Source: Pelagomonas calceolata (lineage: Eukaryota > Sar > Pelagophyceae > Pelagomonadales > Pelagomonadaceae). From it: a stretch of 64,000 nucleotides of DNA. The notes under the pieces were generated by a model. It searched no databases and was not told the DNA's origin. It saw nothing but the letters and a program-made list of their open reading frames with translations. The stretch's first letter is position 1. The number at the start of each line of letters is the position of its first letter. The translations under genes were made by a program, and so were the position numbers. Below, one piece after another: positions 1 to 64,000 of the stretch. The stretch covers positions 2,728,001-2,792,000 of the forward strand of contig CAKKNE010000005.1 of assembly GCA_918797485.1 (NCBI GenBank), read 5' to 3'.

Positions 1-551
1 GTCTGGTCGATCGCGGCGATCGCGTCGACGCTGGCGCAGCAGCCATCGACTTCGACGTCGGCGCTCATAGTCCCCTTGAGTTTGCTCGCATCGGCGACGC
101 GTAAGGACGTGATCTGATTCGTGACGCCGTAGCCCATCTTCTCGTACATGGGGCGGCCCATGTCGGTCGCGACCCCGAGGATGACGGGACACGCCTTGCG
201 GTCGGCCGGCACCGCCCCGAGACCCGCGTTCATTAGCTTCTTGCCGAGGCCCTGGCCGCGCGCCGCCGGACTCACGAGCATCATTCCGAGGCCGTTCGCT
301 CGCTCGTAGTCCGCTCGGAAAAGGCAGCCGAGTAACTTGCCGTCGTCGCCCTCGACGACCCAGCCCGAATCGCACGCGGCGTCGGCGAGGAACGTCCACT
401 CGTCCGGTCCGTAGAAATCCCAGCCACATGCTGCTGCCAAATCCACAAGCTTGGGGACTTGTGCGAGGACCGCGGCGCGGGTCGCGAGCGGTTTCACGAG
501 AGCTGTGACGGACGAGGCCATCGCGACGGCGAGAGTCAAGCGCACACGCAT
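1..551 (-). CDS. GNAT-family N-acetyltransferase (3' end off window)
   Basis: Reading the minus strand from an ATG at 551 gives an open frame of about 183 codons that runs off the left edge. It contains the acetyl-CoA-binding motif A of GNAT proteins (GMMLVSPAARGQGLGKKLM, near residue 93) followed by a motif-B-like stretch (MGRPMYEKMGYG). The family transfers acetyl from acetyl-CoA to an amine; the substrate cannot be told. A second ATG at residue 11 is possible, because the first residues (MRVRLTLAVAMASS) could be a weak targeting signal. The C-terminus is not in the window. Confidence 0.8.
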   Translation of the reverse strand, partial: MRVRLTLAVAMASSVTALVKPLATRAAVLAQVPKLVDLAAACGWDFYGPDEWTFLADAACDSGWVVEGDDGKLLGCLFRADYERANGLGMMLVSPAARGQGLGKKLMNAGLGAVPADRKACPVILGVATDMGRPMYEKMGYGVTNQITSLRVADASKLKGTMSADVEVDGCCASVDAIAAIDQ

Positions 552-852
552 GCGACGGACGCGCTAGGAGCCTCGATTTGTCTCTTGGTCAGGAGAGCAT
601 TTCCTTGGGATCTCAGGGGCGCATACGACACGCCCAAGTGCCAAAACCGCTCGCACACACCAGAGTCCGAACGCGACTGACAACTAACGACGTCGCTTGC
701 AGCGAATCACGCCTTAGGCTGAGGCCAAAGGATCATTCAGAGCAGCTTGCGAGCGGTTACGAGGAGGGAAAGAGCGCCTTGGCCCACGCAAGGGCACGAT
801 TGGGAGGCTCTTATTCGTCGCCCACGCGCAGGCGCTAGAAATTGTCCGACCA
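552..852. other. Intergenic, divergent promoter region
   Basis: About 300 bases between the start of the minus-strand acetyltransferase and the plus-strand VOC gene. I see no convincing coding frame, only overlapping short shadow frames. GCTAG occurs at 562 and 833, but no full copy of the 23-bp promoter repeat is present. Confidence 0.5.
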
Positions 853-1401
853 ATGCTGTCGCGCGCCTTCGCGCGACTCGGCGCCGCCGGCCTCGTCGGC
901 GCGTCCGCCCTGTCCGCAAACGCGGCCTCGAGCCTCGCCGCGCCGAAGCAGGCCGATACACCATTCACGTTCCAGCGCATCGATCACATCGTCCTGCGTT
1001 GTCGCGACACGCAAAAGATGCTGGATTTTTACGTCGGAGTACTTGGTGCGGAGCCGGAATGGGTCGGCCGGATGGACGGGTGCTTGAGTCACTTGCGCAT
1101 CGGATCGAGCCTAATCGACCTCCAAGGTTACGAGTCGCCGGGCGGCCGAAAATTGCACGCCGGCGGCCAGGGCCTCCCCGCCGACGCGCCCGAGCCGGAG
1201 ATCGATCCCACGAAAGGAACGCTGGACCATTTCGCCATCAACCTGGCGCCATACGATGCGGAGGCGGTAACAGAGTACCTCACCGCTGCCGGCCACGCGC
1301 CCTACGCGCAGGGCCGACGCTACGGCGCGGACGGCGACGGCTACTCGATCTACCTCAAGGACCCCGAGGGCACCGTGGTAGAACTGAAATCGGGCAACTG
1401 A
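853..1401 (+). CDS. VOC (glyoxalase/bleomycin-resistance/dioxygenase) superfamily protein
   Basis: 182 aa. After a roughly 40-residue Ala-rich leader (MLSRAFARLGAAGLVGASALSANA, signal or organelle presequence) comes one VOC domain with the usual betaalphabetabetabeta halves: FQRIDHIVLRCRDTQKMLDFY, then DHFAINL, and a closing GYSIYLKDPEGTVVELK. The His of IDH, the His of DHF and the Glu of VVELK occupy the usual metal-ligand positions of glyoxalase I/dioxygenase-like members. The family covers lactoylglutathione lyases, extradiol dioxygenases and resistance proteins, so the reaction is unknown. Single exon, ending 18 bp before the convergent zinc-finger gene. Confidence 0.8.
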   Translation: MLSRAFARLGAAGLVGASALSANAASSLAAPKQADTPFTFQRIDHIVLRCRDTQKMLDFYVGVLGAEPEWVGRMDGCLSHLRIGSSLIDLQGYESPGGRKLHAGGQGLPADAPEPEIDPTKGTLDHFAINLAPYDAEAVTEYLTAAGHAPYAQGRRYGADGDGYSIYLKDPEGTVVELKSGN

Positions 1402-1418
1402 GTAAAAACAGTATATAG

Positions 1419-2927
1419 TTATGATGCAGACACTCGCGGCGACGACGGATTCGACGGAAGCCTCCGTCGCCGGAACAGGACGAAGCACGCGCCGGGCCGC
1501 GCGGACGAAAAGTCAGGCAGCCCCGGCGGCTTCTCGTCCACAGTGAATTCGCCGAACGTCGAGAGGTTCGCGCGCTCGACGCGCCCCGGCAGCAGCTCCC
1601 GATCCATGTTGACTGCTATTTTGGCCAGTGCCGGGTCGCGCGTCCAGAGACACGCCTCGTACGCGAACTTGTCCGACGTGTTTTTGGGGGCAACACACGT
1701 CACCCCTGACGCTATAGCCCCCGGCCCGCCCAGAAGCGACGCGTCGAGCGTGTCGCGCAGCTGGCGCTGCAAGCGCGAGAACATGCGCATCTTCTCGGTC
1801 GTCGAGTTGCCGCCCCAGGGCCACGCATCCAAATCCGGCTCCTCGATGAACCGCCGCGCCCAGCCAGCCGCGTCGTCCGGCGCTCGTTCCAGGTCCTCCA
1901 GATAGAGCTCGTCCTGTTTCAGGAGGTCATCAGCTTCCCGCGCGTTCGCCTCCGCCGGCGCCTCGCCACTGAGCATCGCGTCGACATCGCGGCGCCAGTC
2001 GTCTTTGGCTGCGACCATTTTTGTTATGAGGGCTTGCGCGGCGGGGGCACTGTCGTCGGCGTCCAAAGCCGCGAGATATGCGGCTAAATTGAGCACGCCG
2101 GCCTCGAGCTGCCTTGCCTGGGCCGCCGTCGCCTGGGCCTCCCGTAACGCGTCGCGCGCGGCCTCCGCGTCTCTGCGCCGGCCATCGACCTTACGCCGCT
2201 GCTGCGCGACGCGCCGACTCTTCTGGCCGCCCCGTTGTGCAAGCTGCGCGACCCAGCCCGGCGCCGTCGACGGCGTCGTTCCCGACGCACGCAGCGCCGC
2301 GGCCGCCGCGGCCTCCGCCTCCTGGGCGTCAGCGATCAATTTGTCGGCCGGCGTCCGCACGGACCGCCTCCGCGCGACCTCGACGCACACGCCGCAGGTC
2401 CATCTCGTGGACAGGAGCCCGACGCCCGCCCGCGCCAGGCACCGCCGGTGGGCTTCGGCTGCGCAGCCCCCGGGCCGCTTGAAGCTCCGGCACGGCACGG
2501 CCTCGTCCTCGGTCCGCGTCGATTCGCCGCAATACACACAACAATCAATACGCTGGAAGGCGAGGCGCGCCTTGACGAGGTCCCAGCATCTTATGGACGG
2601 CGTCGCGCGGCGCCGCAGGTGCGCGGCGAGCGCCCGCTCCAGCAATTCGCCCTCGTTCGCGGCTTCTGGCACGAGGGCCTTGATTGTGTTTGATGCTTCA
2701 GTAAGATCTCCGGTCTCGCGCCACCGCCTCCTTTCACTCGCCGCGTTCAAGTCGACACAAACGACGGGCTGCGTCACACCAAAACGCCTTTCGTGATTCA
2801 GCGCGTTGTAGTGGGCCGCGACCGGATCGAAGGCGAAGAGCTGCTTCCGCGGTGGCGGTGCTGGCTTCTTGCGCTGCTTGGGCGGCGGCGGTGGTCGCGC
2901 TTGGAAGCCCTTGCGGGAGCCGAACAT
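1419..2927 (-). CDS. PHD/RING-like zinc-finger protein
   Basis: 502 aa from the ATG at 2927; the frame stays open upstream to a GTG at 2984, but the ATG (MFGSRKGFQ) is the better start. A Pro/Lys-rich N-terminus is followed near residues 125-180 by a Cys/His cluster: CVYCGES, a Cys before RSFKRPGGC, AHRRC and RWTCGVC. The pattern fits a cross-brace zinc finger of the PHD/RING class. The rest is a charged helical region (residues 190-340) and an acidic-aromatic C-terminal domain (LDAWPWGG onward) I do not recognise. The family suggests chromatin or ubiquitin roles, but that is inference. The gene is convergent with the VOC gene. Confidence 0.6.
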   Translation of the reverse strand: MFGSRKGFQARPPPPPKQRKKPAPPPRKQLFAFDPVAAHYNALNHERRFGVTQPVVCVDLNAASERRRWRETGDLTEASNTIKALVPEAANEGELLERALAAHLRRRATPSIRCWDLVKARLAFQRIDCCVYCGESTRTEDEAVPCRSFKRPGGCAAEAHRRCLARAGVGLLSTRWTCGVCVEVARRRSVRTPADKLIADAQEAEAAAAAALRASGTTPSTAPGWVAQLAQRGGQKSRRVAQQRRKVDGRRRDAEAARDALREAQATAAQARQLEAGVLNLAAYLAALDADDSAPAAQALITKMVAAKDDWRRDVDAMLSGEAPAEANAREADDLLKQDELYLEDLERAPDDAAGWARRFIEEPDLDAWPWGGNSTTEKMRMFSRLQRQLRDTLDASLLGGPGAIASGVTCVAPKNTSDKFAYEACLWTRDPALAKIAVNMDRELLPGRVERANLSTFGEFTVDEKPPGLPDFSSARPGACFVLFRRRRLPSNPSSPRVSAS

Positions 2928-3555
2928 CGTAGCCCCTCTACGAGCTACTCGTGGTGGTGCTGGTACTCGTGGTTGTGCTGGCACCGCGGGCGAGCCTGGT
3001 CGTAGCGTGTACGCGTGCGCAGCGACGAATGCGTAGGGGCAGGCTTTGCCAGGACTTTGGGCAGCCTCCGCAACAGCTCATACAATACTGAGCTATGCTC
3101 CGCAGGAACGTCGAGATGGTCCCAACTACTGAGTGAGCCGAGAGCGGAGCCGGCGCGACCAAGGCATACAAAAATCCAGCCAAACCAGGCCAGTGCCAGA
3201 GATGCCAGAGATGCCAGAAATGGCCTGCGTGCACCACCGCTATTGGGGAAATCGAGGGTTCTCTGTGCGGCCGGTACGCTCCTAATGACTCCTGGACTCG
3301 GCCCGACGCTAGCGGCCTGTAAGACACTAGGGAGCCAGCCTCTCGGCTCTCCTGGACATTGCCTGGCATAGAGCTGTGAATTTGTGCACTGATCGATATC
3401 GCAGTGCGCGCGCAGCAAGCAAACCGCAACCAATTCACAACAGTCAGCACGCGCGCGCCCACCGCCGCGCCTTAGCTAGCGACTGCAAAGCTCAAGACCA
3501 CTCACAGCACGCGTGCCCTCGGCGCGCCCTAAGCAATCAAGGCTGCACAAAAAAA
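2928..3555. other. Divergent promoter region between zinc-finger gene and ATP-citrate lyase
   Basis: About 630 bases without a convincing gene. It holds one perfect copy of the 23-bp promoter repeat (3308-3330, minus orientation) and a short tandem array of the 10-mer TGCCAGAGAT at about 3194-3222. The ATP-citrate lyase frame is open upstream of its ATG, but this leader does not resemble the family. Confidence 0.5.
3308..3330 (-). promoter_or_regulatory. 23-bp promoter inverted repeat, copy 1
   Basis: Perfect consensus copy in minus orientation: starts CTAGTGTCTTA and ends GGCCGCTAGC. It lies 226 bp upstream of the ATP-citrate lyase ATG, between divergent genes. Confidence 0.7.
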
Positions 3556-6500
3556 ATGTCAGCGAAAGCAGTAAGAGAACACTACGGCAAGACCTTACTG
3601 GCTCGTCATTTAAGTGAGCACGGCGTCAATGTGGACGCCCGCGGCTTCCTCGTGCGGACCGACGTAAAAGAAGCGTCGAGCGAGCACACCTGGACTAATT
3701 TATTAGACGAGAACCCCTGGGCCAAGACCACGAAACTCGTCGCGAAGCCCGACCAGTTGATCAAGAGGAGGGGCAAGGCCGGTTTAGTATATGTCAACAA
3801 GACGATAAGTGAAGTGCAAGGCTGGGTGGACAGCAAGTTAGGCCAAACTGTCACAGTAGATAACGTCGAGGGCATCTTGCACACGTTTCTGGTGGAGCCC
3901 TTCGTTCCTCATCAACAAGAAGACGAGTTTTATGTGGCTATCACTTCAGATAGAGAAGGTGAGACGTTGCTGTTTTGCCGGGACGGCGGCGTGGACGTCG
4001 GCGACGTCGACGCCAAGGCGTCTCGATTAAAGTGCGGTTTGGACAACACGCCTACCCTACAAGAACTAGAACTATTTGTGCAAGACGCACCGGTAACTCG
4101 ACGGAAGCAACTCGCCCAATTCTATGGCGCTTTGTTAAAGTGCTACAGGGACCTCCACTTCACTCTGTTAGAAATTAACCCCTTGGTCGTCGACGACGAG
4201 AAGGTAACACCGCTAGATCTGGCCGCGAAGATCGACGAAACCGCGCACTTCCTCTGCCAGAGCAAGTGGGGCCCGACCGATTTACCCGCGCCGTTTGGTA
4301 GGCCCGAGTTCCCGGAAGAGGCCTATATTCGCTCGTTGGATGCCAAGACCGGTGCTTCATTAAAACTAACAATCTTAAATGTGACTGGTCGAGTGTGGAC
4401 GCTCGTCGCGGGTGGTGGGGCTTCTGTGGTCTACGCCGATACGATATGTGACCTGGGTTTTGCGCATGAATTGGCGAACTACGGGGAATATTCCGGTGCA
4501 CCAACAGATGAACAGACCTTCAATTATGCCAGAACCGTGCTAGGCTTGATGACGCGTACGCGCAGGGACGACGGCAAAGTACTCATAGTAGGCGGCGGCA
4601 TCGCGAACTTTACGGATGTGGCCGCTACTTTTCGTGGGTTGGTCAAAGCTCTCAAAATGTACCGTGATGAGTTGTTAGCTGGAAATATCAAGATATATAT
4701 CAGAAGGGCGGGCCCGAACTACCAGGAGGGCCTCAAGATGATGTTGAAATTGAGGCAGGAGTCCGGGCTATTTATACGGGTGTTTGGGCCGGAGCAGGAC
4801 GCCGTGAGCGTCTGCCCCTTGGCCCTCGGTCTCGTCCCGGAGGACTCGTTGCAGGACTTCGATCCTGATAGGAGAGAAGTGAAGGTCGACGAAAAGGCCA
4901 AAGTACAACCTCCTCCAGTACCTGGTTCACCGGTGCCGCGCTCGCCGCAACGGACCTTCTCGGCCGGCTCGCTGTCGTCTTTATCACTGGACGCCATGAG
5001 CCAGACGCAGTTCTCTGATAAAACTAGATGTATTGTGTACGGGCTGCAAGCTAGGGCGGTGCAGGGCATGCTGGACTTCGACTTCATGTGTAAGCGGAAG
5101 AAGCCGTCGGTCGCGGCGATGGTCTACCCGTTCCAAGGGGCTCATTATTCCAAGTTCTACTGGGGCACGGAGGAGACGTTGGTGCCCGTGTATCCTTCCT
5201 TACAACAAGCTTGTAGTAAACATCAGGACGCGTCGGTGTTGGTTAACTTCGCGTCGTACCGAAGCGTGTACGATACGTGTATCGATGCGTTTGACCATCC
5301 CCAGTTACGAACATTAGCTATCATCGCCGAAGGCGTGCCGGAGAGGCAGACCAGGGAGATCATCGCGAGAGCCGCAGAAAAGCAGGTGGCGTTAATAGGC
5401 CCAGCAACGGTAGGCGGCATCAAGCCAGGCTGTTTCCGGATCGGGAACACGGGCGGCATGCTCGACAACATCGTGCTGTCGAAATTATATAGACCTGGGT
5501 CTGTCGGTTATGTTTCTAAGAGCGGTGGCATGTCGAACGAACTCAACAATATTATCTGCAAGAATTCGGACGGCGTCTGTGAAGGTGTGGCCATCGGCGG
5601 CGACGCCTATCCCGGGAGTCGCTTTGTCGACCACTTACTACGATACGAAAACAATGAAGACTGCAAGATTTTAGTTTTATTAGGTGAAGTAGGTGGTGCG
5701 GACGAGTACGACGTCTGCGAAGCGATTACGTCCGGTCGCATCACGAAACCATTGATAGCGTGGTGCATCGGGACGTGTGCTTCGGCTTTTAGTTTTGAGG
5801 TGCAATTCGGCCATGCGGGCGCTTGTGCCCGCGGCCGCGGGGAAGATGCTCGTTCTAAGAATCAAGCTTTACTACAAGCGGGCGCCGTCGTCCCTCGGTC
5901 ATTTGCGGAGTTCGGCGATGCTATCAAGAAGGTCTACGAGGGATTGGTAACAAAAGGTACTATCATACCTAAGCCCGAACCGGACATCCCGAGGGTACCC
6001 CTCGACTACACGTGGGCTAAGAGGTTAGGAATGGTTAGGAAGCCGGCCAATTTTATCTCTACCATATCAGATGATCGAGGGGAAGAGCTCAAGTACGCTG
6101 GCGTTCCCATCTCTGAAGTCTTTGCCGAGAACTTAGGTGTGGGCGGCGTGCTATGCTTACTATGGTTCAAGAAGCGACTACCAGCTTATGCTACTAAATT
6201 TGTAGAAATGGTGCTCATGGTGACCGCGGACCACGGCCCAGCAGTAGCAGGTGCCCACAACACTATTGTGGCGGCACGAGCCGGCAAGGACTTGGTGTCG
6301 TCATTAGCGTCCGGGTTACTCACGGTAGGACCTCGCTTCGGCGGCGCCCTCGATGGAGCGGCTCGCATGATGACCGACGCCCTGGATCGGGGCATCTCTC
6401 CATTAGATTTCGTGACCGAGTGCAAGAAGAAGAACAAGTTGATCATGGGTATTGGTCATAGAATAAAATCGCTGGAGAACCCTGATAAACGAGTTTCGAT

Positions 6501-6831
6501 TATTAAAGAGTATGCTCTACAACATTTCCCGAAGACGCCTACCCTCAACTTCGCTCTACAAGTGGAACAGATAACAACTCAAAAAAGATCGAACCTCATA
6601 CTGAATGTCGATGGCTGCATCGCCGTTTGTTTTGTCGATCTTCTTAGACATTGTGGGGCGATGAGCGTGGAGGAGGCCGACGAACTTATTGGAGATGGGT
6701 GTCTGAACGGGCTCTTTGTCTTAGGTCGGTCGATCGGGTTCATTGGGCATCATTTAGATCAGAAGCGCCTGAAGCAGCCGTTGTATCGGCACCCGTGGGA
6801 CGACATCTCGTACATCTCCGACGACCTCTGA
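3556..6831 (+). CDS. ACLY: ATP-citrate synthase (ATP-citrate lyase), single-chain form
   Basis: 1091 aa from the ATG at 3556, which follows a run of A; the frame is open 60 codons further up, but the family begins at about MSAKAVREHYGK. The length matches the animal single-chain enzyme (about 1100 aa). Domain order: ATP-grasp (1-260, with LLEINPLVV), citrate-binding Rossmann part (TILNVTGRVWTLVAGGG, GEYSGAPTDEQTFNYA), CoA-binding and ligase domain with the phospho-histidine in FGHAGACARG (His753), then the citrate-synthase-like module (LTVGPRFGGALDGAA, MGIGHRIKS). A Ser/Pro-rich linker near 455-490 is where animal enzymes are phosphorylated. It makes cytosolic acetyl-CoA and oxaloacetate from citrate, ATP and CoA, feeding lipid synthesis and acetylation. 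Intronless. Confidence 0.97.
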   Translation: MSAKAVREHYGKTLLARHLSEHGVNVDARGFLVRTDVKEASSEHTWTNLLDENPWAKTTKLVAKPDQLIKRRGKAGLVYVNKTISEVQGWVDSKLGQTVTVDNVEGILHTFLVEPFVPHQQEDEFYVAITSDREGETLLFCRDGGVDVGDVDAKASRLKCGLDNTPTLQELELFVQDAPVTRRKQLAQFYGALLKCYRDLHFTLLEINPLVVDDEKVTPLDLAAKIDETAHFLCQSKWGPTDLPAPFGRPEFPEEAYIRSLDAKTGASLKLTILNVTGRVWTLVAGGGASVVYADTICDLGFAHELANYGEYSGAPTDEQTFNYARTVLGLMTRTRRDDGKVLIVGGGIANFTDVAATFRGLVKALKMYRDELLAGNIKIYIRRAGPNYQEGLKMMLKLRQESGLFIRVFGPEQDAVSVCPLALGLVPEDSLQDFDPDRREVKVDEKAKVQPPPVPGSPVPRSPQRTFSAGSLSSLSLDAMSQTQFSDKTRCIVYGLQARAVQGMLDFDFMCKRKKPSVAAMVYPFQGAHYSKFYWGTEETLVPVYPSLQQACSKHQDASVLVNFASYRSVYDTCIDAFDHPQLRTLAIIAEGVPERQTREIIARAAEKQVALIGPATVGGIKPGCFRIGNTGGMLDNIVLSKLYRPGSVGYVSKSGGMSNELNNIICKNSDGVCEGVAIGGDAYPGSRFVDHLLRYENNEDCKILVLLGEVGGADEYDVCEAITSGRITKPLIAWCIGTCASAFSFEVQFGHAGACARGRGEDARSKNQALLQAGAVVPRSFAEFGDAIKKVYEGLVTKGTIIPKPEPDIPRVPLDYTWAKRLGMVRKPANFISTISDDRGEELKYAGVPISEVFAENLGVGGVLCLLWFKKRLPAYATKFVEMVLMVTADHGPAVAGAHNTIVAARAGKDLVSSLASGLLTVGPRFGGALDGAARMMTDALDRGISPLDFVTECKKKNKLIMGIGHRIKSLENPDKRVSIIKEYALQHFPKTPTLNFALQVEQITTQKRSNLILNVDGCIAVCFVDLLRHCGAMSVEEADELIGDGCLNGLFVLGRSIGFIGHHLDQKRLKQPLYRHPWDDISYISDDL

Positions 6832-6908
6832 TATGAGGCTAAGTGATCCGTGTATTTATTTATTTGGGTAGGGTGCCTCGATGGCGTAATCCACGAGCTC
6901 CCAATTCA

Positions 6909-6931
6909 CTAGTATCTTACAGGCCGCTAGC
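6909..6931 (+). promoter_or_regulatory. 23-bp promoter inverted repeat, copy 2
   Basis: One mismatch to consensus (CTAGTATCTTA start). It lies 158 bp upstream of the RNA methyltransferase ATG and 78 bp after the ATP-citrate lyase stop. Confidence 0.7.
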
Positions 6932-7088
6932 TGATTGCGAGTGCAGCGCCGCAGATCAGCGCATTTATTGCAATCAACTCGGTGCAGCCGTGATAACAAC
7001 GATTTTTAGTCTCTCTACTGGTCCGACGTCAATCGCTGCCAGTCCAGGCGCCGCCAAAGGCGCACTGCACACTGCTGCACAGTGCAGC

Positions 7089-7939
7089 ATGGCTCGCCGC
7101 GCCCTCGCGGCCGCGGCGATTTTCACGAGGCAAGCGAGCGCCCTCGCCTACGACGCGCGCTTCCGCAGCAAGGTCGACGGCCTCGTGGCCCGACGGCGCG
7201 GCGACCTGTTGGTTGTTCTCGAGGACTGCACCGACCCAGCGAACGCTGCGAGCATCGCACGAGTCTGCGACGGCTTCGGCGTGCCGGAGCTGCTGTTCGT
7301 GACGTCGCGCGCGCCGGCGCCGAAGTTCGACCCCCGCGGCGAGGGGCTGCGGCGGCTCAGCGCGTCGGCGACGCAGTGGGTCAAGCTCACGTCCTATTCG
7401 TCGGTCGACGCCAGTGCATAAATCAAACCGTCGCGGCGCATCAGCTCAATTCAGCCAGCACAGTGCATCCGAATCACTGCTTTATTTGCGCACAGGTCGA
7501 CGCGTGCTACGACCGCCTCCGGCGCGACGGCTTCGCAAGTGCGGCGTGCGTCATGGACGAGGATGCGGTGTTGCTGCCGGCGACGGACGACGACCTCGCG
7601 CGCCGCGATTTACTCGGCGGCGGTCCGCTCGCGCTCTGGTTTGGCACGGAGAGTCGGGGTCTCTCGCCCGCCGCCGTGAGCGGCGCCGACCGCAAGGTGC
7701 TCATCCCGATGGTGGGACAAGTGGAGTCGTTTAACCTCGCCGCTGCCGCGGCCATAATCGTCGCCGAGACGTGCCGGCTCGCCGGGCCCTCACAAATACC
7801 ACCACAAAAAAACCTCGCGGAGGACCTTTTGGAGCAACACTCATCCTGGCACGAGCCGCAGCGGCGCCTGCGACGACGAACGGCAGCCGCGGCGCGCGGC
7901 GAGATATTTAGACAAAGGCGGCGGGCGGATGCTGGCTAA
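7089..7939 (+). CDS. SpoU/TrmH-family RNA 2'-O-methyltransferase (two exons)
   Basis: Exon 1 is 7089-7403 and exon 2 is 7496-7939; both junctions are phase 0, giving about 252 aa. The N-terminal part (LLVVLEDCTDPANAASIARVCDGFGVPELLFV) and C-terminal part (LWFGTESRGLS, then IPMVGQVESFNLAAAAAI) are the three SpoU motifs, including the knot-forming Asn and Ser of the SPOUT fold that binds S-adenosylmethionine. The family methylates ribose 2'-OH of tRNA or rRNA; which RNA is not evident. The N-terminus (MARRALAAAAIFTRQASALAYDARF) looks like an organelle presequence. The intron is an introner with a perfect 8-bp target duplication. It converges on the carbamate kinase gene. Confidence 0.88.
7404..7495 (+). 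mobile_element. Introner element forming the intron of the SpoU methyltransferase
   Basis: The element (7412-7495) starts CAGTGCATAAATCA and ends TTTGCGCACAG, an imperfect terminal inverted repeat. It is flanked by a perfect 8-bp duplication GTCGACGC (7404-7411 and 7496-7503). Splicing GT at 7404 (inside the upstream duplication) to AG at 7494-7495 (element end) restores the uninterrupted reading frame, phase 0. This is the youngest-looking introner in the window. Confidence 0.88.
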
Positions 7940-7961
7940 TTTGTATTGTTAAAACCGACAC

Positions 7962-8999
7962 CTAGGACGGCGACGACTCCTCGGGCGGCGACGTGTGCCA
8001 CGTGACGTCGTCGGGCACGTCGCGGCAAACTTTGGTTCCTTTCGCTCCACTCATCAGCTCGGCGGCGTCGTTCAAATCCCCGATGATGGCCCACGCGCCC
8101 GGCTTCGAACTGCCTTCGACGAAAGAAATGGCGGCGCTGATCTTGGGGCCCATGCTGCCCGGGAACTTCTGGCCCGTCTTCCTCGCTTTGAGGTACTTCG
8201 GCGTGACGGCCTTCATTTCTCTTCCATCAGGCTTGCCGAAGTTGTGCCAGATACCTCCGCCATCCGTCAAAATAATAAACCCATCAGCCTCGAGTTCGCG
8301 CGCCATCAATGCGCCTGTAGCGTCCTTGTCCACCACAGCTTCGACGCCGACGACGTCCCCGAACACACGAGAGACCGGAGCGCCGCCGCCGCCGCCCGCG
8401 ACGACCAGTCCTGGATAGTTGTTCTCGAGCAACGTCCGAGCCGCATCCAGCTGCAACACCGCAATGGGCTTGGGAGACGCCACAACCCTCCTATAATATT
8501 CGCCGTCCTGCTTGATGGTCCAATCTAACTGATTGGCCAGAGCTTCGGCCTCCTTGAAGCCGTAGACGGGTCCCACATACTTGGTAGGGTTATCGAAGGC
8601 CTTGTCGCCGGCATCCACAGCCGTTTGGGTGACGATGCACGCCGCATCGACACCCGCACTCTGGAACGCCTGGGCTAGGACGTATCCAATTTGACCTTGA
8701 GACTCGGCGCCCAAGACATCAAACGTGGCTGCAGATCTCTCTAAAGCTAACTCACCAACTTGCGGCCCATTCCCATGCGTGAGTAACACTTGATGGCCCG
8801 CCTGGCGCAATGCTAGGATGGAGGGCACCATTTGTTTTGCGGCTTTTAACATGTTTTCGATGGTCAGCCGGTCGCCTCGCCGCTGCAGGGCGTTGCCTCC
8901 TACTGCCACAACAATGCGTTGCGGCGGCACTGACGGTGTGGCGTCATCACTTAACAAGCGTACGGTGCGTCTTGTTCTCCTCGCGAGGCGGGCCAGCAT
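7962..8999 (-). CDS. Carbamate kinase
   Basis: 345 aa, single exon. After a roughly 27-residue Arg-rich presequence (MLARLARRTRRTVRLLSDD), suggestive of mitochondrial import, comes a full-length amino-acid-kinase-fold carbamate kinase: VVAVGGNALQRRG, LLTHGNGPQVGEL, GQIGYVLAQA, VVAGGGGGAPV, AVVDKDATGALMA, FIILTDGGGIWHNFGKP, FPGSMGPKISAAISFVE. Carbamate kinase interconverts ATP plus carbamate with ADP plus carbamoyl phosphate; it is best known from bacterial arginine deiminase pathways and some anaerobic protists. All catalytic-loop signatures look intact. No arginine deiminase genes lie nearby, so its pathway is open. It is convergent with the upstream methyltransferase. Confidence 0.93.
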   Translation of the reverse strand: MLARLARRTRRTVRLLSDDATPSVPPQRIVVAVGGNALQRRGDRLTIENMLKAAKQMVPSILALRQAGHQVLLTHGNGPQVGELALERSAATFDVLGAESQGQIGYVLAQAFQSAGVDAACIVTQTAVDAGDKAFDNPTKYVGPVYGFKEAEALANQLDWTIKQDGEYYRRVVASPKPIAVLQLDAARTLLENNYPGLVVAGGGGGAPVSRVFGDVVGVEAVVDKDATGALMARELEADGFIILTDGGGIWHNFGKPDGREMKAVTPKYLKARKTGQKFPGSMGPKISAAISFVEGSSKPGAWAIIGDLNDAAELMSGAKGTKVCRDVPDDVTWHTSPPEESSPS

Positions 9000-9464
9000 C
9001 TTGTTGTACTTGCTCTCCCTAACTACTCTTTGTGCTTCCTTGCGAATCTGCTACTTTTGCAGCAATGTTTGCAGACCGTATTGGTTTCGCGTGTTGTTGC
9101 AGGCAACGCGTGGGGCGTTTGCACTGCCTCGCCGGCGGCACTCAAATGGCTTAAAAGAGAGCAATTGCTAAAGTTGCTAAAATCACAACTCGCCAGAGCT
9201 CCTGCCGCGGCAACCACCGCGTAGAGCGCTATGAACGGCTCCGCTTTCAAGCCCGCCCCGCCACGCAGCGCGTCTCAGCAAGGAGGCGCAGCGGCATTGC
9301 GTACACCCACTTTGCTACGGTGCTGTGCGGACCGGCTGCCCACCGTACGCCGCGAAACGATAGGCAGGCACCGCCGGCCGGCGGTGGAGCACGCTTTCGC
9401 CGGCGCGCGCGCGGTAGACACAAGGCCCAGCAGCCCCAAAAGGCGCACGCAGCGCTGCCGCATC
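9000..9464. other. Divergent intergenic region / 5' leader of the phosphodiesterase gene
   Basis: The phosphodiesterase frame is open from an ATG at 9231, but its first 78 codons are low-complexity and Arg/Pro-rich, and the ATG at 9465 gives a better start, so most of this stretch is probably promoter and 5' UTR. No copy of the 23-bp repeat is seen. Confidence 0.45.
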
Positions 9465-11957
9465 ATGGCGCCGTGGAGCCTCAAGACCGTCGCGAAGCGC
9501 CTCATGGGCGAGGAAGAGCAGCGCGTCGTCCCCGTCAACGAGCGGCGGACAAAGCGCACCTCGGAGACGAACCTCCTCGCCACGATGGGCCAGGAGGCGC
9601 CCGCGGACCTGTTGCGGAAGCTCCGGGGCCAGAAGCTGTCCCAGAAAGTTTTAGATGAGAAGCTCCTGGAAGTGATCATCAAGCTCGACGCCCTGGGCGC
9701 GAGCGGCGAGGACGTCGTGGGATGGGAGTCGAACATCGAGGGCATGGACCTGGACCACGAACGGCGGTCGGTCCTGGCGGAGCGGGCGCCGCCGTCGCGA
9801 GACATGGCCACGTCGCCCACAGCGCCCTTGGATGACGACTCGGCATCAACGTCGCGCACGTCGTCGTTCGAACGAAGGGCTTCTTTCGAGGACCTCGACG
9901 CGGCGCGCGTGAAGCATCTGATACGGCCTCGACGCGTCTCGCCTCTGTCGAGGCCGCCGGCGCCGGCCCCCGAGACGATCGTGGATCCCATCGAGGCCCT
10001 GGCGCGGTCCTCGGCCTCAAGGGCCAAAGATGCAAGGAGGCGGTCGCGCGCCTCGCGGTCCGATTTGGGGTCGTCCATGGGCTCGCGGCCGTCGACGGCC
10101 GAGCGGGAGCCGGGCGACCACCTTCCACTGAAGCCGCGCCGGTCGGTTGGTGAAGAGGAAGATGAATTTAATGCATCATTGTGGGACGCCGCCGCGCTCG
10201 GGAGGATCGATCTCGTGGATCAAGCCTTGAAGCACTTGACGGTGGACGCGCCGGACTATGATACACGAACGGCTTTGCACTACGCGGCCGCGGAAGGCTA
10301 CGCGGACGTGTGCGAACATCTGTTGAGGAAGGGCGCGGAGAGTTCACCCTTGGATCGGTATGGAAATACGCCGCTCGGCGTCGCTTTACGGAACCAGCGG
10401 GATGACGTCGTTGCGGTATTACGAAAACATGGCGCGAAGGTGGGCGACACGCAATTGAATACGCCGCAGTCGTCACAAAGGCACCAGCAGCTCCTCGTGG
10501 CCGCGGCTTCTGGAAGTTTGGCGGATTGTCGGACGTTGGTTGCCGCTGGGGTGAGATGCGACCTGGGCGACTGCGACAAACGAACGGCCCTACACCTCGC
10601 GGCGAAGCACGGCCATTTAGATGTGGTGACGTGGTTGGTGGATTCCGCCGGCGCGGACGCCGCGACGCAAGACCGGTGGGGCAATTCTGCGCTGGACGAC
10701 GCCGTGCGGTTCTCTCAGAGAGAATGCGCGGAGTTCCTCGAAAAACGAGGCGCTCGATTGCGGGGTTCCCTGAATGAATGGAAAGTGCCGTCCTTATCTA
10801 AGAGTGTGGACAAAGCTAGGAAGCGTTGTGAGAGGATGGTGGGCTCCTGGGACGATACCGATGTACTAGCGCTGGAGAAAGCCTCGGAGGGCCACTCGTT
10901 ACTAATACTGGGCGAGGCTATTATTGGAAGAGATTCAAATGTCGACACGACGAATCTGCGGAACTTTTTACTAAGGATCGAAGGCGACTACGGGGATAAC
11001 CCGTACCACGGCTCGTTCCACGGCGCGGACGTGCTGCTGACGACGCACAACTTCCTCGCGACTCAAAACCTGCTGAGGCACTTGACAACGGTCGATTTAC
11101 TAGCTGGCTACGTCGCGGCCGCGGTCCACGATTATGCGCACCCCGGGACGAACAACGCGCACGAGCGCGTGGCGTCCTCCGAGCTCGCTATAAGGTACTC
11201 GGACGACACGATCCTCGAGAGGCACCACTGCGCCGCCGCCTTTTCCGTATTACGGGAGCCGCGCTTCGACGTGTTCAGTCATTTGACGACAGATGAGAGG
11301 AAGCAAGCTAGAGCGCTCGTGATCGAACTGATCCTCATGACCGACCTCGCGAGGCACGGCGAATTCATCGCAAGGCGCCTGAAACCTCTACTCCCGCGCG
11401 GCTTCAAGGCCAACAAAGAATCACAAGACTGGCAGAGCCCCTTCCACGACCAAGATCCGCCTTTTTTGTTAACTGTCGCAGTCAAGTTCGCAGATATAGG
11501 ACATGTCACCAAGCCCTTCGAGCTGCATCGCCAGTGGACGCAGCGCGCGACGGAGGAGTTCTGGCGGCTCGGCGACAAGGAGAAGGCTCTAGGTATGTCC
11601 GTCTCACCCTTATGCGACCGAGACAAGGACACGGACATTGCTCGCAGCCAAATCGGCTTCTTCAAGTTCGTGTGTCTGCCCTTCTACAAGCCCGTCTTTG
11701 ACTTGGTAAATCCGGACATGGCGCCGGCCATAAACTGTCGGGACAACTTCTGGAGGTGGCTAAATCAAAAAGACGCGCGTGAAAAGGATAGTAATGGGGG
11801 GAACCGGTCGCCGCCGCCCTTGGTGCGGGCTCCTACAACGTTGGCGGCTCCGCCTCGTTTGAAGCGTCGCGCGTCCGTCGCCGTCTCGACAATGAGTTTG
11901 ATGCGGCGCCTCTCGGGCGGCCGGCCGCCGCGGCCCACCGCCCTCGCTTCTACTTAG
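9465..11957 (+). CDS. Ankyrin-repeat cyclic-nucleotide phosphodiesterase
   Basis: About 830 aa from ATG 9465 (MAPWSLKTVAKRL); an in-frame ATG at 9231 would add 78 residues. A Ser/Arg-rich N-terminal third is followed by ankyrin repeats at about residues 235-430 (TALHYAAAEGYADVCEHLLRKGA, TALHLAAKHGHLDVVTWLV). The C-terminal half is a class I 3',5'-cyclic nucleotide phosphodiesterase: YHGSFHGADVLLTTHNF, metal-binding HDYAHPGTNN (HDX2HX4N signature, near 555) and FADIGHVTKP. It should hydrolyse cAMP and/or cGMP. The ankyrin block probably mediates docking. There is no transmembrane or GAF domain. Single exon. Confidence 0.92.
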   Translation: MAPWSLKTVAKRLMGEEEQRVVPVNERRTKRTSETNLLATMGQEAPADLLRKLRGQKLSQKVLDEKLLEVIIKLDALGASGEDVVGWESNIEGMDLDHERRSVLAERAPPSRDMATSPTAPLDDDSASTSRTSSFERRASFEDLDAARVKHLIRPRRVSPLSRPPAPAPETIVDPIEALARSSASRAKDARRRSRASRSDLGSSMGSRPSTAEREPGDHLPLKPRRSVGEEEDEFNASLWDAAALGRIDLVDQALKHLTVDAPDYDTRTALHYAAAEGYADVCEHLLRKGAESSPLDRYGNTPLGVALRNQRDDVVAVLRKHGAKVGDTQLNTPQSSQRHQQLLVAAASGSLADCRTLVAAGVRCDLGDCDKRTALHLAAKHGHLDVVTWLVDSAGADAATQDRWGNSALDDAVRFSQRECAEFLEKRGARLRGSLNEWKVPSLSKSVDKARKRCERMVGSWDDTDVLALEKASEGHSLLILGEAIIGRDSNVDTTNLRNFLLRIEGDYGDNPYHGSFHGADVLLTTHNFLATQNLLRHLTTVDLLAGYVAAAVHDYAHPGTNNAHERVASSELAIRYSDDTILERHHCAAAFSVLREPRFDVFSHLTTDERKQARALVIELILMTDLARHGEFIARRLKPLLPRGFKANKESQDWQSPFHDQDPPFLLTVAVKFADIGHVTKPFELHRQWTQRATEEFWRLGDKEKALGMSVSPLCDRDKDTDIARSQIGFFKFVCLPFYKPVFDLVNPDMAPAINCRDNFWRWLNQKDAREKDSNGGNRSPPPLVRAPTTLAAPPRLKRRASVAVSTMSLMRRLSGGRPPRPTALAST

Positions 11958-12023
11958 GACCCTATGTGTATATATATGAGTAAGATGGTACTGGTTATTT
12001 TCTTCGCGCGATCTGGGGATAGT

Positions 12024-12044
12024 GTTACGGTGCTAGGACTAGTG
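12024..12044 (+). repeat. GTTACGGTGC-type promoter companion motif, copy 1
   Basis: A 21-bp stretch identical to 57706-57726. Each copy lies 30-80 bp upstream of a copy of the 23-bp promoter repeat. It contains GCTAG and ACTAGT, so it may carry further half-sites. Confidence 0.55.
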
Positions 12045-12074
12045 GGCGGAGTCCCTGGGGGGATTACTTTGTTG

Positions 12075-12097
12075 CTAGTGTCTTACAGGCCGCTAGT
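12075..12097 (+). promoter_or_regulatory. 23-bp promoter inverted repeat, copy 3
   Basis: Matches consensus except for the last base. It lies about 170 bp upstream of the ATG at 12267. Confidence 0.7.
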
Positions 12098-12266
12098 GAT
12101 TTTTTGGGGGGGCTTGGCGGCTGTACGGGCGTTAACGAAAGCTACAGCTCGGTTCGTGGTGCGGCATACACGCTCAGTTCGATAATAACGCTGCCCTCAT
12201 AACGCGAGCTCTGCTGTCACGCCACAAATCGAACTTGGACCGAGGCACTGCGCTGAGCACTGAGCA

Positions 12267-12956
12267 ATGTCCACTACGCCCCGCCTCCTCTCGGCGATCT
12301 TCGCCTCCGCCACCGGGAGTGCGGTGCTTGTCCAGAACGGCGACCGCATCACGGCCGCGCTACAGCGTCTCTTCGCGCAACCAAACGACAACGCGAACGC
12401 GGTGCTACAGAAGGTCCTCGAGCGCATCGATCAGCGGCCACAGACCGTCGTCGTCCGCGAGGGCGGCGGCGCGAGCCGCCTCGTGCTAGCTAGTGCGGCT
12501 GTCGCCGGCCTCGCGGTGCGCTTGCGGGGGTGGCCGGCGTCCGCGGCCGCGCTGCGCGCCGCCGCCCAGACGTTGAACGGCGCCGTCAAGGCCGTCGGCG
12601 CGAGGCTCGAAGTGGTGCGCGAGACGCTGTCCAAGCGCGTCGACGAGGTCGGCGAGAAGGTTGATGAGGTGGGCGTCGAGGTGGGCGAGGTGAAGGCGGA
12701 ATTGAAAGAAGTGCATGACGACACGACGCACCTCCGGGTCCAGCAGGACCACATCGCTAGAGGAGTTAGGGGTCTATGTGGTGTCGTCTCCGAGCTCATG
12801 CACGGCTCACCGCCGACGCGCGCCGCCGACGACCTGCGGCGCTTCACGGTCGAGAGCAAACCGCTCGAAGCGCCGCCCGAGCAGACGGCTCTCGAGACGA
12901 CGGCGGCGCGGCTCGCCGAGGCCCTCGCGGCCGTGGACGCGATCGGGTCGGCGTAA
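12267..12956 (+). CDS. DUF1664-like coiled-coil protein
   Basis: 229 aa. A hydrophobic stretch (LVLASAAVAGLAVRLRGWPASAAAL, about 72-96) precedes a heptad-rich amphipathic region (VGARLEVVRETLSKRVDEVGEKVDEVGVEVGEVKAELKEVHDD written in heptads, about 110-160). The arrangement of a membrane-proximal helix followed by a SKRVDEVGEKVDEV-type coiled coil resembles the plant DUF1664 family, whose function is unknown. The assignment rests on pattern, not alignment. The 3' end converges on the next gene with a gap of only 11 bp. Confidence 0.55.
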   Translation: MSTTPRLLSAIFASATGSAVLVQNGDRITAALQRLFAQPNDNANAVLQKVLERIDQRPQTVVVREGGGASRLVLASAAVAGLAVRLRGWPASAAALRAAAQTLNGAVKAVGARLEVVRETLSKRVDEVGEKVDEVGVEVGEVKAELKEVHDDTTHLRVQQDHIARGVRGLCGVVSELMHGSPPTRAADDLRRFTVESKPLEAPPEQTALETTAARLAEALAAVDAIGSA

Positions 12957-12967
12957 CAATCCAAGAA

Positions 12968-14593
12968 TTACCTCGTCCGGAGCCGTGCGAGATGCGCGCG
13001 CGCCCGCGCGAGGCGCCCTGACGACGGCCGCGCCGACCGCTGCGGCGAGGGTGGCGCATACGCCGCCGGGTAAACGAGACCGGCGTCGCCACGTCGCGAA
13101 TTCGCCCAGACCAGGTACCGCGCGCCGAGCCCGAGCTCCGCCAGGGCGTCGTCCTCCGCGTCCGCGCCGTCGTCGAGCGAGGCGTCGTCGAGCTCGTGCG
13201 ACACTGGCGTGCCCCGTCGCGCCGGCGCCGGCGCGAGCGCCCGGACGGGCGCCGGCGCCGGCGCGAGCGCTACGGCGGCCGCGTGGAGGCAGGCCGACGC
13301 GCGCCGCGCGAGCGCGTCGAGGGGCTCGTCGCCTATCGCCGGCGCCGCGTCGAACTCGCCGGCGGAGGCGCGCGTCACGGCGGGCAGCGCGTGATCGAGC
13401 GCTGCGACCAGCACGGCGCGCGCGGCGATGGCCGCGCTCGCCTCGGCGCCGAGGGCAGGCGCTGCGGGCGGCGGCGGCGGCGGCGGAGCGTCGCGCGTCG
13501 CGATGACGTTCGCGAGCGCGCGTGCGACCGCATCGTGCGTCGCGCGACCCTCGTCCGCACGCTGGGCGGCGGCCGTCGTCGCCGCGCGCGCGGCTTCTAC
13601 TTCGGCGCGCGCTGCGTCGGCCTCCGTGCGCGCGGCTTCAGCCGCCTCGGTCGCGGCGATAGTGGCCTTGGCCGCCGCGTCGCGTTCCTGGCCTAATGAG
13701 CGCATGCGCGCGCCGACGGCGCGCAGGCCCGCGACCTCTAGGACCTTGGCGTAGGCGTCCGGGGTTCCGGTGCCATCCTCCCGCCTAGCAGCCTCCTCGA
13801 GCGAGCGCAGGGGGTTGAGACAGGCCCGGTCGACCTGGTCCGCGGCCATCTGGAGCCGCGCAGCGTTCGCATTTATCGCAGACGCCGCCGCTGACGCGGC
13901 CTCCGCGCGGTCGGTCGCGCGCTGGACCTCGGCCCGGTCCTCGGCGCGGCCCGCGACGGCGCGGGCGACCGCTTCCTCGGCCGCCGCCCGCAGGTCCCGC
14001 AGCGCCGCGTCGCCTTCCGCCCTGAGCGCCCCGAACGCCGCGGCCGCAGCCGCAGCCGATGAGGCGCCCGCTTCGGCGGCAGCGCGCTCCTTAGCCGCGC
14101 CGGCGGCGATGGCCTGCTGTACGCGGCCCTCGAGCGCGTCGAGGCGCCCGTGGCAGGCCCGCTTCGCGTCGGCGGCCGCCTGCGCGCACGCCTCGGCACG
14201 GTCGGCGTCTCGAGCCTTCGAGGCGGCCGCGGCGCTCTTCAGCGCCGCCTCGGCGTCGGCGAGCTTCTTCCGGAGGTCCGTGGGCGTCTTTCGCGCAAGC
14301 TGCGCCTCGGCGCGCGTCGCCCGCGCCCGCGCGTCGGCGGCCGCGCGCTTCTCCGCGTCGAGGCGCGACTCGACGTCGGCGAGGCGGCGCCGCAGCGCGC
14401 GGTCCGGCGACGGGCTTCGCGCGCGGCCCGGCGAGCCCAGGAGCGCGCGGTCGAGCTCCGCTTGCGCGGCGGCCTCGCTCTTGCGCAGGGCGCTGAGCTC
14501 GCGGGCCTGCTCCATGACCTTGCGCTGGAGCCGCTCGATCACATCGTCCGGCAGCCCCTCTCTGCTGCTGATTGCCACCGTGGCCCCATCCAT
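12968..14593 (-). CDS. Ala-rich coiled-coil protein
   Basis: 541 aa, single exon, with ATG at 14593. Almost the whole protein is Ala/Arg/Glu-rich heptad sequence (DDVIERLQRKVMEQARELSALRK, ADVESRLDAEKRAAADARA), interrupted by a short Ser-Pro patch (SPGRARSPSPDRALRR near 55-70) and a Pro/Ala-rich hinge near 370-440. No catalytic motif is seen. It is probably a structural or cytoskeletal coiled coil; composition alone makes family assignment unsafe. The DNA near 13215-13275 has a short tandem GC-rich repeat encoding the APAPVRALAPAPA stretch. Confidence 0.65.
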   Translation of the reverse strand: MDGATVAISSREGLPDDVIERLQRKVMEQARELSALRKSEAAAQAELDRALLGSPGRARSPSPDRALRRRLADVESRLDAEKRAAADARARATRAEAQLARKTPTDLRKKLADAEAALKSAAAASKARDADRAEACAQAAADAKRACHGRLDALEGRVQQAIAAGAAKERAAAEAGASSAAAAAAAFGALRAEGDAALRDLRAAAEEAVARAVAGRAEDRAEVQRATDRAEAASAAASAINANAARLQMAADQVDRACLNPLRSLEEAARREDGTGTPDAYAKVLEVAGLRAVGARMRSLGQERDAAAKATIAATEAAEAARTEADAARAEVEAARAATTAAAQRADEGRATHDAVARALANVIATRDAPPPPPPPAAPALGAEASAAIAARAVLVAALDHALPAVTRASAGEFDAAPAIGDEPLDALARRASACLHAAAVALAPAPAPVRALAPAPARRGTPVSHELDDASLDDGADAEDDALAELGLGARYLVWANSRRGDAGLVYPAAYAPPSPQRSARPSSGRLARARAHLARLRTR

Positions 14594-14999
14594 GGTTGCC
14601 GCCGTGCGTGTACGTCGGTGGCGTCGACGACGGTGCGTTGGCGGTCGGCGCTGTGCCGCAAGAACCGCCGCAGCGTCTCCAAAACCGCGTTTCGGTTGGT
14701 GCTTTTATCACAGTTGACAGGTATTTGTGTTTGGGCCTGCGGTCGTTTCTCTGTCGGCCAGGGAGGACTCTTCCAGGTCGGAAGCCGCGGCGCGAGACGA
14801 GTCTTGCCACGAAACGCGCGCTAGAGCTGCTAGCTAGCGTGCAGACGCAGCTCTCCAGCCTCTCCTGGCTAACTCTATAAGGAGCTAGCGGTGCCCGTGG
14901 CGTTGCGCGTGCAGACCTCGATTCCTCTGCAGTGCTGCGACCGCTCGCTTGCCTTTGCTTGCACTGCTGCGCACGCTGCACGCTGCACACTGCAGAGCG
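14594..14999. other. Divergent promoter region with degenerate GCTAGC sites
   Basis: No gene seen in about 400 bases. Two weak relatives of the promoter repeat occur: CTAGAGCTGCTAGCTAGC at 14821-14838, and at 14869-14889 a 21-bp stretch with CTA and GCTAGC ends. They lie 110-180 bp upstream of the SLX9-like ATG. Confidence 0.45.
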
Positions 15000-15464
15000 A
15001 TGGGGAAGACCAAGGGCTCCGCGCGGCGCAAGGGCGGCAAAGATGCCACCAAGGTCGCGTCCAAAGCGACCTCGACGCTGTCGAAGCGCCAGGAGAAGAA
15101 GTCGCAGGTGCGCAAGGCGGCCGCGCGCGAGCGCAAGGGCGCGCTGCTCTCGCAGCTCGAGACGCGGAAACAGGCGGACGCGGCGGCGGCGCGCGGGCCA
15201 CTCCTCGGTGGCACCCTGGGCCTGGACCTGGACGACGCGCTCGCCGAGGTCGCGGCCGCGCCGGCGCGCCGGGACAAGAACCGGCCGAACGCGGCGAACA
15301 ACCGCGGCCGGCGCGTGATTGCGGCGCAGGAGACGGAGCGGTTCGGGGCCGTGCTGAAGGATGAACGGTTTCGCGCGGACCCATTGGGCGCGGTGCTGGG
15401 CCACTTGCGCGCGACGCTGCCGGCGCCTCCGTCTTCGGGCCGTCGGAAGAAGGGGGGTAAGTAG
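15000..15464 (+). CDS. SLX9-like ribosome biogenesis protein
   Basis: 154 aa from ATG 15000 (MGKTKGSARRKGG); the frame is open upstream but the basic start fits better. Layout: basic N-terminus, a KKSQVRKAAARERKGALLSQLETRK segment in the middle (in two parts around residue 40), then a C-terminal ETERFGAVLKDERF and DPLGAVLGHLR block and a Lys/Gly tail. This order matches the SLX9/FAM207A family, which binds pre-40S particles in the nucleolus and aids export. Similarity is by motif memory; length is typical. Single exon. Confidence 0.7.
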   Translation: MGKTKGSARRKGGKDATKVASKATSTLSKRQEKKSQVRKAAARERKGALLSQLETRKQADAAAARGPLLGGTLGLDLDDALAEVAAAPARRDKNRPNAANNRGRRVIAAQETERFGAVLKDERFRADPLGAVLGHLRATLPAPPSSGRRKKGGK

Positions 15465-15522
15465 TGTGTTCTGTGTCGTTATCCTGCGTCCTGACTATCT
15501 GTTTAGACGACTGCTGCTTTTG

Positions 15523-15545
15523 CTAGTGTCTTACAGGCCGCTAGC
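15523..15545 (+). promoter_or_regulatory. 23-bp promoter inverted repeat, copy 4
   Basis: Perfect consensus copy, 124 bp upstream of the NmrA-like ATG and about 60 bp after the SLX9-like stop. Confidence 0.7.
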
Positions 15546-15668
15546 TTGGCTGCTCTTTGCTCACAAAAAAGAAGAGCACGAGAACTGCGCTAAAGTGACG
15601 ACTGACGACGCATCGCTGCCAAGGTGATCGCGAACGACTGCGCGCGCAGCTCGCGCAAAAACAGAGCA

Positions 15669-16568
15669 ATGGCAAAGCCCAAAGTGCTGGTTTTCCTCGG
15701 CACGAGCCGCCAGGGATCGGCAGTCGTCGACGCGCTCCTCGCAAGTGGCAAGTTCGAGGTCTTCGCCACGACGCGCAGCACGAAGAGCGCCGAGGCCCTC
15801 AAGGCCCGCGGTGTTAAGTGCGGCCCGTTCACGTGCGGCGACGCCGCGTCCGCCAAAGCTGCCCTGGACGCCGCCGAGCCTTCACTCGTCTTCTTCACGA
15901 CGCTGATGGGCTCGCGCGAAGTAGAAGGCTCGTCGGGCAAAATAATTGTGGATGCGATCAAGGCCTATGGGGGAGTGCAGCACGTCGTCTACTCGTCGGT
16001 GGCGAACGCGGATGTGGCTCCGGACGCCGTGGGGCACTTCAAGAGCAAGCTCGACGTTGAAGACCATCTGAAGGCCTCGGGACTGGGCTACTCGATTCTC
16101 CGCCCCGTGGCCTTCTTCGAGAACTATGATGATCCGGCCAATTTCAACGCCCTAAAAAAGGGCTCCGTGAAGGGCCTCTGGCAGGCCGACCTGAAGGTCA
16201 AGCACGTCGCGTGCCGCGATATCGGTAAAGCCGCTGCCGTAATGCTGGCGAACCCGGCGAAGTGGAGGGGCAAAACGCTCGACTGCGCGAGCGACGATTT
16301 AACGGGTGAAGACGTCGCCGCGGCGCTTACCGAAGTCTCTGGCGTCGAGTGCACGTACGGGGTCGCCGTGCCGAGATTTATCATGAGGTGCGTGATGAAG
16401 GATCTCAATGCCATGATCGAGTTCTTCGAGACGACGGGCTACGACTCGGACATCGCTGCCTTCAAGGCCGTCGTCCCCGACGCGTTGGACTGCAAGGCGT
16501 GGTTCGAAGCCAGGGGCGTGAAGTCCTGGTCCGAGGAGGCGTCGTCGTCCTGGTTCGGTCTCTTTTAG
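15669..16568 (+). CDS. NmrA-like NAD(P)-binding protein
   Basis: 299 aa from ATG 15669. A Rossmann start with a modified Gly motif (KVLVFLGTSRQGSAVVDALLASG), then VFATTRSTKSAEAL, SLVFFTTLMGS, VQHVVYSSVANAD, YSILRPVAFFENYDDP and KHVACRDIGKAAAVML are the landmarks of NmrA-like atypical short-chain dehydrogenases. Such proteins sense or use NAD(P)(H); many lack the catalytic Tyr-Lys pair, as seems true here. The likely role is redox sensing or an isoflavone-reductase-like activity, undecided. Confidence 0.85.
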   Translation: MAKPKVLVFLGTSRQGSAVVDALLASGKFEVFATTRSTKSAEALKARGVKCGPFTCGDAASAKAALDAAEPSLVFFTTLMGSREVEGSSGKIIVDAIKAYGGVQHVVYSSVANADVAPDAVGHFKSKLDVEDHLKASGLGYSILRPVAFFENYDDPANFNALKKGSVKGLWQADLKVKHVACRDIGKAAAVMLANPAKWRGKTLDCASDDLTGEDVAAALTEVSGVECTYGVAVPRFIMRCVMKDLNAMIEFFETTGYDSDIAAFKAVVPDALDCKAWFEARGVKSWSEEASSSWFGLF

Positions 16569-16679
16569 CTGTCTTTTTCTACTGGCTTTTCTGGCTGCGC
16601 CCCGCTCGCGCCTCGACGGCGTCGCAGCGCTGCGTGAAAATTCAGAGACTAAGTATGTGTTCGCCGCTTACTCGCGAAG

Positions 16680-17600
16680 TCAGTACTGCGCCGCCGCGGG
16701 CTCGTCGCGGCCGGCCGTCGCGAGGACGCAGTTCGAGATGGCCACCGAACACAGCGGGCAGACGGGCGTCGTGACCGTCGCCTCGAGCCAGGGTCTCAGG
16801 CACTGCCCGTGGAAGAGGTGCGCGCAGGGCATGAGCTGCGTGTCCACCCGACCGCGGCGGCAGAAGGGGCACCGCGCACTTGATACTGAAGACTCCGTGC
16901 GCGCGCGCTTCGGCGGACGTAACGAAGGCGCCGGCGCGTCGAGGACGAAGTCGTCGAACAACCCACCCTCCGCGGGGTGCGACGACGGGGACGAGCCCGC
17001 CGAGTCGACGGTGACGGCGCGCGCGCGGTCCGCCGCCGAGGCGAAGGCCAGGACGTCGTGCGCCGCCCTACTCTCATCTTCCTCGTAGTATCCACCGTCT
17101 TCGTCGTAGTCGTGCGACGCCGCGCTCCGCTGCATGGGCTTCCAGATGCGGCGCCTTGCGTTCGTGAACCAGTTCTTCAGTTGTTTTTTATCAATACCGG
17201 TCTGGGCCATGAGCGACTGCTGGTCCTCCGGCCTGCGCGGAGCATCGCGGTCTCGCGACTCGGTCCGAACGGCCTCAATAACGAAAAAGAAATCACCCAC
17301 TTCCATCATTCCTAGAGACGACGCGCGTCGATGGCGTGAAGGCGCCTCTACACAACGGGACGCCGAGATCTGCGTCGGGTAGGGGTGGTGGAAGTGCTGC
17401 GGGCTCGTGAGCCAGGCCTTGAGGATCTCGACGGCATGTGTTGGTAATTCCCTACGGCTTCGTCCTTTCGGTGAAGCGGGCGGTGGGCTGCGTGTGCGCT
17501 TCCGGGGCTCGCGCGTCGCCGCGGCGCCGCCAGAGACCATGGCCTTGCTCGGGCTCTTCGTCTGCGCGGCGGGCGCGGCGGTGGCGTCGGTGTCGGCCAT
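16680..17600 (-). CDS. TALE homeodomain-RING finger fusion protein (one intron)
   Basis: The minus-strand frame is open for 306 codons, but 17233-17373 (141 nt, no stop) is best read as an intron, giving about 259 aa. Removing it joins HHPYPT to PEDQQSLMAQTG and yields a homeodomain with the three-residue loop extension typical of TALE proteins, ending KNWFTNARRRIWKPM. The donor would then be GC (GC-AG intron); a GT donor 12 nt further in leaves four extra residues. The C-terminus carries a RING-H2-like finger: CPFC, CAHLFHGQC, CPLC. TALE proteins are transcription factors and RING fingers are usually E3 ubiquitin ligases; finding both in one chain is unusual. Divergent from ARPC2. Confidence 0.8.
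   Translation of the reverse strand: MADTDATAAPAAQTKSPSKAMVSGGAAATREPRKRTRSPPPASPKGRSRRELPTHAVEILKAWLTSPQHFHHPYPTQISASRCVEAPSRHRRASSLGMMEVGDFFFVIEAVRTESRDRDAPRRPEDQQSLMAQTGIDKKQLKNWFTNARRRIWKPMQRSAASHDYDEDGGYYEEDESRAAHDVLAFASAADRARAVTVDSAGSSPSSHPAEGGLFDDFVLDAPAPSLRPPKRARTESSVSSARCPFCRRGRVDTQLMPCAHLFHGQCLRPWLEATVTTPVCPLCSVAISNCVLATAGRDEPAAAQY
17233..17373 (-). mobile_element. Intron with introner-like core inside the homeobox
   Basis: It contains the family core TTGTGTAGAGG followed by CACGCCATCGACGCG (compare 24950-24970). It has length divisible by three and no stop, so the reading frame hides it. The homeodomain alignment supports excision. The acceptor is CGCAG at 17233-17237; the donor is GC at 17373 or GT at about 17361. 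Confidence 0.6.
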
Positions 17601-18038
17601 CTCTCTTGTCGAATTCGTGCTGCGTTACGGTCTGCTGTGGAGGTGTTCTGCCCAGGCTATGAGGGCTTGGCAGCCAGGGGCGCTCGAGACCTGGATTTTT
17701 TTCACCTTATCGATGAATAGGGCAGTATTTGGGGGATTCTATGCTAGCGGGTTGCTATGTTTGGTTGCGTGGGCTTCACAAACAAGCGGACAAATCTTGC
17801 TCTGCGAAGGCTAGTGCCTTACAGGCCGCTAGCTACAACGATTATCGTCGCAATTTTTCACGGCGCCGGGGAATAGTCGCCTCGCGGGCATCTCGAGACA
17901 CGCCCAGGCTTACTCGGCCTCCGCCTGACGCCGACGCCTCGCCGCGCCGCGCCCCCGCGACGCGTGAAACCGGCCCAAAGTCGCCGGAGACTCGAGAGCC
18001 ACACAGACGCGCCGCGCGCCCCGTAATACAGACTAGAG
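17601..18038. other. Divergent promoter region, homeobox/ARPC2
   Basis: About 440 bases with no gene. The only clear element is the 23-bp promoter repeat, almost exactly midway between the two start codons (about 210 bp from each). Confidence 0.5.
17811..17833 (+). promoter_or_regulatory. 23-bp promoter inverted repeat, copy 5
   Basis: One mismatch to consensus (CTAGTGCCTTA start). It lies 211 bp from the homeobox start and 206 bp from the ARPC2 start. Confidence 0.7.
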
Positions 18039-19111
18039 ATGGGCTCGAAGCAGCAGGTCCCCGACGGCATGCTCATCGGCCCGAAGAATCCTATAATAGA
18101 GGAAGCCTTGGGCGACCGGCTCGTAGGCGGCAAGCGCGAGGCCGCGGAGTTAAGTGTGGCGGACTTCGACGGTAGTAGGTGGAAGCTCGTCTGCACGCCG
18201 GACCAACCGAACATCGCCACGGTCCATTTGGATGTGGGCGGGTGGGCCGAGATCGAAAAAGTAGGCGGGAGAGCCGTACTAGAAAGTCTGTACGCGGGCA
18301 TGGTCGTCGAGCCGGCTCCTACCTACAAGGTCGCGGTCTCGGTGGACTGCGACGCGTGCCAAGAGAAAGAAGCGACCCTCGAGAAGATGATTTTGCTCAA
18401 GCGCCACTTAGTGGGCGCTCCTTTCACGCAGAAGTTCGAAGCTCTGGCCCAAGGCGCAGCGCAACAGGGCCCGGTCGTTACGATACCGTGGCGCGACTCG
18501 GGCGAGGCCGTTTACGTGCTGGCCCGTGTGGAAAGCAACCAGTGAGCGCGCCGTCGAGTGGCGAGGACCCGGCATCGCCACGCCGTCGAGCAGGCGTCGC
18601 GTCGATGGCGTAAATTTGGATGTCCACGCAGGTGCTGACGCAGAACGACCCCGCTCAACCTCAGAACTACGATAGGGTCTGCGTCGTCTATTCGGTGGAC
18701 TTCCCCGACGAGACCGACCGGGCCATGTGCCGCATCTTGCTGCAGCAGTTCGCGGAGCAGCACCGCAAAATAGGCGCCGCGCCGCCCGTCACGTTCTCGG
18801 AGGCGAAGAACCCGCCCCTGGAGATTAGACCGCTGGTGGGAGCGAAGCAGGAGGGCTTCGTCGGCTACGTGTCGCTGACGGTCTTCGCGCGCCACGTTGA
18901 CTCTACGGAAAAACTCGCCAAGAAGGTCGACCTGTGCCTCGCCTTCCGCCACTACCTGCACTACCACATCAAGGCCGCCAAGACGAACCTCCACATGCGC
19001 ATGCGCCGCAAGGTGCGCGGCTGGCTCCAGGTGCTGAACCGCGCGGCGCTCGCGTCCGAGGCGCCCAGGGAGAAGAAGACGATCTCGGGGCGCACGTTTA
19101 CCAGGAAGTAG
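18039..19111 (+). CDS. ARPC2: Arp2/3 complex subunit 2 (p34), two exons
   Basis: Exon 1 is 18039-18515 and exon 2 is 18632-19111, phase 0, about 318 aa (family about 300). Landmarks: PNIATVHLDVGGWAEI, FEALAQGAA, DRVCVVYSVDFPDETDRAM, LLQQFAEQHRKIG, VTFSEAKNPPLEIRP, GFVGYVSLTVFARH, and the very conserved FRHYLHYHIKAAKTNLHMRM with RRKVRGWLQVLNRA. ARPC2 with ARPC4 forms the clamp core of the Arp2/3 complex, which nucleates branched actin filaments. The junction chosen, GEAVY to VLTQNDP, follows from the introner's target duplication and fits the family better than the alternative donor at 18528. Confidence 0.93.
18516..18631 (+). mobile_element. Introner element forming the ARPC2 intron (inverted orientation)
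   Basis: The element 18524-18631 starts CCGTGTGGAAAGCAACCAGT and ends GGATGTCCACGCAG. It is flanked by the near-perfect 8-bp duplication GTGCTGGC (18516) and GTGCTGAC (18632). Its interior matches the intron at 24890-25023 in reverse complement, so it is inserted in the opposite orientation to the coding strand, yet supplies GT...AG. Confidence 0.83.
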
Positions 19112-19233
19112 GTCAGGCGCGGAGGGGGTACCTGGCGTAACTTATCTTACCCGATTTCTCTTTTGTGGGTCGCGTCGACTGGCGTCGGGGCGCGATCAGG
19201 AGAGTAGATGGCAATAGTCCTATCACAATACCA

Positions 19234-20025
19234 TTACCCGTGCGCCGGGAGGCCGAAGACTTCTCTGAACAGCGCCGCGTTGCGCCGCCCCGCCCCCGAG
19301 TCCCCCATCGCGAAGACGACGTGTTCCACGTCGCCGCGCGCCGCCGCCGCTCGCACCTCGTCGCGGAACGCCGCCGCGACGAGGGCCGCGTCGTTCCCGA
19401 ACGCGCCGCACCCCCACGCCCCCAGCACGAGTCTTCGGTGCCCATGAGCCGCGGCCGTGACCAGCACGCTGCGTACCTTTCGCCGCAGCGCGCCGACGTC
19501 GCCGCCGACGTCGCGGAGGGCGGCGGCGACGACGGCGCACGGGATCGCGGGCACCAACCAGTTAAGGTCTTTCGCCCAGAAAACAGCAACGTCGGGGACG
19601 TACACGCAGCTCTCCTTGCCCGGCATGTAGCCGCCGCCGCCCACATCAGCAAAATGTGCCTCTAGCTTCAGCCCCAGCGTCGACGTGCGGCATAGCGCCT
19701 CCTCTTGGGTCCCTTGCTGCTTCGACCGCCACGACCCGCCGGGGTTCGAATCCGACGCGAAGTCGAGCACGCACCCGCCGGCTGCCCCGGCCTGCACCAA
19801 GGCCTCGAACGCGCCGAGACTCACGACCTCCACCGGGCAGTCCGCGGAGCCCCGCGCCTCCACGGGCAGCTGCCCCAGTGGGTCGCGGTAGGTCACGGCC
19901 TTCCCTTTTCGTCCGCCCAGCAACTTGTGCTTCGCGACGTGCTGCACCGCCTCCTCCGCCGACGGCGGGGTGCCTGCGTCGGCCCCGCTGCTTGCCTTGC
20001 CTTTGCTCTTCCTGTCCTTACCCAT
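19234..20025 (-). CDS. Microbial-type PARG-like macrodomain protein (TIGR02452/DUF2263 type)
   Basis: 263 aa from ATG 20025. After a Lys-rich start come the signatures of bacterial-type poly(ADP-ribose) glycohydrolase/DUF2263 proteins: CVLDFASDSNPGGSWRS, then GTQEEALCRTSTLGL (the QEE catalytic loop following the Gly-rich NPGG loop), GYMPGKESCVYVPDVAVFW and RRLVLGAWGCGAFGNDA near the end. This macrodomain fold removes ADP-ribose chains. The QEE glutamates and NPGG loop are intact, so activity is plausible. Divergent from the MORN gene, with the promoter repeat between them. Confidence 0.85.
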   Translation of the reverse strand: MGKDRKSKGKASSGADAGTPPSAEEAVQHVAKHKLLGGRKGKAVTYRDPLGQLPVEARGSADCPVEVVSLGAFEALVQAGAAGGCVLDFASDSNPGGSWRSKQQGTQEEALCRTSTLGLKLEAHFADVGGGGYMPGKESCVYVPDVAVFWAKDLNWLVPAIPCAVVAAALRDVGGDVGALRRKVRSVLVTAAAHGHRRLVLGAWGCGAFGNDAALVAAAFRDEVRAAAARGDVEHVVFAMGDSGAGRRNAALFREVFGLPAHG

Positions 20026-20117
20026 GGCTGCGTTTTGTGCTTTGCTCTGCACAAGCTGACGTGCCAGGCTGCCCCAACGCGCGCGATGCACACTCTCCAA
20101 GATCCTCAGGAATAATC

Positions 20118-20140
20118 CTAGTGTCTTACTGGACGCTAGC
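20118..20140 (+). promoter_or_regulatory. 23-bp promoter inverted repeat, copy 6
   Basis: Two central mismatches (TTACTGGACGCTAGC end). It is 93 bp from the PARG-like start and 136 bp from the MORN start, in a divergent promoter. Confidence 0.65.
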
Positions 20141-20275
20141 TTTCAGCGCAGCGCCGGCTGCCCGGCCGACCGCACGGCTGCCCTACAAGGCAAGACCTGA
20201 CGGCAGCCTAAGGAAGCGGCCCACGACCCAATCCAAAGCGCGAGGTAGGCGCCCGGCGCGCGGCGCACAGCAACC

Positions 20276-22807
20276 ATGGCCGGCGTCGAGATCCCCTTCG
20301 TGGCCAAGACCATCGATCCCGACGCCATTAAAGGAGGGAGCAAAGCCGCCCGCAGAAAGGAGGTCGCGAAGAGAAAGTGGCATAATGAGTTGATCAGGTT
20401 CGAGGCGCAGTTCCCGAACGGCGATACCGAGAAGTTTAGATTGCCGCGCCAGAAGTGCGACGAGCGGTCCTTGCAGCAATTTATATTTCGGACGAAGCAG
20501 CCCTTTCTCATAGACTACCTGCAGGAAGCTTCTAGTGGAGAAATTATATATCCTGGCGAGGCTCTTGCGAAGTGTCGAGTACGACCGGCGGAGTACAAAG
20601 TGATACCCAAGCCCGTGCGAGAAGTTGATGATGCAGCAGATAAAGAAGGCTACGAAGGGAGTCTAGCTCTTGTATTAGAAAACGTGCCCGTCCAAAATGA
20701 TGCTACGGGCCACGACGTCCGCGCCGAGGATATCCGAGAATGGCTCATGTTCGGCATCCAGGAGGAGGATCCTGATGTACGGGCAGCCGTAGGTAGGGTG
20801 GAAGTCGTCCAGGCGGAAATCGAGGAGGTGAAACGGGCGATGAGAGATGTCCCATTCCTAGAAATGTTCGACGCCCACGGGAAACCTCTCAAAGACGAGG
20901 AGGCCGACGATGAAAGAGCCGTCAAATATCAGGAATGCTCGGAACAGAAGGAGCAGTTCGAGAAGAAGCTGGAGCAGGCCAAATTACATGCGCAAGAAGT
21001 GATCATGGAGCGAGATAAAACACCTATCGTACTTACGAGTACGGAAGAAGATAAAGCATGGACGGGCCACAATAATGGCACGAAGGCCTGGTACGTCTCG
21101 TTCCAGACAGATGAAGCGTGGCAGCTCGAGGAGTGGATTAGTGGCAAGCAGGACTGGGACGGCGTCAAGCTGGCGTTGGCCCATGCCGTGGATTCCGAGG
21201 AGGGCAACTACAAGGAGACGCTGCCGCCCTGGGCGGGTCGCGGCATGGTGCCGGATGGTTCTAAACCCTACTTGCCGGACTACCAACCTTATGTGGTCAA
21301 CATGGCGGCCGTGTATGTGAGACGGGTCGAACATGGGTTTGGCGTGCTGAAAAGCGCGCCTGGTCCCGAACTACCGTTTGAAGGGCCTTTCCGCTATTAC
21401 CACGGCCAGTTCCACGCGGGCCAGATCCACGGGCGAGGCGTCGAGTACACTGATACTACAGTATTTTCAGGACTGTATAGAAAAGGTATGCGCTGGGGCA
21501 AAGGGAGGATGGACTACTGTGGAGGCGATGCCTATGACGGGGATTTCGGCGCGGAAATTAATCTGCGGAAGTCGATATTACCGGAGGGCAACGCCTACGA
21601 GTCCGGCGTGCCGCACGGCCAGGGGCGACGCGTCTTCGCGGACGGGAGCGTGTACGAGGGGCAATTTAAGGAAGGTAGGATTACCGGACAAGGGAGGTAT
21701 GAGTCGGCATTGGGCGAGGTCATGGAGGGGCACTTTCGCGAAGGCATGCTCCAGGGAAAAGGGTACATCAAGACGATCACGGGCGAGACTTATACCGGAG
21801 ATTTCGTGGACGGCGAGTATCACGGGTTAGGTACCTATACGAACGAAAAGCGAGGTGAAACGTATAAAGGGGCCTGGCGACGGGGCCAGAGGTCGGGAAG
21901 AGGCACGGAGACCTTCGCGGACGGCTCGGAGTACGACGGCTACTTTTTTTTGGATAAGCGGAGTGGACACGGCGTGCTCAAGTACGGGAAAGTAGGGTAT
22001 GTCAAACCTAGGAAACGAAGGGCCGATCTGTCGCCACGAACGACGGAGCGGTTAGATCGGGAAGAGGAAGAAGCTCGAGTACAAGCCGAGGAGGATGTGA
22101 AAAATGCGCGTATTAGCGACAAAGTTGCTTTATCTGATTTCGAACATAGATACGAGGGCCAGTGGCTGGCTGGCTATCACAGGATGATGGGTTCGCACTA
22201 CTTTGCGAGGAGTGGCAACTACTATTATACGATGGACGCGGATAGGGGCAAAGCATATTATCCCTTTCTGACGTCGTTGCAGCCGCGGCAAGAGCGCAAG
22301 CGCGCGAAAGACGCGCGACTGAGACAGAAGCACATCGATCTCGATAGAGCCTTCCGGGAGGAGATCATCCGCAAGAAGGAAAAAGTTTTTAGACAACAAC
22401 GGCGGCACGCGCGGCATGCGCTCAAGTCGGATCATTTTGAGCCCTTCACGGACGCGGCCATCGAGGCTCGTCAGACCTTACGACGCATGAGGTTGGAGAA
22501 TTTGGTGGCCAAGTCGAAGATTACGCCGGCCCACGCGACGGCCGTGGCTACGACGAACCGACTCGGGGCGGCTGCTCTCAGTGTTAATGAGGCGGCTCTA
22601 CCACACGAGGAGTGGGTCGCGGAGAATCCTTTGTCGAAAGCCGTGCGGTCGGACTTCGAGGAGTTGGAAGAGAGGAGGCGTACGGTCAACCTCAAAGCGT
22701 CGCTCGAGGCGGCGCGCCAGAAGATCATCCGGCGCGAGGAGGCGCAGAAGGACAAGCTCGGTGGGGGGAGCGCGCCGAACTCTCGACCGGCGACGCGTGG
22801 CTCGTAA
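20276..22807 (+). CDS. MORN-repeat protein
   Basis: 843 aa, single exon. The N-terminal 330 residues are charged and partly coiled coil (QKEQFEKKLEQAKLHAQEV). Roughly residues 365-575 hold about eight MORN repeats (YDGDFG, YEGQFKEGRITGQGRY, MEGHFREGMLQGKGY, YTGDFVDGEYHGLGTY, YKGAWRRGQRSGRGTE, YDGYFFLDKRSGHGVL). The C-terminal 250 residues are basic helical (ERKRAKDARLRQKHIDLDRA). MORN proteins bind lipids or act as scaffolds, often in cilia or cortical structures. No kinase or SET domain is attached. An axonemal role is possible but not shown. Confidence 0.85.
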   Translation: MAGVEIPFVAKTIDPDAIKGGSKAARRKEVAKRKWHNELIRFEAQFPNGDTEKFRLPRQKCDERSLQQFIFRTKQPFLIDYLQEASSGEIIYPGEALAKCRVRPAEYKVIPKPVREVDDAADKEGYEGSLALVLENVPVQNDATGHDVRAEDIREWLMFGIQEEDPDVRAAVGRVEVVQAEIEEVKRAMRDVPFLEMFDAHGKPLKDEEADDERAVKYQECSEQKEQFEKKLEQAKLHAQEVIMERDKTPIVLTSTEEDKAWTGHNNGTKAWYVSFQTDEAWQLEEWISGKQDWDGVKLALAHAVDSEEGNYKETLPPWAGRGMVPDGSKPYLPDYQPYVVNMAAVYVRRVEHGFGVLKSAPGPELPFEGPFRYYHGQFHAGQIHGRGVEYTDTTVFSGLYRKGMRWGKGRMDYCGGDAYDGDFGAEINLRKSILPEGNAYESGVPHGQGRRVFADGSVYEGQFKEGRITGQGRYESALGEVMEGHFREGMLQGKGYIKTITGETYTGDFVDGEYHGLGTYTNEKRGETYKGAWRRGQRSGRGTETFADGSEYDGYFFLDKRSGHGVLKYGKVGYVKPRKRRADLSPRTTERLDREEEEARVQAEEDVKNARISDKVALSDFEHRYEGQWLAGYHRMMGSHYFARSGNYYYTMDADRGKAYYPFLTSLQPRQERKRAKDARLRQKHIDLDRAFREEIIRKKEKVFRQQRRHARHALKSDHFEPFTDAAIEARQTLRRMRLENLVAKSKITPAHATAVATTNRLGAAALSVNEAALPHEEWVAENPLSKAVRSDFEELEERRRTVNLKASLEAARQKIIRREEAQKDKLGGGSAPNSRPATRGS

Positions 22808-22851
22808 GCTTGTGTTGTGTTTCTTCTGTGCCAGTGCGACTAGTGGGCGCG

Positions 22852-22872
22852 TCGGGGACCGCGCGTCCCCGA
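22852..22872 (+). other. GC-rich perfect hairpin after the MORN gene
   Basis: TCGGGGAC and GTCCCCGA form an 8-bp perfect stem around a 5-nt loop, 45 nt after the stop codon. It could structure the 3' UTR or mark the transcript end; by chance it is not exceptional in GC-rich DNA. Confidence 0.35.
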
Positions 22873-23010
22873 TCTCGCGCGGGCGGGCGCGCTCGCCTTC
22901 CAGAGGCATAGAGGAGTGGGCGAAAGGGTTAGCAAGGGTGCGTCGGGTGCGTCTAGACCTCGAGGGAAAACCTGATTTTTCCTGGGCTTAGGACACCGTG
23001 CAAGTTACCG

Positions 23011-24237
23011 ATGGACGAGATTTATGTGTGGGTCGACTTCGCGTCGATCCCGCAAAAGTGCAAGCCGGTCCAGCGGTTACTTGTTTACTCTTTACCTTGC
23101 ATTGCGTCCGCCGTCGACGTGTTTTTGGTGGCGGCGCCTCATGCGAAACATCTAGTGACGCGGGAAAAGTGCTCTTCTCGCTCTTATCGGTCGCGGACGT
23201 GGTGCCGGGCCGAGGTCTTCGCGCATTGCGCTCGTCGAGGTGTCGACGTCATGTTCTACGCGACGGAGCGAGGCATCAAGCCCATGTTCCCGAAATTACG
23301 ATTAGCGACGACGCCTCGACCGCCGCAACGAAGTCTCTTGGTGCCGGAAGGCCACGAAATGCCGCGCGAACCTACAACTCCGGGCCGCGGCCTGACGCGG
23401 GACCGCTACTCGTCGACGTCCGACGCGTCCACGCGGAGCGTCACGCGGCCGTCGGCGGCCCTGTCGGACGGGTCCAGCATCATGGTCGGCGGCGACGGCG
23501 CCGAGACGCCTAAACCCCGAATTCCCCACGAGACCGAGGGGCCCGCCGCGGACCAGGCTAGACAGTTTAGAGAATGCCTCGACGTCGTCCACGGCAACCT
23601 GACGTGCTGCGCCTGCCGCCATGCATCGGGCCAACCTTGTGATAGAGAAGAATTGGTGCTGCCGATCATGGGCCTGTTCGCGGAGATTTACCGCGACCGC
23701 CACGGCGAGACGCGGGATTTGTACGAGGCGATGTTCGCCGACGGCTCGAGCGTGGACGACTACTTCCCGTCGCACTTCGACTACGAGACGCCCTTTGGCC
23801 AGGTCGTGCGCAAGCCGTTGTTCGGGGACCTGCCGCGGGCGATCATGGACCGCGTGGACCGGGAGCACGGCACGGAGATCGACACCTCGAAGTACCTCAC
23901 GCCCGGCGCGGACGCGCGCTTCACGGCGCCCCTCGACGAGCAGCTGTCGAACCCGCGCAAATTAGGAAGACCGCGGCTCTTCCGCCAGCGGACGTCCAAG
24001 AGCGCGCCGGACGACGTCGACGCCATGACGACGGTCACCTCGTTCGCCTCGTCGACGCGGGCCTCGTCGGGGCGCGTCGTCACCGACGCCGGCACGACGA
24101 CGCCGGAGCGGACGCCGGCCTCGCCGCCGGAGCAGGTCGCCGGCCTCGCGGAGCGCCGGTCGAAGCGCTCCGCCGTCGTGCGCCTGGCGTCGGCTCCTCT
24201 TCTGGACGTCGTGGACGACGAACCCCTGTCCCCATGA
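23011..24237 (+). CDS. Unrecognised protein with a conserved N-terminal VWVDFASIPQ domain
   Basis: 408 aa from ATG 23011, with the frame open a little further up (to about 22957). Residues 5-85 (YVWVDFASIPQKC, VYSLPCIASAVDVFLV, TWCRAEVFAHCARR) resemble a domain common in pelagophyte and oomycete proteins in which W.D...IPQ is followed by a second segment ending R.WCR.E. In those, an SHRW-type strand normally precedes the start seen here, so an upstream exon may be missing. The C-terminal half is Arg/Ser/Thr-rich and disordered. No function can be assigned. Confidence 0.6.
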   Translation: MDEIYVWVDFASIPQKCKPVQRLLVYSLPCIASAVDVFLVAAPHAKHLVTREKCSSRSYRSRTWCRAEVFAHCARRGVDVMFYATERGIKPMFPKLRLATTPRPPQRSLLVPEGHEMPREPTTPGRGLTRDRYSSTSDASTRSVTRPSAALSDGSSIMVGGDGAETPKPRIPHETEGPAADQARQFRECLDVVHGNLTCCACRHASGQPCDREELVLPIMGLFAEIYRDRHGETRDLYEAMFADGSSVDDYFPSHFDYETPFGQVVRKPLFGDLPRAIMDRVDREHGTEIDTSKYLTPGADARFTAPLDEQLSNPRKLGRPRLFRQRTSKSAPDDVDAMTTVTSFASSTRASSGRVVTDAGTTTPERTPASPPEQVAGLAERRSKRSAVVRLASAPLLDVVDDEPLSP

Positions 24238-24325
24238 TGTTTTCCACCTCGACCGACCCCTCCCCCGTTCGGTGTAAGACGCTTGTTTTTCGTGATCTTT
24301 GTTGTGTGCTCCGATGCCTGTATCC

Positions 24326-24348
24326 CTAGTATGTCTCGATACGCTAGC
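24326..24348 (+). promoter_or_regulatory. 23-bp promoter inverted repeat, copy 7 (diverged centre)
   Basis: The ends CTAGT and ACGCTAGC are kept over exactly 23 bp; the centre differs (about 15 of 23 match consensus). It lies 134 bp upstream of the EEP nuclease ATG. Confidence 0.55.
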
Positions 24349-24481
24349 TGGCTCCTTTGCCGTTTGCCGTCCTTGCGCAGCATCCTCGTTGCGTAGGCAT
24401 CAGGCGTGCAAGCCAGATCGCTGACAGGCGGCAGCGCTGCAACCTGCACGCGGCACGACGTCGCCGCGACCGCTCCTTGCA

Positions 24482-25839
24482 ATGCTGCTGCTCGCCGGCC
24501 GGGCGCGCGGCCTCGCGGCGCTGCGCGTCGGCCCAGTGGGGGCGAGGCGCGTGAAAGCTGTGGCGCTCGGCGGCGCGGCGCTCATGGCGACGCAGCAGAA
24601 GGAGGCCGACTGCGCCGCGGGCCAAAACCTGAGGGTCGCGTCGTACAACGTCCTGAGTTCGAAGCTCTGCGAGCCGGGCTACTTCATAAAGTGCGCCAAG
24701 GAGAATTTGGACCCGCCCACGCGCCTGAAGCGCGTCCAGGCTCTCTTAGAAACAGAAACTAAAAAGAACGCCGTCGTCTGCCTGCAAGAAGTCTCGAGGG
24801 AGTGGTCCGGCGACCTCCACGCGTTCTTCGCGCGGCAGGGCTACCAGTTCACGACGGGGTTGTACGGGAACCCTTTTAATGGATACATGGTGCGCGGCAG
24901 TGCATAAATCAAAATTTCACGGCGCGGTCGTGCTGAATCGTCACGTCGACCTCCACGCCATCGACGCGACGCCTGCTCGATAGCGTGGCGATCCGCCCGA
25001 CTCACTGGTTGATTTATGCACAGGGTGTTGCATTAGCCTGGCCCCAGGACAAGTACGACCTCGTCACGATCGACTGCGCGCGGCTGTCCGACGACGTCCA
25101 GGAGGCCAGACAAAAGTGGGAGAAGCGCGAAGAAATTACGGGCATCCGAAAACTCGCCTCGAACCTGAAAATACGACTAAAAAACGTCGTCTCCGCGTTA
25201 ACGTCCTCGTTAGAATACGAGCGCCCGCCCTTCGACGGCTGGAAGGAGGCGCGCAAGAAGCACAACGTCCTCGTGACGGCCACACTGCAACCGAAGAAGG
25301 GCGGCGACGCGTTTTGTGTCGGTACTTATCATATGCCGTGCTTGTTCGGCTCGGTGGATAAAGAGCGCGTCATGGTCATCCACGCTTCCCTAGCTGCAGC
25401 ACGGGTCAAGAAGGTCGCGGCTGGTAAAAGATATGTACTCTGTGGTGATTTCAATATAAAACCGTATGATGCCTGCTACCAGTTATTGACGCAAGGGTCC
25501 TTGTCTGGGGAATTTGCCGATCGAACGCCGACGAAGCCGGACGGGGACGTTGTCGCAGGCAACTTCTCGTCTTCCGTAGATCCTCCGTTGAAGTCGGCCT
25601 ACGTGCTGGCCAACGGGAAAGAACCAGATTTTACGAACTTTGCTTACACGAAACCGATGGGCGACGCCATGGACGCCTTCGTCGAGACGCTCGACTATGT
25701 GTTTCTGGGGCCGGGCTGGGCCGTGAACTCGGTTTTGGATACTGTTCCTGCTTCGGCGATCGACCGGTCGAAGCCGTACCCTACTTCCACTCAACCGTCG
25801 GACCACTGCATGATCGCGGCGGACTTGCAGATGGTGTAG
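24482..25839 (+). CDS. Endonuclease/exonuclease/phosphatase-family protein (two exons)
   Basis: Exon 1 is 24482-24889 and exon 2 is 25024-25839, both phase 0, about 407 aa. Motifs of the EEP fold appear in order: VASYNVLSS, VVCLQEVSREW (catalytic Glu), GNPFNGYM joined to GVALAWP, FCVGTYHMPC, VLCGDFNIKP, ETLDYVFLG and PSDHCMIAADL (catalytic Asp-His). CCR4-type deadenylases, 2',5'-phosphodiesterases and Angel-like proteins share this pattern; the first is favoured by the SYNVLS and LQEV context but not proven. The N-terminus (MLLLAGRARGLAALRVG) may be an organelle presequence. The intron is an introner. Confidence 0.87.
24890..25023 (+). mobile_element. Introner element forming the EEP intron
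   Basis: The element 24898-25023 starts CAGTGCATAAATCAA and ends TTGATTTATGCACAG, a near-perfect 15-bp terminal inverted repeat. Donor GT at 24890 lies just upstream, in the position of the target duplication, which is decayed (GTGCGCGG versus GGTGTTGC). AG at 25022-25023 is the element end. The interior matches the ARPC2 introner in reverse orientation. Confidence 0.85.
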
Positions 25840-26296
25840 TAACCTTGTTTCTCGCGTAGTTTCGCTTCGACTGGACACTCGCCGGCATCCGCCGGGGAGG
25901 AGTCACTTTGTGTCCAACCCCGGGTAGGACGGATCCGTACGGACCGGTCGGTCCGGTCCCCGGCTGTCAAAACCCGCGCGCAACGACTGAACACGTAGAA
26001 GGCGTTCTATCCCTCGGATGCGTGTCTTCGGAAGCCTGTACAGCTATCAGCGGCGCTTTCGCATCGCTCGACCCCATTTTTGCAGACGCATGCGCAGACT
26101 GCTATAGACGAGCCATTCGCGAGCCTAACCGGTGCAGCCAGGCAGCAGCAGCACGCGCACTACGCCTCAGAGAGCTGAAGGCATCGTTGCGAAAGCCAGA
26201 GCTCCTTCGCTGTCGTCCACGACGACGTTTAGCATAGCTGCTCTCGCATCAACCCAGTGATACGCCGCCGCTGCCAGCACTAGACGCGCAGCAGCG
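25840..26296. other. Intergenic region, palindrome-rich stretch
   Basis: No gene seen in about 460 bases. The stretch 25921-25965 is built of overlapping GGATCC, CGTACG, ACCGGT and GGTCCGGTCC palindromes. There is no copy of the 23-bp promoter repeat upstream of the dehydrogenase. Confidence 0.45.
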
Positions 26297-28636
26297 ATGC
26301 GGCGAGTACTCTGCGTCGCCGCGACGGCCGCCGCGCTGCAGGCGCCGCTGAACAAAAGGCCAAGCACGAAGGTCGACGTGAGCACGCTCGAGGCCCCGAC
26401 GGAGCGCGTCGTCGTCCCGGAAGATGGGAGCCCGATGCGCCCGCCCATCCTGACGCCCTGGGACGAGAACAAACTGATACTGGAGGAGCAGCTCGGCTTC
26501 TCGGCCGAGAGGCTCGCGACGTACGACGACGTCACAACCGACGACCTGAGTGACGCGTATGAAATGATGCAGCTCTGCCGCCAGTTCGAGAACGCCTGCG
26601 CGCAGAGCTACATGCAGGGGTCGATTCGCGGCTTCATGCATTTAGATAATGGGCAGGAGACGATTCCCGCCCTTGTAGCTGATACCCTTACCAAAAAAGA
26701 TATCAAGTATTCTTATTATAGAGAACATACGCACGCTCTCGCTTCCGGCGTCTCGCCCAATAAAATCATGGCCGAGTTGTTCGCCAAGGACGGAGGTACC
26801 TGTAGAGGTACGGGCGGTTCCATGCACATCTTCGACGTCGAGACCCATTTCCAGGGCGGCTGGGCTCTCGTGGCCGAGCAGTTCCCCTACGCCGCGGGTG
26901 CGGCTCGTTCGATTATGTTGGACCGGCATTTAGGACTGGCCCCGGAAGATGATGATCGGTTGGCTATTGTGTTTTGCGGCGAAGGCGGGTCGCAAAATGG
27001 CCGGTTGGCCGAGGTCATGAACTGCGCGGCCAAGGAGAAGCTGCCTCTACTTATCTTGTGTATTGATAACGGGAGAGCGATCAATACGTTTACCCCTGAC
27101 GTCGCCCAGAACAGTGAGGTCTGGAAGGCCGGCGCGCACTACGGCGTGCCCGGGGCGAAAGTTGATGGTACTAATCTGCAAGATGTGTTGCGCACGGGTC
27201 GTGCTGTGGTCGACTACGTGCGCGAGACGTCTTCACCTGCTATTTTGCAAGTACATACCTACAGACTGCAGGGCCATTCACCCGCAGATCCCGAGCACGA
27301 GCGAGGAAGAAAAGCGGAGAAGAAGTGGGCGCGCGCGGAGGCCGATCCGCTCAAGATCTTCGAGGCGACGGGCGCGCTCCCGCAGGACGTCCTCGACGAG
27401 CGCAAGAAGAAGGCTTCCGCAGTAGTGAAGGACGCTGTCGCCTTCGCGAAGGAGAGCCCGCCGCCGCCGCGGGAGCTGGCGAAGGAATTGGAGTTTCCTG
27501 ATCCGGCGGACACGGACTACAACACGCGCGAGGTCGCCAGCGACAGTGAGGTCATCACGCAACGTTCAGTAGATGCCGCGAAGCTCGCGGAATGCCAGGA
27601 GCGCATCGCCATGCTCCAGCAGCAGGCGAAGGATCCTGGTTTGAATGTTGGTGATGCATTAAACCTCGCCATCCTCGAGGAGATGGTGCGGGATCCGAGG
27701 ACCACGATCCACGCCGAAGATTTACAAGCAGGGAGTAGTTATGATATCCCGCGCCAGACCCAACAAACTTTTGGAGAACTCAGAGCGGCCGACGAAATTA
27801 TCGACGAGGGCCACTTCATCGGCAAGGCCATTGGGGAGGGCATGAACGGGTATAGGCCTATTGTGGAGCTTATGAATGCCAACTTCGGCATCTACGGCAT
27901 GGCCGAGCTATCAAGTGCGGGTAATACGTACGCGACGACGGGCGGGCAGTTCAAGATGCCCCTGACGGTGGTCGGTGCGGGCGGCACGGCTCCCAATCAG
28001 GCTCTGGGCGCGGAGCACAGTCAGCCCTTCCACGCGTACGTCATGGGCATTCCCGGGTTGAAGATCTGCACGGCGGCGACGCCGGAGGGTGCCTATGGCT
28101 TATGTAAGGCCATGATCAGGGATGATGGGCCGGGCATGCTCTTCACGCCCGTCAAGCTGATGAAGGACGAAAAAGTACCTGTCGACGTCGGTACGTGTCT
28201 ACCGCTGAACAAGGCCCACCTCATGTCCAAGGCGTCGGACGCTTCCGTTTCGTCAAGTAAGGCGGTGACGGTGCTCACGTACTTGCACGGCGTGCGCGAG
28301 GCGGTCAACGCGATCGCCGAGATTCAAGGAAACGGCCACGATATTGATTTGATTGAGTTGCGGTCCTTGAAGCCGTTAGATTTGGACACGATCCGCGAGT
28401 CTTTGTCTAGAACACACAAGTTGTGTATTTTAGATGAGTCCACTCAATCCGGCGGCGTCGGGGCGTCCATCAGCGCTTTAGTTGGTGAGGAGCTGTTCGA
28501 CGAGCTCGACGCGCCGGTGAAGCGCCTCTGCATGGACGACGCGCCCGTGCCCTACGCGTCGTCGATGGAGCAGGCCGTCGTCAAGCGCGGGTCGGACCTG
28601 GTGATTGCCGTGAAGGAGCTCGTCGACTACGTCTGA
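26297..28636 (+). CDS. Fused 2-oxoacid (pyruvate-type) dehydrogenase E1 alpha-beta, probably plastid
   Basis: 779 aa, single exon. Residues about 85-390 are an E1 alpha subunit: YEMMQLCRQFENACAQSYM, YYREHTHALASGVS, GTGGSMHIFD, the thiamine-diphosphate motif GEGGSQNGRLAEVMN with a downstream IDNG, and LQGHSPADPE. Residues about 445-779 are an E1 beta subunit: ALNLAILEEMVRD, HFIGKAIGEGMNGYRPIVELM, GAEHSQPFHAYVMGIPGL, LIELRSLKPLDLDTI and DESTQSGGVGASI. In most organisms these are two polypeptides. The N-terminus (MRRVLCVAATAAALQAPLNKRP) looks like a signal peptide plus an ASAFAP-like transit motif, suggesting the plastid. Substrate is inferred from overall likeness; branched-chain types are less likely. 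Confidence 0.9.
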   Translation: MRRVLCVAATAAALQAPLNKRPSTKVDVSTLEAPTERVVVPEDGSPMRPPILTPWDENKLILEEQLGFSAERLATYDDVTTDDLSDAYEMMQLCRQFENACAQSYMQGSIRGFMHLDNGQETIPALVADTLTKKDIKYSYYREHTHALASGVSPNKIMAELFAKDGGTCRGTGGSMHIFDVETHFQGGWALVAEQFPYAAGAARSIMLDRHLGLAPEDDDRLAIVFCGEGGSQNGRLAEVMNCAAKEKLPLLILCIDNGRAINTFTPDVAQNSEVWKAGAHYGVPGAKVDGTNLQDVLRTGRAVVDYVRETSSPAILQVHTYRLQGHSPADPEHERGRKAEKKWARAEADPLKIFEATGALPQDVLDERKKKASAVVKDAVAFAKESPPPPRELAKELEFPDPADTDYNTREVASDSEVITQRSVDAAKLAECQERIAMLQQQAKDPGLNVGDALNLAILEEMVRDPRTTIHAEDLQAGSSYDIPRQTQQTFGELRAADEIIDEGHFIGKAIGEGMNGYRPIVELMNANFGIYGMAELSSAGNTYATTGGQFKMPLTVVGAGGTAPNQALGAEHSQPFHAYVMGIPGLKICTAATPEGAYGLCKAMIRDDGPGMLFTPVKLMKDEKVPVDVGTCLPLNKAHLMSKASDASVSSSKAVTVLTYLHGVREAVNAIAEIQGNGHDIDLIELRSLKPLDLDTIRESLSRTHKLCILDESTQSGGVGASISALVGEELFDELDAPVKRLCMDDAPVPYASSMEQAVVKRGSDLVIAVKELVDYV

Positions 28637-28705
28637 GCGATGCGGGTGCGGCGAAGTAAGTAGATAAACATCGTAGTTAGACTTCGGGCGTGGTCGTATA
28701 TATAC

Positions 28706-29041
28706 TCAGTCGTTGCTCGTCGGTCTGTACGTGGGGGCGTACGACGGCGCATAGCCCTCGCGGGTAGCCCCGGGCCGCACGTAGACGTCGGTCTTCTTCG
28801 AGCCGTCGAACTTCGCCGGGTCGCAGCCGCGGCGCTTAGAGCACTTGCCGTTCTTGGTGGTGAACGCGACGCAGTCGCAGCTCCAGGCTGCCGACAAGGT
28901 ACCTATATGTTCCTCGCCCAACAGCTTCAAGCGTCCGGAGTATACGTCTCGTTGCATCCGCGAGGCATCTTCTAACCGTCCAGCATGTGCATACGAGGTC
29001 GCAAGATTGTTAAGCGCGATGAGTACGGGCACACACGTCAC
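28706..29041 (-). pseudogene. Kinesin-light-chain-like TPR fragment
   Basis: Residues 9-46 of the open minus frame (ALNNLATSYAHAGRLEDAS, MQRDVYSGRLKLLGEEH) match the TPR block of the gene at 60728-61318, also at DNA level (shared GTATACTCCGGA). Upstream there is no further TPR sequence and no ATG, and the frame after GEEHIGTL turns into an unrelated Cys/Lys tail (CSKRRGCDP). This is a partial duplicated block of a large pelagophyte TPR family, not an intact gene. Confidence 0.6.
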
Positions 29042-29597
29042 CTTGCCCGGTGGATATCTGAAGGTTCATGCAGATTTCAACGGAGATTTTGGTGGCGGCC
29101 TCGCGCGTCGCGTGAACACGTTCCTCTACCTGAATCCGGACTGGTCGGACGCCTACCAGGGCCACCTGCAGCTCTGGAGCCGCAACATGAGCACCTGCGC
29201 GCGGGAGATCAGCCCTATTATGAACCGGTTCGTGGCCTTCAAGACCGACGATTTTAGCTATCACGGTCATCCCGTGCCACTGCTTGCCCCAGAAGGGCGC
29301 GCGCGACGATCTATTGCGGCCTACTTCTACACGAAGGGATATCGCGATGCGCGGGAGTGCCTCCATCCGATGTGCTACGCCGGTGATTGGAGGCGATGCA
29401 CCTGTAAATGGCATAACACACTGTGGCATGACTCTCCCTGCCTCGCGTGTACCCACCACATTATGAAGAAGCAATTCGGTAACGGCGCATGTGGCGTCCG
29501 GATGAAGCGTCGCCTCAAGAGCCTCGGGCCTTCCAGTCATCAGGGCGCGATGCACCATGCGCTCGCTCGTTTCCACAGCGAGCACGTTGGTAACTGA
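29019..29597 (+). CDS. 2OG-Fe(II) oxygenase, N-terminally truncated fragment
   Basis: 192 aa from ATG 29019. It starts in the middle of the double-stranded beta-helix: GGYLKVHADFNGDF (the iron-binding His-x-Asp), RRVNTFLYLNPDWSDAYQGH, LQLWSRNMSTC, then DDFSYHGHPVPL with the distal His and RARRSIAAYFYT with the 2-oxoglutarate-binding Arg. These match prolyl-hydroxylase-like oxygenases. The normal N-terminal third is absent; immediately upstream lies the antisense TPR fragment. The Cys/His-rich tail (HPMCYAGDWRRCTCKWH) is unusual. It is either a 5'-truncated copy or lacks an unseen upstream exon. Confidence 0.65.
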   Translation: MSTGTHVTLPGGYLKVHADFNGDFGGGLARRVNTFLYLNPDWSDAYQGHLQLWSRNMSTCAREISPIMNRFVAFKTDDFSYHGHPVPLLAPEGRARRSIAAYFYTKGYRDARECLHPMCYAGDWRRCTCKWHNTLWHDSPCLACTHHIMKKQFGNGACGVRMKRRLKSLGPSSHQGAMHHALARFHSEHVGN

Positions 29598-29690
29598 AAT
29601 GCTACGGACACCAACGACGCGAGCATTGTACACTCGTCGTCCGCCAACGTACACTAGGAGATCATATAATAAAAAGCCTCGTTACCCAAT

Positions 29691-32285
29691 CTACCCGTCC
29701 AGCAACTCCTCAAGCTTCGCCGTGTCCTCCGGCGCAGGCGCGGGCGCGGGCGCCGTCTTCGCCTTCTTCCGCCGCGGCGCGCCCGGTGATCGCGACGACG
29801 ACCGATCCGTCCGCGCGTAATATATGCGCCGGCTATCGTTAAAAATGAATTTGACCGGGTCTGTACTACCATTTTTCTTGAGCTCGGCGCCGAAGTTTTT
29901 CACGCATTGCACGGCCTCGTCCTCCTTCAACAGTTTCGCGAGGTCTCCTACAATTTTTCGTGGGCAGGGCCCGCATCTATACTTGCGATCAATCCGCGCC
30001 CACTCGTCGGCGACCGAATCAGGCAACCGCATCTCGCCCGACGGCTTGTCGCGCGGCGACCGGCCGAAGGGCCGCGCTTCGGCCGACGACGGCGCGCGCG
30101 GCGACGACCCGCCCTTGATCAATGATCGTTTCGCAATATGTTTTTGAATTGATTCCCTCACCCATGCTTGGATGCTATGCGGCGCGTTGCGTTTCTTTGA
30201 TAAGGCGACATGGAGTAACTCGAGCACCTGGGCGGCCTCCGCCTCGGTCAGGGCATCGCGCATCTGTATTAAATTAGGCCTCCCGATATCGCGCGGCGCA
30301 ACCCCAAAATCCCTCTGCAACGGTATAAAAGCTTTCTGTACGACATCGGGCAGCTGCACTCCTAGACTATCAACGGGCTTCACGCGCCTAGGTGGAAGAG
30401 CTGGTGGTGACCGTTCATCCGCACCACCTTTATCTTGCAACCTATCAGATATAGCATCGTCCAACGCTTCGTCCGCGTCGCGCGACGGCCGCCGATCCAA
30501 CGATGACCGTAACGCGTCGACGACACAAAGAGCCGCATTCCGCGGTAGCAACCATCCTAGATCCCGCAGTGTCCCGGACGCGAACGCGTCCTCATTCAAA
30601 TCAAAATCAAATCGTAGATCATCCAACCGTTTCAGTAAAGCACCCATGGGCTTCGCGTCCCGATCCTTGAGCGCCCGTCCCGCGCACTCGACGAGCCAGT
30701 CGCCGTAGGCCGGTATGCTACCCCTTTTGAGCCGCCGCGCGCAGGACTTGCCGCACTTCTCCGCTAATTTAGCATCCATCTTTTCGACGGCGACGGCGAG
30801 CGTCTGGAAGGTTTTTTGATCAATCCCGCCGTCTCCGACGCTCACGTGGCCCTCGAGTCTCGCAAAAAACGCTTCGTTGGCTTTCGCGCCGCCGGGCTTG
30901 TGCTTCTCGGGACTCCTCGAGCGCGACCTAGAACGTCTTCGTCTTCCCCTACTTCTAGATCGTCTCCGCTCGTTCTGGCTGATGCACCGCCGGATACCAC
31001 CCATCATCCACCCATTCAAATTCTTAATCTTATCTCGAGGAAAGCTCCGTAAATGTTCGCAGATTTCAATTTGGTGCTCCTTCTTCAGGGCGCAGAGCGC
31101 GGCCACGGTATGCCCGTCGAGTTCCCATTGCCCGAGCGTCCCGTTGTCCTTGCACTTCCGCAGGATCTGCCGAGCGCGCTTCGCGACCCTCGGGTCGTCA
31201 TAGACGGGCCGGATGCCATCATCCCTACTTCGTGATCGCGATCTAGAACGGGATCGAGATCGAGACCGGCTCCGCGAGGAAGATCTAGAGCGAGATCTGG
31301 ACCGCCGCCGCGACTTCTTCTTCTTTTTTGGGGAAGAGGCCTTGACTTCGCGCTTCGCGCCATTACTAATACCTTCGAGCAGCCAGGCCTGGAGACCAGG
31401 GCCCAGGCCCCACAAGACTCGTGGATCTTGCCCACGCACGTACTGGGCATACGCCAGAGCGGCATCATCAGTCAACAAACCTAACTGTTTCTCCAAATTA
31501 GCATCTAACACATCTTGCCTCCCGATGCCGCCCATGACTTGCACGAGCATACCTTTCGCATTGTCGACACCTGACAAAGGTGCCGGTGCTGGAGTGGAAG
31601 CAATAGGCATCAGCTCGATGATCTTCTTTTTCAGCCACGGGGAGGGTGTCCTTACTGTACTATACGCAGCCTGGAACTGCTGCAACGCGTCGATGGCTTT
31701 CGGCGACGGGAGGTTGAGTAGATCTAATGAGACTTTCGGGAGCACCTCATCGAACAAAATGACTTTCTTGGCCTCGTTGAATTTATTTATTGTTTGTTGT
31801 AAGTCGTCGGGTATGGTCTGCTGTCTTACGTTCTCGTAATCCCTCACATTCGTCCGCAGGACGTCCAGGACGACTGGGCTTGCGGGAACGCCGGGCGCTC
31901 TTCTTAACGCTACGGCGGTCTCTTCACCAACCAATGAAGCGACTTTCACCGGTAATCTTATCAGTAATTTCCGCGCTTCTTCCAAGGATGCCGCGTCCAG
32001 ATCGACATGCGGCCCCAACGTGCCGAAAAACGCGTCGATCGGAGCGTTCGCGTCCTTGGCGTCATCATCATCAGAACCAGACGCGAAGGGGTCGTTATTC
32101 GACAGCTCTTTCACCAAAGTAGTGAGGGATTTGATGACCCGTCCATCGCCTTTCCGGTAGGTCCACCTATCACCTTTTTTGTCGCAGGCCCAGCCGTGCT
32201 TCTCGAGGATGGCTCGTTTCGCGTCCGGCGTCGTGGCTTGCTCTAGTTCCGCGGCGCAGGCGGGGTCGGGCGGGTAGCTCGACAT
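29691..32285 (-). CDS. RS-rich protein with repeated helical modules (hnRNP Q acidic-domain-like)
   Basis: 864 aa, single exon. The N-terminus (RAILEKHGWACDKKGDRWTY) is followed by several spaced modules of about 70 residues, for example RVAKRARQILRKCKDNGTLG with IEICEHLRSFPRDKIKNLNG and MMGGIRRCI, LLTDDAALAYAQYVRG with LQAWLLEGI, and EAAQVLELLHVALSKKRNAP with AWVRESIQKHI. Each consists of a helix, a short loop and a terminal [AG]W+-GI helix, reminiscent of the NURR/acidic domain of hnRNP Q/R. Two RS stretches (about 320-365 and 438-462) suggest splicing-speckle location. No RRM is seen. RNA-processing scaffold is inference. Confidence 0.6.
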   Translation of the reverse strand: MSSYPPDPACAAELEQATTPDAKRAILEKHGWACDKKGDRWTYRKGDGRVIKSLTTLVKELSNNDPFASGSDDDDAKDANAPIDAFFGTLGPHVDLDAASLEEARKLLIRLPVKVASLVGEETAVALRRAPGVPASPVVLDVLRTNVRDYENVRQQTIPDDLQQTINKFNEAKKVILFDEVLPKVSLDLLNLPSPKAIDALQQFQAAYSTVRTPSPWLKKKIIELMPIASTPAPAPLSGVDNAKGMLVQVMGGIGRQDVLDANLEKQLGLLTDDAALAYAQYVRGQDPRVLWGLGPGLQAWLLEGISNGAKREVKASSPKKKKKSRRRSRSRSRSSSRSRSRSRSRSRSRSRSRDDGIRPVYDDPRVAKRARQILRKCKDNGTLGQWELDGHTVAALCALKKEHQIEICEHLRSFPRDKIKNLNGWMMGGIRRCISQNERRRSRSRGRRRRSRSRSRSPEKHKPGGAKANEAFFARLEGHVSVGDGGIDQKTFQTLAVAVEKMDAKLAEKCGKSCARRLKRGSIPAYGDWLVECAGRALKDRDAKPMGALLKRLDDLRFDFDLNEDAFASGTLRDLGWLLPRNAALCVVDALRSSLDRRPSRDADEALDDAISDRLQDKGGADERSPPALPPRRVKPVDSLGVQLPDVVQKAFIPLQRDFGVAPRDIGRPNLIQMRDALTEAEAAQVLELLHVALSKKRNAPHSIQAWVRESIQKHIAKRSLIKGGSSPRAPSSAEARPFGRSPRDKPSGEMRLPDSVADEWARIDRKYRCGPCPRKIVGDLAKLLKEDEAVQCVKNFGAELKKNGSTDPVKFIFNDSRRIYYARTDRSSSRSPGAPRRKKAKTAPAPAPAPEDTAKLEELLDG

Positions 32286-32732
32286 GATTGTTTGGCGCGC
32301 GTCGACGGCGTTTACGCTCAGCCTCCTGGAACGCTGCTTTGCGTCCCGGCAGTACTTTGCGCGCGTCGACGGCGTCGCGTCGCGCTGCCCTGCCCTGCTC
32401 TTCAGGGGAGCTGCTCTGGGGCAATTTTATGTCGCGGCTGCCGCAGCCGCTCGCTAAGCGGCTGTGACAGGTCAGCTATGTCGCACGCGACGTCTGCCTC
32501 GCTTGCGCGTATCAATGCCCCCGCACAGCCAGCACGGCGGCGAGTGCAATCGAGTTTGCTAGTGTCTTACAGGCCGCTAGGTCCGGCCGGTATTTTGACT
32601 CTGGGCTGTTTTTAGCCCTCCAGAGATAGCTTACGTAAGCTACAGACAGCCGCGGCGGTGCCTATTCATCGCTGCTCCAGCCACGGCGCAAAAAAACCGC
32701 TTCGCGACAAGCCTAGCAGACCCTAAGCGCCA
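32286..32732. other. Divergent promoter region, RS protein/BPI-PqiA gene
   Basis: About 450 bases with no gene. It contains introner-core-like GCGCGCGTCGACGGCGT twice (near 32297 and 32360) and one copy of the 23-bp promoter repeat. Confidence 0.5.
32559..32581 (+). promoter_or_regulatory. 23-bp promoter inverted repeat, copy 8
   Basis: Consensus except for the last base. It lies 152 bp upstream of the BPI-PqiA-like ATG and 274 bp from the RS-protein start. Confidence 0.7.
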
Positions 32733-35700
32733 ATGCGAATTACACTCCTCATTGCTGGCGCCGCGATTGCTGGCGCCGCAGCGGCCGCTCCAAAATCAGA
32801 CCCGCTATCAGCCTGGCTCTACAACCTGGAATTTCCCCTGCCCGACGCGCACGGAGTAGTCGACGGCGTCGACGTGTCATTGACGCAAGCGACCTGTACT
32901 CATGCACAAATAAAATCACTGGAAGCGACCGGTTATCAAACAACGATCAGCATCAATACAAAAGACGCGGCCCTCGACTGCGCGTTTTCGTGGGCCTACC
33001 AAACACAACATCTGAAAGGCAACGGCCGCGCGTCGGCGTCGCTGTTAGTGAAGAAGGCGGCGGCCTCCATTATTCTCAATGCGTCTCAGGAAACGAGACC
33101 GCGCCCCATATCATCATCGCTGCGGAACTGCTCCGCCGCCGCGAAGGTCACGGCTCTGAAGGTGAAAGGCGGGCTCACCGGAGCACTCTTGGAATTGCTG
33201 GCGCCCTGGATCGAGCGCAAATTATCTGGGGAAGTGGGACCCGCGCTCTGTGGCACCTTGAAGCCGCTCGTCGACGCGAATCTGACTCGCTTGATCCGAA
33301 CGACGACCGCCCTCGCGAGCACGTGCGCCATGAAAGCGCGGCGCCGCAATGAACGCGACTTACAACAAGCCGGCGCCGCGTCCCGATCGGATCTCCTGGA
33401 TTGGCGGACGCCCCGCGTGACGGCTCTTACCAAGATCGCGGGGCGGCTCGGCAACTGCGCGGCACGGCAAGGTGTGAATATGAACCTGAACGTCTCCAAA
33501 ACCTTCCGGACGCCCCTGGGCGATATCAAGGTAGGCGTGACGTATCTGAACGTCCGAGGCGTCTCCGAATTGTCGATAGCACCGGCGCGCAACAATTCGT
33601 TCGTAGCGAGGGCAACGGGCGACGTCGCCATCAAATCAACGATAAACCTGGAGGTGACGTCGCCGCTGAGCCCATCTTCATTAACAGAGACCTTCGCGGC
33701 GTCGGTCTCCGCGCGAAAGGCTTCAATCGACGGCGCGCTCCGCGTGGCACTCGCCCCGACGAAGAGCCAGCCTTTTGGCGCGTTGGTCCGGACGCCTTTA
33801 CAATGCCTCGCCCGGAGCCTCGATACGGTCTCCATCACAGACATAGATATAGCCGCGGCGGCCTACGCGCGGGCCGAGCTCGCGCCGCAAGGAACGCCGT
33901 CGCCACTCGCGGCAGGCGTCGACGCTACACTAAACGTGCTCTTCGATCTGATCGTGAGAAGCTTCCCCGGCTTCATAGATGACGCGATCGCGTGTTCAAT
34001 GGACGCGGCACGAGAAAATGCGAACGACGATGTACAGAGACGCATCGCAACGGCGCGGCGCGCGCCCTGCGCGCCACCATCTACCAAAGGTACGGTAGAC
34101 TGGGCCGCCTCACCTTTGTTGGATGCTCTGGACGGCCTTTCGGTGGAGACGGCGAATTTCGGACTGCAGTGTCTCGTCGAGGGCCGCACGACAGCTATAG
34201 GGGAAGCGGCCGTCACCGTCAATGGCGTGGACACTCTGTCAAAGCTCGACCTGAGCGGACGCGGTTCCGAGATCGACGCGGCGCTCGGCATTGATGGCCC
34301 TGCGTCCGTTGTTGTAAAGGTGGACGGCAAAAACGCGTCCTTGCATATCAGCGATTTATCCATTGATGCCTCGGTGACCGTGCCGCTTGTTTCGACGATT
34401 GAGGACGCCACGTTGGATGACGGCGGTTGTGCCTTCATCACCAGCCTTGGCCCGCCGGCCGTGGACACGCTGTCAATTCAAGCGCAGTCGTCCTTGGCTG
34501 TAAACGGTTTCGACGGTCAGACGAATGAAGCGCTGTCGAATGTGGGAAGCGCCTTGGCCTACGAGGTCGGCGACGTCTGGAATGACAATGGTCGTGTAGC
34601 ATTGAATGCGCGCTGGGCGGCGCAGCTCGACGCGGCGTCGAAGCGGTGTTCTGGCGACAAGCACAAGAAACAGAGCAAGGCGCCCTGGGCCCTGGTCATT
34701 TGTGTTGTGCTTGTGGCCGTCGTCGCCATCGTGTTCATCGGTCTGAAAGTCGACGACGCCCTGGCCCCAAATGAACTCGAGGCCCCGTTGCTCCCTGAAC
34801 AACCTTCTATAGAGGAGGACCTCGAGCTCCTCACCTCACCACAATCTCTAGCGACGAACGCACCTCCTTACATGAAAATACTCCTACCCATGGGCTTAGT
34901 ACTGACCACAGCCCTCTTCATCTGGTCCCACGTCGCCTACGCCGCAACGGTCAAGCTCGAGGTACGCCTATTACCACATGCCGGCCTGGCGGGCGGCGCG
35001 GAAGTGCTCCACCTGGGCGACCTCTTCAGATTTTCCCTCACGAGTAGTGTCAAGGACATGTGGCAGGCCCACGTCTACGTGTTGGCTGTGTTGGTGGCTT
35101 TGTGTTCGGGCGTCTGGCCCTATACCAAAATAATACTGTTGGGGGTTTGTTGGTTCTACACCCCACCCAAGCGTGGCCAAATACTAGAGTGGATTGATGT
35201 ATTAGGTAAGTGGGCGCTAGTCGACACCTTCGTCATGACGCTGATGTTGGTGGCTTTTCATTTCGATGTTACTGTTGGGGATACGACTGGTGACATAAAA
35301 GCAGCGTCACTGGTCGACGCGGTGACCGTGCGCGTCTTCGTCGAAGCCCTACCGTCGTTCTTCGTCTATGTTTTAGCCTCGTGTCTGTCGTTGGTGCTTG
35401 GGCATGTGACAGTCGCCCGGCACCGGTCGTTTGACGTGGTAGACGATGCGCCGTTGGCACTATGTTCGATGAGGTACATTTTAGGTTTCGCGGCGATGCT
35501 TGTTTTGGTGATAGTGGGCTGCTGCCTGGCGTCCTTCGACTTCCACATTCAGGGGCTGGCCGGATTAGTTTTGGGCGACAAGGCGAAGCGAAGGTATTCT
35601 TTGATCTCTCTAGGTGAGGCAATCCCCGGCAGCAGCAAGGATGCAAGAGGGGCTGTGAGTCTAGAGGTCGTCTACTTCTTCTTCGGCTTCGCGCTGCCAT

Positions 35701-36143
35701 TAGTACAGCTGGTATTATTAGCGGTGCTTTGGGTGGTACCGCTCTCATTAAAGCTGCAGCAACGACTGTACGTGGCCTGCGAGGTGAGCACGTCGTGGGC
35801 CGCGCTCGACGTCTTCGCCGTTGGCGTCGTGGCCGCTTTGTTAGAGATCTCAAAGTTCGCGCAGTTCATGGTCGGCCACCGCTGCGACGCTCTGAATAGA
35901 TTCCTGGGCAAGCACCTCGACCGCGCGCTCGGCGGCGACGACAAGTGCTTCGACGTGTCCACGGAGCTCACGCGCGGCGCCTGGGTGCTCTTGCCGGCCG
36001 CTTTTGTGAGTGGCGTCGTCGGGGTCGTGCTCCTGCGCAAGGCGAAGGCGAAGCTCGACGAGCGCGTCGAGCGCGCGCGGGCGAAGGACGACGAGGCGTC
36101 TTCTGCTTCCTCGAGCGATGGGGAGGACTCGCTGAGCTTGTGA
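32733..36143 (+). CDS. BPI/LBP-like lipid-binding protein fused to PqiA/LetA-like membrane domain
   Basis: 1136 aa, single exon. A signal peptide (MRITLLIAGAAIAGAAAAAP) leads into a roughly 600-residue lumenal/extracellular region with two BPI-like halves (GVVDGVDVSLTQATC, LEATGYQTTISI, ISDLSIDASVTVPL). A transmembrane helix follows near 650-672 (WALVICVVLVAVVAIVFIGL). From about 710 to 1115 the chain has two repeats of a four-helix PqiA-type domain: VLVALCSGVWPYTKIILL with GKWALVDTFVMTLMLVAF, and FALPLVQLVLLAVLWVVP with SWAALDVFAVGVVAALLEI. PqiA/YebS (LetA) proteins partner MCE proteins in bacterial lipid transport. A single-chain lipid carrier and membrane unit is inferred. Confidence 0.75.
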   Translation: MRITLLIAGAAIAGAAAAAPKSDPLSAWLYNLEFPLPDAHGVVDGVDVSLTQATCTHAQIKSLEATGYQTTISINTKDAALDCAFSWAYQTQHLKGNGRASASLLVKKAAASIILNASQETRPRPISSSLRNCSAAAKVTALKVKGGLTGALLELLAPWIERKLSGEVGPALCGTLKPLVDANLTRLIRTTTALASTCAMKARRRNERDLQQAGAASRSDLLDWRTPRVTALTKIAGRLGNCAARQGVNMNLNVSKTFRTPLGDIKVGVTYLNVRGVSELSIAPARNNSFVARATGDVAIKSTINLEVTSPLSPSSLTETFAASVSARKASIDGALRVALAPTKSQPFGALVRTPLQCLARSLDTVSITDIDIAAAAYARAELAPQGTPSPLAAGVDATLNVLFDLIVRSFPGFIDDAIACSMDAARENANDDVQRRIATARRAPCAPPSTKGTVDWAASPLLDALDGLSVETANFGLQCLVEGRTTAIGEAAVTVNGVDTLSKLDLSGRGSEIDAALGIDGPASVVVKVDGKNASLHISDLSIDASVTVPLVSTIEDATLDDGGCAFITSLGPPAVDTLSIQAQSSLAVNGFDGQTNEALSNVGSALAYEVGDVWNDNGRVALNARWAAQLDAASKRCSGDKHKKQSKAPWALVICVVLVAVVAIVFIGLKVDDALAPNELEAPLLPEQPSIEEDLELLTSPQSLATNAPPYMKILLPMGLVLTTALFIWSHVAYAATVKLEVRLLPHAGLAGGAEVLHLGDLFRFSLTSSVKDMWQAHVYVLAVLVALCSGVWPYTKIILLGVCWFYTPPKRGQILEWIDVLGKWALVDTFVMTLMLVAFHFDVTVGDTTGDIKAASLVDAVTVRVFVEALPSFFVYVLASCLSLVLGHVTVARHRSFDVVDDAPLALCSMRYILGFAAMLVLVIVGCCLASFDFHIQGLAGLVLGDKAKRRYSLISLGEAIPGSSKDARGAVSLEVVYFFFGFALPLVQLVLLAVLWVVPLSLKLQQRLYVACEVSTSWAALDVFAVGVVAALLEISKFAQFMVGHRCDALNRFLGKHLDRALGGDDKCFDVSTELTRGAWVLLPAAFVSGVVGVVLLRKAKAKLDERVERARAKDDEASSASSSDGEDSLSL

Positions 36144-36209
36144 TGTGTAAGATTTTTACTTGTGTCCTAGGGACTTGCGAGCGTCTTGAGTTCTCGTTCG
36201 CGCTCGGCG

Positions 36210-37718
36210 CTAGAGCTCGGCGCGTAACGCGGAGAAGGGGCTTAGCGGAGGCGGCTGTTCGGCCTCCTCGGGTTCGGGCTCTGCGCGCCCGTACCACCAG
36301 CTTTTCTTCGCGGGCGGCGGCGGCGGCTCGTCGACGGCGGTCTCTTGAGGGCTCTCCTCGACGAGGGTCTCCTCCTCGGCTTCCGGGGCGACGGCGGTAG
36401 CCTCTTCTTCCTTGGAGGGCGTGGCATCCTCCGGTGGCGACTCTGCCGGAGAATTCGGTTGGGAGTCAACACTACTCGATTCCTTCTTTTTCCGGCAGCA
36501 GAAGCAGCAGCAGCAGAGGCAGCTGCAAAGGAGGCGGCGGGCGGCGGCGGCGTAAGTTTCGTCCTTCTTCTTCCGACAGCAGACGCATGCGCCGAAGCCA
36601 GCGAGAAGGACAAGCACGATGATGATGAGTGTTGGTGAGGATATGTAACATTGCCCTCCCACGCGAATGAGACACGGACGGGCCCATGGTTCGCATATGC
36701 CAATCACGTCATTGTGAGAGACGCCGCACGAGGTCGACTCGCACTTTGTTTCATCAAAGGCACCGTTTAATTTCACGTCATCGCCCAAGCACCAGCCGAG
36801 GTCCTGGTCGAACGCCGAGGCGCCTTCGAACATCCGGTCCATGTCCGTAACACTGTCGACCGCCCAATCGCCCATGTCCTGGTTGAAGGCCCTGGCACAG
36901 TCGAATATTCTGGCCATATCCGTGACGCTGTCGACCGCCCAACCACTGATATCCTGGTTGAACGACTCGGCCACACGGAACATCCGATTCATGCTCCTGA
37001 CGCCAGAGGTATCCCACGCGCCTATGTCGTCGTTGAAGTAATACCTATAGAGGAACAAAGACGACATGTCCGTCACCCCCCCGGTCTTCCACGTCGAGAT
37101 GTGGCCGTACGTCGCCTCGGCGGCCGTAGAGTTCGATACCCACGCCGCGACGGCATTGCGGATGCCGGTATTGCTCATCACACCGCCGCACCTTAGCTCT
37201 GCCGAGGAATAGACGCCGCACGACGTCGACGCGCACCAGGTGCCAGAGAATGCGTCTTGGATGGTGTATCCCCACCCGTAGGGGTCAAAAACGCCGTCGT
37301 CCACGCACCAGCCGAGGTCCTGGTCGAAGGCCGAAGCGCCGGCGAACATCCAGCGCATGTCCGTGACGCTGTGAACCGCCCAACCACTGATGTCCTGGTT
37401 AAAGGCCGAGGCGTGGTAGAACATATCGTACATCGTCGTGACGCCAGAGGTGTCCCACGCGCCGATGTCCTCGTTGAAGGACGCCGCGGCAGTGTTGCAA
37501 GAACTCAATCCTGAATACGCACAAAACAAGTACGACATGTCAGTCACCCCCCCGGTCTCCCACGTCGAGATGTGGCCGTACGTCGCCTCGGCAGCCGTCG
37601 CGTCCGAGAGCCACGCAGCGACTGCAGTTTTTATGTTGCTGTTGGTCATGACATAGCCGCCCGATTCCACGGCAGCGATGCAGGAGAGCAGGCACCAAAG
37701 CTTGGGGCCCATGATCAT
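36210..37718 (-). CDS. DUF285/BspA-type surface protein with C-terminal membrane anchor
   Basis: About 502 aa from ATG 37718 (or 37712); the frame runs on upstream through the promoter repeat, so earlier starts are artefacts. A signal peptide ([19 protein letters not shown]) precedes two blocks of DUF285 repeats ([50 protein letters not shown]). A transmembrane helix ([18 protein letters not shown]) is followed by a Cys-rich juxtamembrane segment ([12 protein letters not shown]), likely palmitoylated, and an acidic/Pro cytoplasmic tail. BspA-type repeats form leucine-rich-like surface domains. The two blocks are near copies at DNA level, so the gene has grown by internal duplication. Confidence 0.85.
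36781..37625 (-). repeat. Internal tandem duplication within the DUF285 gene
   Basis: DNA around 36785-37140 is repeated with about 90% identity by eye at 37300-37620; for example CACGTCGAGATGTGGCCGTA occurs at about 37090 and 37560. Within the first block a 60-bp unit is itself duplicated (around 36845 and 36915). Confidence 0.75.
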
Positions 37719-37839
37719 CTCGTTGAGCTGCCGGGCTGCACGTGTGGAAAGCGGGGCTCTTCGGTATGGAATTAGGCAGTATTTTTTGGCTGTAGCGCAG
37801 GTGATGCTGTAGGCAGCCGCGAGTCGGCCCGCGAGCGCA

Positions 37840-37862
37840 GCTAGCGGCTTGTAAGACACTAG
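37840..37862 (-). promoter_or_regulatory. 23-bp promoter inverted repeat, copy 9
   Basis: One mismatch, minus orientation. It lies between divergent starts, 122 bp from the DUF285 ATG and 102 bp from the ATG at 37964. Confidence 0.7.
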
Positions 37863-37963
37863 CATTCCCCACTATAGTACATAATATTAATTTTTTTTTG
37901 CTCGCAAAAGAGGCTGCCCCCGCGCCCAGCAATGCTGCCCTTGGACGCCTTCGACGCGTAACG

Positions 37964-39253
37964 ATGCGCAACGGCCTCCTGCTTACGGCTGCCGCAGCCG
38001 CCGCCATCAATAATGGCTGTGACGACCGCCTGCGACCAGGTTGTGGCAGGGTTGCGATCGCCCTCGTGGGCGGCTTCAGCGACATCACGCGCGGCGGCCA
38101 CCACGCGAAATTCAGCAGCGCAAGCGCGATCAACGCGTCGCACCCGCTCACGCGGGCCTGGGTCCGGGTGACGAGCAAGTCGCTGCGGAAACATGTCAGA
38201 GAGCCGCTCGCCGAGGCCTACGCGAGCGCCGCCGACGTCTTCGTGTATTCCTGGGACCGGCCGCTGGAGTCCGATTTCGCCGAGCGCTACGAACCGGTGG
38301 CCGCGGAGTACGCGGACAATGCCCCAGTCCTCGCGCAACTGCCACAGCTGAAGGGAACGCTACCAAAAGAGTGTGACTCGACTTTGGTATCGAGGCGCTT
38401 GACGAGGCCGGAGAAGCGCGTGAAACCCCGCCCGAAGAAGAGGACGATGCCAAAAGCGCAGGAGGCGTGCCACCCGCGAGGCATGCACTACTCCCGGAGC
38501 GACGCGACGCGGGCCCACGCCGTCGGCCACATGCACGCCGCGTCGGCGTCGTGGGCCTACGCCGTGCGCGAGGCGCATCGCCTGATCACGGAGCACGAGG
38601 CGCGCCGCGGCGGCCTCGAATACGAGGCGGTCTACTTCGGCCGCCCGGACATCTACATGCACAAGAGCCTGGCCGCGGCGCGCGTCCCGGAGGGCGCCGT
38701 GCTCATGCCGTCGCCGGGCTTCGGCGACAACTTCTTCCTGATGGCGCGGGACAACGCCCGTAGATTTAGCGAGATGTACCACGTCGCGGAGACGTCTTAC
38801 GGGTGCGAGATTGGTTGCGTCACGTCCGCGGACCGCTGCGCCTTCAAGGTCGGGAAGCGCCCGTGCGATGCTGCCACGCGGGCGAAGGAGGACGTCTCCG
38901 TCGATGGACAGCTCTGGAAGTCCGTGTTCGTGCAGCGTCGCATGAACGCCACGCTCGTCGCGGCCCTCCGGCAACCGCTCGACGTGGCGCCCTATCGCTT
39001 TTTTTATGATATGTGCAAACGGTTTCGGCCCCTTGGGGACGATCCGCGGATAGATCCCGGCGTCGCGACGACGCGAAGCGCCCTCTATCACGTCGGCATC
39101 ACGCCCGGAGTCCTCGATATTTTATTGAGAGAGGAGTGGCTCGGCGGCCGGAGACCGTGCACGTGGCTCTGCAACGCGTATCCGGCGGCCATGGACGAGG
39201 GGAGCTGCCGCGGCAAATCATCCGCTGAGGAGACCAATCCTCTTCTGTTCTAG
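37964..39253 (+). CDS. Secreted/lumenal protein, possibly glycosyltransferase-like
   Basis: 429 aa from ATG 37964. A short signal peptide (MRNGLLLTAAAAAAINNG) is followed by RVAIALVGGFSDITRGG, a segment with ADVFVYSWDRPLESDF, and YEAVYFGRPDIYMHKSL before DNFFLMARDNARRFSEMY. The combination of a GG-D start, a F.YSWD.P strand, and an R.D strand followed by D.F..M resembles uncharacterised sugar-transferase-like families of algae, but I do not recognise a named family. Cys pairs (CEIGCVTSADRC) suggest an oxidising compartment. Function is unassigned. Confidence 0.6.
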   Translation: MRNGLLLTAAAAAAINNGCDDRLRPGCGRVAIALVGGFSDITRGGHHAKFSSASAINASHPLTRAWVRVTSKSLRKHVREPLAEAYASAADVFVYSWDRPLESDFAERYEPVAAEYADNAPVLAQLPQLKGTLPKECDSTLVSRRLTRPEKRVKPRPKKRTMPKAQEACHPRGMHYSRSDATRAHAVGHMHAASASWAYAVREAHRLITEHEARRGGLEYEAVYFGRPDIYMHKSLAAARVPEGAVLMPSPGFGDNFFLMARDNARRFSEMYHVAETSYGCEIGCVTSADRCAFKVGKRPCDAATRAKEDVSVDGQLWKSVFVQRRMNATLVAALRQPLDVAPYRFFYDMCKRFRPLGDDPRIDPGVATTRSALYHVGITPGVLDILLREEWLGGRRPCTWLCNAYPAAMDEGSCRGKSSAEETNPLLF

Positions 39254-39274
39254 CTTGTTTAAATTTAATCTTGA

Positions 39275-40780
39275 CTAATAGCGGCGCCAAGTCTGGCGCG
39301 GCGGCGGCCGGTAGCGCGGCAACTCCACAATCTCCGAGGGCCCCGAGAGCGGCTCGGGCGCCGGCGCCCGGAGGTACGCGAGCAGCCGCGGCGGCAGATG
39401 CTTCCGGTAGAAGCGGTCCTCGCCGTCGAGCAGTTCAATGGTCGCCGCGAGGTGGTCGCGCAACACGCTCCGGAAGGCCGCGGCGTCCGCGTCCGTCACG
39501 GGAAAGCGCGCGGTCCGGAAGTCGGGCTGCGGCGCGATCGCTAAAGCTTCCAACGCGTCGATCGTCGAGTCCTTGAAGTCCTCGAGCTCGCGCCGCGGCA
39601 TGCCGCCGCGCTCCGTCGCGTATTCACCCTTGCGGTCGCCGCTCCGCAGGAAGTGCCGCGCGTGGCGCGGGTTTAGAGTTACGACGGATTCATAAGCCGT
39701 CAGGTTCAGTTCTTCACTCCCAACCGTCAAAGTCGCGTGCGCGACGCCGCCGCTCATGAGGAACACGTCGCCCGGTCGCAAGAGTACAATTCTCGACGCC
39801 TGCCGTAACGCATCCAACTGATCCTGCTTGAGGGGCGGCGTGAACACCGAATCGAGCATCGTGTCGTGCAGCTTTGTGGATATTTGTCCAGGAGCCCAGG
39901 TCGCCAATAACTTGTACCCCGTGTAGTTGTGCCCGACGTTGCTCCAGAGCACTTGGTCGACGTGCAACCCTTTGCCCGCGCCGCGCCCCCCGACAAACAC
40001 CCCATCGTCCTGCGTGTCCCAGGACAGCGTCCACCTTGCCAAATCCCCAAGTGCATCAGCTACTTGTTTCTTCCGCAGGGTTTTCGTCTTCCGCGCACCG
40101 AGCAATGCACAGGGGTGTGGCACGGGGAAGGGCGGCGGCTGCTTGATGGATTTGATGCGGCGGAGTTCGCACACGTACAAATCGGCTTCCTTGGCGTCTC
40201 CTGCCTCAAGTTTGGCCTCGACGGCTCGTAATCGCGGCGCTAAACACCGCGGGTCCTCGTCGTCTTGGACGAAGCCCTGCACGGGGGACCTCGAGCGCGA
40301 TCGCGATCTAGATCTAGATCTACTACGAGATCGCGACGTCGTCACCTGCGCGCGGTCGCCCACAGAACGCGACCGCGACCGCGACCGCGACCGCCGCGGG
40401 ACCTTGGCCTCCTTCTGGATGCCCGAGGACGTCGTGAACTCCACGTTGGCCTTGAGTAGTTTGGATTCGGGATGCTCGACGGCCCTCCTCAGAAATTTCA
40501 AAACGGAAGCACCACTCGGATCCTTCGCGTGCTCGAGGCAGTCAGAGACCCATTCCGGTAAACAGTCCTCCCTTGCTATACCCAGGGCCTGCTCCCCGTT
40601 CCGGAACACGACGACGTCTTCCAAGTGATCAGCTAATAAAACCTGCGCCGCGAAGGCCGTCGGCGTGAAGACTTCCAGAGGCTGCCTCTCATTGGAGGTG
40701 ATGAGGTCCAGGGGCCACGTGTCCTCGAGCATGGCGCGCTCTTGGTCCGTCAGGACGAGGGGGTAGCGCGAGGCCGCCAT
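39275..40780 (-). CDS. RS-domain JmjC/cupin-type 2OG oxygenase-like protein
   Basis: 501 aa, single exon. Residues about 127-168 form an RS domain (SRSRSRSRSRSRSRSRSRSP). The C-terminal half has the layout of a JmjC hydroxylase: KGLHVDQVLWSNVGHNYTGY with His273 and Asp275 as likely iron ligands, Lys in GYKLLATW as a 2OG-binding candidate, LRPGDVFLMSGGVAHATLTVG with His348 as the third ligand, and LNLTAYESVV. JmjC enzymes hydroxylate or demethylate lysines; JMJD6 acts on RS-rich splicing factors, so an RS tail on such an enzyme is suggestive of splicing-related targets. That last step is inference. Divergent from the Hsp70-like gene. Confidence 0.7.
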   Translation of the reverse strand: MAASRYPLVLTDQERAMLEDTWPLDLITSNERQPLEVFTPTAFAAQVLLADHLEDVVVFRNGEQALGIAREDCLPEWVSDCLEHAKDPSGASVLKFLRRAVEHPESKLLKANVEFTTSSGIQKEAKVPRRSRSRSRSRSVGDRAQVTTSRSRSRSRSRSRSRSRSPVQGFVQDDEDPRCLAPRLRAVEAKLEAGDAKEADLYVCELRRIKSIKQPPPFPVPHPCALLGARKTKTLRKKQVADALGDLARWTLSWDTQDDGVFVGGRGAGKGLHVDQVLWSNVGHNYTGYKLLATWAPGQISTKLHDTMLDSVFTPPLKQDQLDALRQASRIVLLRPGDVFLMSGGVAHATLTVGSEELNLTAYESVVTLNPRHARHFLRSGDRKGEYATERGGMPRRELEDFKDSTIDALEALAIAPQPDFRTARFPVTDADAAAFRSVLRDHLAATIELLDGEDRFYRKHLPPRLLAYLRAPAPEPLSGPSEIVELPRYRPPPRQTWRRY

Positions 40781-41394
40781 GTTTCCTCGTCGCGCGGCGC
40801 CGCCTGCGGGCGCGAGCGCTCCCGGGGCTTTTCTTTGACGTTTGTTTTCGCTGTGCGCTCGCCGCGCTCGCCGCGCGACGGCGCCTTGAGCTCAGCGACA
40901 GCGCTTCGCGCCTGCGGGTCGCGGAGACCGGAGAGCAGCAGGTTGGGCTGTGAGAGCCTTGTTTGGCCCAGGCAGAGCTACCTGCGGGCGCAGCCTTCGC
41001 ACAGCTGGCTCAATCCGACTCGTGCGTGTCCTTCGCTGTCTCCACACGTCCCTGCGTGCGAGAGCGCTCGTATAACCAGGCAGCGGCGACACGAGGCGCG
41101 GAGGAGCTCCACGACGAGCCGCGAAATCGATCCGTCCGTGCGCGACAAAAGGGGTTCCTGGAGGCCTGGTTGGCGGAGCAAAGAGTCCCAGCGTTAGCGT
41201 AAAGTAAGATACTAGCAATAGCAGGCAAGCAGAGTGCATCGCAAATTTGGGCATCAAAGCGGTGCGTAAAAGCTGCATCCTTGCGCGTTTGCGACGCACG
41301 GATAACACCTGCAACTCCAGCGATTTTGGACCGCATTCATTCACTGTACAGAGAAAGCAGTGCTTGCCGCAAGTGCAGTGCAGAATTAACAACA
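40781..41394. other. Divergent promoter region, RS-JmjC/Hsp70-like
   Basis: About 610 bases with no supported gene. It contains a short tandem CGCTCGCCG array (about 40855-40880) and a diverged 23-bp promoter repeat at 41193-41215. The Hsp70-like frame is open back to 41281 without family likeness. Confidence 0.5.
41193..41215 (-). promoter_or_regulatory. 23-bp promoter inverted repeat, copy 10 (diverged)
   Basis: Minus orientation; starts CTAGTATCTTAC and ends ACGCTAAC, exactly 23 bp, 17 of 23 match consensus. It lies 180 bp upstream of the Hsp70-like ATG. Confidence 0.6.
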
Positions 41395-42867
41395 ATGCGC
41401 AACCTACTCGCCATCATCGCAAGTGCAAAGGCATTATCCATCGGCATCGATTTGGGAACGAGCACGAGCTGCTGCGCCGTCTACCGCAACGGCGCGCCCG
41501 AGCTCGTGCCGAGACGCGTCGACGGCAAGCTCCTGACGCCGTCGGTCTGCGTCGTCTCTTCTGATTCTATAAGGCTCGCAGAACCGCTCACTACACTAAA
41601 TGACAACGAAGTTTTAGTAACGAGCTGGAAGCGCGCCATTGGATTGGATAAGGCCACAGCAGCATGGCGCGTCGAAGAGCCCACGAAAAAGCGACTACGA
41701 TTAGATGATGGTTCAACAGACGAAGATAGCTACGTCGGCGTCATGACAACAGTCGGACGCGTCAAGCCCGTCGACTTGTCATCATGTGTCCTGGATTCAT
41801 TGCTAACGGACTGCGAGACTTTCCTAGGAGAACGCCCGAAGAACGCTGTGATAGGTGTGCCCGCGTGTTTTTTACCTTCACAGAGAAGAGCGACGGAGGC
41901 GGCAGCATACAAAGCTGGTTTACAAAAGGTACAAATTGCGAATGAACCCGAATTAGCGGCGCGCGCGCACGGCACATCCCAAAAAAATGATGAGAGGCTG
42001 GCCATGGTCTTCGATCTGGGCGGGGGCACGCTCGACGTGTCTTTAGTTGATGTGGGCGGGCGCACCGCAGAAGTCATTTCCACTGCTGGTGATTTGAACC
42101 TCGGGGGCGATGACTTTACGAGGGCGGTTATCGATGTGGACCCGTCTTTGACTATATCTGAGGCCGAGCGCGTGAAGATCGAGCTCACTACGCAGAAAAA
42201 TACGGATACTGTGACTCGCTCGGACCTAGAAAAGGCCTCCTCCATACTCTTAGAAAGATGCTGTGATGCGGCGCGCGAGGCGTGCGTGCTGGGCGACGCG
42301 CGTTTGGAAGGAGACGAGCTTTCCGACGAGGCGCCTCCCGCAAGTACGCGGGCGAAGCGCCGCAAGCAGGCGAAGCAGTCGCAGCGGGCTCTGGACGACC
42401 TCCGAAAGGCGGCGCCGAACATCAAGATCGTCCCGCAGCAGGGGTCGCGCACCGTCGACGATTTGGTGCTGGTGGGGGCCGCCACCAAGATGCCCTGCGT
42501 CCAGAAGTGTTTGTCGAAATTGACGGGCGTGCCTTATCGGAAAGCGGTCGATCCCGATAGAGCGGTGGCGTTCGGCGCCGCGCTGCAAGCTAGAGCGAAC
42601 GACGGTGAAGTTGCGGCCGAGGACGACTTCGTGGTCGTCGGCGCGTTCCAGGCTGAAGTATTAAGGCACTTCGCCCAGGCCAATTCTGTTGATGACGAGG
42701 ACCTCGGGGCCCTCGAGGACGAGGACGATGATTTCGAGGCCTACCTCGAGGACCTGGACGAGGTCGACGATGAGGAGTTCGAGCGGTTGTTGGCACTGGC
42801 TGAGGAGGGCGAGGAGGAGGAGTTCGTGGACATCGACGGCGAGGAATTCGACAAGCTAGGTCTGTAG
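41395..42867 (+). CDS. Atypical Hsp70-family protein without substrate-binding domain
   Basis: 490 aa from ATG 41395. A short N-terminal hydrophobic stretch (MRNLLAIIASAKA) runs straight into the first phosphate loop (LSIGIDLGTSTSCCAVYRNG). Further Hsp70 nucleotide-binding motifs: PKNAVIGVPACFLPSQRRAT, IANEPELAARAHG, MVFDLGGGTLDVSLVDVGG, GGDDFTRAVIDV, and DLVLVGAATKMPCVQKCLSK with DPDRAVAFGAALQA. After about residue 400 there is no beta-sandwich substrate domain; the chain ends in an acidic tail (LEDEDDDFEAYLEDLDEVDD). A Lys/Arg-rich loop is inserted near 325-345. The signal suggests an organelle or ER form; no KDEL is seen. Confidence 0.87.
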   Translation: MRNLLAIIASAKALSIGIDLGTSTSCCAVYRNGAPELVPRRVDGKLLTPSVCVVSSDSIRLAEPLTTLNDNEVLVTSWKRAIGLDKATAAWRVEEPTKKRLRLDDGSTDEDSYVGVMTTVGRVKPVDLSSCVLDSLLTDCETFLGERPKNAVIGVPACFLPSQRRATEAAAYKAGLQKVQIANEPELAARAHGTSQKNDERLAMVFDLGGGTLDVSLVDVGGRTAEVISTAGDLNLGGDDFTRAVIDVDPSLTISEAERVKIELTTQKNTDTVTRSDLEKASSILLERCCDAAREACVLGDARLEGDELSDEAPPASTRAKRRKQAKQSQRALDDLRKAAPNIKIVPQQGSRTVDDLVLVGAATKMPCVQKCLSKLTGVPYRKAVDPDRAVAFGAALQARANDGEVAAEDDFVVVGAFQAEVLRHFAQANSVDDEDLGALEDEDDDFEAYLEDLDEVDDEEFERLLALAEEGEEEEFVDIDGEEFDKLGL

Positions 42868-42971
42868 CGCCTACATCTCGTCGATGGCGTGGACGGGAAG
42901 GACGCCGTCGACGCGATTCTCCGAGCGTCAACGCGAGTGTAATGTTGTGAACTTCTTAGGCAGCGACTAGC

Positions 42972-43898
42972 TCACAAGTCCACGTCGACCGTGAACTTCG
43001 GCTGCAGCCGGAACAGGGGGATCTCGTCGCCGTCCATCCCGCCGCCGTTCGGGTCCCGGTCGTCCGCGTAGCCGAAAAGTAGCGAGTGCGGCCCCATGGC
43101 ATACGAGCAGTAGCCCTGCAAATTGCCCAGGCCCACCGGTCGCAACATACCGACCAGCTGCACCGCCACGTTCACGGCCTTCGGCACGAGCGAAGGCGCC
43201 TTGCCCTTCGCGGCGTCCTGGCGCGCGGCCCGTTGTGCTGCTTTCGCTGCTTTCTCGGCCCGTTTGCGCTCGCCCCGAGTTGCCACTAACTGCGCAGCCG
43301 GCGACGCCTCGAAATCCGAGGCCAATTGCCGAGCGGCGTCCAGGAAGGCGGTGCGCTCGTCGACGCCTTCCAGCTTCAAGGCGTCGACGCGGCACCGCGC
43401 CGCGTCGCCATCGAAGTCGTGCTCGGCTTTCCTCAGCTCCGCGTCGAAGGCGTCGGCGTCCGCGGAGCCGGCTTTGGCGTAGACCCTACCAAGAGCAGCT
43501 TTCAGCTGGCGCAACCTTCGTTCCGCCGCGCCCTGCAGTTGATCTAAGTGGGCAGAACCGACCTCGCTCTGGAGGTAGGCGGCTAGCGCGGCCCGGCTTT
43601 TTACTCTATCCTCAGACTGCCAGTGTGTTCTAGTTGCGGCGTCGAACTCCCTCAAAGCATCTTCTACTAGCGAAGACGCCTCGGCGGACCAGCCCTTCGG
43701 GCAGAGGCGGCCGTCGTCCACATCTAGCCGCCACCGCGCGATTTTGGGGGCCGCCTTGCCCTTGGCCGCGGCCAGCGCGGCCGCGCAGGCGTGCGTTGCC
43801 CTCGCGTCGTCGGCGCCGCCCCGTACTCTCAGCGGAGCAGACCGGCTTGCAGTGTTAATGGCATTGGCCAGCGCCAGGACGGCGAGGCATCGCAGCAT
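42972..43898 (-). CDS. Conserved-looking protein with signal/plastid presequence, unknown function
   Basis: 308 aa, single exon. The N-terminus (MLRCLAVLALANAINTASRS, then APLRVRGGA) looks like a signal peptide plus a transit region. The middle is Ala/Lys/Asp-rich helical sequence (SAHLDQLQGAAERRLRQLKA, GERKRAEKAAKAAQRAARQD). The last 50 residues (GNLQGYCSYAMGPHSLLFGY, DGDEIPLFRLQPKFTVDVDL) look like a compact domain I do not recognise. Plastid or endomembrane location is inferred. Confidence 0.6.
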   Translation of the reverse strand: MLRCLAVLALANAINTASRSAPLRVRGGADDARATHACAAALAAAKGKAAPKIARWRLDVDDGRLCPKGWSAEASSLVEDALREFDAATRTHWQSEDRVKSRAALAAYLQSEVGSAHLDQLQGAAERRLRQLKAALGRVYAKAGSADADAFDAELRKAEHDFDGDAARCRVDALKLEGVDERTAFLDAARQLASDFEASPAAQLVATRGERKRAEKAAKAAQRAARQDAAKGKAPSLVPKAVNVAVQLVGMLRPVGLGNLQGYCSYAMGPHSLLFGYADDRDPNGGGMDGDEIPLFRLQPKFTVDVDL

Positions 43899-44250
43899 CG
43901 TTTATTATGCTTGCAGCGAGACACGACCAGGGCTCGTGAGCTTCGTTGGTGCGGCAGTCGCGCACTGCGGCGACCTCAATCCGCGAGGCGCCGCCGCTAA
44001 AATTGCTAAATGTTTAGGCTTTTTTAAGGAAAGGTCCCGTGGTGCCGTTTACGAGCGTGAGGAAGTCTCGCAGGACGCATTGCGGGAGATGCGCGGCCGT
44101 GAGGGTGCTTGCTTTTTGGTGTGTGAGTGCAACAAGCATTAACGCGCGAGGGCAAAATCAGACCTTCAGGCGCCGTGGTTGTAACGCCCAGTTGGCCACC
44201 TTGAAGCGCTGAACTCGAGACGAACTCGCGAGCGTTAGGTGTAACGCCAG
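43899..44250. other. Region upstream of channel fragment, no clear exon
   Basis: I see no S1 helix or other channel sequence here. A plus-strand frame through 43744-44142 is mostly antisense to the preceding gene. Two direct copies of TGTAACGCC (about 44180 and 44240) flank a 60-bp stretch ending in a possible AG acceptor at 44250. Confidence 0.4.
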
Positions 44251-46289
44251 GGGCTCTGCTTCCTCGAGCTGGTCGTGAAGCTCGGCGCCTACGGCATCGA
44301 CTACTTCGCGGACGGCTGGAACCGGCTGGACTTCCTCGTCGTTCGCCGTGCAGAAATCAAAGCTCTCGCGATGGCGCGGAGATGCTCACCGGTCAATTTT
44401 CGACACAGGTCGTGTGCGAGGGCATCTACACGTACATCATCGCGCGGCTGGCCTTCGGTTGCGGCAAAAACCTCGTCCAGGTCCTGGCGGTGCTGCGCCT
44501 CCTCCGGATCCTCAAGCCGCTGCGGAAGATTCCGTACCTGCGGGAGACGCGCCTCCTGGTCTCGGCGCTGCTCGACTCGGCCCGGAAGGTCGTGATCGGG
44601 TGCGTCGTTATCTCCATGTTCATCTACTTCTTCGCCGTCGTCGGCAACGCGCGCGTGGCGGCGTACCAGTCACTCTGTCGTCGCGACGTCTCTCCACCGG
44701 TCGATTCTCGATTCGGGCGCAGGTACCTGGCCGAGAAGCTCGACAAGCGCTGCGTGCAGTCGCCCTTCCTGGAGAGCGCGTTCAAGGGAAATGACTTGAA
44801 CAACTTCGGTCAAGGCGTCACGTACAACACCGACACGTCCCGCCGCGCCCTGCGGGAAGCGTGGCGGGGGTTTCCCGAGGCCTGGAAGATCACGAACCGG
44901 GATATCTGCGGAAGTTGCGACACGTGCCGGTCGTGCCGGGGCTCGTATATGGCGAACACCACACAAAAATCGAATCTGGGGCCCCCCGGGACGCCCTACA
45001 AGGTGACGGAGTACTGCATCGACGTCGGCTACTCGATCGACGGCAACAAGTTCAAGTTCAACACCGTGGGGTGGGCGACGCTCGCGGTCTTCGACCTGAT
45101 GCAGCTCTACGGCTGGGACGACCCGCTCTGGTCCTCGCAGGACGGGGCCGGCGCGTCGGTCTGGATCTACTACTATTTGTTAGTTGGCGTGCTAGCCTTC
45201 ATGGCGCTGAACATCTTCCCGGCGATCGTCTCGTTCGAGCTGCGCAAGGGCATCCGCGAGGATGAAAAAAGACGCGCCGGCGCGGTCAAGAAGCGGCGCG
45301 AGGCGAGCCGCGAGGAGCTGGGCCTGACGCAGCTCGAGGACACGGTCGTCGACGTCCTGGCCGCGCAGCGCGACGACGTGGCTGAAATAGATAGGACGCT
45401 CAACGGGGGCGTCTCAAGTGAAAGTGGAGACGCCCACCCGGACGGCTACTACCGCGCCATGTGGCAGCGCATCTGCGACCCGCCGCTGGGCTGGTTCCAG
45501 CTCGCGTCCTACCTCGTCATCGTCTGCCAGGTCATCCTCCTCGCGTGCGAGACGCCGAACATGGCCCCGTGGCGGCGGGGGCTCCTCGACGGCTTCACGA
45601 TCTTCTTCCAGATCCTCTGGGCCGGCGAGCTCGCGCTGCGCCTGTTCGCCTACGGCCTCAAGTTCTTCCGGGACCCCTTCAACACCTACGACCTCGTCCT
45701 GTTCACGCTGCTGCTCGCGGGCGACTTCGCGCGCCTGGGGGCGGGCGACAACCGCTCGGCCGCCTGGTACGAGGTCATCACCATCACGATCGTGCTGCGC
45801 CTGGTCAACTTCGCGCGGGTCGGTAGGTTAAGACGCCTCACGACGCCGCAGATGGACCTGCCGCGCATCGTCGCCATCGTCACGACGTCGTGGCGCTGGC
45901 TCTACAACGCGCTCTTCCTCCTCGTGTTCCTCATGTACTTTTTCGCCGTCCTCGGCATGACCCTCTTCCGCGGGCGGGTCTACTCCTTGCGGGGCGAGGC
46001 GCAGCTCTTCTGGTACTCTCGCAACCGCGCGTACCGCACGGTCGTCGACGACACCGACGGCGGGACCATCGCGCCTGACTTTTTCCCGTACGAATGGAGC
46101 AAGACGTGCGACCCGCCCATGAACTGCCGCGGACGGTTCAACTTCGATTCGTTCGGCATGGCCTTCCTGACGGTCTTCGTCGTGGTGACCCAGGACCACT
46201 GGAACAACGTCATGTACGAGGCGGCGCAAGCACCGGCACCTCGGGGGTTCGCGCGGCCGGGAGATCTGCCTTCCGGAGGCGTGGTTTAG
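44251..46289 (+). CDS. Voltage-gated cation channel (Cav/Nav-like), truncated at both ends
   Basis: Exons 44251-44337 and 44409-46289, phase 0. The first channel repeat starts only in S2-S3 (FLELVVKLGAYGIDYFADGW, LDFLVV joined to VCEGIYTYI), then S4 (VLRLLRILKPLRKIPYLRE), S5 (IGCVVISMFIYFFAVVG), pore (FNTVGWATLAVFDLMQLYGW) and S6 (YYLLVGVLAFMALNIFPAIV). The second repeat has S1 to S5 (FQLASYLVIVCQVILLACE, VITITIVLRLVNFARVGRLR) and a pore (FGMAFLTVFVVVTQDHWNNV) but no S6: the frame ends 76 bp before the convergent pseudokinase gene. Either large exons are missed or this is a gene fragment. The intron is a small introner-like element. Confidence 0.75.
44338..44408 (+). mobile_element. Small introner element in the channel gene
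   Basis: The element 44346-44408 starts CCGTGCAGAAATCAA and ends TTTTCGACACAG. It is flanked by a decayed 8-bp duplication GTCGTTCG (44338) and GTCGTGTG (44409). GT at 44338 and AG at 44407-44408 give a phase-0 join, DFL to VVCEG. Confidence 0.75.
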
Positions 46290-46364
46290 AGTAATACTGG
46301 ATAAATCAGCCCTTCGCACGACAGGGACTAATGTACCCGGGCCGCCAGCAGCGGAAAAGCACTA

Positions 46365-49300
46365 CTACCTAAATGTACTCTTAACCTTCGACCGCGGCAG
46401 CGGTTTTGCCGTCTTGAGAGGCGTAAAGAAGACGCCGCCGTCGAGTACGCCGCCGGTGGGCTCCGACCGCTTCTTCGGCCGTTTGAGCTTTGGCAGCGGC
46501 CGCGGCGACGGAATAACATCCGGCGCCTCGGGCGCCGGCGTTGGCGGCGCGGCGGCCTCGGGCGCCTCCAAGAGCGACGCGACGGCCTCGACCGCAAGCA
46601 GTTTTGACGGTCGCGACGCGACGGACGCCTCCAGCAGGGTCGACGGCGCCTCCAGCAGCGACGGCGCCGGGGCCGGCGCCTCGACCAACGACAACGGTCG
46701 CAAGTTCGGATGGACCTCCGTGGCCTCGTCCGTGAGGTCGATCTTCGACGCAACCCCCGGATCTGAGACGCCGACCTTGTTGTGGCAGACGATGCGGTAC
46801 CAATACAAGCGGTGATTCGTGGGAGGCACATCAGTAATATCGCGCTCGTCGTGTTTAAGAGCTCGCACTTGCGTCCAGTTCGCCTCGGCAATCGGCGCCC
46901 GATTATTTTTACGGAACACCTTGGCGCGCTCCACCCTATACCCCTTGATAGGGGCGCCGTTGTCGTGGGGCGGTACCCACACAATTTTGACGGCAACCGT
47001 ATTTTCTTGGGGTGGCCGCACGGCCGCGCCCATCGCACCGAGTGGGTCCTTCGCCGTCCCGTACGGAGCGATGAGATTCGCGAGGTCCGCAGCGCCCCGG
47101 AACCGCGACGCTCGCACCTTCGGCGGTCGTGGCGGCTCCGGTACGTCCGGTAATGTTCTAAACGACACGCAGCGGGTCTGTAAATTTTCGTCGTCCTCCT
47201 CCGGCGGCAAGCAGCGCGTCGCGCCCTCCTGTGTGTGGAAATCAACCAGTGAGTCGGATGCACGCCATCGCGCAGGCGTCACGTCGAGAAATTTGATTTC
47301 TACACAGCCAGCTACGCCGCGGCCGCAGGCCCGGACCATCCGTCGTCGCGTCCGAGGTGTCATCTTGAGGATAGCCAGGTACGTCGTCGCTGGTTTCAAA
47401 TCATCGATGCGCGCCGCGAGAGGATCCTCCTTGTCTTCGATAATAGGATACTCTACGCCCGGCTCGTCGTCCTCCAAAGGACCGAGTTCGAAGTACAGCA
47501 CGTGGGGGCACGTCGAGTCGTCGACGGGCGGGTCGGAGCCCTTCCACCCCATGATGGACATGGGCTCGGCCTTCGTTTGTGATAAAGGGTCGTCGCTTCG
47601 CCCTTTTGTGGCTTGCGCAGCTCTCTCGCCGACCTTTCGCAGCACATGTCCTAAGCCAAGCACCGCATACCGCGCCCCAAACTGCATCGTTTCTAACGGC
47701 GGCGGAGGCGGCGGCAGGGGCTTGGGTCGTCTCGCCTCCTCCGCAGCCAAGGCAGCCTTCGCCGCGGCGTCCGCTCTGAGTTCATCATCGGCTAAGACGT
47801 CGGCCTGGCGCCAGATCTCCTTGATGACGGCGCGCGTCTGGCGCCCGCGCGCGACGCTCGCGATTTTCGTCGAGGCGTCCACGCGGGCTGGCAACGCTTT
47901 CGTTTTTGTTTCGTGGAACGCCGCGTACAACACGACCGCTAGTATAAAGGCCTGCCGATCTCGTTCCTCGTGGGCCTCGGGGTGGACCTTGTTCGCATCA
48001 TCATCACTATCGGAATCTGACGACGAGGAATCCTCCTTCTTCTGCTTGGGTGGTGGACGCATCTTCTCCGCCAAGATCACGGTCTCCGTGAGTACATCTT
48101 TCAGAGCCTCGCTGCGCGTGACCGCCGCCACGCCCAACGCTTGTCTACAAGACGCCTCGTCGTCCAACGTGCCCTTGGCACTTAATCTCTTGATACCTCT
48201 CTCAGCATTTTCCGCTGCGCGTTGCATCGCAAAGTGCAGCTTCTTACCTGATACATTCTTGTCCACGAGACACTGGCCCAGCGGCTCGCAGTACCTCAGG
48301 GCCGCATGATCCAACCAGACGAGGTCGACGGCCGCCGCGGCCGCTAAGGCGTAATTTTCTAATTTCCGTTCGGCGTAGTTGTCGGTGATGGCCTTCCTCA
48401 AACGCCGTCGACGGTCGTCCCGTGTCCGTCGCGCCTCCTCAATTTGTTGAGTCAACCGCAGCGTTTCCGAGGGCGGGATCACCTGGCGGCCCATTATCGA
48501 CTTCCGGTCGTCTTTTTTATTATCCACAACCTCCTCCTCCACCTCTTCTTCCTCCTCCTCCTCTTCAACGGCTTCCCCGGCCTTGGCAGCAGCTAATTTA
48601 CGGTGCCTAGCTCGCCTATTGCGAGCCCTTTCCGCCGCCGCCCGTTCCTTGTCCCGTTGCAGCTTGAGCTGGTACCACCCGTCTCGATTAACAAGTGACA
48701 AGGCCTCGCAGTCCACGGCCCGTCGACAGGCCAATTTCGCCCACTTGACGACATCATCAACAGGCCAAAAATTCATCAGCGCTGCTCGCCGCGCAATCTT
48801 GATCTTCCTTCTATATTCTCGCACCCGCAGCCTCCGTTCTCGACGTCTATCTATTCTTCTTCTTCGAACCCCAGGTAGGTTGTCGTACCACTTTTTACGA
48901 TTCGCTTTTTCCACGCGGGCCAGCGCCCGCTTCCAGCCTTGTAATGCCTCCGGTGACAATGATGCTTCGAACTCCGCTCTTCTACGCTTCATGCGTTGCG
49001 CTTCGGTCAATTCCGACTCCTCTAGGTCGCCGCCGTCATCCTCACCAGTAGCTCTCGAAGTGAAGCGCGCCGCCAGCAGAGCCGAGATGAGCTTGACCTT
49101 CGGCTTCTGCACGACTTCGGGCGTGTTCTCCGGATCTTGTTTCCGGAGTTCCTCCTCCTCGCGCCGTTTCTGGGCCTCCTCCTCCGCCACACGCAACCTT
49201 TCCTTCTCGGCCTCCTCCCTGTCGATGCGCCCGGCGAGCGGTAAAGCTTCCTCCTCGTAGCCTCCCGTACCCAAATCTAATAACTGCGCGATCTTCGGTC

Positions 49301-51467
49301 GCAGTTCCACGACGTTGTGGCGCCGCTGGGCTCTGCTTGGTTCTAACAAGTAAAACATTTCTTCGCACGTCGCGCGGTCCCGCGGGTCCTTCTCCAGAGC
49401 GCATCTCAGACAGTTCTTCAACTCTATTCCGAAGCGTGCCGGTATTTGTTTGATGGTCTTGTCTAGGGGGACGTCCTTCAGCGCTAGACAATCATTTCTC
49501 ACGAATAAGGCGTCTCCTATATATATAGTAGAACCTTCCTCTAGTAAATAAGTAGCACATACGCCGTCTCTATCCGCCTTGAAAGGTACTATTTTCTCCT
49601 CCGTCTCTACCTCACAAAGGATATCACCTGCCTCATAAGCACAACCCTGCTCGATACAGTACCTTACGAAGATACTTTCTTCCTGGGTTGGCGTCAGTCG
49701 AGGCAATACAACGTCTTCCTGCAACGATAACTTGATACGTGTTGATAATTCAAACAGTAAACAACCCAGTAACCAAGCATCTGATCTAGAACCAAGCAGC
49801 GTGAAGCCCTCGGGGGGCTCGTAGCCCTCGGGGCACCAGTCAGGTCTAGCTATGCGTTCCAGCGGCTTTTTCGAGGACGCCTTGGACATCAGAGACGGTT
49901 GACTATCGAAGGACGCCCGCGTTTGTATGCTACCGACGGTCTTGCTACAAGTGACTGTACTATCGCCGTCAGATTCGTATTCGAGAAATGAGTCCTCGCC
50001 CTTGCTCAAAGCTTCCTGCGCCAGTCGTACTTTCTCTAATTGATTTTCGGCGAAGGAGAGCAACGGATCCTTCTCGTGGCGCGGCGTGCACCTTTCGAGG
50101 TCCTTGAGGTACGCATCATAGCAGGTCTCCGGCTTGAGGGGCATTTCCAGGGGCGCCTCCTCTTCTTCAACTTCGATGATAGGGTTATTCCTCGCTTCCT
50201 CCCTCGCCTTGAACTTCGCAGCAAATCCTCCGGACGCCGCCCGCTCTTGCAATGAGGTCCCGATCACTTTTTCTTTGACGGGTTCCTTTGATTGTCGAAT
50301 ACGTTCCTCGCGCTGCTTCTGTTCGTATTTCCTGCGTAGTTCCAGATCCTCCTCGTACTCCTTCATCAGCTTTTTATAGCGTCTTTCGTCGGCCGGCCAC
50401 GGACCGCGCTTCGAGAGCTGGACCATGTTTGGCGTGGGCCCGTTGAAGACGTGGCCTCCTCTATGTATTGAGACTAGTGCTGCTGCTAATGAAGTGGCCC
50501 AGAGGTGGACCTCCCTTTCTTGAATACGGCGCTTGTGTTGTAAACGCGTCGAGAGTAAACCGCCCTCGACCCACTCCCGCACCAAGGCGCAGTCCATGGC
50601 CGGCTCCGGCGGCGCGGCGGCCTCGGGCGGGGCTGGTGCTGGTGCTGATGATGGCCCTGGTGCGGGCGCGGGCGCCGGCGCCGGGGCCGGGGCCGGCGCG
50701 GCGGCGTAGTCGAACGGCGCCAACGGCCCGGCCTTCGACGGCACGTAGCCCCGCAGCTTAAACAGCCCGCCGTGTTCGAGGAGGCAGACCTCGTTCAGAA
50801 AATCTAATGAAGTGCACGGCCGCAGCGGCACGGGCGGCTCGCCCAACCTTAACGCGGCGCAGTGCGGCAGCGCCGTCCGCATCAACGCGTCGACGTCCTC
50901 GAAGAAGACTACCGTAATAACTTCGGGCGCGGCGGCCTCCGCGGCGCGCTTCGCTGCCTCCGCGTCGCGCCGCTTGTGCCGCGGCACGGGCTCCTCGCCA
51001 GGAGCTGTTTTTGGCCTCTCCAGGACGGCCTTGTGGCGGTTGTACGCGAAGACCGTCCTTAACTCGTCGGGACCGAGCGGGTAGCGGCATAATAAGCGGC
51101 GGTCGCTTTGCTTTTGTTGCAATTCCCGTCGTAGGCAACCCGCGAAGGACTTGCCCCGCAGCAGAGCTAGGGCACCGACGCATCTCCTATCAATCTTCTC
51201 GAGGAGCTCCGGGCCCCACCGCGCCAGGCCTAATTCATCAAGTTCCGCGATGCGGTCGGCCGTGTCCTGTGCGTTTTCGGCCTCGGCCTCGGAGGCCGTG
51301 TCCGAGAGGTCGCTCTCGTCCTCTTCGCGCGAGGCGCGGCTCCGCGTCGACGTGCGCGACATGGTCTCCGCTCCTTTCTGCGGCGTCGAGGCGCGCGAGG
51401 CGCGGGAGCCCGGCCTTTTCTGCGGCGTCGACGCGCGCGACGCGCGGGAGCCTGGCCGCGACGGCAT
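46365..51467 (-). CDS. Giant pseudokinase with embedded lipoyl-like domain, IQ motif and FN3
   Basis: The frame is 1700 codons; about 1671 aa if the introner at 47229-47315 is removed. The N-terminus has SRASRASTPQK repeats. Kinase-fold landmarks: MDCALVREWVEGGLLSTRL (about 290), SLAAALVSIHRGGHVFNGPT with NM in place of a normal HRD loop (catalytic Asp lost), SDAWLLGCLLFEL (about 563) and RCALEKDPRDRATCEEMF (about 690). Between the last two lies a lipoyl/biotinyl-type domain (VVLPRLTPTQEES, YEAGDILCEVETEEK, LEEGSTIYIGDALFV; about 583-660). Then long charged coils, an IQ-like motif (ASVARGRQTRAVIKEIW, about 1200) and a C-terminal FN3 domain (DNGAPIKGYRVERAKVF, HRLYWYRIVCHN). It is probably a scaffold; no cofactor or catalysis is shown. 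Confidence 0.8.
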   Translation of the reverse strand: MPSRPGSRASRASTPQKRPGSRASRASTPQKGAETMSRTSTRSRASREEDESDLSDTASEAEAENAQDTADRIAELDELGLARWGPELLEKIDRRCVGALALLRGKSFAGCLRRELQQKQSDRRLLCRYPLGPDELRTVFAYNRHKAVLERPKTAPGEEPVPRHKRRDAEAAKRAAEAAAPEVITVVFFEDVDALMRTALPHCAALRLGEPPVPLRPCTSLDFLNEVCLLEHGGLFKLRGYVPSKAGPLAPFDYAAAPAPAPAPAPAPAPGPSSAPAPAPPEAAAPPEPAMDCALVREWVEGGLLSTRLQHKRRIQEREVHLWATSLAAALVSIHRGGHVFNGPTPNMVQLSKRGPWPADERRYKKLMKEYEEDLELRRKYEQKQREERIRQSKEPVKEKVIGTSLQERAASGGFAAKFKAREEARNNPIIEVEEEEAPLEMPLKPETCYDAYLKDLERCTPRHEKDPLLSFAENQLEKVRLAQEALSKGEDSFLEYESDGDSTVTCSKTVGSIQTRASFDSQPSLMSKASSKKPLERIARPDWCPEGYEPPEGFTLLGSRSDAWLLGCLLFELSTRIKLSLQEDVVLPRLTPTQEESIFVRYCIEQGCAYEAGDILCEVETEEKIVPFKADRDGVCATYLLEEGSTIYIGDALFVRNDCLALKDVPLDKTIKQIPARFGIELKNCLRCALEKDPRDRATCEEMFYLLEPSRAQRRHNVVELRPKIAQLLDLGTGGYEEEALPLAGRIDREEAEKERLRVAEEEAQKRREEEELRKQDPENTPEVVQKPKVKLISALLAARFTSRATGEDDGGDLEESELTEAQRMKRRRAEFEASLSPEALQGWKRALARVEKANRKKWYDNLPGVRRRRIDRRRERRLRVREYRRKIKIARRAALMNFWPVDDVVKWAKLACRRAVDCEALSLVNRDGWYQLKLQRDKERAAAERARNRRARHRKLAAAKAGEAVEEEEEEEEVEEEVVDNKKDDRKSIMGRQVIPPSETLRLTQQIEEARRTRDDRRRRLRKAITDNYAERKLENYALAAAAAVDLVWLDHAALRYCEPLGQCLVDKNVSGKKLHFAMQRAAENAERGIKRLSAKGTLDDEASCRQALGVAAVTRSEALKDVLTETVILAEKMRPPPKQKKEDSSSSDSDSDDDANKVHPEAHEERDRQAFILAVVLYAAFHETKTKALPARVDASTKIASVARGRQTRAVIKEIWRQADVLADDELRADAAAKAALAAEEARRPKPLPPPPPPLETMQFGARYAVLGLGHVLRKVGERAAQATKGRSDDPLSQTKAEPMSIMGWKGSDPPVDDSTCPHVLYFELGPLEDDEPGVEYPIIEDKEDPLAARIDDLKPATTYLAILKMTPRTRRRMVRACGRGVAGCVEIKFLDVTPARWRASDSLVDFHTQEGATRCLPPEEDDENLQTRCVSFRTLPDVPEPPRPPKVRASRFRGAADLANLIAPYGTAKDPLGAMGAAVRPPQENTVAVKIVWVPPHDNGAPIKGYRVERAKVFRKNNRAPIAEANWTQVRALKHDERDITDVPPTNHRLYWYRIVCHNKVGVSDPGVASKIDLTDEATEVHPNLRPLSLVEAPAPAPSLLEAPSTLLEASVASRPSKLLAVEAVASLLEAPEAAAPPTPAPEAPDVIPSPRPLPKLKRPKKRSEPTGGVLDGGVFFTPLKTAKPLPRSKVKSTFR
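47229..47315 (-). mobile_element. Frame-neutral introner inside the pseudokinase gene
   Basis: On the minus strand it reads CTGTGTAGAAATCAA at the 5' side and TTGATTTCCACACACAG at the 3' side, with the family core (GACGTGACGCCTGCGCGATG) between. Length is divisible by three and it has no stop, so the long frame reads through it. GT at 47315 (phase 0) or 47303 (phase 0) joins AG at 47229-47230. If not spliced it would add about 25-29 residues. Confidence 0.75.
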
Positions 51468-51682
51468 GGCCTCCAGCTCCGCTCCGAGGAGCTCTGTTCC
51501 CGCAGGCCTGGACTACGGCAGCATCGGTGCTGCCTCCCGCCCTTTTATCACACCATCGGGCTGCCTCTCGTGGCTGGCTGGAGCGCCGAGCGCTGCCGAG
51601 CGCTGCAAAAATGAAAAAAAACGCACGGGTTTTGGCCGATACGTCTCGAGGACCACGAAACAGGACTACAAGCCAGGCATAC

Positions 51683-52705
51683 TTATCTGGGCGTAGCCGT
51701 CCGCACGCGCGCGACGTACTCGAAGTGCTTCATGCGGCGCCCCGCGACCTGCACGTTCACGGCGCGGATGCGCGCGTCGCTGTCGAGCTCCCGGATCACG
51801 ATCGCCCACGCTTTTAAAGCAGCGCGCCGCTTGGCGCCCGCGAGCGGCCAGCGCGCGCGAATGAGAGCATCTCGCAAATGGTCGCACGGGACGCGCGCGC
51901 GCGACCCGGGCAGCCGCCGCGCGTCCTCCAGCGCCGCGACCGCCGCCTCCAGCAGGTCCTCGGCTAAAGCGCGCCTTTCAATAAGCGTCTGGACGCGCTT
52001 ATAAATAGACGCCGCGGCGACGCCGAAGCCGACGATCGCTATGTAAACGCGCGGCTGCGCTAATGTAGAGCGGACCTCGGCGACGCCCTCCAGCGCGGCC
52101 GCCGCCGCGTCGCTGACGATGCGCGCGACGATCGCGAGCAGCGATATAGCGAGCGCCGCCATGATTCCAAAAAGCGCCGCCTGGTTGTCGCGCGGCGCCT
52201 TCGCGTCGCCCCGCTGCGCCGCGCGCGCGTCGTCGTCCGAGTCCTCGAAGGTCGTCAGGCCCCCGGGGTAGACGAGCTCGTCCGCGAGGCCCTCGGACTC
52301 GCGCCGCCGCGCGCGCGCCGCGGCCGCCGCGTCGGCGTCCTCCACGACATCGTCCACGTCGTCCACGTCGTCTACATTGTCCACGTCGTCCAGTGAACCA
52401 GTGAGCCAGCCCTGGCTCTGGGCGAAATTGCGCGCGCGCGACCGCGGCGACTCGGCCGGCGCCGGCTGGGCGGGCGCCGGCGCCGGCGCCGCAGCGGCGG
52501 CGGCCCGCAGGCCGTCGCGGTAGGCGCGCGCGCGGCTCCGCGACGCCCGGTACTCGTTCGTCCTCCTCACTCGCTCCTCGGCCGTCGGCGGGCTCGCGAG
52601 CCGCGGGTGGCTCGCGCGGCCCCGCTGGCTCGGGCTCCGCGGGCTCGACGTGGTGCGGCGCGTCGGCGGCCGGCCATCGGTGGAGCGGCGGGTGCGCGGC
52701 GGCAT
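51683..52705 (-). CDS. Inner nuclear membrane protein with MAN1/Src1 C-terminal (MSC) domain
   Basis: 340 aa. A basic Ser/Arg/Pro-rich N-terminus (nuclear-localisation-like) and an Asp-Val repeat (VDDVDDVDDV, 12-bp DNA repeats near 52340-52395) precede two transmembrane helices (AALFGIMAALAISLLAIVA, RVYIAIVGFGVAAASIY). After them lies an MSC-like winged helix: EDLLEAAVAALEDARR, PCDHLRDALIRARW, KAWAIVIRELDSDARIR and GRRMKHFEYVAR. Heh1/Src1/MAN1 proteins share this order at the inner nuclear envelope. I see no LEM/HeH helix-extension-helix at the N-terminus. Divergent from the next gene. Confidence 0.7.
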   Translation of the reverse strand: MPPRTRRSTDGRPPTRRTTSSPRSPSQRGRASHPRLASPPTAEERVRRTNEYRASRSRARAYRDGLRAAAAAAPAPAPAQPAPAESPRSRARNFAQSQGWLTGSLDDVDNVDDVDDVDDVVEDADAAAAARARRRESEGLADELVYPGGLTTFEDSDDDARAAQRGDAKAPRDNQAALFGIMAALAISLLAIVARIVSDAAAAALEGVAEVRSTLAQPRVYIAIVGFGVAAASIYKRVQTLIERRALAEDLLEAAVAALEDARRLPGSRARVPCDHLRDALIRARWPLAGAKRRAALKAWAIVIRELDSDARIRAVNVQVAGRRMKHFEYVARVRTATPR

Positions 52706-53023
52706 TTTTGCAGTGGCCCTTGTGTCTTGTGTGAGAGCTAATATGTGCCAAAGTCGGCTCGGCTTGGTCGAAATCGCTTGTACTCGCTGCGCGGCAACTT
52801 TAGTGTTCCGGAAACAAAAAGCGGACGCGACCGGATGAGCTCTACGACGATGCTTACAGCTCCTGCACCGTCCTGCTTTGCTTGCTAGTGTCTTTACAGG
52901 CCGCTAGCTCGGCGCGGGCTTGCTTGCTCCGAGTTCACCAAGAGCGCGCACAGGCTGCCCCAGGACCCTCACGAGTCTCAACACCACTCTCCGAGGTCGC
53001 CAGCCTTAGCCAATCAATCAGTC
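52706..53023. other. Divergent promoter region
   Basis: No gene seen; about 320 bases containing one 23-bp promoter repeat with a one-base insertion. Confidence 0.5.
52885..52908 (+). promoter_or_regulatory. 23-bp promoter inverted repeat, copy 11 (24 bp)
   Basis: Consensus with a single extra T in the centre (CTAGTGTCTTTAC). It lies 116 bp upstream of ATG 53024 and 180 bp from the MSC-protein start. Confidence 0.68.
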
Positions 53024-54541
53024 ATGTCCAGGCGCCGCTGGGACGACAGGCCACCCGCCGAGGTGTGCCCTCCCTTCCCCTTCCTGCGCCTGCTGCCGGA
53101 GATGCGGCGCGAGGTGCTCAAATTCGTCGTGAGCGTGTCGCCGAATCATGGCGCGCGGTTCTTTGTGCGGCAGGCGCGTGAAGAACACCCACGCGACCTG
53201 ATCGATACATATCATCGCCCCCTCGAGGGCATGGACCACCTCCGCGCGGGAAGCGCTACGTGCACGCACTGGAGCACAAGTTCGTGCCTGACGACCGTCA
53301 TGCACCACACCCGCACGACGCGCACGGTCTGCTCGGCGATCCGAGGTGATATAGAGGCGCTGGAGGCGCCGCGGTCTCCGCTCGCGACGCCCCGCGTGTG
53401 GCTCTCGCACCTGTACGAGGTACCATCCGCGGCGGTGCGAGACATGAGTGGCCAGCAAGTGCTACGAGAGCTCCGCAAGCGCTCGCTTGCCGGTCGGCGC
53501 GCAAACCTTGTCGCCGAAATGCAATGGCGTCAAGACAAGCTCGTTGACGTAAATGGATCGCAGATGGAACGCGCGAAAATGGCTTCCGGAAAAAGGAATG
53601 CAGATCGACCGCGCAATTCCTACGAGCTTGTCGCGAAATGCCCTGCCTCGTGGAGCAAAAAACGAAAAGAAGCTGCGCTCGAGCTCGCACGCAACGCAAA
53701 GTTCAACTCATTTCGCACCCACTCCTCGTGGGCTCTTACCAAGGTTCGTACCCACGAGGAGCGTCACGCCGTCGCCCCCATCGACGCGTCGCTCCTAAGC
53801 TCGCTGGAGGCCTCGGCGTACGAGTCATTCTTGAGTTCACTCCGGCAGCAGACATGGACGGGATATGCGGAGTCTGTCACGCTCACGTACCAGAACAGAA
53901 CAAGCGACGGTGAAAGCGTGCCGGAACCGACTCCAGACGTCATCGACGAGGTCGGCCGCCGCGTCGCCGCCTTCTTCGGCACGACGACCATGGCTCAGCA
54001 ATCATGGATACAGCAATGGACTAACAAGGTGCACAACGACGAAGAGATGACCTGGGAACAGTACGAGGACGAATGCGAGTACTGGGAGGGGTACGAGGAT
54101 GACCCGGAGTACAAGGGCGAGCTCGACGACTACCACGACGCGGACCGGCCGCCCCTCACCCGATGGCAAGACGTCTTTACGATGGTTCGATCCAGGTCGC
54201 TCCGGGATGATGGAACCGAGCTAGCCCTCACGCGCGATCGATCACGAAATCCTAAGCTGCCAGTGGCAAAGATCGTTGCGACAGTTCACACTCTGCAAAT
54301 GCCGGCTGAAGAAAATGCCAGAGATAGACGTCGATGCATACTTTTCTCGGACGTCCGGTGCCTCGGTGGTCAAGGTCCGGTGATGCATCCCGAGGCTATG
54401 TCCAATTTTCATATTGGCGAACATCCTTGGTTCTCGCATAATCGCGATTCGTATCTGAACTCCGGCAAGCTGACGGTGTACTGGCGCGATATCTCGCAGT
54501 TCGGGCTCGAGATTGAAATCGCCTTCCCAGCCATCTCCTAG
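53024..54541 (+). CDS. Unrecognised 505-aa protein
   Basis: Single exon with a good ATG and promoter repeat upstream. The N-terminus (FPFLRLLPEMRREVLKFVVS) faintly resembles an F-box-like helix pair. The middle is basic (ASWSKKRKEAALELARNAKF), followed by an acidic aromatic stretch (YEDECEYWEGYEDDPEYKGE). The C-terminal 100 residues have alternating hydrophobic strands (KLTVYWRDISQFGLEIEIAF). No transmembrane helix or catalytic motif is visible. Codon use is less GC-extreme than in neighbours. Function unknown. Confidence 0.6.
   Translation: MSRRRWDDRPPAEVCPPFPFLRLLPEMRREVLKFVVSVSPNHGARFFVRQAREEHPRDLIDTYHRPLEGMDHLRAGSATCTHWSTSSCLTTVMHHTRTTRTVCSAIRGDIEALEAPRSPLATPRVWLSHLYEVPSAAVRDMSGQQVLRELRKRSLAGRRANLVAEMQWRQDKLVDVNGSQMERAKMASGKRNADRPRNSYELVAKCPASWSKKRKEAALELARNAKFNSFRTHSSWALTKVRTHEERHAVAPIDASLLSSLEASAYESFLSSLRQQTWTGYAESVTLTYQNRTSDGESVPEPTPDVIDEVGRRVAAFFGTTTMAQQSWIQQWTNKVHNDEEMTWEQYEDECEYWEGYEDDPEYKGELDDYHDADRPPLTRWQDVFTMVRSRSLRDDGTELALTRDRSRNPKLPVAKIVATVHTLQMPAEENARDRRRCILFSDVRCLGGQGPVMHPEAMSNFHIGEHPWFSHNRDSYLNSGKLTVYWRDISQFGLEIEIAFPAIS
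53727..53761. repeat. Short inverted repeat inside the 505-aa gene
   Basis: CTCCTCGTGGG is followed about 20 bp later by CCCACGAGGAG, an 11-bp perfect stem within coding sequence. Confidence 0.55.
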
Positions 54542-54628
54542 GACTCTTCTATAGTTTGTTCATATTAACAGGAGCTTTGCGCAAGAGAGAGGGGAAGCGA
54601 TAGAGCGTTCGAGACGCTCTCGCGTTGC

Positions 54629-55816
54629 TCACGCGGCGGCGACGTCGGCTAGCGGCGGGCACACCGTCCCCCAGCCGAAGGGGTCCGGCTTTTCGCCGAA
54701 TTGAATCGCTCGGTAGTGGTTGTAGAGCGCCTCGACGCGCTCTATGCTCTCGTACCGGTGCACGGTGTTTTGATTAGTGATGCTTTTCACGCCCATCATC
54801 ACCACCGCGGTCCCACACCCGGCCACCTCGCGGAAGTCTCCTAGTTCGGCCACGTCCACCGGCCGTCGCTCGACCTTCATGCCGAACGCGTCCGACGCCG
54901 CGAGGTCCATGAGCATGTCATTTGTCGCACTCCTAAGAATGGTAGGCGAGTCGGGCGTCACGTACGTGTTATCCTTGATGCCGATGAAGTTCGACACGCT
55001 GAACTCTTCGATATATCGTTTTTCTTTGGGGTCGAGGTATAGCACCGTAGGGTAGCCCTCCGCTCTCGCGTCGATGGACACGCGGATATCCGAGCCGTAG
55101 TTGCCCGAGGCCTTGACGTGGCCCACGCCCTGCGGGGCGGCTCGATCCGCGTCGTGTGCGACTAGCACATCAATCGGCTGGAGGCCGCCCGCGTAGTATG
55201 AGGACACGGGCATCGCGAGGACACAAAAGTGGAATTGCGGCGCCGCCGACAAGCCTAACTGCGGCCCATGCCCAAAAATGTAGGGCCGCAGGTACAAAGC
55301 CCCGCCCGTGCCGTAGGGCGGGATATACGCCCGATTCGCGGCGACGCACCACTCGCACGCCCGGATAAACATCTCCGGCGGCACGGCGGGCATCATCATC
55401 CTTTCACAACCCTCCAACATCCGATGGGCGTTCGCCTGGATGTTCCACAGCCGCACGGAGCCGTCTTTGCAGTGGTGGGCCTTCGCGCCTTCGTAGACGC
55501 CCTGGCCGTAGTGGATCGCCGCGCTCATCACATGTAGTTTGAGGAAGGGCTCGGGCTCCCACTCGCCGTCGTCCCACTTGCCGTTGACCCACGTGTGCTT
55601 CACAAACCCATTCGTCTTCTGGAAGTCAAACCCTAAACGCGGCCAGTCGAGGCTCGCGGCGCCGACGTCGTCGAGGCCGTGCTGCGGCGGCGTCGTCGCG
55701 AAGGTCCGTGCCGGTGCCGTCGCGCGGCGCGTCTGGAGGCAGCGCGCCGCCGCCGCTCTCCGTCGCGCGGCGGCCCAGACGGACCGCCAGCGTATGCGCG
55801 TGGGGAAAACGGACAT
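54629..55816 (-). CDS. Branched-chain-amino-acid aminotransferase (class IV)
   Basis: 395 aa, single exon. A roughly 45-residue Arg/Ala-rich presequence (MSVFPTRIRWRSVWAAARRR, then RTFATTPPQHG) suggests mitochondria. The fold-type IV PLP enzyme then shows IHYGQGVYEGAKAH, YLRPYIFGHGPQLGL, GVGHVKASGNYG with the PLP lysine Lys235, YIEEFSVSNFIGI and TILRSATNDMLMDLA. It transfers the amino group between Val/Leu/Ile and 2-oxoglutarate, in the last step of synthesis or first of breakdown. Length and motifs match eukaryotic BCATs. Divergent from the LRR gene. Confidence 0.93.
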   Translation of the reverse strand: MSVFPTRIRWRSVWAAARRRAAAARCLQTRRATAPARTFATTPPQHGLDDVGAASLDWPRLGFDFQKTNGFVKHTWVNGKWDDGEWEPEPFLKLHVMSAAIHYGQGVYEGAKAHHCKDGSVRLWNIQANAHRMLEGCERMMMPAVPPEMFIRACEWCVAANRAYIPPYGTGGALYLRPYIFGHGPQLGLSAAPQFHFCVLAMPVSSYYAGGLQPIDVLVAHDADRAAPQGVGHVKASGNYGSDIRVSIDARAEGYPTVLYLDPKEKRYIEEFSVSNFIGIKDNTYVTPDSPTILRSATNDMLMDLAASDAFGMKVERRPVDVAELGDFREVAGCGTAVVMMGVKSITNQNTVHRYESIERVEALYNHYRAIQFGEKPDPFGWGTVCPPLADVAAA

Positions 55817-55828
55817 GTGTGCGATTGG

Positions 55829-55870
55829 TGCAGTGCCAAACTGCCTCTCTGCAGTGCCAAACTGCCTCTC
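55829..55870 (+). repeat. 21-bp tandem duplication in the BCAT 5' region
   Basis: Two adjacent perfect copies of a 21-bp unit beginning GCAGTGCCAAACTGCC, just upstream of the BCAT start codon. Confidence 0.8.
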
Positions 55871-55942
55871 TGGTGCCGCGAGCGGCGCAACCCTGCGGAC
55901 AGAGGCGTCACTCTTGCAGCCTGGGAGGCGATTGTTGCTGTG

Positions 55943-55966
55943 CTAGTGTGTGTCCTCCACGCTAGC
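55943..55966 (+). promoter_or_regulatory. 23-bp promoter inverted repeat, copy 12 (diverged centre, 24 bp)
   Basis: CTAGTGTGTGT start and CCACGCTAGC end are kept; the centre differs. It is 127 bp from the BCAT start and 213 bp from the LRR-protein start. Confidence 0.58.
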
Positions 55967-56178
55967 AATAGTCCTCCACACTCCCGGAGAGCTCCTCGCA
56001 GGCTGCCGCCTCCCCGAGACTTTCGCCTCGCAGCTCGACGACGACGGCTGGCCTAACGCAACGAGAGCGCCGACAATTGGAGCCGCCGCGCACGCCATCG
56101 GCGCGAGGGCAGCTTCCGGGCACATCTCCTGCACGACGCGAGACTGACCGCACGCCGCCGCCGCGGCCAACGGGCAGC

Positions 56179-57588
56179 ATGGCCGAAGCCAAGGAAGATG
56201 AGGGGGCAGCCCCCCCAGCCGAGTCCAAGATCAGTGAGGAGGAGCTCGCCGCCGTCGAGGAGCTAGCGGCAGCACATAAGTGGGTTTTAGGAGATGTCTT
56301 CACGAAGCAAGAGCTCGCGCAGCACGGCGTACGAACCGACGCGGCCGTCTGTGCGGTCCTACAACGATCTCCGTTCTTCGAGTTCTTCGCCCTACCGCCA
56401 CCGGAGGAGGCCAAGGTTGATCCGAACGAAGAGCAGTTCGACCCTGACCAAGTGGAACCCTTGAACGCCTTCAATTTCACGAGCGGCGACCTGAAGCTTA
56501 TGCTTGACGAAAGAGGCGTAGCTCCCAAGGGCTTCTTCAATGACGACGCTCGGACCTTACAAAAGCTCTTGGACGACGAGCATGCGACAAGAATAGCCGA
56601 GCTGCGGGCCGAGTTCAACGCGAGAGTCGCGAAAAAGAGACAAACGGAGTTCAGGCACAAGCACCGGCTGCAAGTCGTCAAAGGTATAAGGGAGGAGGCC
56701 GACGTCATTGTAGATGCGGGCGAGGACGGGGATTTGACGCAGCGATTGATGGAGCTCCATGAGCAGGCGCCTCAAGTGTTGAGTATTGCCGATGTGCTCA
56801 GAGCGTCACCAAATCCATCCGCGGCGGGTCGGTGCCTGGCCAAGGTGCTTTATAGTCGTGTTACTTCCATAATATCGTTGGATCTCAGTCGTGCTCGCTT
56901 GGATGATACGGCTTGCGCGTATGTGGCGCGAGCTTGTAGGGCGCCGGGCTCGGTCCTAGCTTCCTTGGATCTCGAGGGGAATGAGGCCGGTCCTAAAGCC
57001 TGTGAACAGTTAGCGGAGACCATTGCTCAAACTTCGTTGAAGGCGCTGAGCCTCGAGGGCAATAATCTAACGCAAGGTGGTGAAGACGGTTTCAAGGAAC
57101 TGTGTAGAGGGCTACGCTCCTCGTCATTAACGCGGCTGTCGCTGTGGCGGTGTAACCTGCCTCAATCATGCGGCCCATCGCTGGCCGAGGGCGTCGGTCC
57201 TTCACTCTTTCTCCTCGAGACTGGAGGGAATCTATTTCTTGAGAGAGATTTAGATGACATCGAGGATCGACTGCGGGCGAACCGTAATGATAGAGATCAG
57301 AAAGCGGAAGAAGCGCGGCTGCTGCGACGGCGGACGCGGAAAGAGCAAAAAGCCAAAGCTGCCGCCGATGCGTTGGCCGCAAAGCAACGCGACGTCGAGG
57401 AGTTCCTGGCGCGGCGCAAGCAGGAGCGCGCCGAAAAACGGGAGCAGGAGGCGAAGGAGAAGGCCGAGGCCGAGGCCCAGGCTCTGCTGGAGCGCGAGGC
57501 GCGCGAGAAGCAGCGTTTAAAGGAGGCCGCTTCGGGCAAGAAGGGCAAAAAGGGCAAGAAGGGGAAAAAGGGTAAGAAGAAGAAGTAG
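56179..57588 (+). CDS. Leucine-rich-repeat (RI-type) coiled-coil protein
   Basis: 469 aa from ATG 56179 (the upstream in-frame ATG at 56077 gives an unlikely Arg/Pro leader). Residues about 230-345 are ribonuclease-inhibitor-type LRRs (IISLDLSRARLDDTACAYVA, ASLDLEGNEAGPKACEQLA, KALSLEGNNLTQGGEDGF, TRLSLWRCNLPQ). A long Arg/Lys/Glu/Ala coiled coil follows (about 365-450), then a pure basic tail built of GKKGKK repeats. Such LRR-coil proteins often belong to ciliary or cytoskeletal complexes, but nothing here proves that. Confidence 0.75.
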   Translation: MAEAKEDEGAAPPAESKISEEELAAVEELAAAHKWVLGDVFTKQELAQHGVRTDAAVCAVLQRSPFFEFFALPPPEEAKVDPNEEQFDPDQVEPLNAFNFTSGDLKLMLDERGVAPKGFFNDDARTLQKLLDDEHATRIAELRAEFNARVAKKRQTEFRHKHRLQVVKGIREEADVIVDAGEDGDLTQRLMELHEQAPQVLSIADVLRASPNPSAAGRCLAKVLYSRVTSIISLDLSRARLDDTACAYVARACRAPGSVLASLDLEGNEAGPKACEQLAETIAQTSLKALSLEGNNLTQGGEDGFKELCRGLRSSSLTRLSLWRCNLPQSCGPSLAEGVGPSLFLLETGGNLFLERDLDDIEDRLRANRNDRDQKAEEARLLRRRTRKEQKAKAAADALAAKQRDVEEFLARRKQERAEKREQEAKEKAEAEAQALLEREAREKQRLKEAASGKKGKKGKKGKKGKKKK

Positions 57589-57705
57589 CCTATATCATCG
57601 CGCCGGCGGCGCCGGGAGTGAGCCTGGAGGGCATCTTGGGGTTTCGGGAGAGTGGGGGGCGCTCGTAGGGACTTTCATGTTACGGTGCCCCGACACGGAG
57701 TAATT

Positions 57706-57726
57706 GTTACGGTGCTAGGACTAGTG
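57706..57726 (+). repeat. GTTACGGTGC-type promoter companion motif, copy 2
   Basis: 21 bp identical to 12024-12044, again followed by a CTAGT...GCTAGC element 82 bp downstream. Confidence 0.55.
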
Positions 57727-57807
57727 CGACCCACAAAAGGCTCAGGCTAGTTACGTCGCGGGGTCCCCCGTACCCCTCCCGCTCCCCCCGGGCCCACCAA
57801 AAGATTT

Positions 57808-57828
57808 CTAGTGTCTCTCGCCGCTAGC
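57808..57828 (+). promoter_or_regulatory. Promoter inverted repeat, copy 13 (21-bp variant)
   Basis: CTAGTGTCTC start and GCCGCTAGC end, two bases shorter than consensus. It is 196 bp upstream of the PSMA3 ATG. Confidence 0.6.
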
Positions 57829-58023
57829 TTAACTCGCCGCGCGCCTACCAGCCGCCGCGCTCGTCGTACACAGCTTCTGTGCACGCGCCGCTGTGCCCAC
57901 ACGTCCTTCGTGTAGCCACAGATCCGCCCGCGCCGCTCAGCGCTGTCTCGCAGTGCCTCCGCGAGCCGCCACCAATTTGGACGACCAGAGGGTCCTCGCC
58001 GCGCAGCGCGCGCCTAGTACAAA

Positions 58024-58806
58024 ATGGCCTCGACGGGCGCCGGCTACGACCTGAGCCCGACGACCTTCTCGCCGGACGGTAGAATATTTCAAGTAGAATA
58101 TGCCACAAAAGCGGTGGAGAACTCGGGCACCGTCGTTGGTATTAGGTGTGCTGATGGTGTAGTTTTAGGAGTGGAGAAGGTCATGTTGAGCAAGATGCTC
58201 CTACCGTCATCAAATAGAAGAGTGGCCGCCGTAGCCCCACATGCCGGCGTGGCCCAGGCCGGAAGTACGGCGGACGGCCGCCAGGTCGTCGCGCGCGCGA
58301 GGGACGAGTGCGACTCGTATGATGACACTTATGGTATTGAGATCCCGCCTTCCGTATTAGCGCAGCGGCTCGCGGAGTACGTGCACTATTTCACGATCCA
58401 TGGAGCATTGAGACCCTTCGGCGCGTCGACGATGATCGCCGCCTACGACGCGCGGAAGAAGACCCACGAGTTGTATGTCCTGGAGCCTACCGGAGTGTGT
58501 CTGCGCTATTTTGGGGCCGCCCTCGGCAAGGGCCGCCAGTCGGCCAAGAGCGAGATCGAGAAGCTCGACCTGACGAAGCTCACGTGCAGAGAAGCCCTGA
58601 AGGAGATCGCCAAGATGATTCATACGACGCACGACGACGCCAAGGACAAGCCCTTCATTCTGGAGTTCGCCTGGCTCTGCGAGGAGACGGAGTGGAAGTA
58701 CGGCCTCGTGCCCCAGGATCTTATCGACGAGGCGGACGCGTGGGCGAAGAAGGAGCTCGAGAGCGACGACGAGGACGACGACGGCGACGAGGAGATGGCG
58801 TCCTAG
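58024..58806 (+). CDS. PSMA3: 20S proteasome alpha subunit, PSMA3 type (alpha7)
   Basis: 260 aa, single exon. The alpha-subunit N-terminal signature is intact: GYDLSPTTFSPDGRIFQVEY followed by ATKAVENSGTVVGIRC. GVVLGVEKVMLSKML, RPFGASTMIAAYDA, YFGAALGKGRQSAKSEIEKL and KPFILEFAWLCEETEW point to PSMA3 rather than other alphas, as does the acidic C-terminal tail (ESDDEDDDGDEEMAS), a PSMA3 hallmark. It is a structural ring subunit with no peptidase activity. Length is typical (about 255 aa). Confidence 0.96.
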   Translation: MASTGAGYDLSPTTFSPDGRIFQVEYATKAVENSGTVVGIRCADGVVLGVEKVMLSKMLLPSSNRRVAAVAPHAGVAQAGSTADGRQVVARARDECDSYDDTYGIEIPPSVLAQRLAEYVHYFTIHGALRPFGASTMIAAYDARKKTHELYVLEPTGVCLRYFGAALGKGRQSAKSEIEKLDLTKLTCREALKEIAKMIHTTHDDAKDKPFILEFAWLCEETEWKYGLVPQDLIDEADAWAKKELESDDEDDDGDEEMAS

Positions 58807-59123
58807 GTGTTTCCCATCCTGGTATTAATAGCGTATTTACTCGACCTTGAGTGCTCTTGCTTCCCTCATACGCCGTCCCTAGAGTGCGCTTGGGAAAACG
58901 CGCAAATGACACGTAAAACACGGCGTATTTACGTTGGACCGTTTCTCACGTACCTACCTACTGACCTACGCAACCGCAGGAACCTAGCCCGGGGGGGGGT
59001 CTCCTCGAGTCCAGTGCTCACGTAAAGAACGCCGTGCGTAAATCGCACCCTAGTACGCCGTCGCCCCGAGTGTTAGTCGGACAACTTGAACGGCGAGGGG
59101 GAGGTCAGGACTATTCCGTAAAC
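58807..59123. other. Convergent intergenic region
   Basis: Between the convergent PSMA3 and SET genes. No gene seen. GCGTATTTAC occurs twice (58831 and 58923) and there is a run of nine G at about 58990. Confidence 0.45.
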
Positions 59124-59729
59124 TTACGCGACCGGCTTGTCCTCCTCGAACCAGTACTCCTCGCCGTAGTCAAAACACAACTCCTCGCCCTCCTTGATGG
59201 GTCGCGTCGAGACGAACCAGACCCGCGGGCCCTGCGTGTAGCCCGAGTAGGCCAAGCTTTTCACTCTCAGATTCGCATCAGAAGAGTGGTTGATGAAGCG
59301 GCACCAGTTCGCGAACGCCGGGTCCTCCGCGTCCACATAAAGGTCGTCCTCCACCCTAAATATATAATCCCCGGACACGGTAATGCCCTTGAGTTGCCGC
59401 GACTTCCGCCACAACTTGTCCTTCCAGTCCATTTTCGACTTTTTGTACCGTACGTCGACCTCGGCCTGCGTGAGCTGCTCGCCCACGTAGTCCGCGATCG
59501 TGATGTCTTCGTCGAACGCTTTAGCTGCAAAGGCGCCGAAGCCCTTGCCCGGGCTACTTTTAACAATGATACCGGCCTCCTCGCAGCGTCCTTCATCGTC
59601 CAAGTCGGACGTGCGCAGGCGCTTCGGCAGTTTGCTGTAAAGCGGTTGCCGTCGTCGCACCGAGGCCGGCGTCGGCGCGAAGGCGTCGACGGCGAGCCCT
59701 GCGACCAGGAGGTGCAAGGTGCGGCGCAT
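59124..59729 (-). CDS. SET-domain protein with plastid-type presequence
   Basis: 201 aa from ATG 59729 (an upstream in-frame ATG at 59789 adds 20 residues and buries the signal). The N-terminus (MRRTLHLLVAGLAVDAFAPTPA) is a signal peptide ending in AFAP, the classic cleavage motif of stramenopile plastid proteins. A compact SET domain follows: GKGFGAFAAKAFDEDITIAD, NWCRFINHSSDANLRV and GEELCFDYGEEYWF. The NHSxxxN and GEEL..DYG elements that bind S-adenosylmethionine and the target lysine are intact. No pre-SET or post-SET cysteines are seen. Lysine methyltransferase acting in the plastid is inferred. Confidence 0.85.
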   Translation of the reverse strand: MRRTLHLLVAGLAVDAFAPTPASVRRRQPLYSKLPKRLRTSDLDDEGRCEEAGIIVKSSPGKGFGAFAAKAFDEDITIADYVGEQLTQAEVDVRYKKSKMDWKDKLWRKSRQLKGITVSGDYIFRVEDDLYVDAEDPAFANWCRFINHSSDANLRVKSLAYSGYTQGPRVWFVSTRPIKEGEELCFDYGEEYWFEEDKPVA

Positions 59730-59912
59730 TGTTGACGAGCTGCTGTGCACTGCTTGAAGGAGAGAGCACAGCCTAGGCTTCGACTCCAAGCTGCAAAAGC
59801 GGTCGCTAGGGGTACGATCTGTTAATTTGCAGCACGATTACGCAAGACTGACGGTTCACTTGCTTGCAACGAGGCTTGCAGCGCTGCAAAGTGAAATGAC
59901 GATCATCTGCTT

Positions 59913-59935
59913 CTAGTGTCTTACAGGCCGCTAGC
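59913..59935 (+). promoter_or_regulatory. 23-bp promoter inverted repeat, copy 14
   Basis: Perfect consensus, 184 bp upstream of the SET-protein start (which is on the minus strand), so orientation relative to the gene is reversed. Confidence 0.7.
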
Positions 59936-59948
59936 TAATCGATCTCAG

Positions 59949-60593
59949 TTACCCGAACAGCGAATGCCACAGCGAGTGCTTCTTCGTCGACCGACTCGGG
60001 TGAGGCCGCGGCGACGGCTCCGGCGTGGCGACTCCGCACCATCGCGTCGCGACGCCCTCCCGCGGCAGCAGACACTTCGCGGCCGAGTTATTCTTCACAT
60101 GCATCTCATTCAAACACTCGATGCGCCCCGTCCCGTCGTCCCGCCGAAGGCACGCGTCGGCGCAGCGCCGCGACCCGCAGTCGAAGCTCGGGTCGTTGTA
60201 GGCCGAGCAGCGACTCGCGTTCGACGTTTTACCCGTCAAACAGTTCGTGGCGCACCGCTCCGACAGGTGCTCGAGAATTAATCGGCAGCCGGGGCCGTAA
60301 GACCTGGCTCGCGTCCCCCGCTTCATGACTTTCGCGAGGTCGAACTCCGCGAGGAACCCTAGCCTCTTGCAATCGACGCGCGTGGCAAAGAAGTCGCGCG
60401 CCGTGCATGCGTCATCTAGCACGTCGGAGAAGAACCGTGCGCCAGCTCTGCGCAACACCTCAATAAAGTAATCAGCCAGCGACTCGGGCGTGGTAAAAGC
60501 GTACTCGACGCGCTTGGCTCCCTTACGAGAGCGTCGCGGCCCGGAAGCGGGCCTCGTTCCCGACCTCGAGAAAGCACCGCTCCTCGTCGCCAT
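59949..60593 (-). CDS. Unrecognised Cys-rich protein
   Basis: 214 aa. A basic N-terminus is followed by ESLADYFIEVLRRAGARFFS and a Cys-rich half (about 80-185) with paired spacings (CATNCLTGKTSNASRC, DCGSRRCADACLRRD). No signal peptide is obvious from this ATG, so the true N-terminus may lie in an upstream exon. I do not recognise the family. Its 5' end faces the TPR gene on the other strand. Confidence 0.5.
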   Translation of the reverse strand: MATRSGAFSRSGTRPASGPRRSRKGAKRVEYAFTTPESLADYFIEVLRRAGARFFSDVLDDACTARDFFATRVDCKRLGFLAEFDLAKVMKRGTRARSYGPGCRLILEHLSERCATNCLTGKTSNASRCSAYNDPSFDCGSRRCADACLRRDDGTGRIECLNEMHVKNNSAAKCLLPREGVATRWCGVATPEPSPRPHPSRSTKKHSLWHSLFG

Positions 60594-60639
60594 GCTCCCC
60601 CAGGGAGAGATAGTGCTCCCCGAGGCTGTCGTGGTTCCT

Positions 60640-60718
60640 GATCACCTGCGTGGAAATCAACCAGTGCGTTCCCGTCACGCCATCGAGCAGATACGTGGGG
60701 CGGGCAGAGACGGACCAG
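60640..60718 (+). mobile_element. Possible introner remnant upstream of the TPR gene
   Basis: CTGCGTGGAAATCAACCAGT and CACGCCATCGAGCAG match the start and core of the inverted introner (compare 18526-18600), with a possible AG at 60717-60718. The 3' inverted end and target duplication are not recognisable. Confidence 0.45.
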
Positions 60719-60727
60719 GTTTGGGGC

Positions 60728-61318
60728 ATGGCGATTAACCAGCTTGGGAACGGTTTATCCGAAGCAAACCACCACGAGGACGCGTTGTCCGTGCAAGGGG
60801 CCGAGTTGTCTATGCGGCAGCGCCTTGGCGCACTTCCAGAACAGATACTTGTTATGCAGACCAATCTGGCGAATACATACGAAAGGCTAGGACGGCGCGA
60901 AGAGGCCGCACGGATGCAGCGAGATGTATACTCCGGATGCATGAGGATAAGAGGCGAAGAAGATAGACAAACATTCCTGGTAGCCGAGAACTTTGCGTTG
61001 ACCCTTCTTAGAGCAGATTTGTTCGAAGAAGCCAAGTCGGTGCTGCTCAAAACGGTACCCGTGGCGCGACGTGTTCTTGGCGAGAGTGACGCAGTCACGC
61101 TCAAGATACGGTGGTGTCTCGCGATTGGGCTCTACTCGGACCCTGGTGCCACGCTCGACGATGTCCGCGAGGCCGTGAGTACGCTCGAGGATATAGAACC
61201 GAGCGCGCGGCGCGTGTTGGGAGGCTCACACCCTCTCCTATCCGGGATGACACTTTCCTTGCAAGAGTCTCGAGCCGTGCTCCGCGCCCGCGAGACGCCA
61301 TCGGCGAGCGCGCCGTAA
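60728..61318 (+). CDS. TPR (kinesin-light-chain-like) protein, 5' end uncertain
   Basis: About 196 aa from ATG 60728. Contains consecutive TPR helices: INQLGNGLSEANHHEDALSV, MQTNLANTYERLGRREEAAR with MQRDVYSG, AENFALTLLRADLFEEAKSV, VARRVLGESDAVTLKIRWCL, and a closing ARRVLGGSHPLLSGM. The order and wording match the very large TPR family of Aureococcus-type genomes, whose role is unknown (protein-protein interaction). The start may be in an upstream exon beyond the introner-like sequence at 60640-60718. A related fragment lies at 28706-29041. Confidence 0.7.
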   Translation: MAINQLGNGLSEANHHEDALSVQGAELSMRQRLGALPEQILVMQTNLANTYERLGRREEAARMQRDVYSGCMRIRGEEDRQTFLVAENFALTLLRADLFEEAKSVLLKTVPVARRVLGESDAVTLKIRWCLAIGLYSDPGATLDDVREAVSTLEDIEPSARRVLGGSHPLLSGMTLSLQESRAVLRARETPSASAP

Positions 61319-61372
61319 ACTATGCATATAATTGTGTACTTGTCTTACGCGGGAAGAAGGGAAACGCGCCGC

Positions 61373-63483
61373 CTACCCCTCCGTCGACACCGCGAAGTTC
61401 TTGAGCCCGTCCGCGTTCAGCGCCAGCGTCTTCTCGTTGCACAGGTGGAGCAGGCAGATGAAGTAGAAGGGCATCGTCACGTCGCTCTGGCGCTGCTGCG
61501 CCCCCACGCGGTTGACCACGGCCGCGAAGTCCGACTCCGGCGTCGCCTCGACGTCGCGCCACATCTGCGCCTTGAGCTTGCGGACGTCGACCTTCTTGGC
61601 CCGCGTCGCGTAGGCGATCTGCACCTTGTCCACTTTCCTCCCGCACGCTAATAGATCGGGGCCGTCCGCGCCCGAGAAGGACGCCCGCCCCGGCGTCGGC
61701 AGCACCGACGGCCGCCCCTTCTGGAAGCCGGGGGTCATAGGATCATCAGGAATCGCGAACCGGTCCTCATTCTCCTCATCGCCACCAAACCCGCCATAAT
61801 CGTCGTCGTCGGACTCCGCTTGTCCATACCCCTCGCCCAACCCCTCGAGCGCGGCCTCGTCGCCCCGCGCCGCGGCCGCGACGGCCACGTCCTCCAGCAA
61901 AAACAGCCTCCGCAGCTGGCCCGGCGTGACCCGCAAGTCCGGCGGCAGCACCAGGTCGCGCGCGCCGGCATGCAACCGCTGCAGCGCCGCCGGGCCCAGC
62001 GCGAGCGGGTCCGCGCCGCCCCGCTTCGGCGGCGGCGGCGCGAGCGCATCTGGTGAAGGAGGCGGCCCGCCGAAGTCGAGGTCGGACTCGCGTTTGGTGG
62101 CCGCGCGCTTCTTCTTCTTGGCGGGACCGTCCTTCGGGGCGGCTTTCGGTCGCGCCGCGGCCTTCCAGTGCGCCGCGCCGGCCCAGGCGTTCCGCGCCTG
62201 TGTAGGTTGATGATCAGAGACGCGTCAATGGCAAAAAAAGGACGCCGCATAAAAACCGCCAGCCGCGCCGCGTCGAAGAAGTTCGCGTCGCCGGCGCGAG
62301 CCAAAGCGCCGCTCACGAGCGCGAAGGCCGCCGTCGCGTCCAGTTCCCCGTCCACCGCCGCCGGCGCGCCCAACCCACCGGCCGTGTCGTTCAACGCCGC
62401 GTCGAGCGCCCCCTCCAGATCACCACCGACGTCATCGCCATCGTCGAAGCGACAACCGTCATCGTCATCGTCGGCGCCCGCGAGGAAGCCGCCCTCGTCC
62501 TCCGGAACAACCTCCTCGGCCACGACGCCGTCCTCGACCTCTCTTCGTAATTGTGATAAAGCGGGGCAGAACTCCGTCGGAACGGTAGGCAACAAATCCC
62601 TCAACGGCTGCACGTGCACGACGGCGTCCTCCTGCCCATCGTCCAGAACACCCGAATCCCCGAACGACACGCAGGCGCCCTCCGCCGCGAGCCTCAACAA
62701 AAGCATGGCTCGCGCCGACGTGCCGTCCGTCAATCCACTACCTCCAGAACGAGACAGGCGCGAGAACAGCACGTCCGTCGCGGCCTCGTCCACATCAACG
62801 GCGTCGATCTGATCTAGTGAAGCCAATGTCGAGGCGGCGTCTCCTCTTCTCTTCTCCTTCTTCTTCCTCGCTTTCTTCGCCTGCGTCGCTTCGTCGTCGT
62901 TCTCGTTCGGCTCGTTGTCCTCCTCCTCGTCATTGTTCTCGTCCTTGCCCCTATGCAACGACTCGAGCACCCTATAAGATGTGGTGAGTGTATCATCGAC
63001 GCGGGAACAATAGATCTTCATGCCGGCCTCGATCGTGCACGACGCCTTCTGGAAGTTCACGGCGCGCTGCGGCCGCTTCTTATCTGTGGAATCCTCGCCC
63101 TTGACGACGTCGCGCATGTGGTCGATGAGCGGCAGGTTCCAGGCGTTCTTGGCGTTGATCTTGCCTTCCGTGGCCATCTTGATGGTCTTCGAGTACATGG
63201 CCGCGACCTCGTCCGCGGACATGTCTACTGCGGCGGTCCTGGCGAGCGCCGCCTTGCCGAAACTACGGCGGCTCGCTACTCCTGAGCGGCGGCGGTTGGT
63301 CTTCTTCTTAGGTTTGGCTTCTTCCTCGTCGCTATCGGACGCCATCAAAGCGGCGCCGCTCGAGAGGCGGCGGCGGCCCTTGGGCTTGGGCTTCGGGACC
63401 TCTTCTCTTTCTTCTTCCTCGTCGCTGGACGCGTCCGCGAGCGCGGAAGCGCCGCTGAGGCGGCGGTTGCGGCGGGCGGGCAT
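61373..63483 (-). CDS. Condensin complex subunit 2, CAP-H/Barren (two exons)
   Basis: Exon 1 is 63483-62257 and exon 2 is 62197-61373, phase 0, about 683 aa (family about 700-750). The N-terminal SMC2-binding region is clear: KINAKNAWNLPLIDHMRDVV, then AVNFQKASCTIEAGMKIYCS with RVDDTLTTSYRVLESL. The middle is acidic and disordered. Exon 2 opens ARNAWAGAAHWK and ends with the kleisin winged helix: IAYATRAKKVDVRKLKAQMW, MPFYFICLLHLCNEKTLALN. It bridges SMC2/SMC4 in mitotic chromosome condensation. Without the intron the two halves lie in different frames. Confidence 0.93.
62198..62256 (-). other. 59-nt intron of the CAP-H gene
   Basis: GT at 62256 (GTTTTTATG) and AG at 62198-62199 (CCTACACAG). 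The phase-0 join restores the family's NAWAG...W sequence. The end CAACCTACACAG resembles introner ends, but no target duplication is visible. Confidence 0.8.
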
Positions 63484-64000
63484 CTAACAGTGCTTTTTGC
63501 GTTTTTACTGTTTGTACGTCTCTACTGGACCACGCGACGCCGCTGCGCGTTTGCTTAGCGCTGCGTGGGTCTGCGGGGCGGTGTGACGCGCCGCTGCACG
63601 TTCAAAAGTGGGCGTAAGGCCCGCAATCGACGGCAGTTTTAACACAGCCGCAAAGCACAGCCTAGCATGCCTAGCTAGCGTGCGAGGCAGTTTTAGGCGT
63701 CTTGGGCAAAGAGTAACCCCTCCGGCTCAAAATGAGAGACCTAGATGGGGGTTTCGGCGGGTCATGGCCTCAGAGCAAAACGGGCTTGGCCTTGTCCTTG
63801 CCGATGCAAACGGCCTTCGTACAATTGCTGTGGCGCTCATATAATTGTTGTGACGCTTTCGTTTGGTAGCTAGTATACTGCCATTCACATCTGCGAAGTG
63901 ACACGCTTCCAATCGACCTAGGGGAGGAGCATAGACAGCCCAACGTCACTGACTGCTTTTGGTCAGCGCTCACGCCGCACAATGCCCGCCGCAACAACAA
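63484..64000. other. Upstream region of CAP-H, right window edge
   Basis: No supported gene. CTAGCATGCCTAGCTAGC at 63662-63679 resembles the 18-bp degenerate promoter site at 14821-14838 and lies about 180 bp upstream of the CAP-H ATG. A roughly 20-bp imperfect tandem (AATTGCTGTGGCGCT, AATTGTTGTGACGCT) sits at 63823-63858. Confidence 0.45.

Follow-up and report, generated by a model that had tools for sequence, protein, structure and literature searches.

In yeast, the sites of the general regulatory factors Reb1, Abf1, and Rap1 are short, occur at many unrelated promoters in either orientation, and often lie between divergent genes. Abf1 reads two parts of its site across a gap, and a site of this type is bound by a factor that clears nucleosomes. 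The ZNF143/STAF site of vertebrates is a long, promoter-proximal sequence that is present at many promoters and is associated with transcription initiation and with bidirectional promoters; its spacing is fixed, and it does not consist of two arms in inverted repeat. The insect promoter and boundary sites bound by BEAF-32, DREF, and M1BP mark housekeeping-type promoters in compact genomes. Among oomycetes, which are also stramenopiles, genome-wide core promoter motifs are described that appear to concern the region around the transcription start (PMC3599244).

The element described here was found in a 64-kb window (the whole stretch of DNA that was analyzed) from the pelagophyte alga Pelagomonas calceolata. 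It shares with the Reb1/Abf1/Rap1 sites its presence at promoters of many unrelated genes, its freedom from any fixed orientation to the gene, and its occurrence between divergent genes. In contrast to these sites, it is about 27 bp long, carries much higher information, and consists of unequal inverted arms 6–11 bp apart. Its sequence is also different from that of the ZNF143/STAF site, as are its variable spacing and its two inverted arms. The insect sites are likewise general promoter marks in compact genomes, but they are much shorter. Like the algal element, the oomycete motifs are genome-wide promoter elements, in a related supergroup; they differ in that they appear to concern the region around the transcription start (PMC3599244).

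Two fixed arms, CTAGTG and CGCTAG, set 6–11 bp apart, constitute the element; copies span 18–23 bp, both arms included. In the main class, the left module is TTGCTAGTGTCTTAC and the right module is (C/A)CGCTAGC, with 6–11 bp between the six-base arms. The copies in the window are as follows.

3308..3330, minus strand: perfect 23-mer, spacer 10; divergent starts 381 and 226 bp away
6909..6931, plus strand: one arm difference (CTAGTA), spacer 10; tandem gap, start 158 bp away
12075..12097, plus strand: exact arms, spacer 10; tandem gap, start 170 bp away
15523..15545, plus strand: perfect 23-mer; tandem gap, start 124 bp away
17811..17833, plus strand: exact arms; divergent starts 211 and 206 bp away
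20118..20140, plus strand: exact arms, two spacer changes; divergent starts 93 and 136 bp away
24326..24348, plus strand: different spacer class (TGTCTCGATA) and a single arm difference; tandem gap, start 134 bp away
32559..32581, plus strand: exact arms; divergent starts 274 and 152 bp away
37840..37862, minus strand: exact arms; divergent starts 122 and 102 bp away
41193..41215, minus strand: degenerate copy, two arm differences; divergent starts 413 and 180 bp away
52885..52908, plus strand: exact arms, spacer 11; divergent starts 180 and 116 bp away
55943..55966, plus strand: exact arms, spacer 11 of different sequence; divergent starts 127 and 213 bp away
57808..57828, plus strand: exact arms, spacer 8; tandem gap, start 196 bp away
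59913..59935, plus strand: perfect 23-mer; upstream of a minus-strand gene, 184 bp away

A copy is present at all 14 positions that had been listed in the first-pass annotation, and three copies (3308, 15523, and 59913) are identical to CTAGTGTCTTACAGGCCGCTAGC, in line with its count of perfect copies. Its statement that the majority of the rest show one or two base differences is correct for six of the 11 imperfect copies (five at one difference and 20118 at two). The other five depart further: the spacer is one base longer at 52885, one base longer and of other sequence at 55943, and two bases shorter at 57808, while 24326 carries eight differences and 41193 carries six. The outer halves were said to be kept when the center changes; the arms are exact in 11 of the 14 copies, with one difference in 6909 and in 24326 and two in 41193. 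According to our own gene calls, no copy lies in coding DNA, the nearest start codon is 93–226 bp away, and 17811 sits between divergent starts as described. The degenerate relatives proposed at 14821 and 63662 did not hold up: both contain CTAGCTAGCGTGC, and neither has the CTAGTG arm.

A scan of the 32.4-Mb genome (8 contigs) yielded 4,011 copies with exact arms, compared to 30 for a reversed-pattern control, or a mean density of approximately one copy per 8 kb. The excess is limited to spacers of about 6–12 bp, with 15 matches versus 23 in the control for spacers of 0–5 bp and 231 versus 148 for spacers of 12–40 bp. Similarly, a 27-bp pattern allowing at most eight mismatches returned 30 real matches versus 0.3 in simulated sequence. 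The 7-base arm GCTAGTG alone is neither rarer nor commoner than chance in the 64-kb window (nine occurrences versus 6.0 expected); what carries the signal is the occurrence of the two arms as a pair. Wherever the left 12-bp module is exact, at 27 places, an exact right arm is present as well (27 of 27). A direct arrangement of the arms gave 194 matches against 21 in the control, but many of those listed are ordinary copies with a CG after them, so that their ends coincide with part of the pattern.

Almost all C1 places among the matches listed are on the plus strand, and a chromosome-wide strand polarity was considered on this basis and dropped. Strand totals over the whole genome are balanced (1,067/999), and the sampled blocks carry both strands, including an exact minus-strand copy in block L011 that is absent from the list of C1 places. 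The apparent polarity is therefore probably an effect of how places were listed.

Placement relative to genes was assessed in a 314-kb sample, 76% of which is coding by our own gene calls. None of the 43 exact-arm copies in this sample lies in predicted coding DNA (the degenerate copy at 41193..41215 is excluded from both the 43 and the 58 sample matches). Copies occupy 22 of 51 divergent gaps, 18 of 58 tandem gaps, three of 24 gaps at an incomplete gene end, and none of 40 convergent gaps, although the last figure is weaker evidence once the short length of convergent gaps is allowed for (P 0.005). When one arm difference is permitted, there are 50 matches among 101 promoter gaps, and 51 of the 101 have no element. 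About one-third to one-half of gene starts in the sample have the element in front of them. The even spread through genes and intergenic DNA that had been named as grounds for rejecting a promoter role was not found.

No sampled promoter gap contains two elements, whereas 9.5 such gaps are expected and the minimum over 20,000 simulations was two. A double site is known at C1:575888 and 575925, where a tandem repeat comprises the element plus 10 bp of its left flank; the rule of one per promoter is therefore not absolute, and local duplication occurs. In divergent gaps, copies lie near the midpoint, with a mean offset of 0.107 versus 0.25 if uniform (25 copies). In tandem gaps, 11 copies have the same orientation as the gene and 13 the opposite (24 copies, P 0.84). 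Window genes adjoining copies are mutually unrelated and include those for ATP-citrate lyase, Arp2/3 p34, a proteasome alpha subunit, an aminotransferase, and a SET protein; an HSP70-like gene is beside the degenerate copy at 41193..41215. These findings agree with the original description of a promoter-associated double-stranded DNA element that serves many unrelated genes in either orientation, and use by many unrelated genes and placement without fixed orientation are two of the properties expected of a general regulatory factor site of the Reb1/Abf1 type. Genes behind the element have slightly lower coding scores (medians 0.182 versus 0.213, P 0.0035; 63 versus 61 genes longer than 450 bases), but this codon-bias comparison was a single unplanned test and is not used as evidence.

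The first-pass annotation also proposed that the element is a binding site for a dimeric protein. A symmetric homodimer operator should have equivalent half-sites at fixed spacing, and neither is observed. The pairing TG/CG occurs 4,011 times in the genome scan, compared to 133 for TG/TG and 38 for CG/CG; the arms are non-equivalent in nearly all copies. Moreover, the spacer varies in both length and sequence, and a spacing range of up to 5 bp (spacers 6–11) is unusual for a rigid dimer. Because the arms are non-equivalent and their spacing varies to this extent, an asymmetric reader fits better than a symmetric dimer.

Judging from sequence patterns, the element is probably a polarized two-module binding site, whose halves are read together, for a general and presumably lineage-specific promoter factor that would be abundant and sequence-specific in this pelagophyte. 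Such a factor would read two unequal half-sites jointly, either as a heterodimer or as a single protein in which a flexible linker connects two unlike DNA-binding units. A promoter region would normally have a single site, placed in either orientation, which might open up the region or bring in the transcription machinery for either neighboring gene; a site midway between divergent starts could then serve both genes. Protein binding at the element, the identity of the protein, and its effect on chromatin and transcription are what we infer. Across 66 main-class spacers, the final four columns change independently of one another (266 pairs identical versus 275 expected), as expected for position-by-position binding preferences. 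Against such a factor site, the sequence information far exceeds what some 4,000 sites need, and the arms are near all-or-none, which is unusual for a eukaryotic factor site.

A more specific proposal, that a general promoter factor particular to pelagophytes labels some one-third to one-half of promoter regions through a single polarized two-module site with obligatorily coupled and elastically spaced halves, is one that we entertain without leaning toward it. If true, this pelagophyte-specific mark would be built unlike other genome-wide promoter marks, in a new architecture, and polarity would be a property of the protein complex and not of the direction of transcription. How two unequal arms are coupled across an elastic spacer, without orientation to the gene, is a clear mechanistic question. 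Our literature searches found no description of promoter elements of pelagophyte nuclear genes. So strong and common a motif can be used directly to approach transcription starts, to find the missing factor, and to build expression constructs for this group.

It is unlikely that the element is instead a tiny mobile or copy-paste element (a MITE remnant, an introner relative, or a hairpin insertion) that spread by copying and favors open promoter DNA. Thousands of dispersed inverted-repeat copies would suit this explanation, as would the local tandem duplication that includes flank. Furthermore, identical whole spacers are commoner than independence predicts (202 versus 115 pairs, P 0.004; 81 spacers), and one identical expanded spacer recurs at five of 100 places among the matches listed. 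Together these spacers hint at some copying, although a mixture of spacer classes may explain the excess. However, target-site duplications, as expected of a MITE and named earlier as a sign of mobility, were not seen among 53 copies: flank repeats are not above permuted flanks, and the sole long flank match arises from tandem duplication of the element together with its flank. Flank profiles of the same 53 copies also show no MITE-like shared sequence beyond the inverted repeats, as shared information is gone 2–5 bp outside the arms. Fixed arms with a varying spacer are the reverse of neutral decay, and the single, central placement within gaps and the independent spacer-end columns likewise count against spread by copying. 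With regard to introners, the genome paper reports an intron-length peak of ∼210 bp, which is the size of introners (PMC9481584), and some introners are reported to prefer nucleosome linkers (PMC9860276). An introner should nevertheless be a spliced intron of about this length within a gene, whereas the copies are 18–23 bp and lie outside predicted coding DNA.

Fixed arms and a varying loop would also suit an RNA hairpin in a 5′ leader or 3′ tail, with paired arms, a loop of unconstrained length, and the constant T/G position forming a wobble pair on one strand. That wobble is retained in the dominant arm pair, and one strand folds better as RNA than the other (z −2.27 versus −0.67). We nonetheless hold this to be very improbable, because an RNA signal should show a strand preference relative to the gene and the tandem-gap copies show none. 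In addition, the element sits between divergent starts, performs no better than shuffled sequence as a DNA hairpin, and has no match in Rfam at gathering scores. A replication origin or other chromosome-maintenance element that lies in promoter-type open DNA by chance would account for the one-per-region placement without orientation, but it is likewise very improbable given a density that would be very high for origins and the strong restriction to gaps with gene starts.

Returning to the promoter element itself, two scans of viral contigs gave no match, and a scan of genome contigs gave a single match, in a MAG contig that seemingly carries an alga-derived piece. At one locus in a metagenome relative (a 96% identical stretch), the element is kept letter for letter even though it directly adjoins a 3-bp indel and other changes occur 10–18 bp away. 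Other over-represented 8-mers occur in promoter gaps both with and without the element. At the opposite ends of genes, GC-rich hairpins were tested as a 3′-end signal, occurred in too few cases to be informative, and were dropped; a 3′-end element was also found.

Exact copies of an element built from two arms, CTAGTG on the left and CGCTAG on the right, separated by a spacer, occur 4,011 times in the genome of Pelagomonas calceolata (2,022 on one strand and 1,989 on the other), versus 30 for the reversed pattern used as a control. The best reading of this element is a promoter-wide candidate binding site, which would be recognised by one abundant factor, or complex, that reads DNA through two unequal units; we infer both this protein and all aspects of its action. 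The window comprises bases 2,728,001-2,792,000 of contig C5, and the genome has eight contigs totaling 32,445,274 bases. The published account of the assembly describes six nuclear contigs of 32.4 Mb plus the plastid and mitochondrion (PMC9481584).

Anatomy was examined in a 314-kb sample: the window, twenty 10-kb blocks of nuclear contig C1 and ten 5-kb blocks of contigs C2-C6. Of the 250 kb that lie outside the window, C1 alone supplies 200. When arm pairs were counted at each spacing from 0 to 30, exact pairs with spacers of 6, 7, 8, 9, 10 and 11 bases numbered 1, 1, 5, 9, 24 and 3, and the remaining spacings yielded a single pair (spacer 24). Shuffled sequence gave none at spacers 6-11 and three elsewhere. 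Genome-wide, arm pairs with spacers 0-5 were at the control level (15 versus 23) and those with spacers 12-40 exceeded it (231 versus 148), with 12-base spacers frequent among 100 listed pairs of the latter range. The commonest class carries TCTTAC directly after the left arm (2,091 copies genome-wide, control 0), and a smaller class carries TGTC (242, control 2), of which 18 of 100 listed copies are CTAGTGTGTCGATACGCTAG. In 53 copies, conservation outside the arms is clear just for TTG on the left side and CT on the right side; a weaker preference lies another two bases to the left.

All 14 window copies reported in the first-pass annotation are present, three of them perfect as it stated. 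Its description of most others as one or two bases off holds for six copies; five depart further or have another spacer length. The two sites it regarded as degenerate relatives proved to be a different sequence, sharing CTAGCTAGCGTGC (14830-14842 and 63671-63683) and lacking the CTAGTG arm.

Genes were called with a home-made codon model, which assigned 76% of the sample to coding sequence. None of the 14 window copies, none of the 43 exact-arm copies in the sample and one of 58 copies with at most one arm difference fell within predicted coding DNA, the last perhaps a chance match. Exact copies occupied 22 of 51 divergent and 18 of 58 tandem gaps, none of 40 convergent gaps and three of 24 where a gene end is incomplete; with one arm difference allowed, these became 27, 25, 1 and 3. 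Convergent gaps are short, and the absence of exact copies there has P = 0.005 after length correction. Fifty copies with at most one arm difference lie among 101 promoter gaps (120-1,200 bp long), each in a gap of its own; random placement predicts 9.5 gaps with at least two. Exact copies lie a median of 160 bp from the closest start codon; a start was within reach for 42 of 43, and two of the 42 were more than 2 kb from it. Copies in divergent gaps lie near the middle (n = 25). Orientation was scored with additional fetched pieces (L001-L008) included and two further copies set aside as edge or wide: 11 tandem-gap copies point with the gene and 13 against it, and in divergent gaps 15 of 27 have the left arm on the side of the nearer start.

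Twenty-two window genes adjoin the 14 copies. The 20 that were scanned against Pfam include ATP-citrate lyase, NmrA-like, homeobox/RING, Arp2/3 p34, PARG-like, MORN, DUF285, class IV aminotransferase, proteasome alpha and SET matches, and four had no Pfam match whatsoever; an HSP70-like gene adjoins a degenerate copy. Ten window genes with no copy in their upstream gap include glyoxalase, amino-acid kinase, phosphodiesterase, SLX9, ion channel and condensin genes. With 20 scanned genes on one side and 10 on the other, the lists are too short for functions to be contrasted.

On the question of mobile DNA or a binding site, flanking repeats match permuted expectation apart from three of 53 copies: one 10-bp and two 6-bp matches, where 0.6 are expected. 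The 10-bp match is a double site (C1:575888), a tandem repeat of the element together with its left flank. No sequence common to the copies was found beyond the core. Spacer independence was assessed in 43 sample copies plus 100 listed plus-strand C1 copies. In the 66 whose 10-base spacer begins with [TC]CTTAC, the final four columns are independent (266 identical pairs versus 275 expected), which fits degenerate contacts and not descent from master copies. Against degenerate contacts, identical loops exceed independence over all 81 length-10 spacers (202 versus 115, P = 0.004), and one expanded spacer between exact arms recurs at five of 100 listed places, in contrast with the free variation of ordinary spacers.

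Places with the expanded spacer TCTTACCTGTACAGGC
C1:1866234
C1:5495239
C2:2050197
C2:3759684
C3:120250

One locus bears on conservation. Positions 2043-3615 of CAJWEZ010000013.1, filed as an uncultured Spirochaeta MAG, are 90-96% identical to C1. In the stretch at 96% identity the element is unchanged, with a 3-bp indel immediately next to it and, at a distance of 10-18 bp, a 2-bp indel and two substitutions. By eye, the frames adjoining this alga-like DNA look bacterial, suggesting an assembly chimera. For one window protein 120 relatives were listed; the pelagophytes named among them are Aureococcus (83%) and Pelagophyceae sp. CCMP2097 (73%).

Unequal units in the candidate binding factor would fit the arm counts. 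Two like subunits on like half-sites should make TG/TG and CG/CG arm pairs common, which is not observed (133 TG/TG, control 7, and 38 CG/CG, control 38, versus 4,011 TG/CG). In the sample, the left 12-base module is exact in 27 places, and the right arm is exact in every one of them. Where the module has one mismatch (n = 11), the right arm is exact in eight and has one mismatch in three; where the module has two (n = 15), the right arm is exact in seven and differs at two to three positions in eight. Nine of the TG/TG places listed carry the same spacer, probably part of another, separate repeat.

Places of CTAGTGAGTTTTGCGCCACTAG with the one identical spacer
C1:2722326-3004753, six places within 0.3 Mb
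C1:1196660
C1:2231511
C2:1724570

In the literature searched, which included few subscription papers or bioRxiv preprints and no supplements, we found no description of the motif or of promoter motifs of nuclear genes in this group. The sole paper there with the 12-base string concerns yeast diphthamide genes; an Aureococcus paper with promoter motifs gives an A-rich early motif belonging to its virus.

A second dispersed element, TTGTTACGGTGCTAGGACTAGTGGGCGGAG, occurs 302 times genome-wide (at most three mismatches over 27 bp; control 0), and 100 of 100 listed copies are exact. In the fetched DNA, where copies with at most seven mismatches of 30 were considered clear and weaker ones dropped, 10 of 10 lie 32-212 bp past the stop codon of a same-strand gene (nine in tandem gaps, one convergent), a placement that makes it look like a putative strand-specific signal for 3' ends or termination. 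(TCGCG)TCGATGGCGTG, a third word that recurs, lies on either strand in promoter gaps.

Copies of the two sequences
Window 12022-12051 (+), TTGTTACGGTGCTAGGACTAGTGGGCGGAG
Window 57704-57733 (+), TTGTTACGGTGCTAGGACTAGTGGGCGGAG
Fetched pieces L015, L026, L029, L032, L033, L036, L004 and L008, TTGTTACGGTGCTAGGACTAGTGGGCGGAG
Fetched pieces L010, L014, L027, L028, L029, L030, L038 and others, (TCGCG)TCGATGGCGTG

Of 54 gaps lacking the two-armed element, 13 contain CGATGGCG (1.8 expected), as do six of the 50 that have it, and (TCGCG)TCGATGGCGTG may mark another promoter class.
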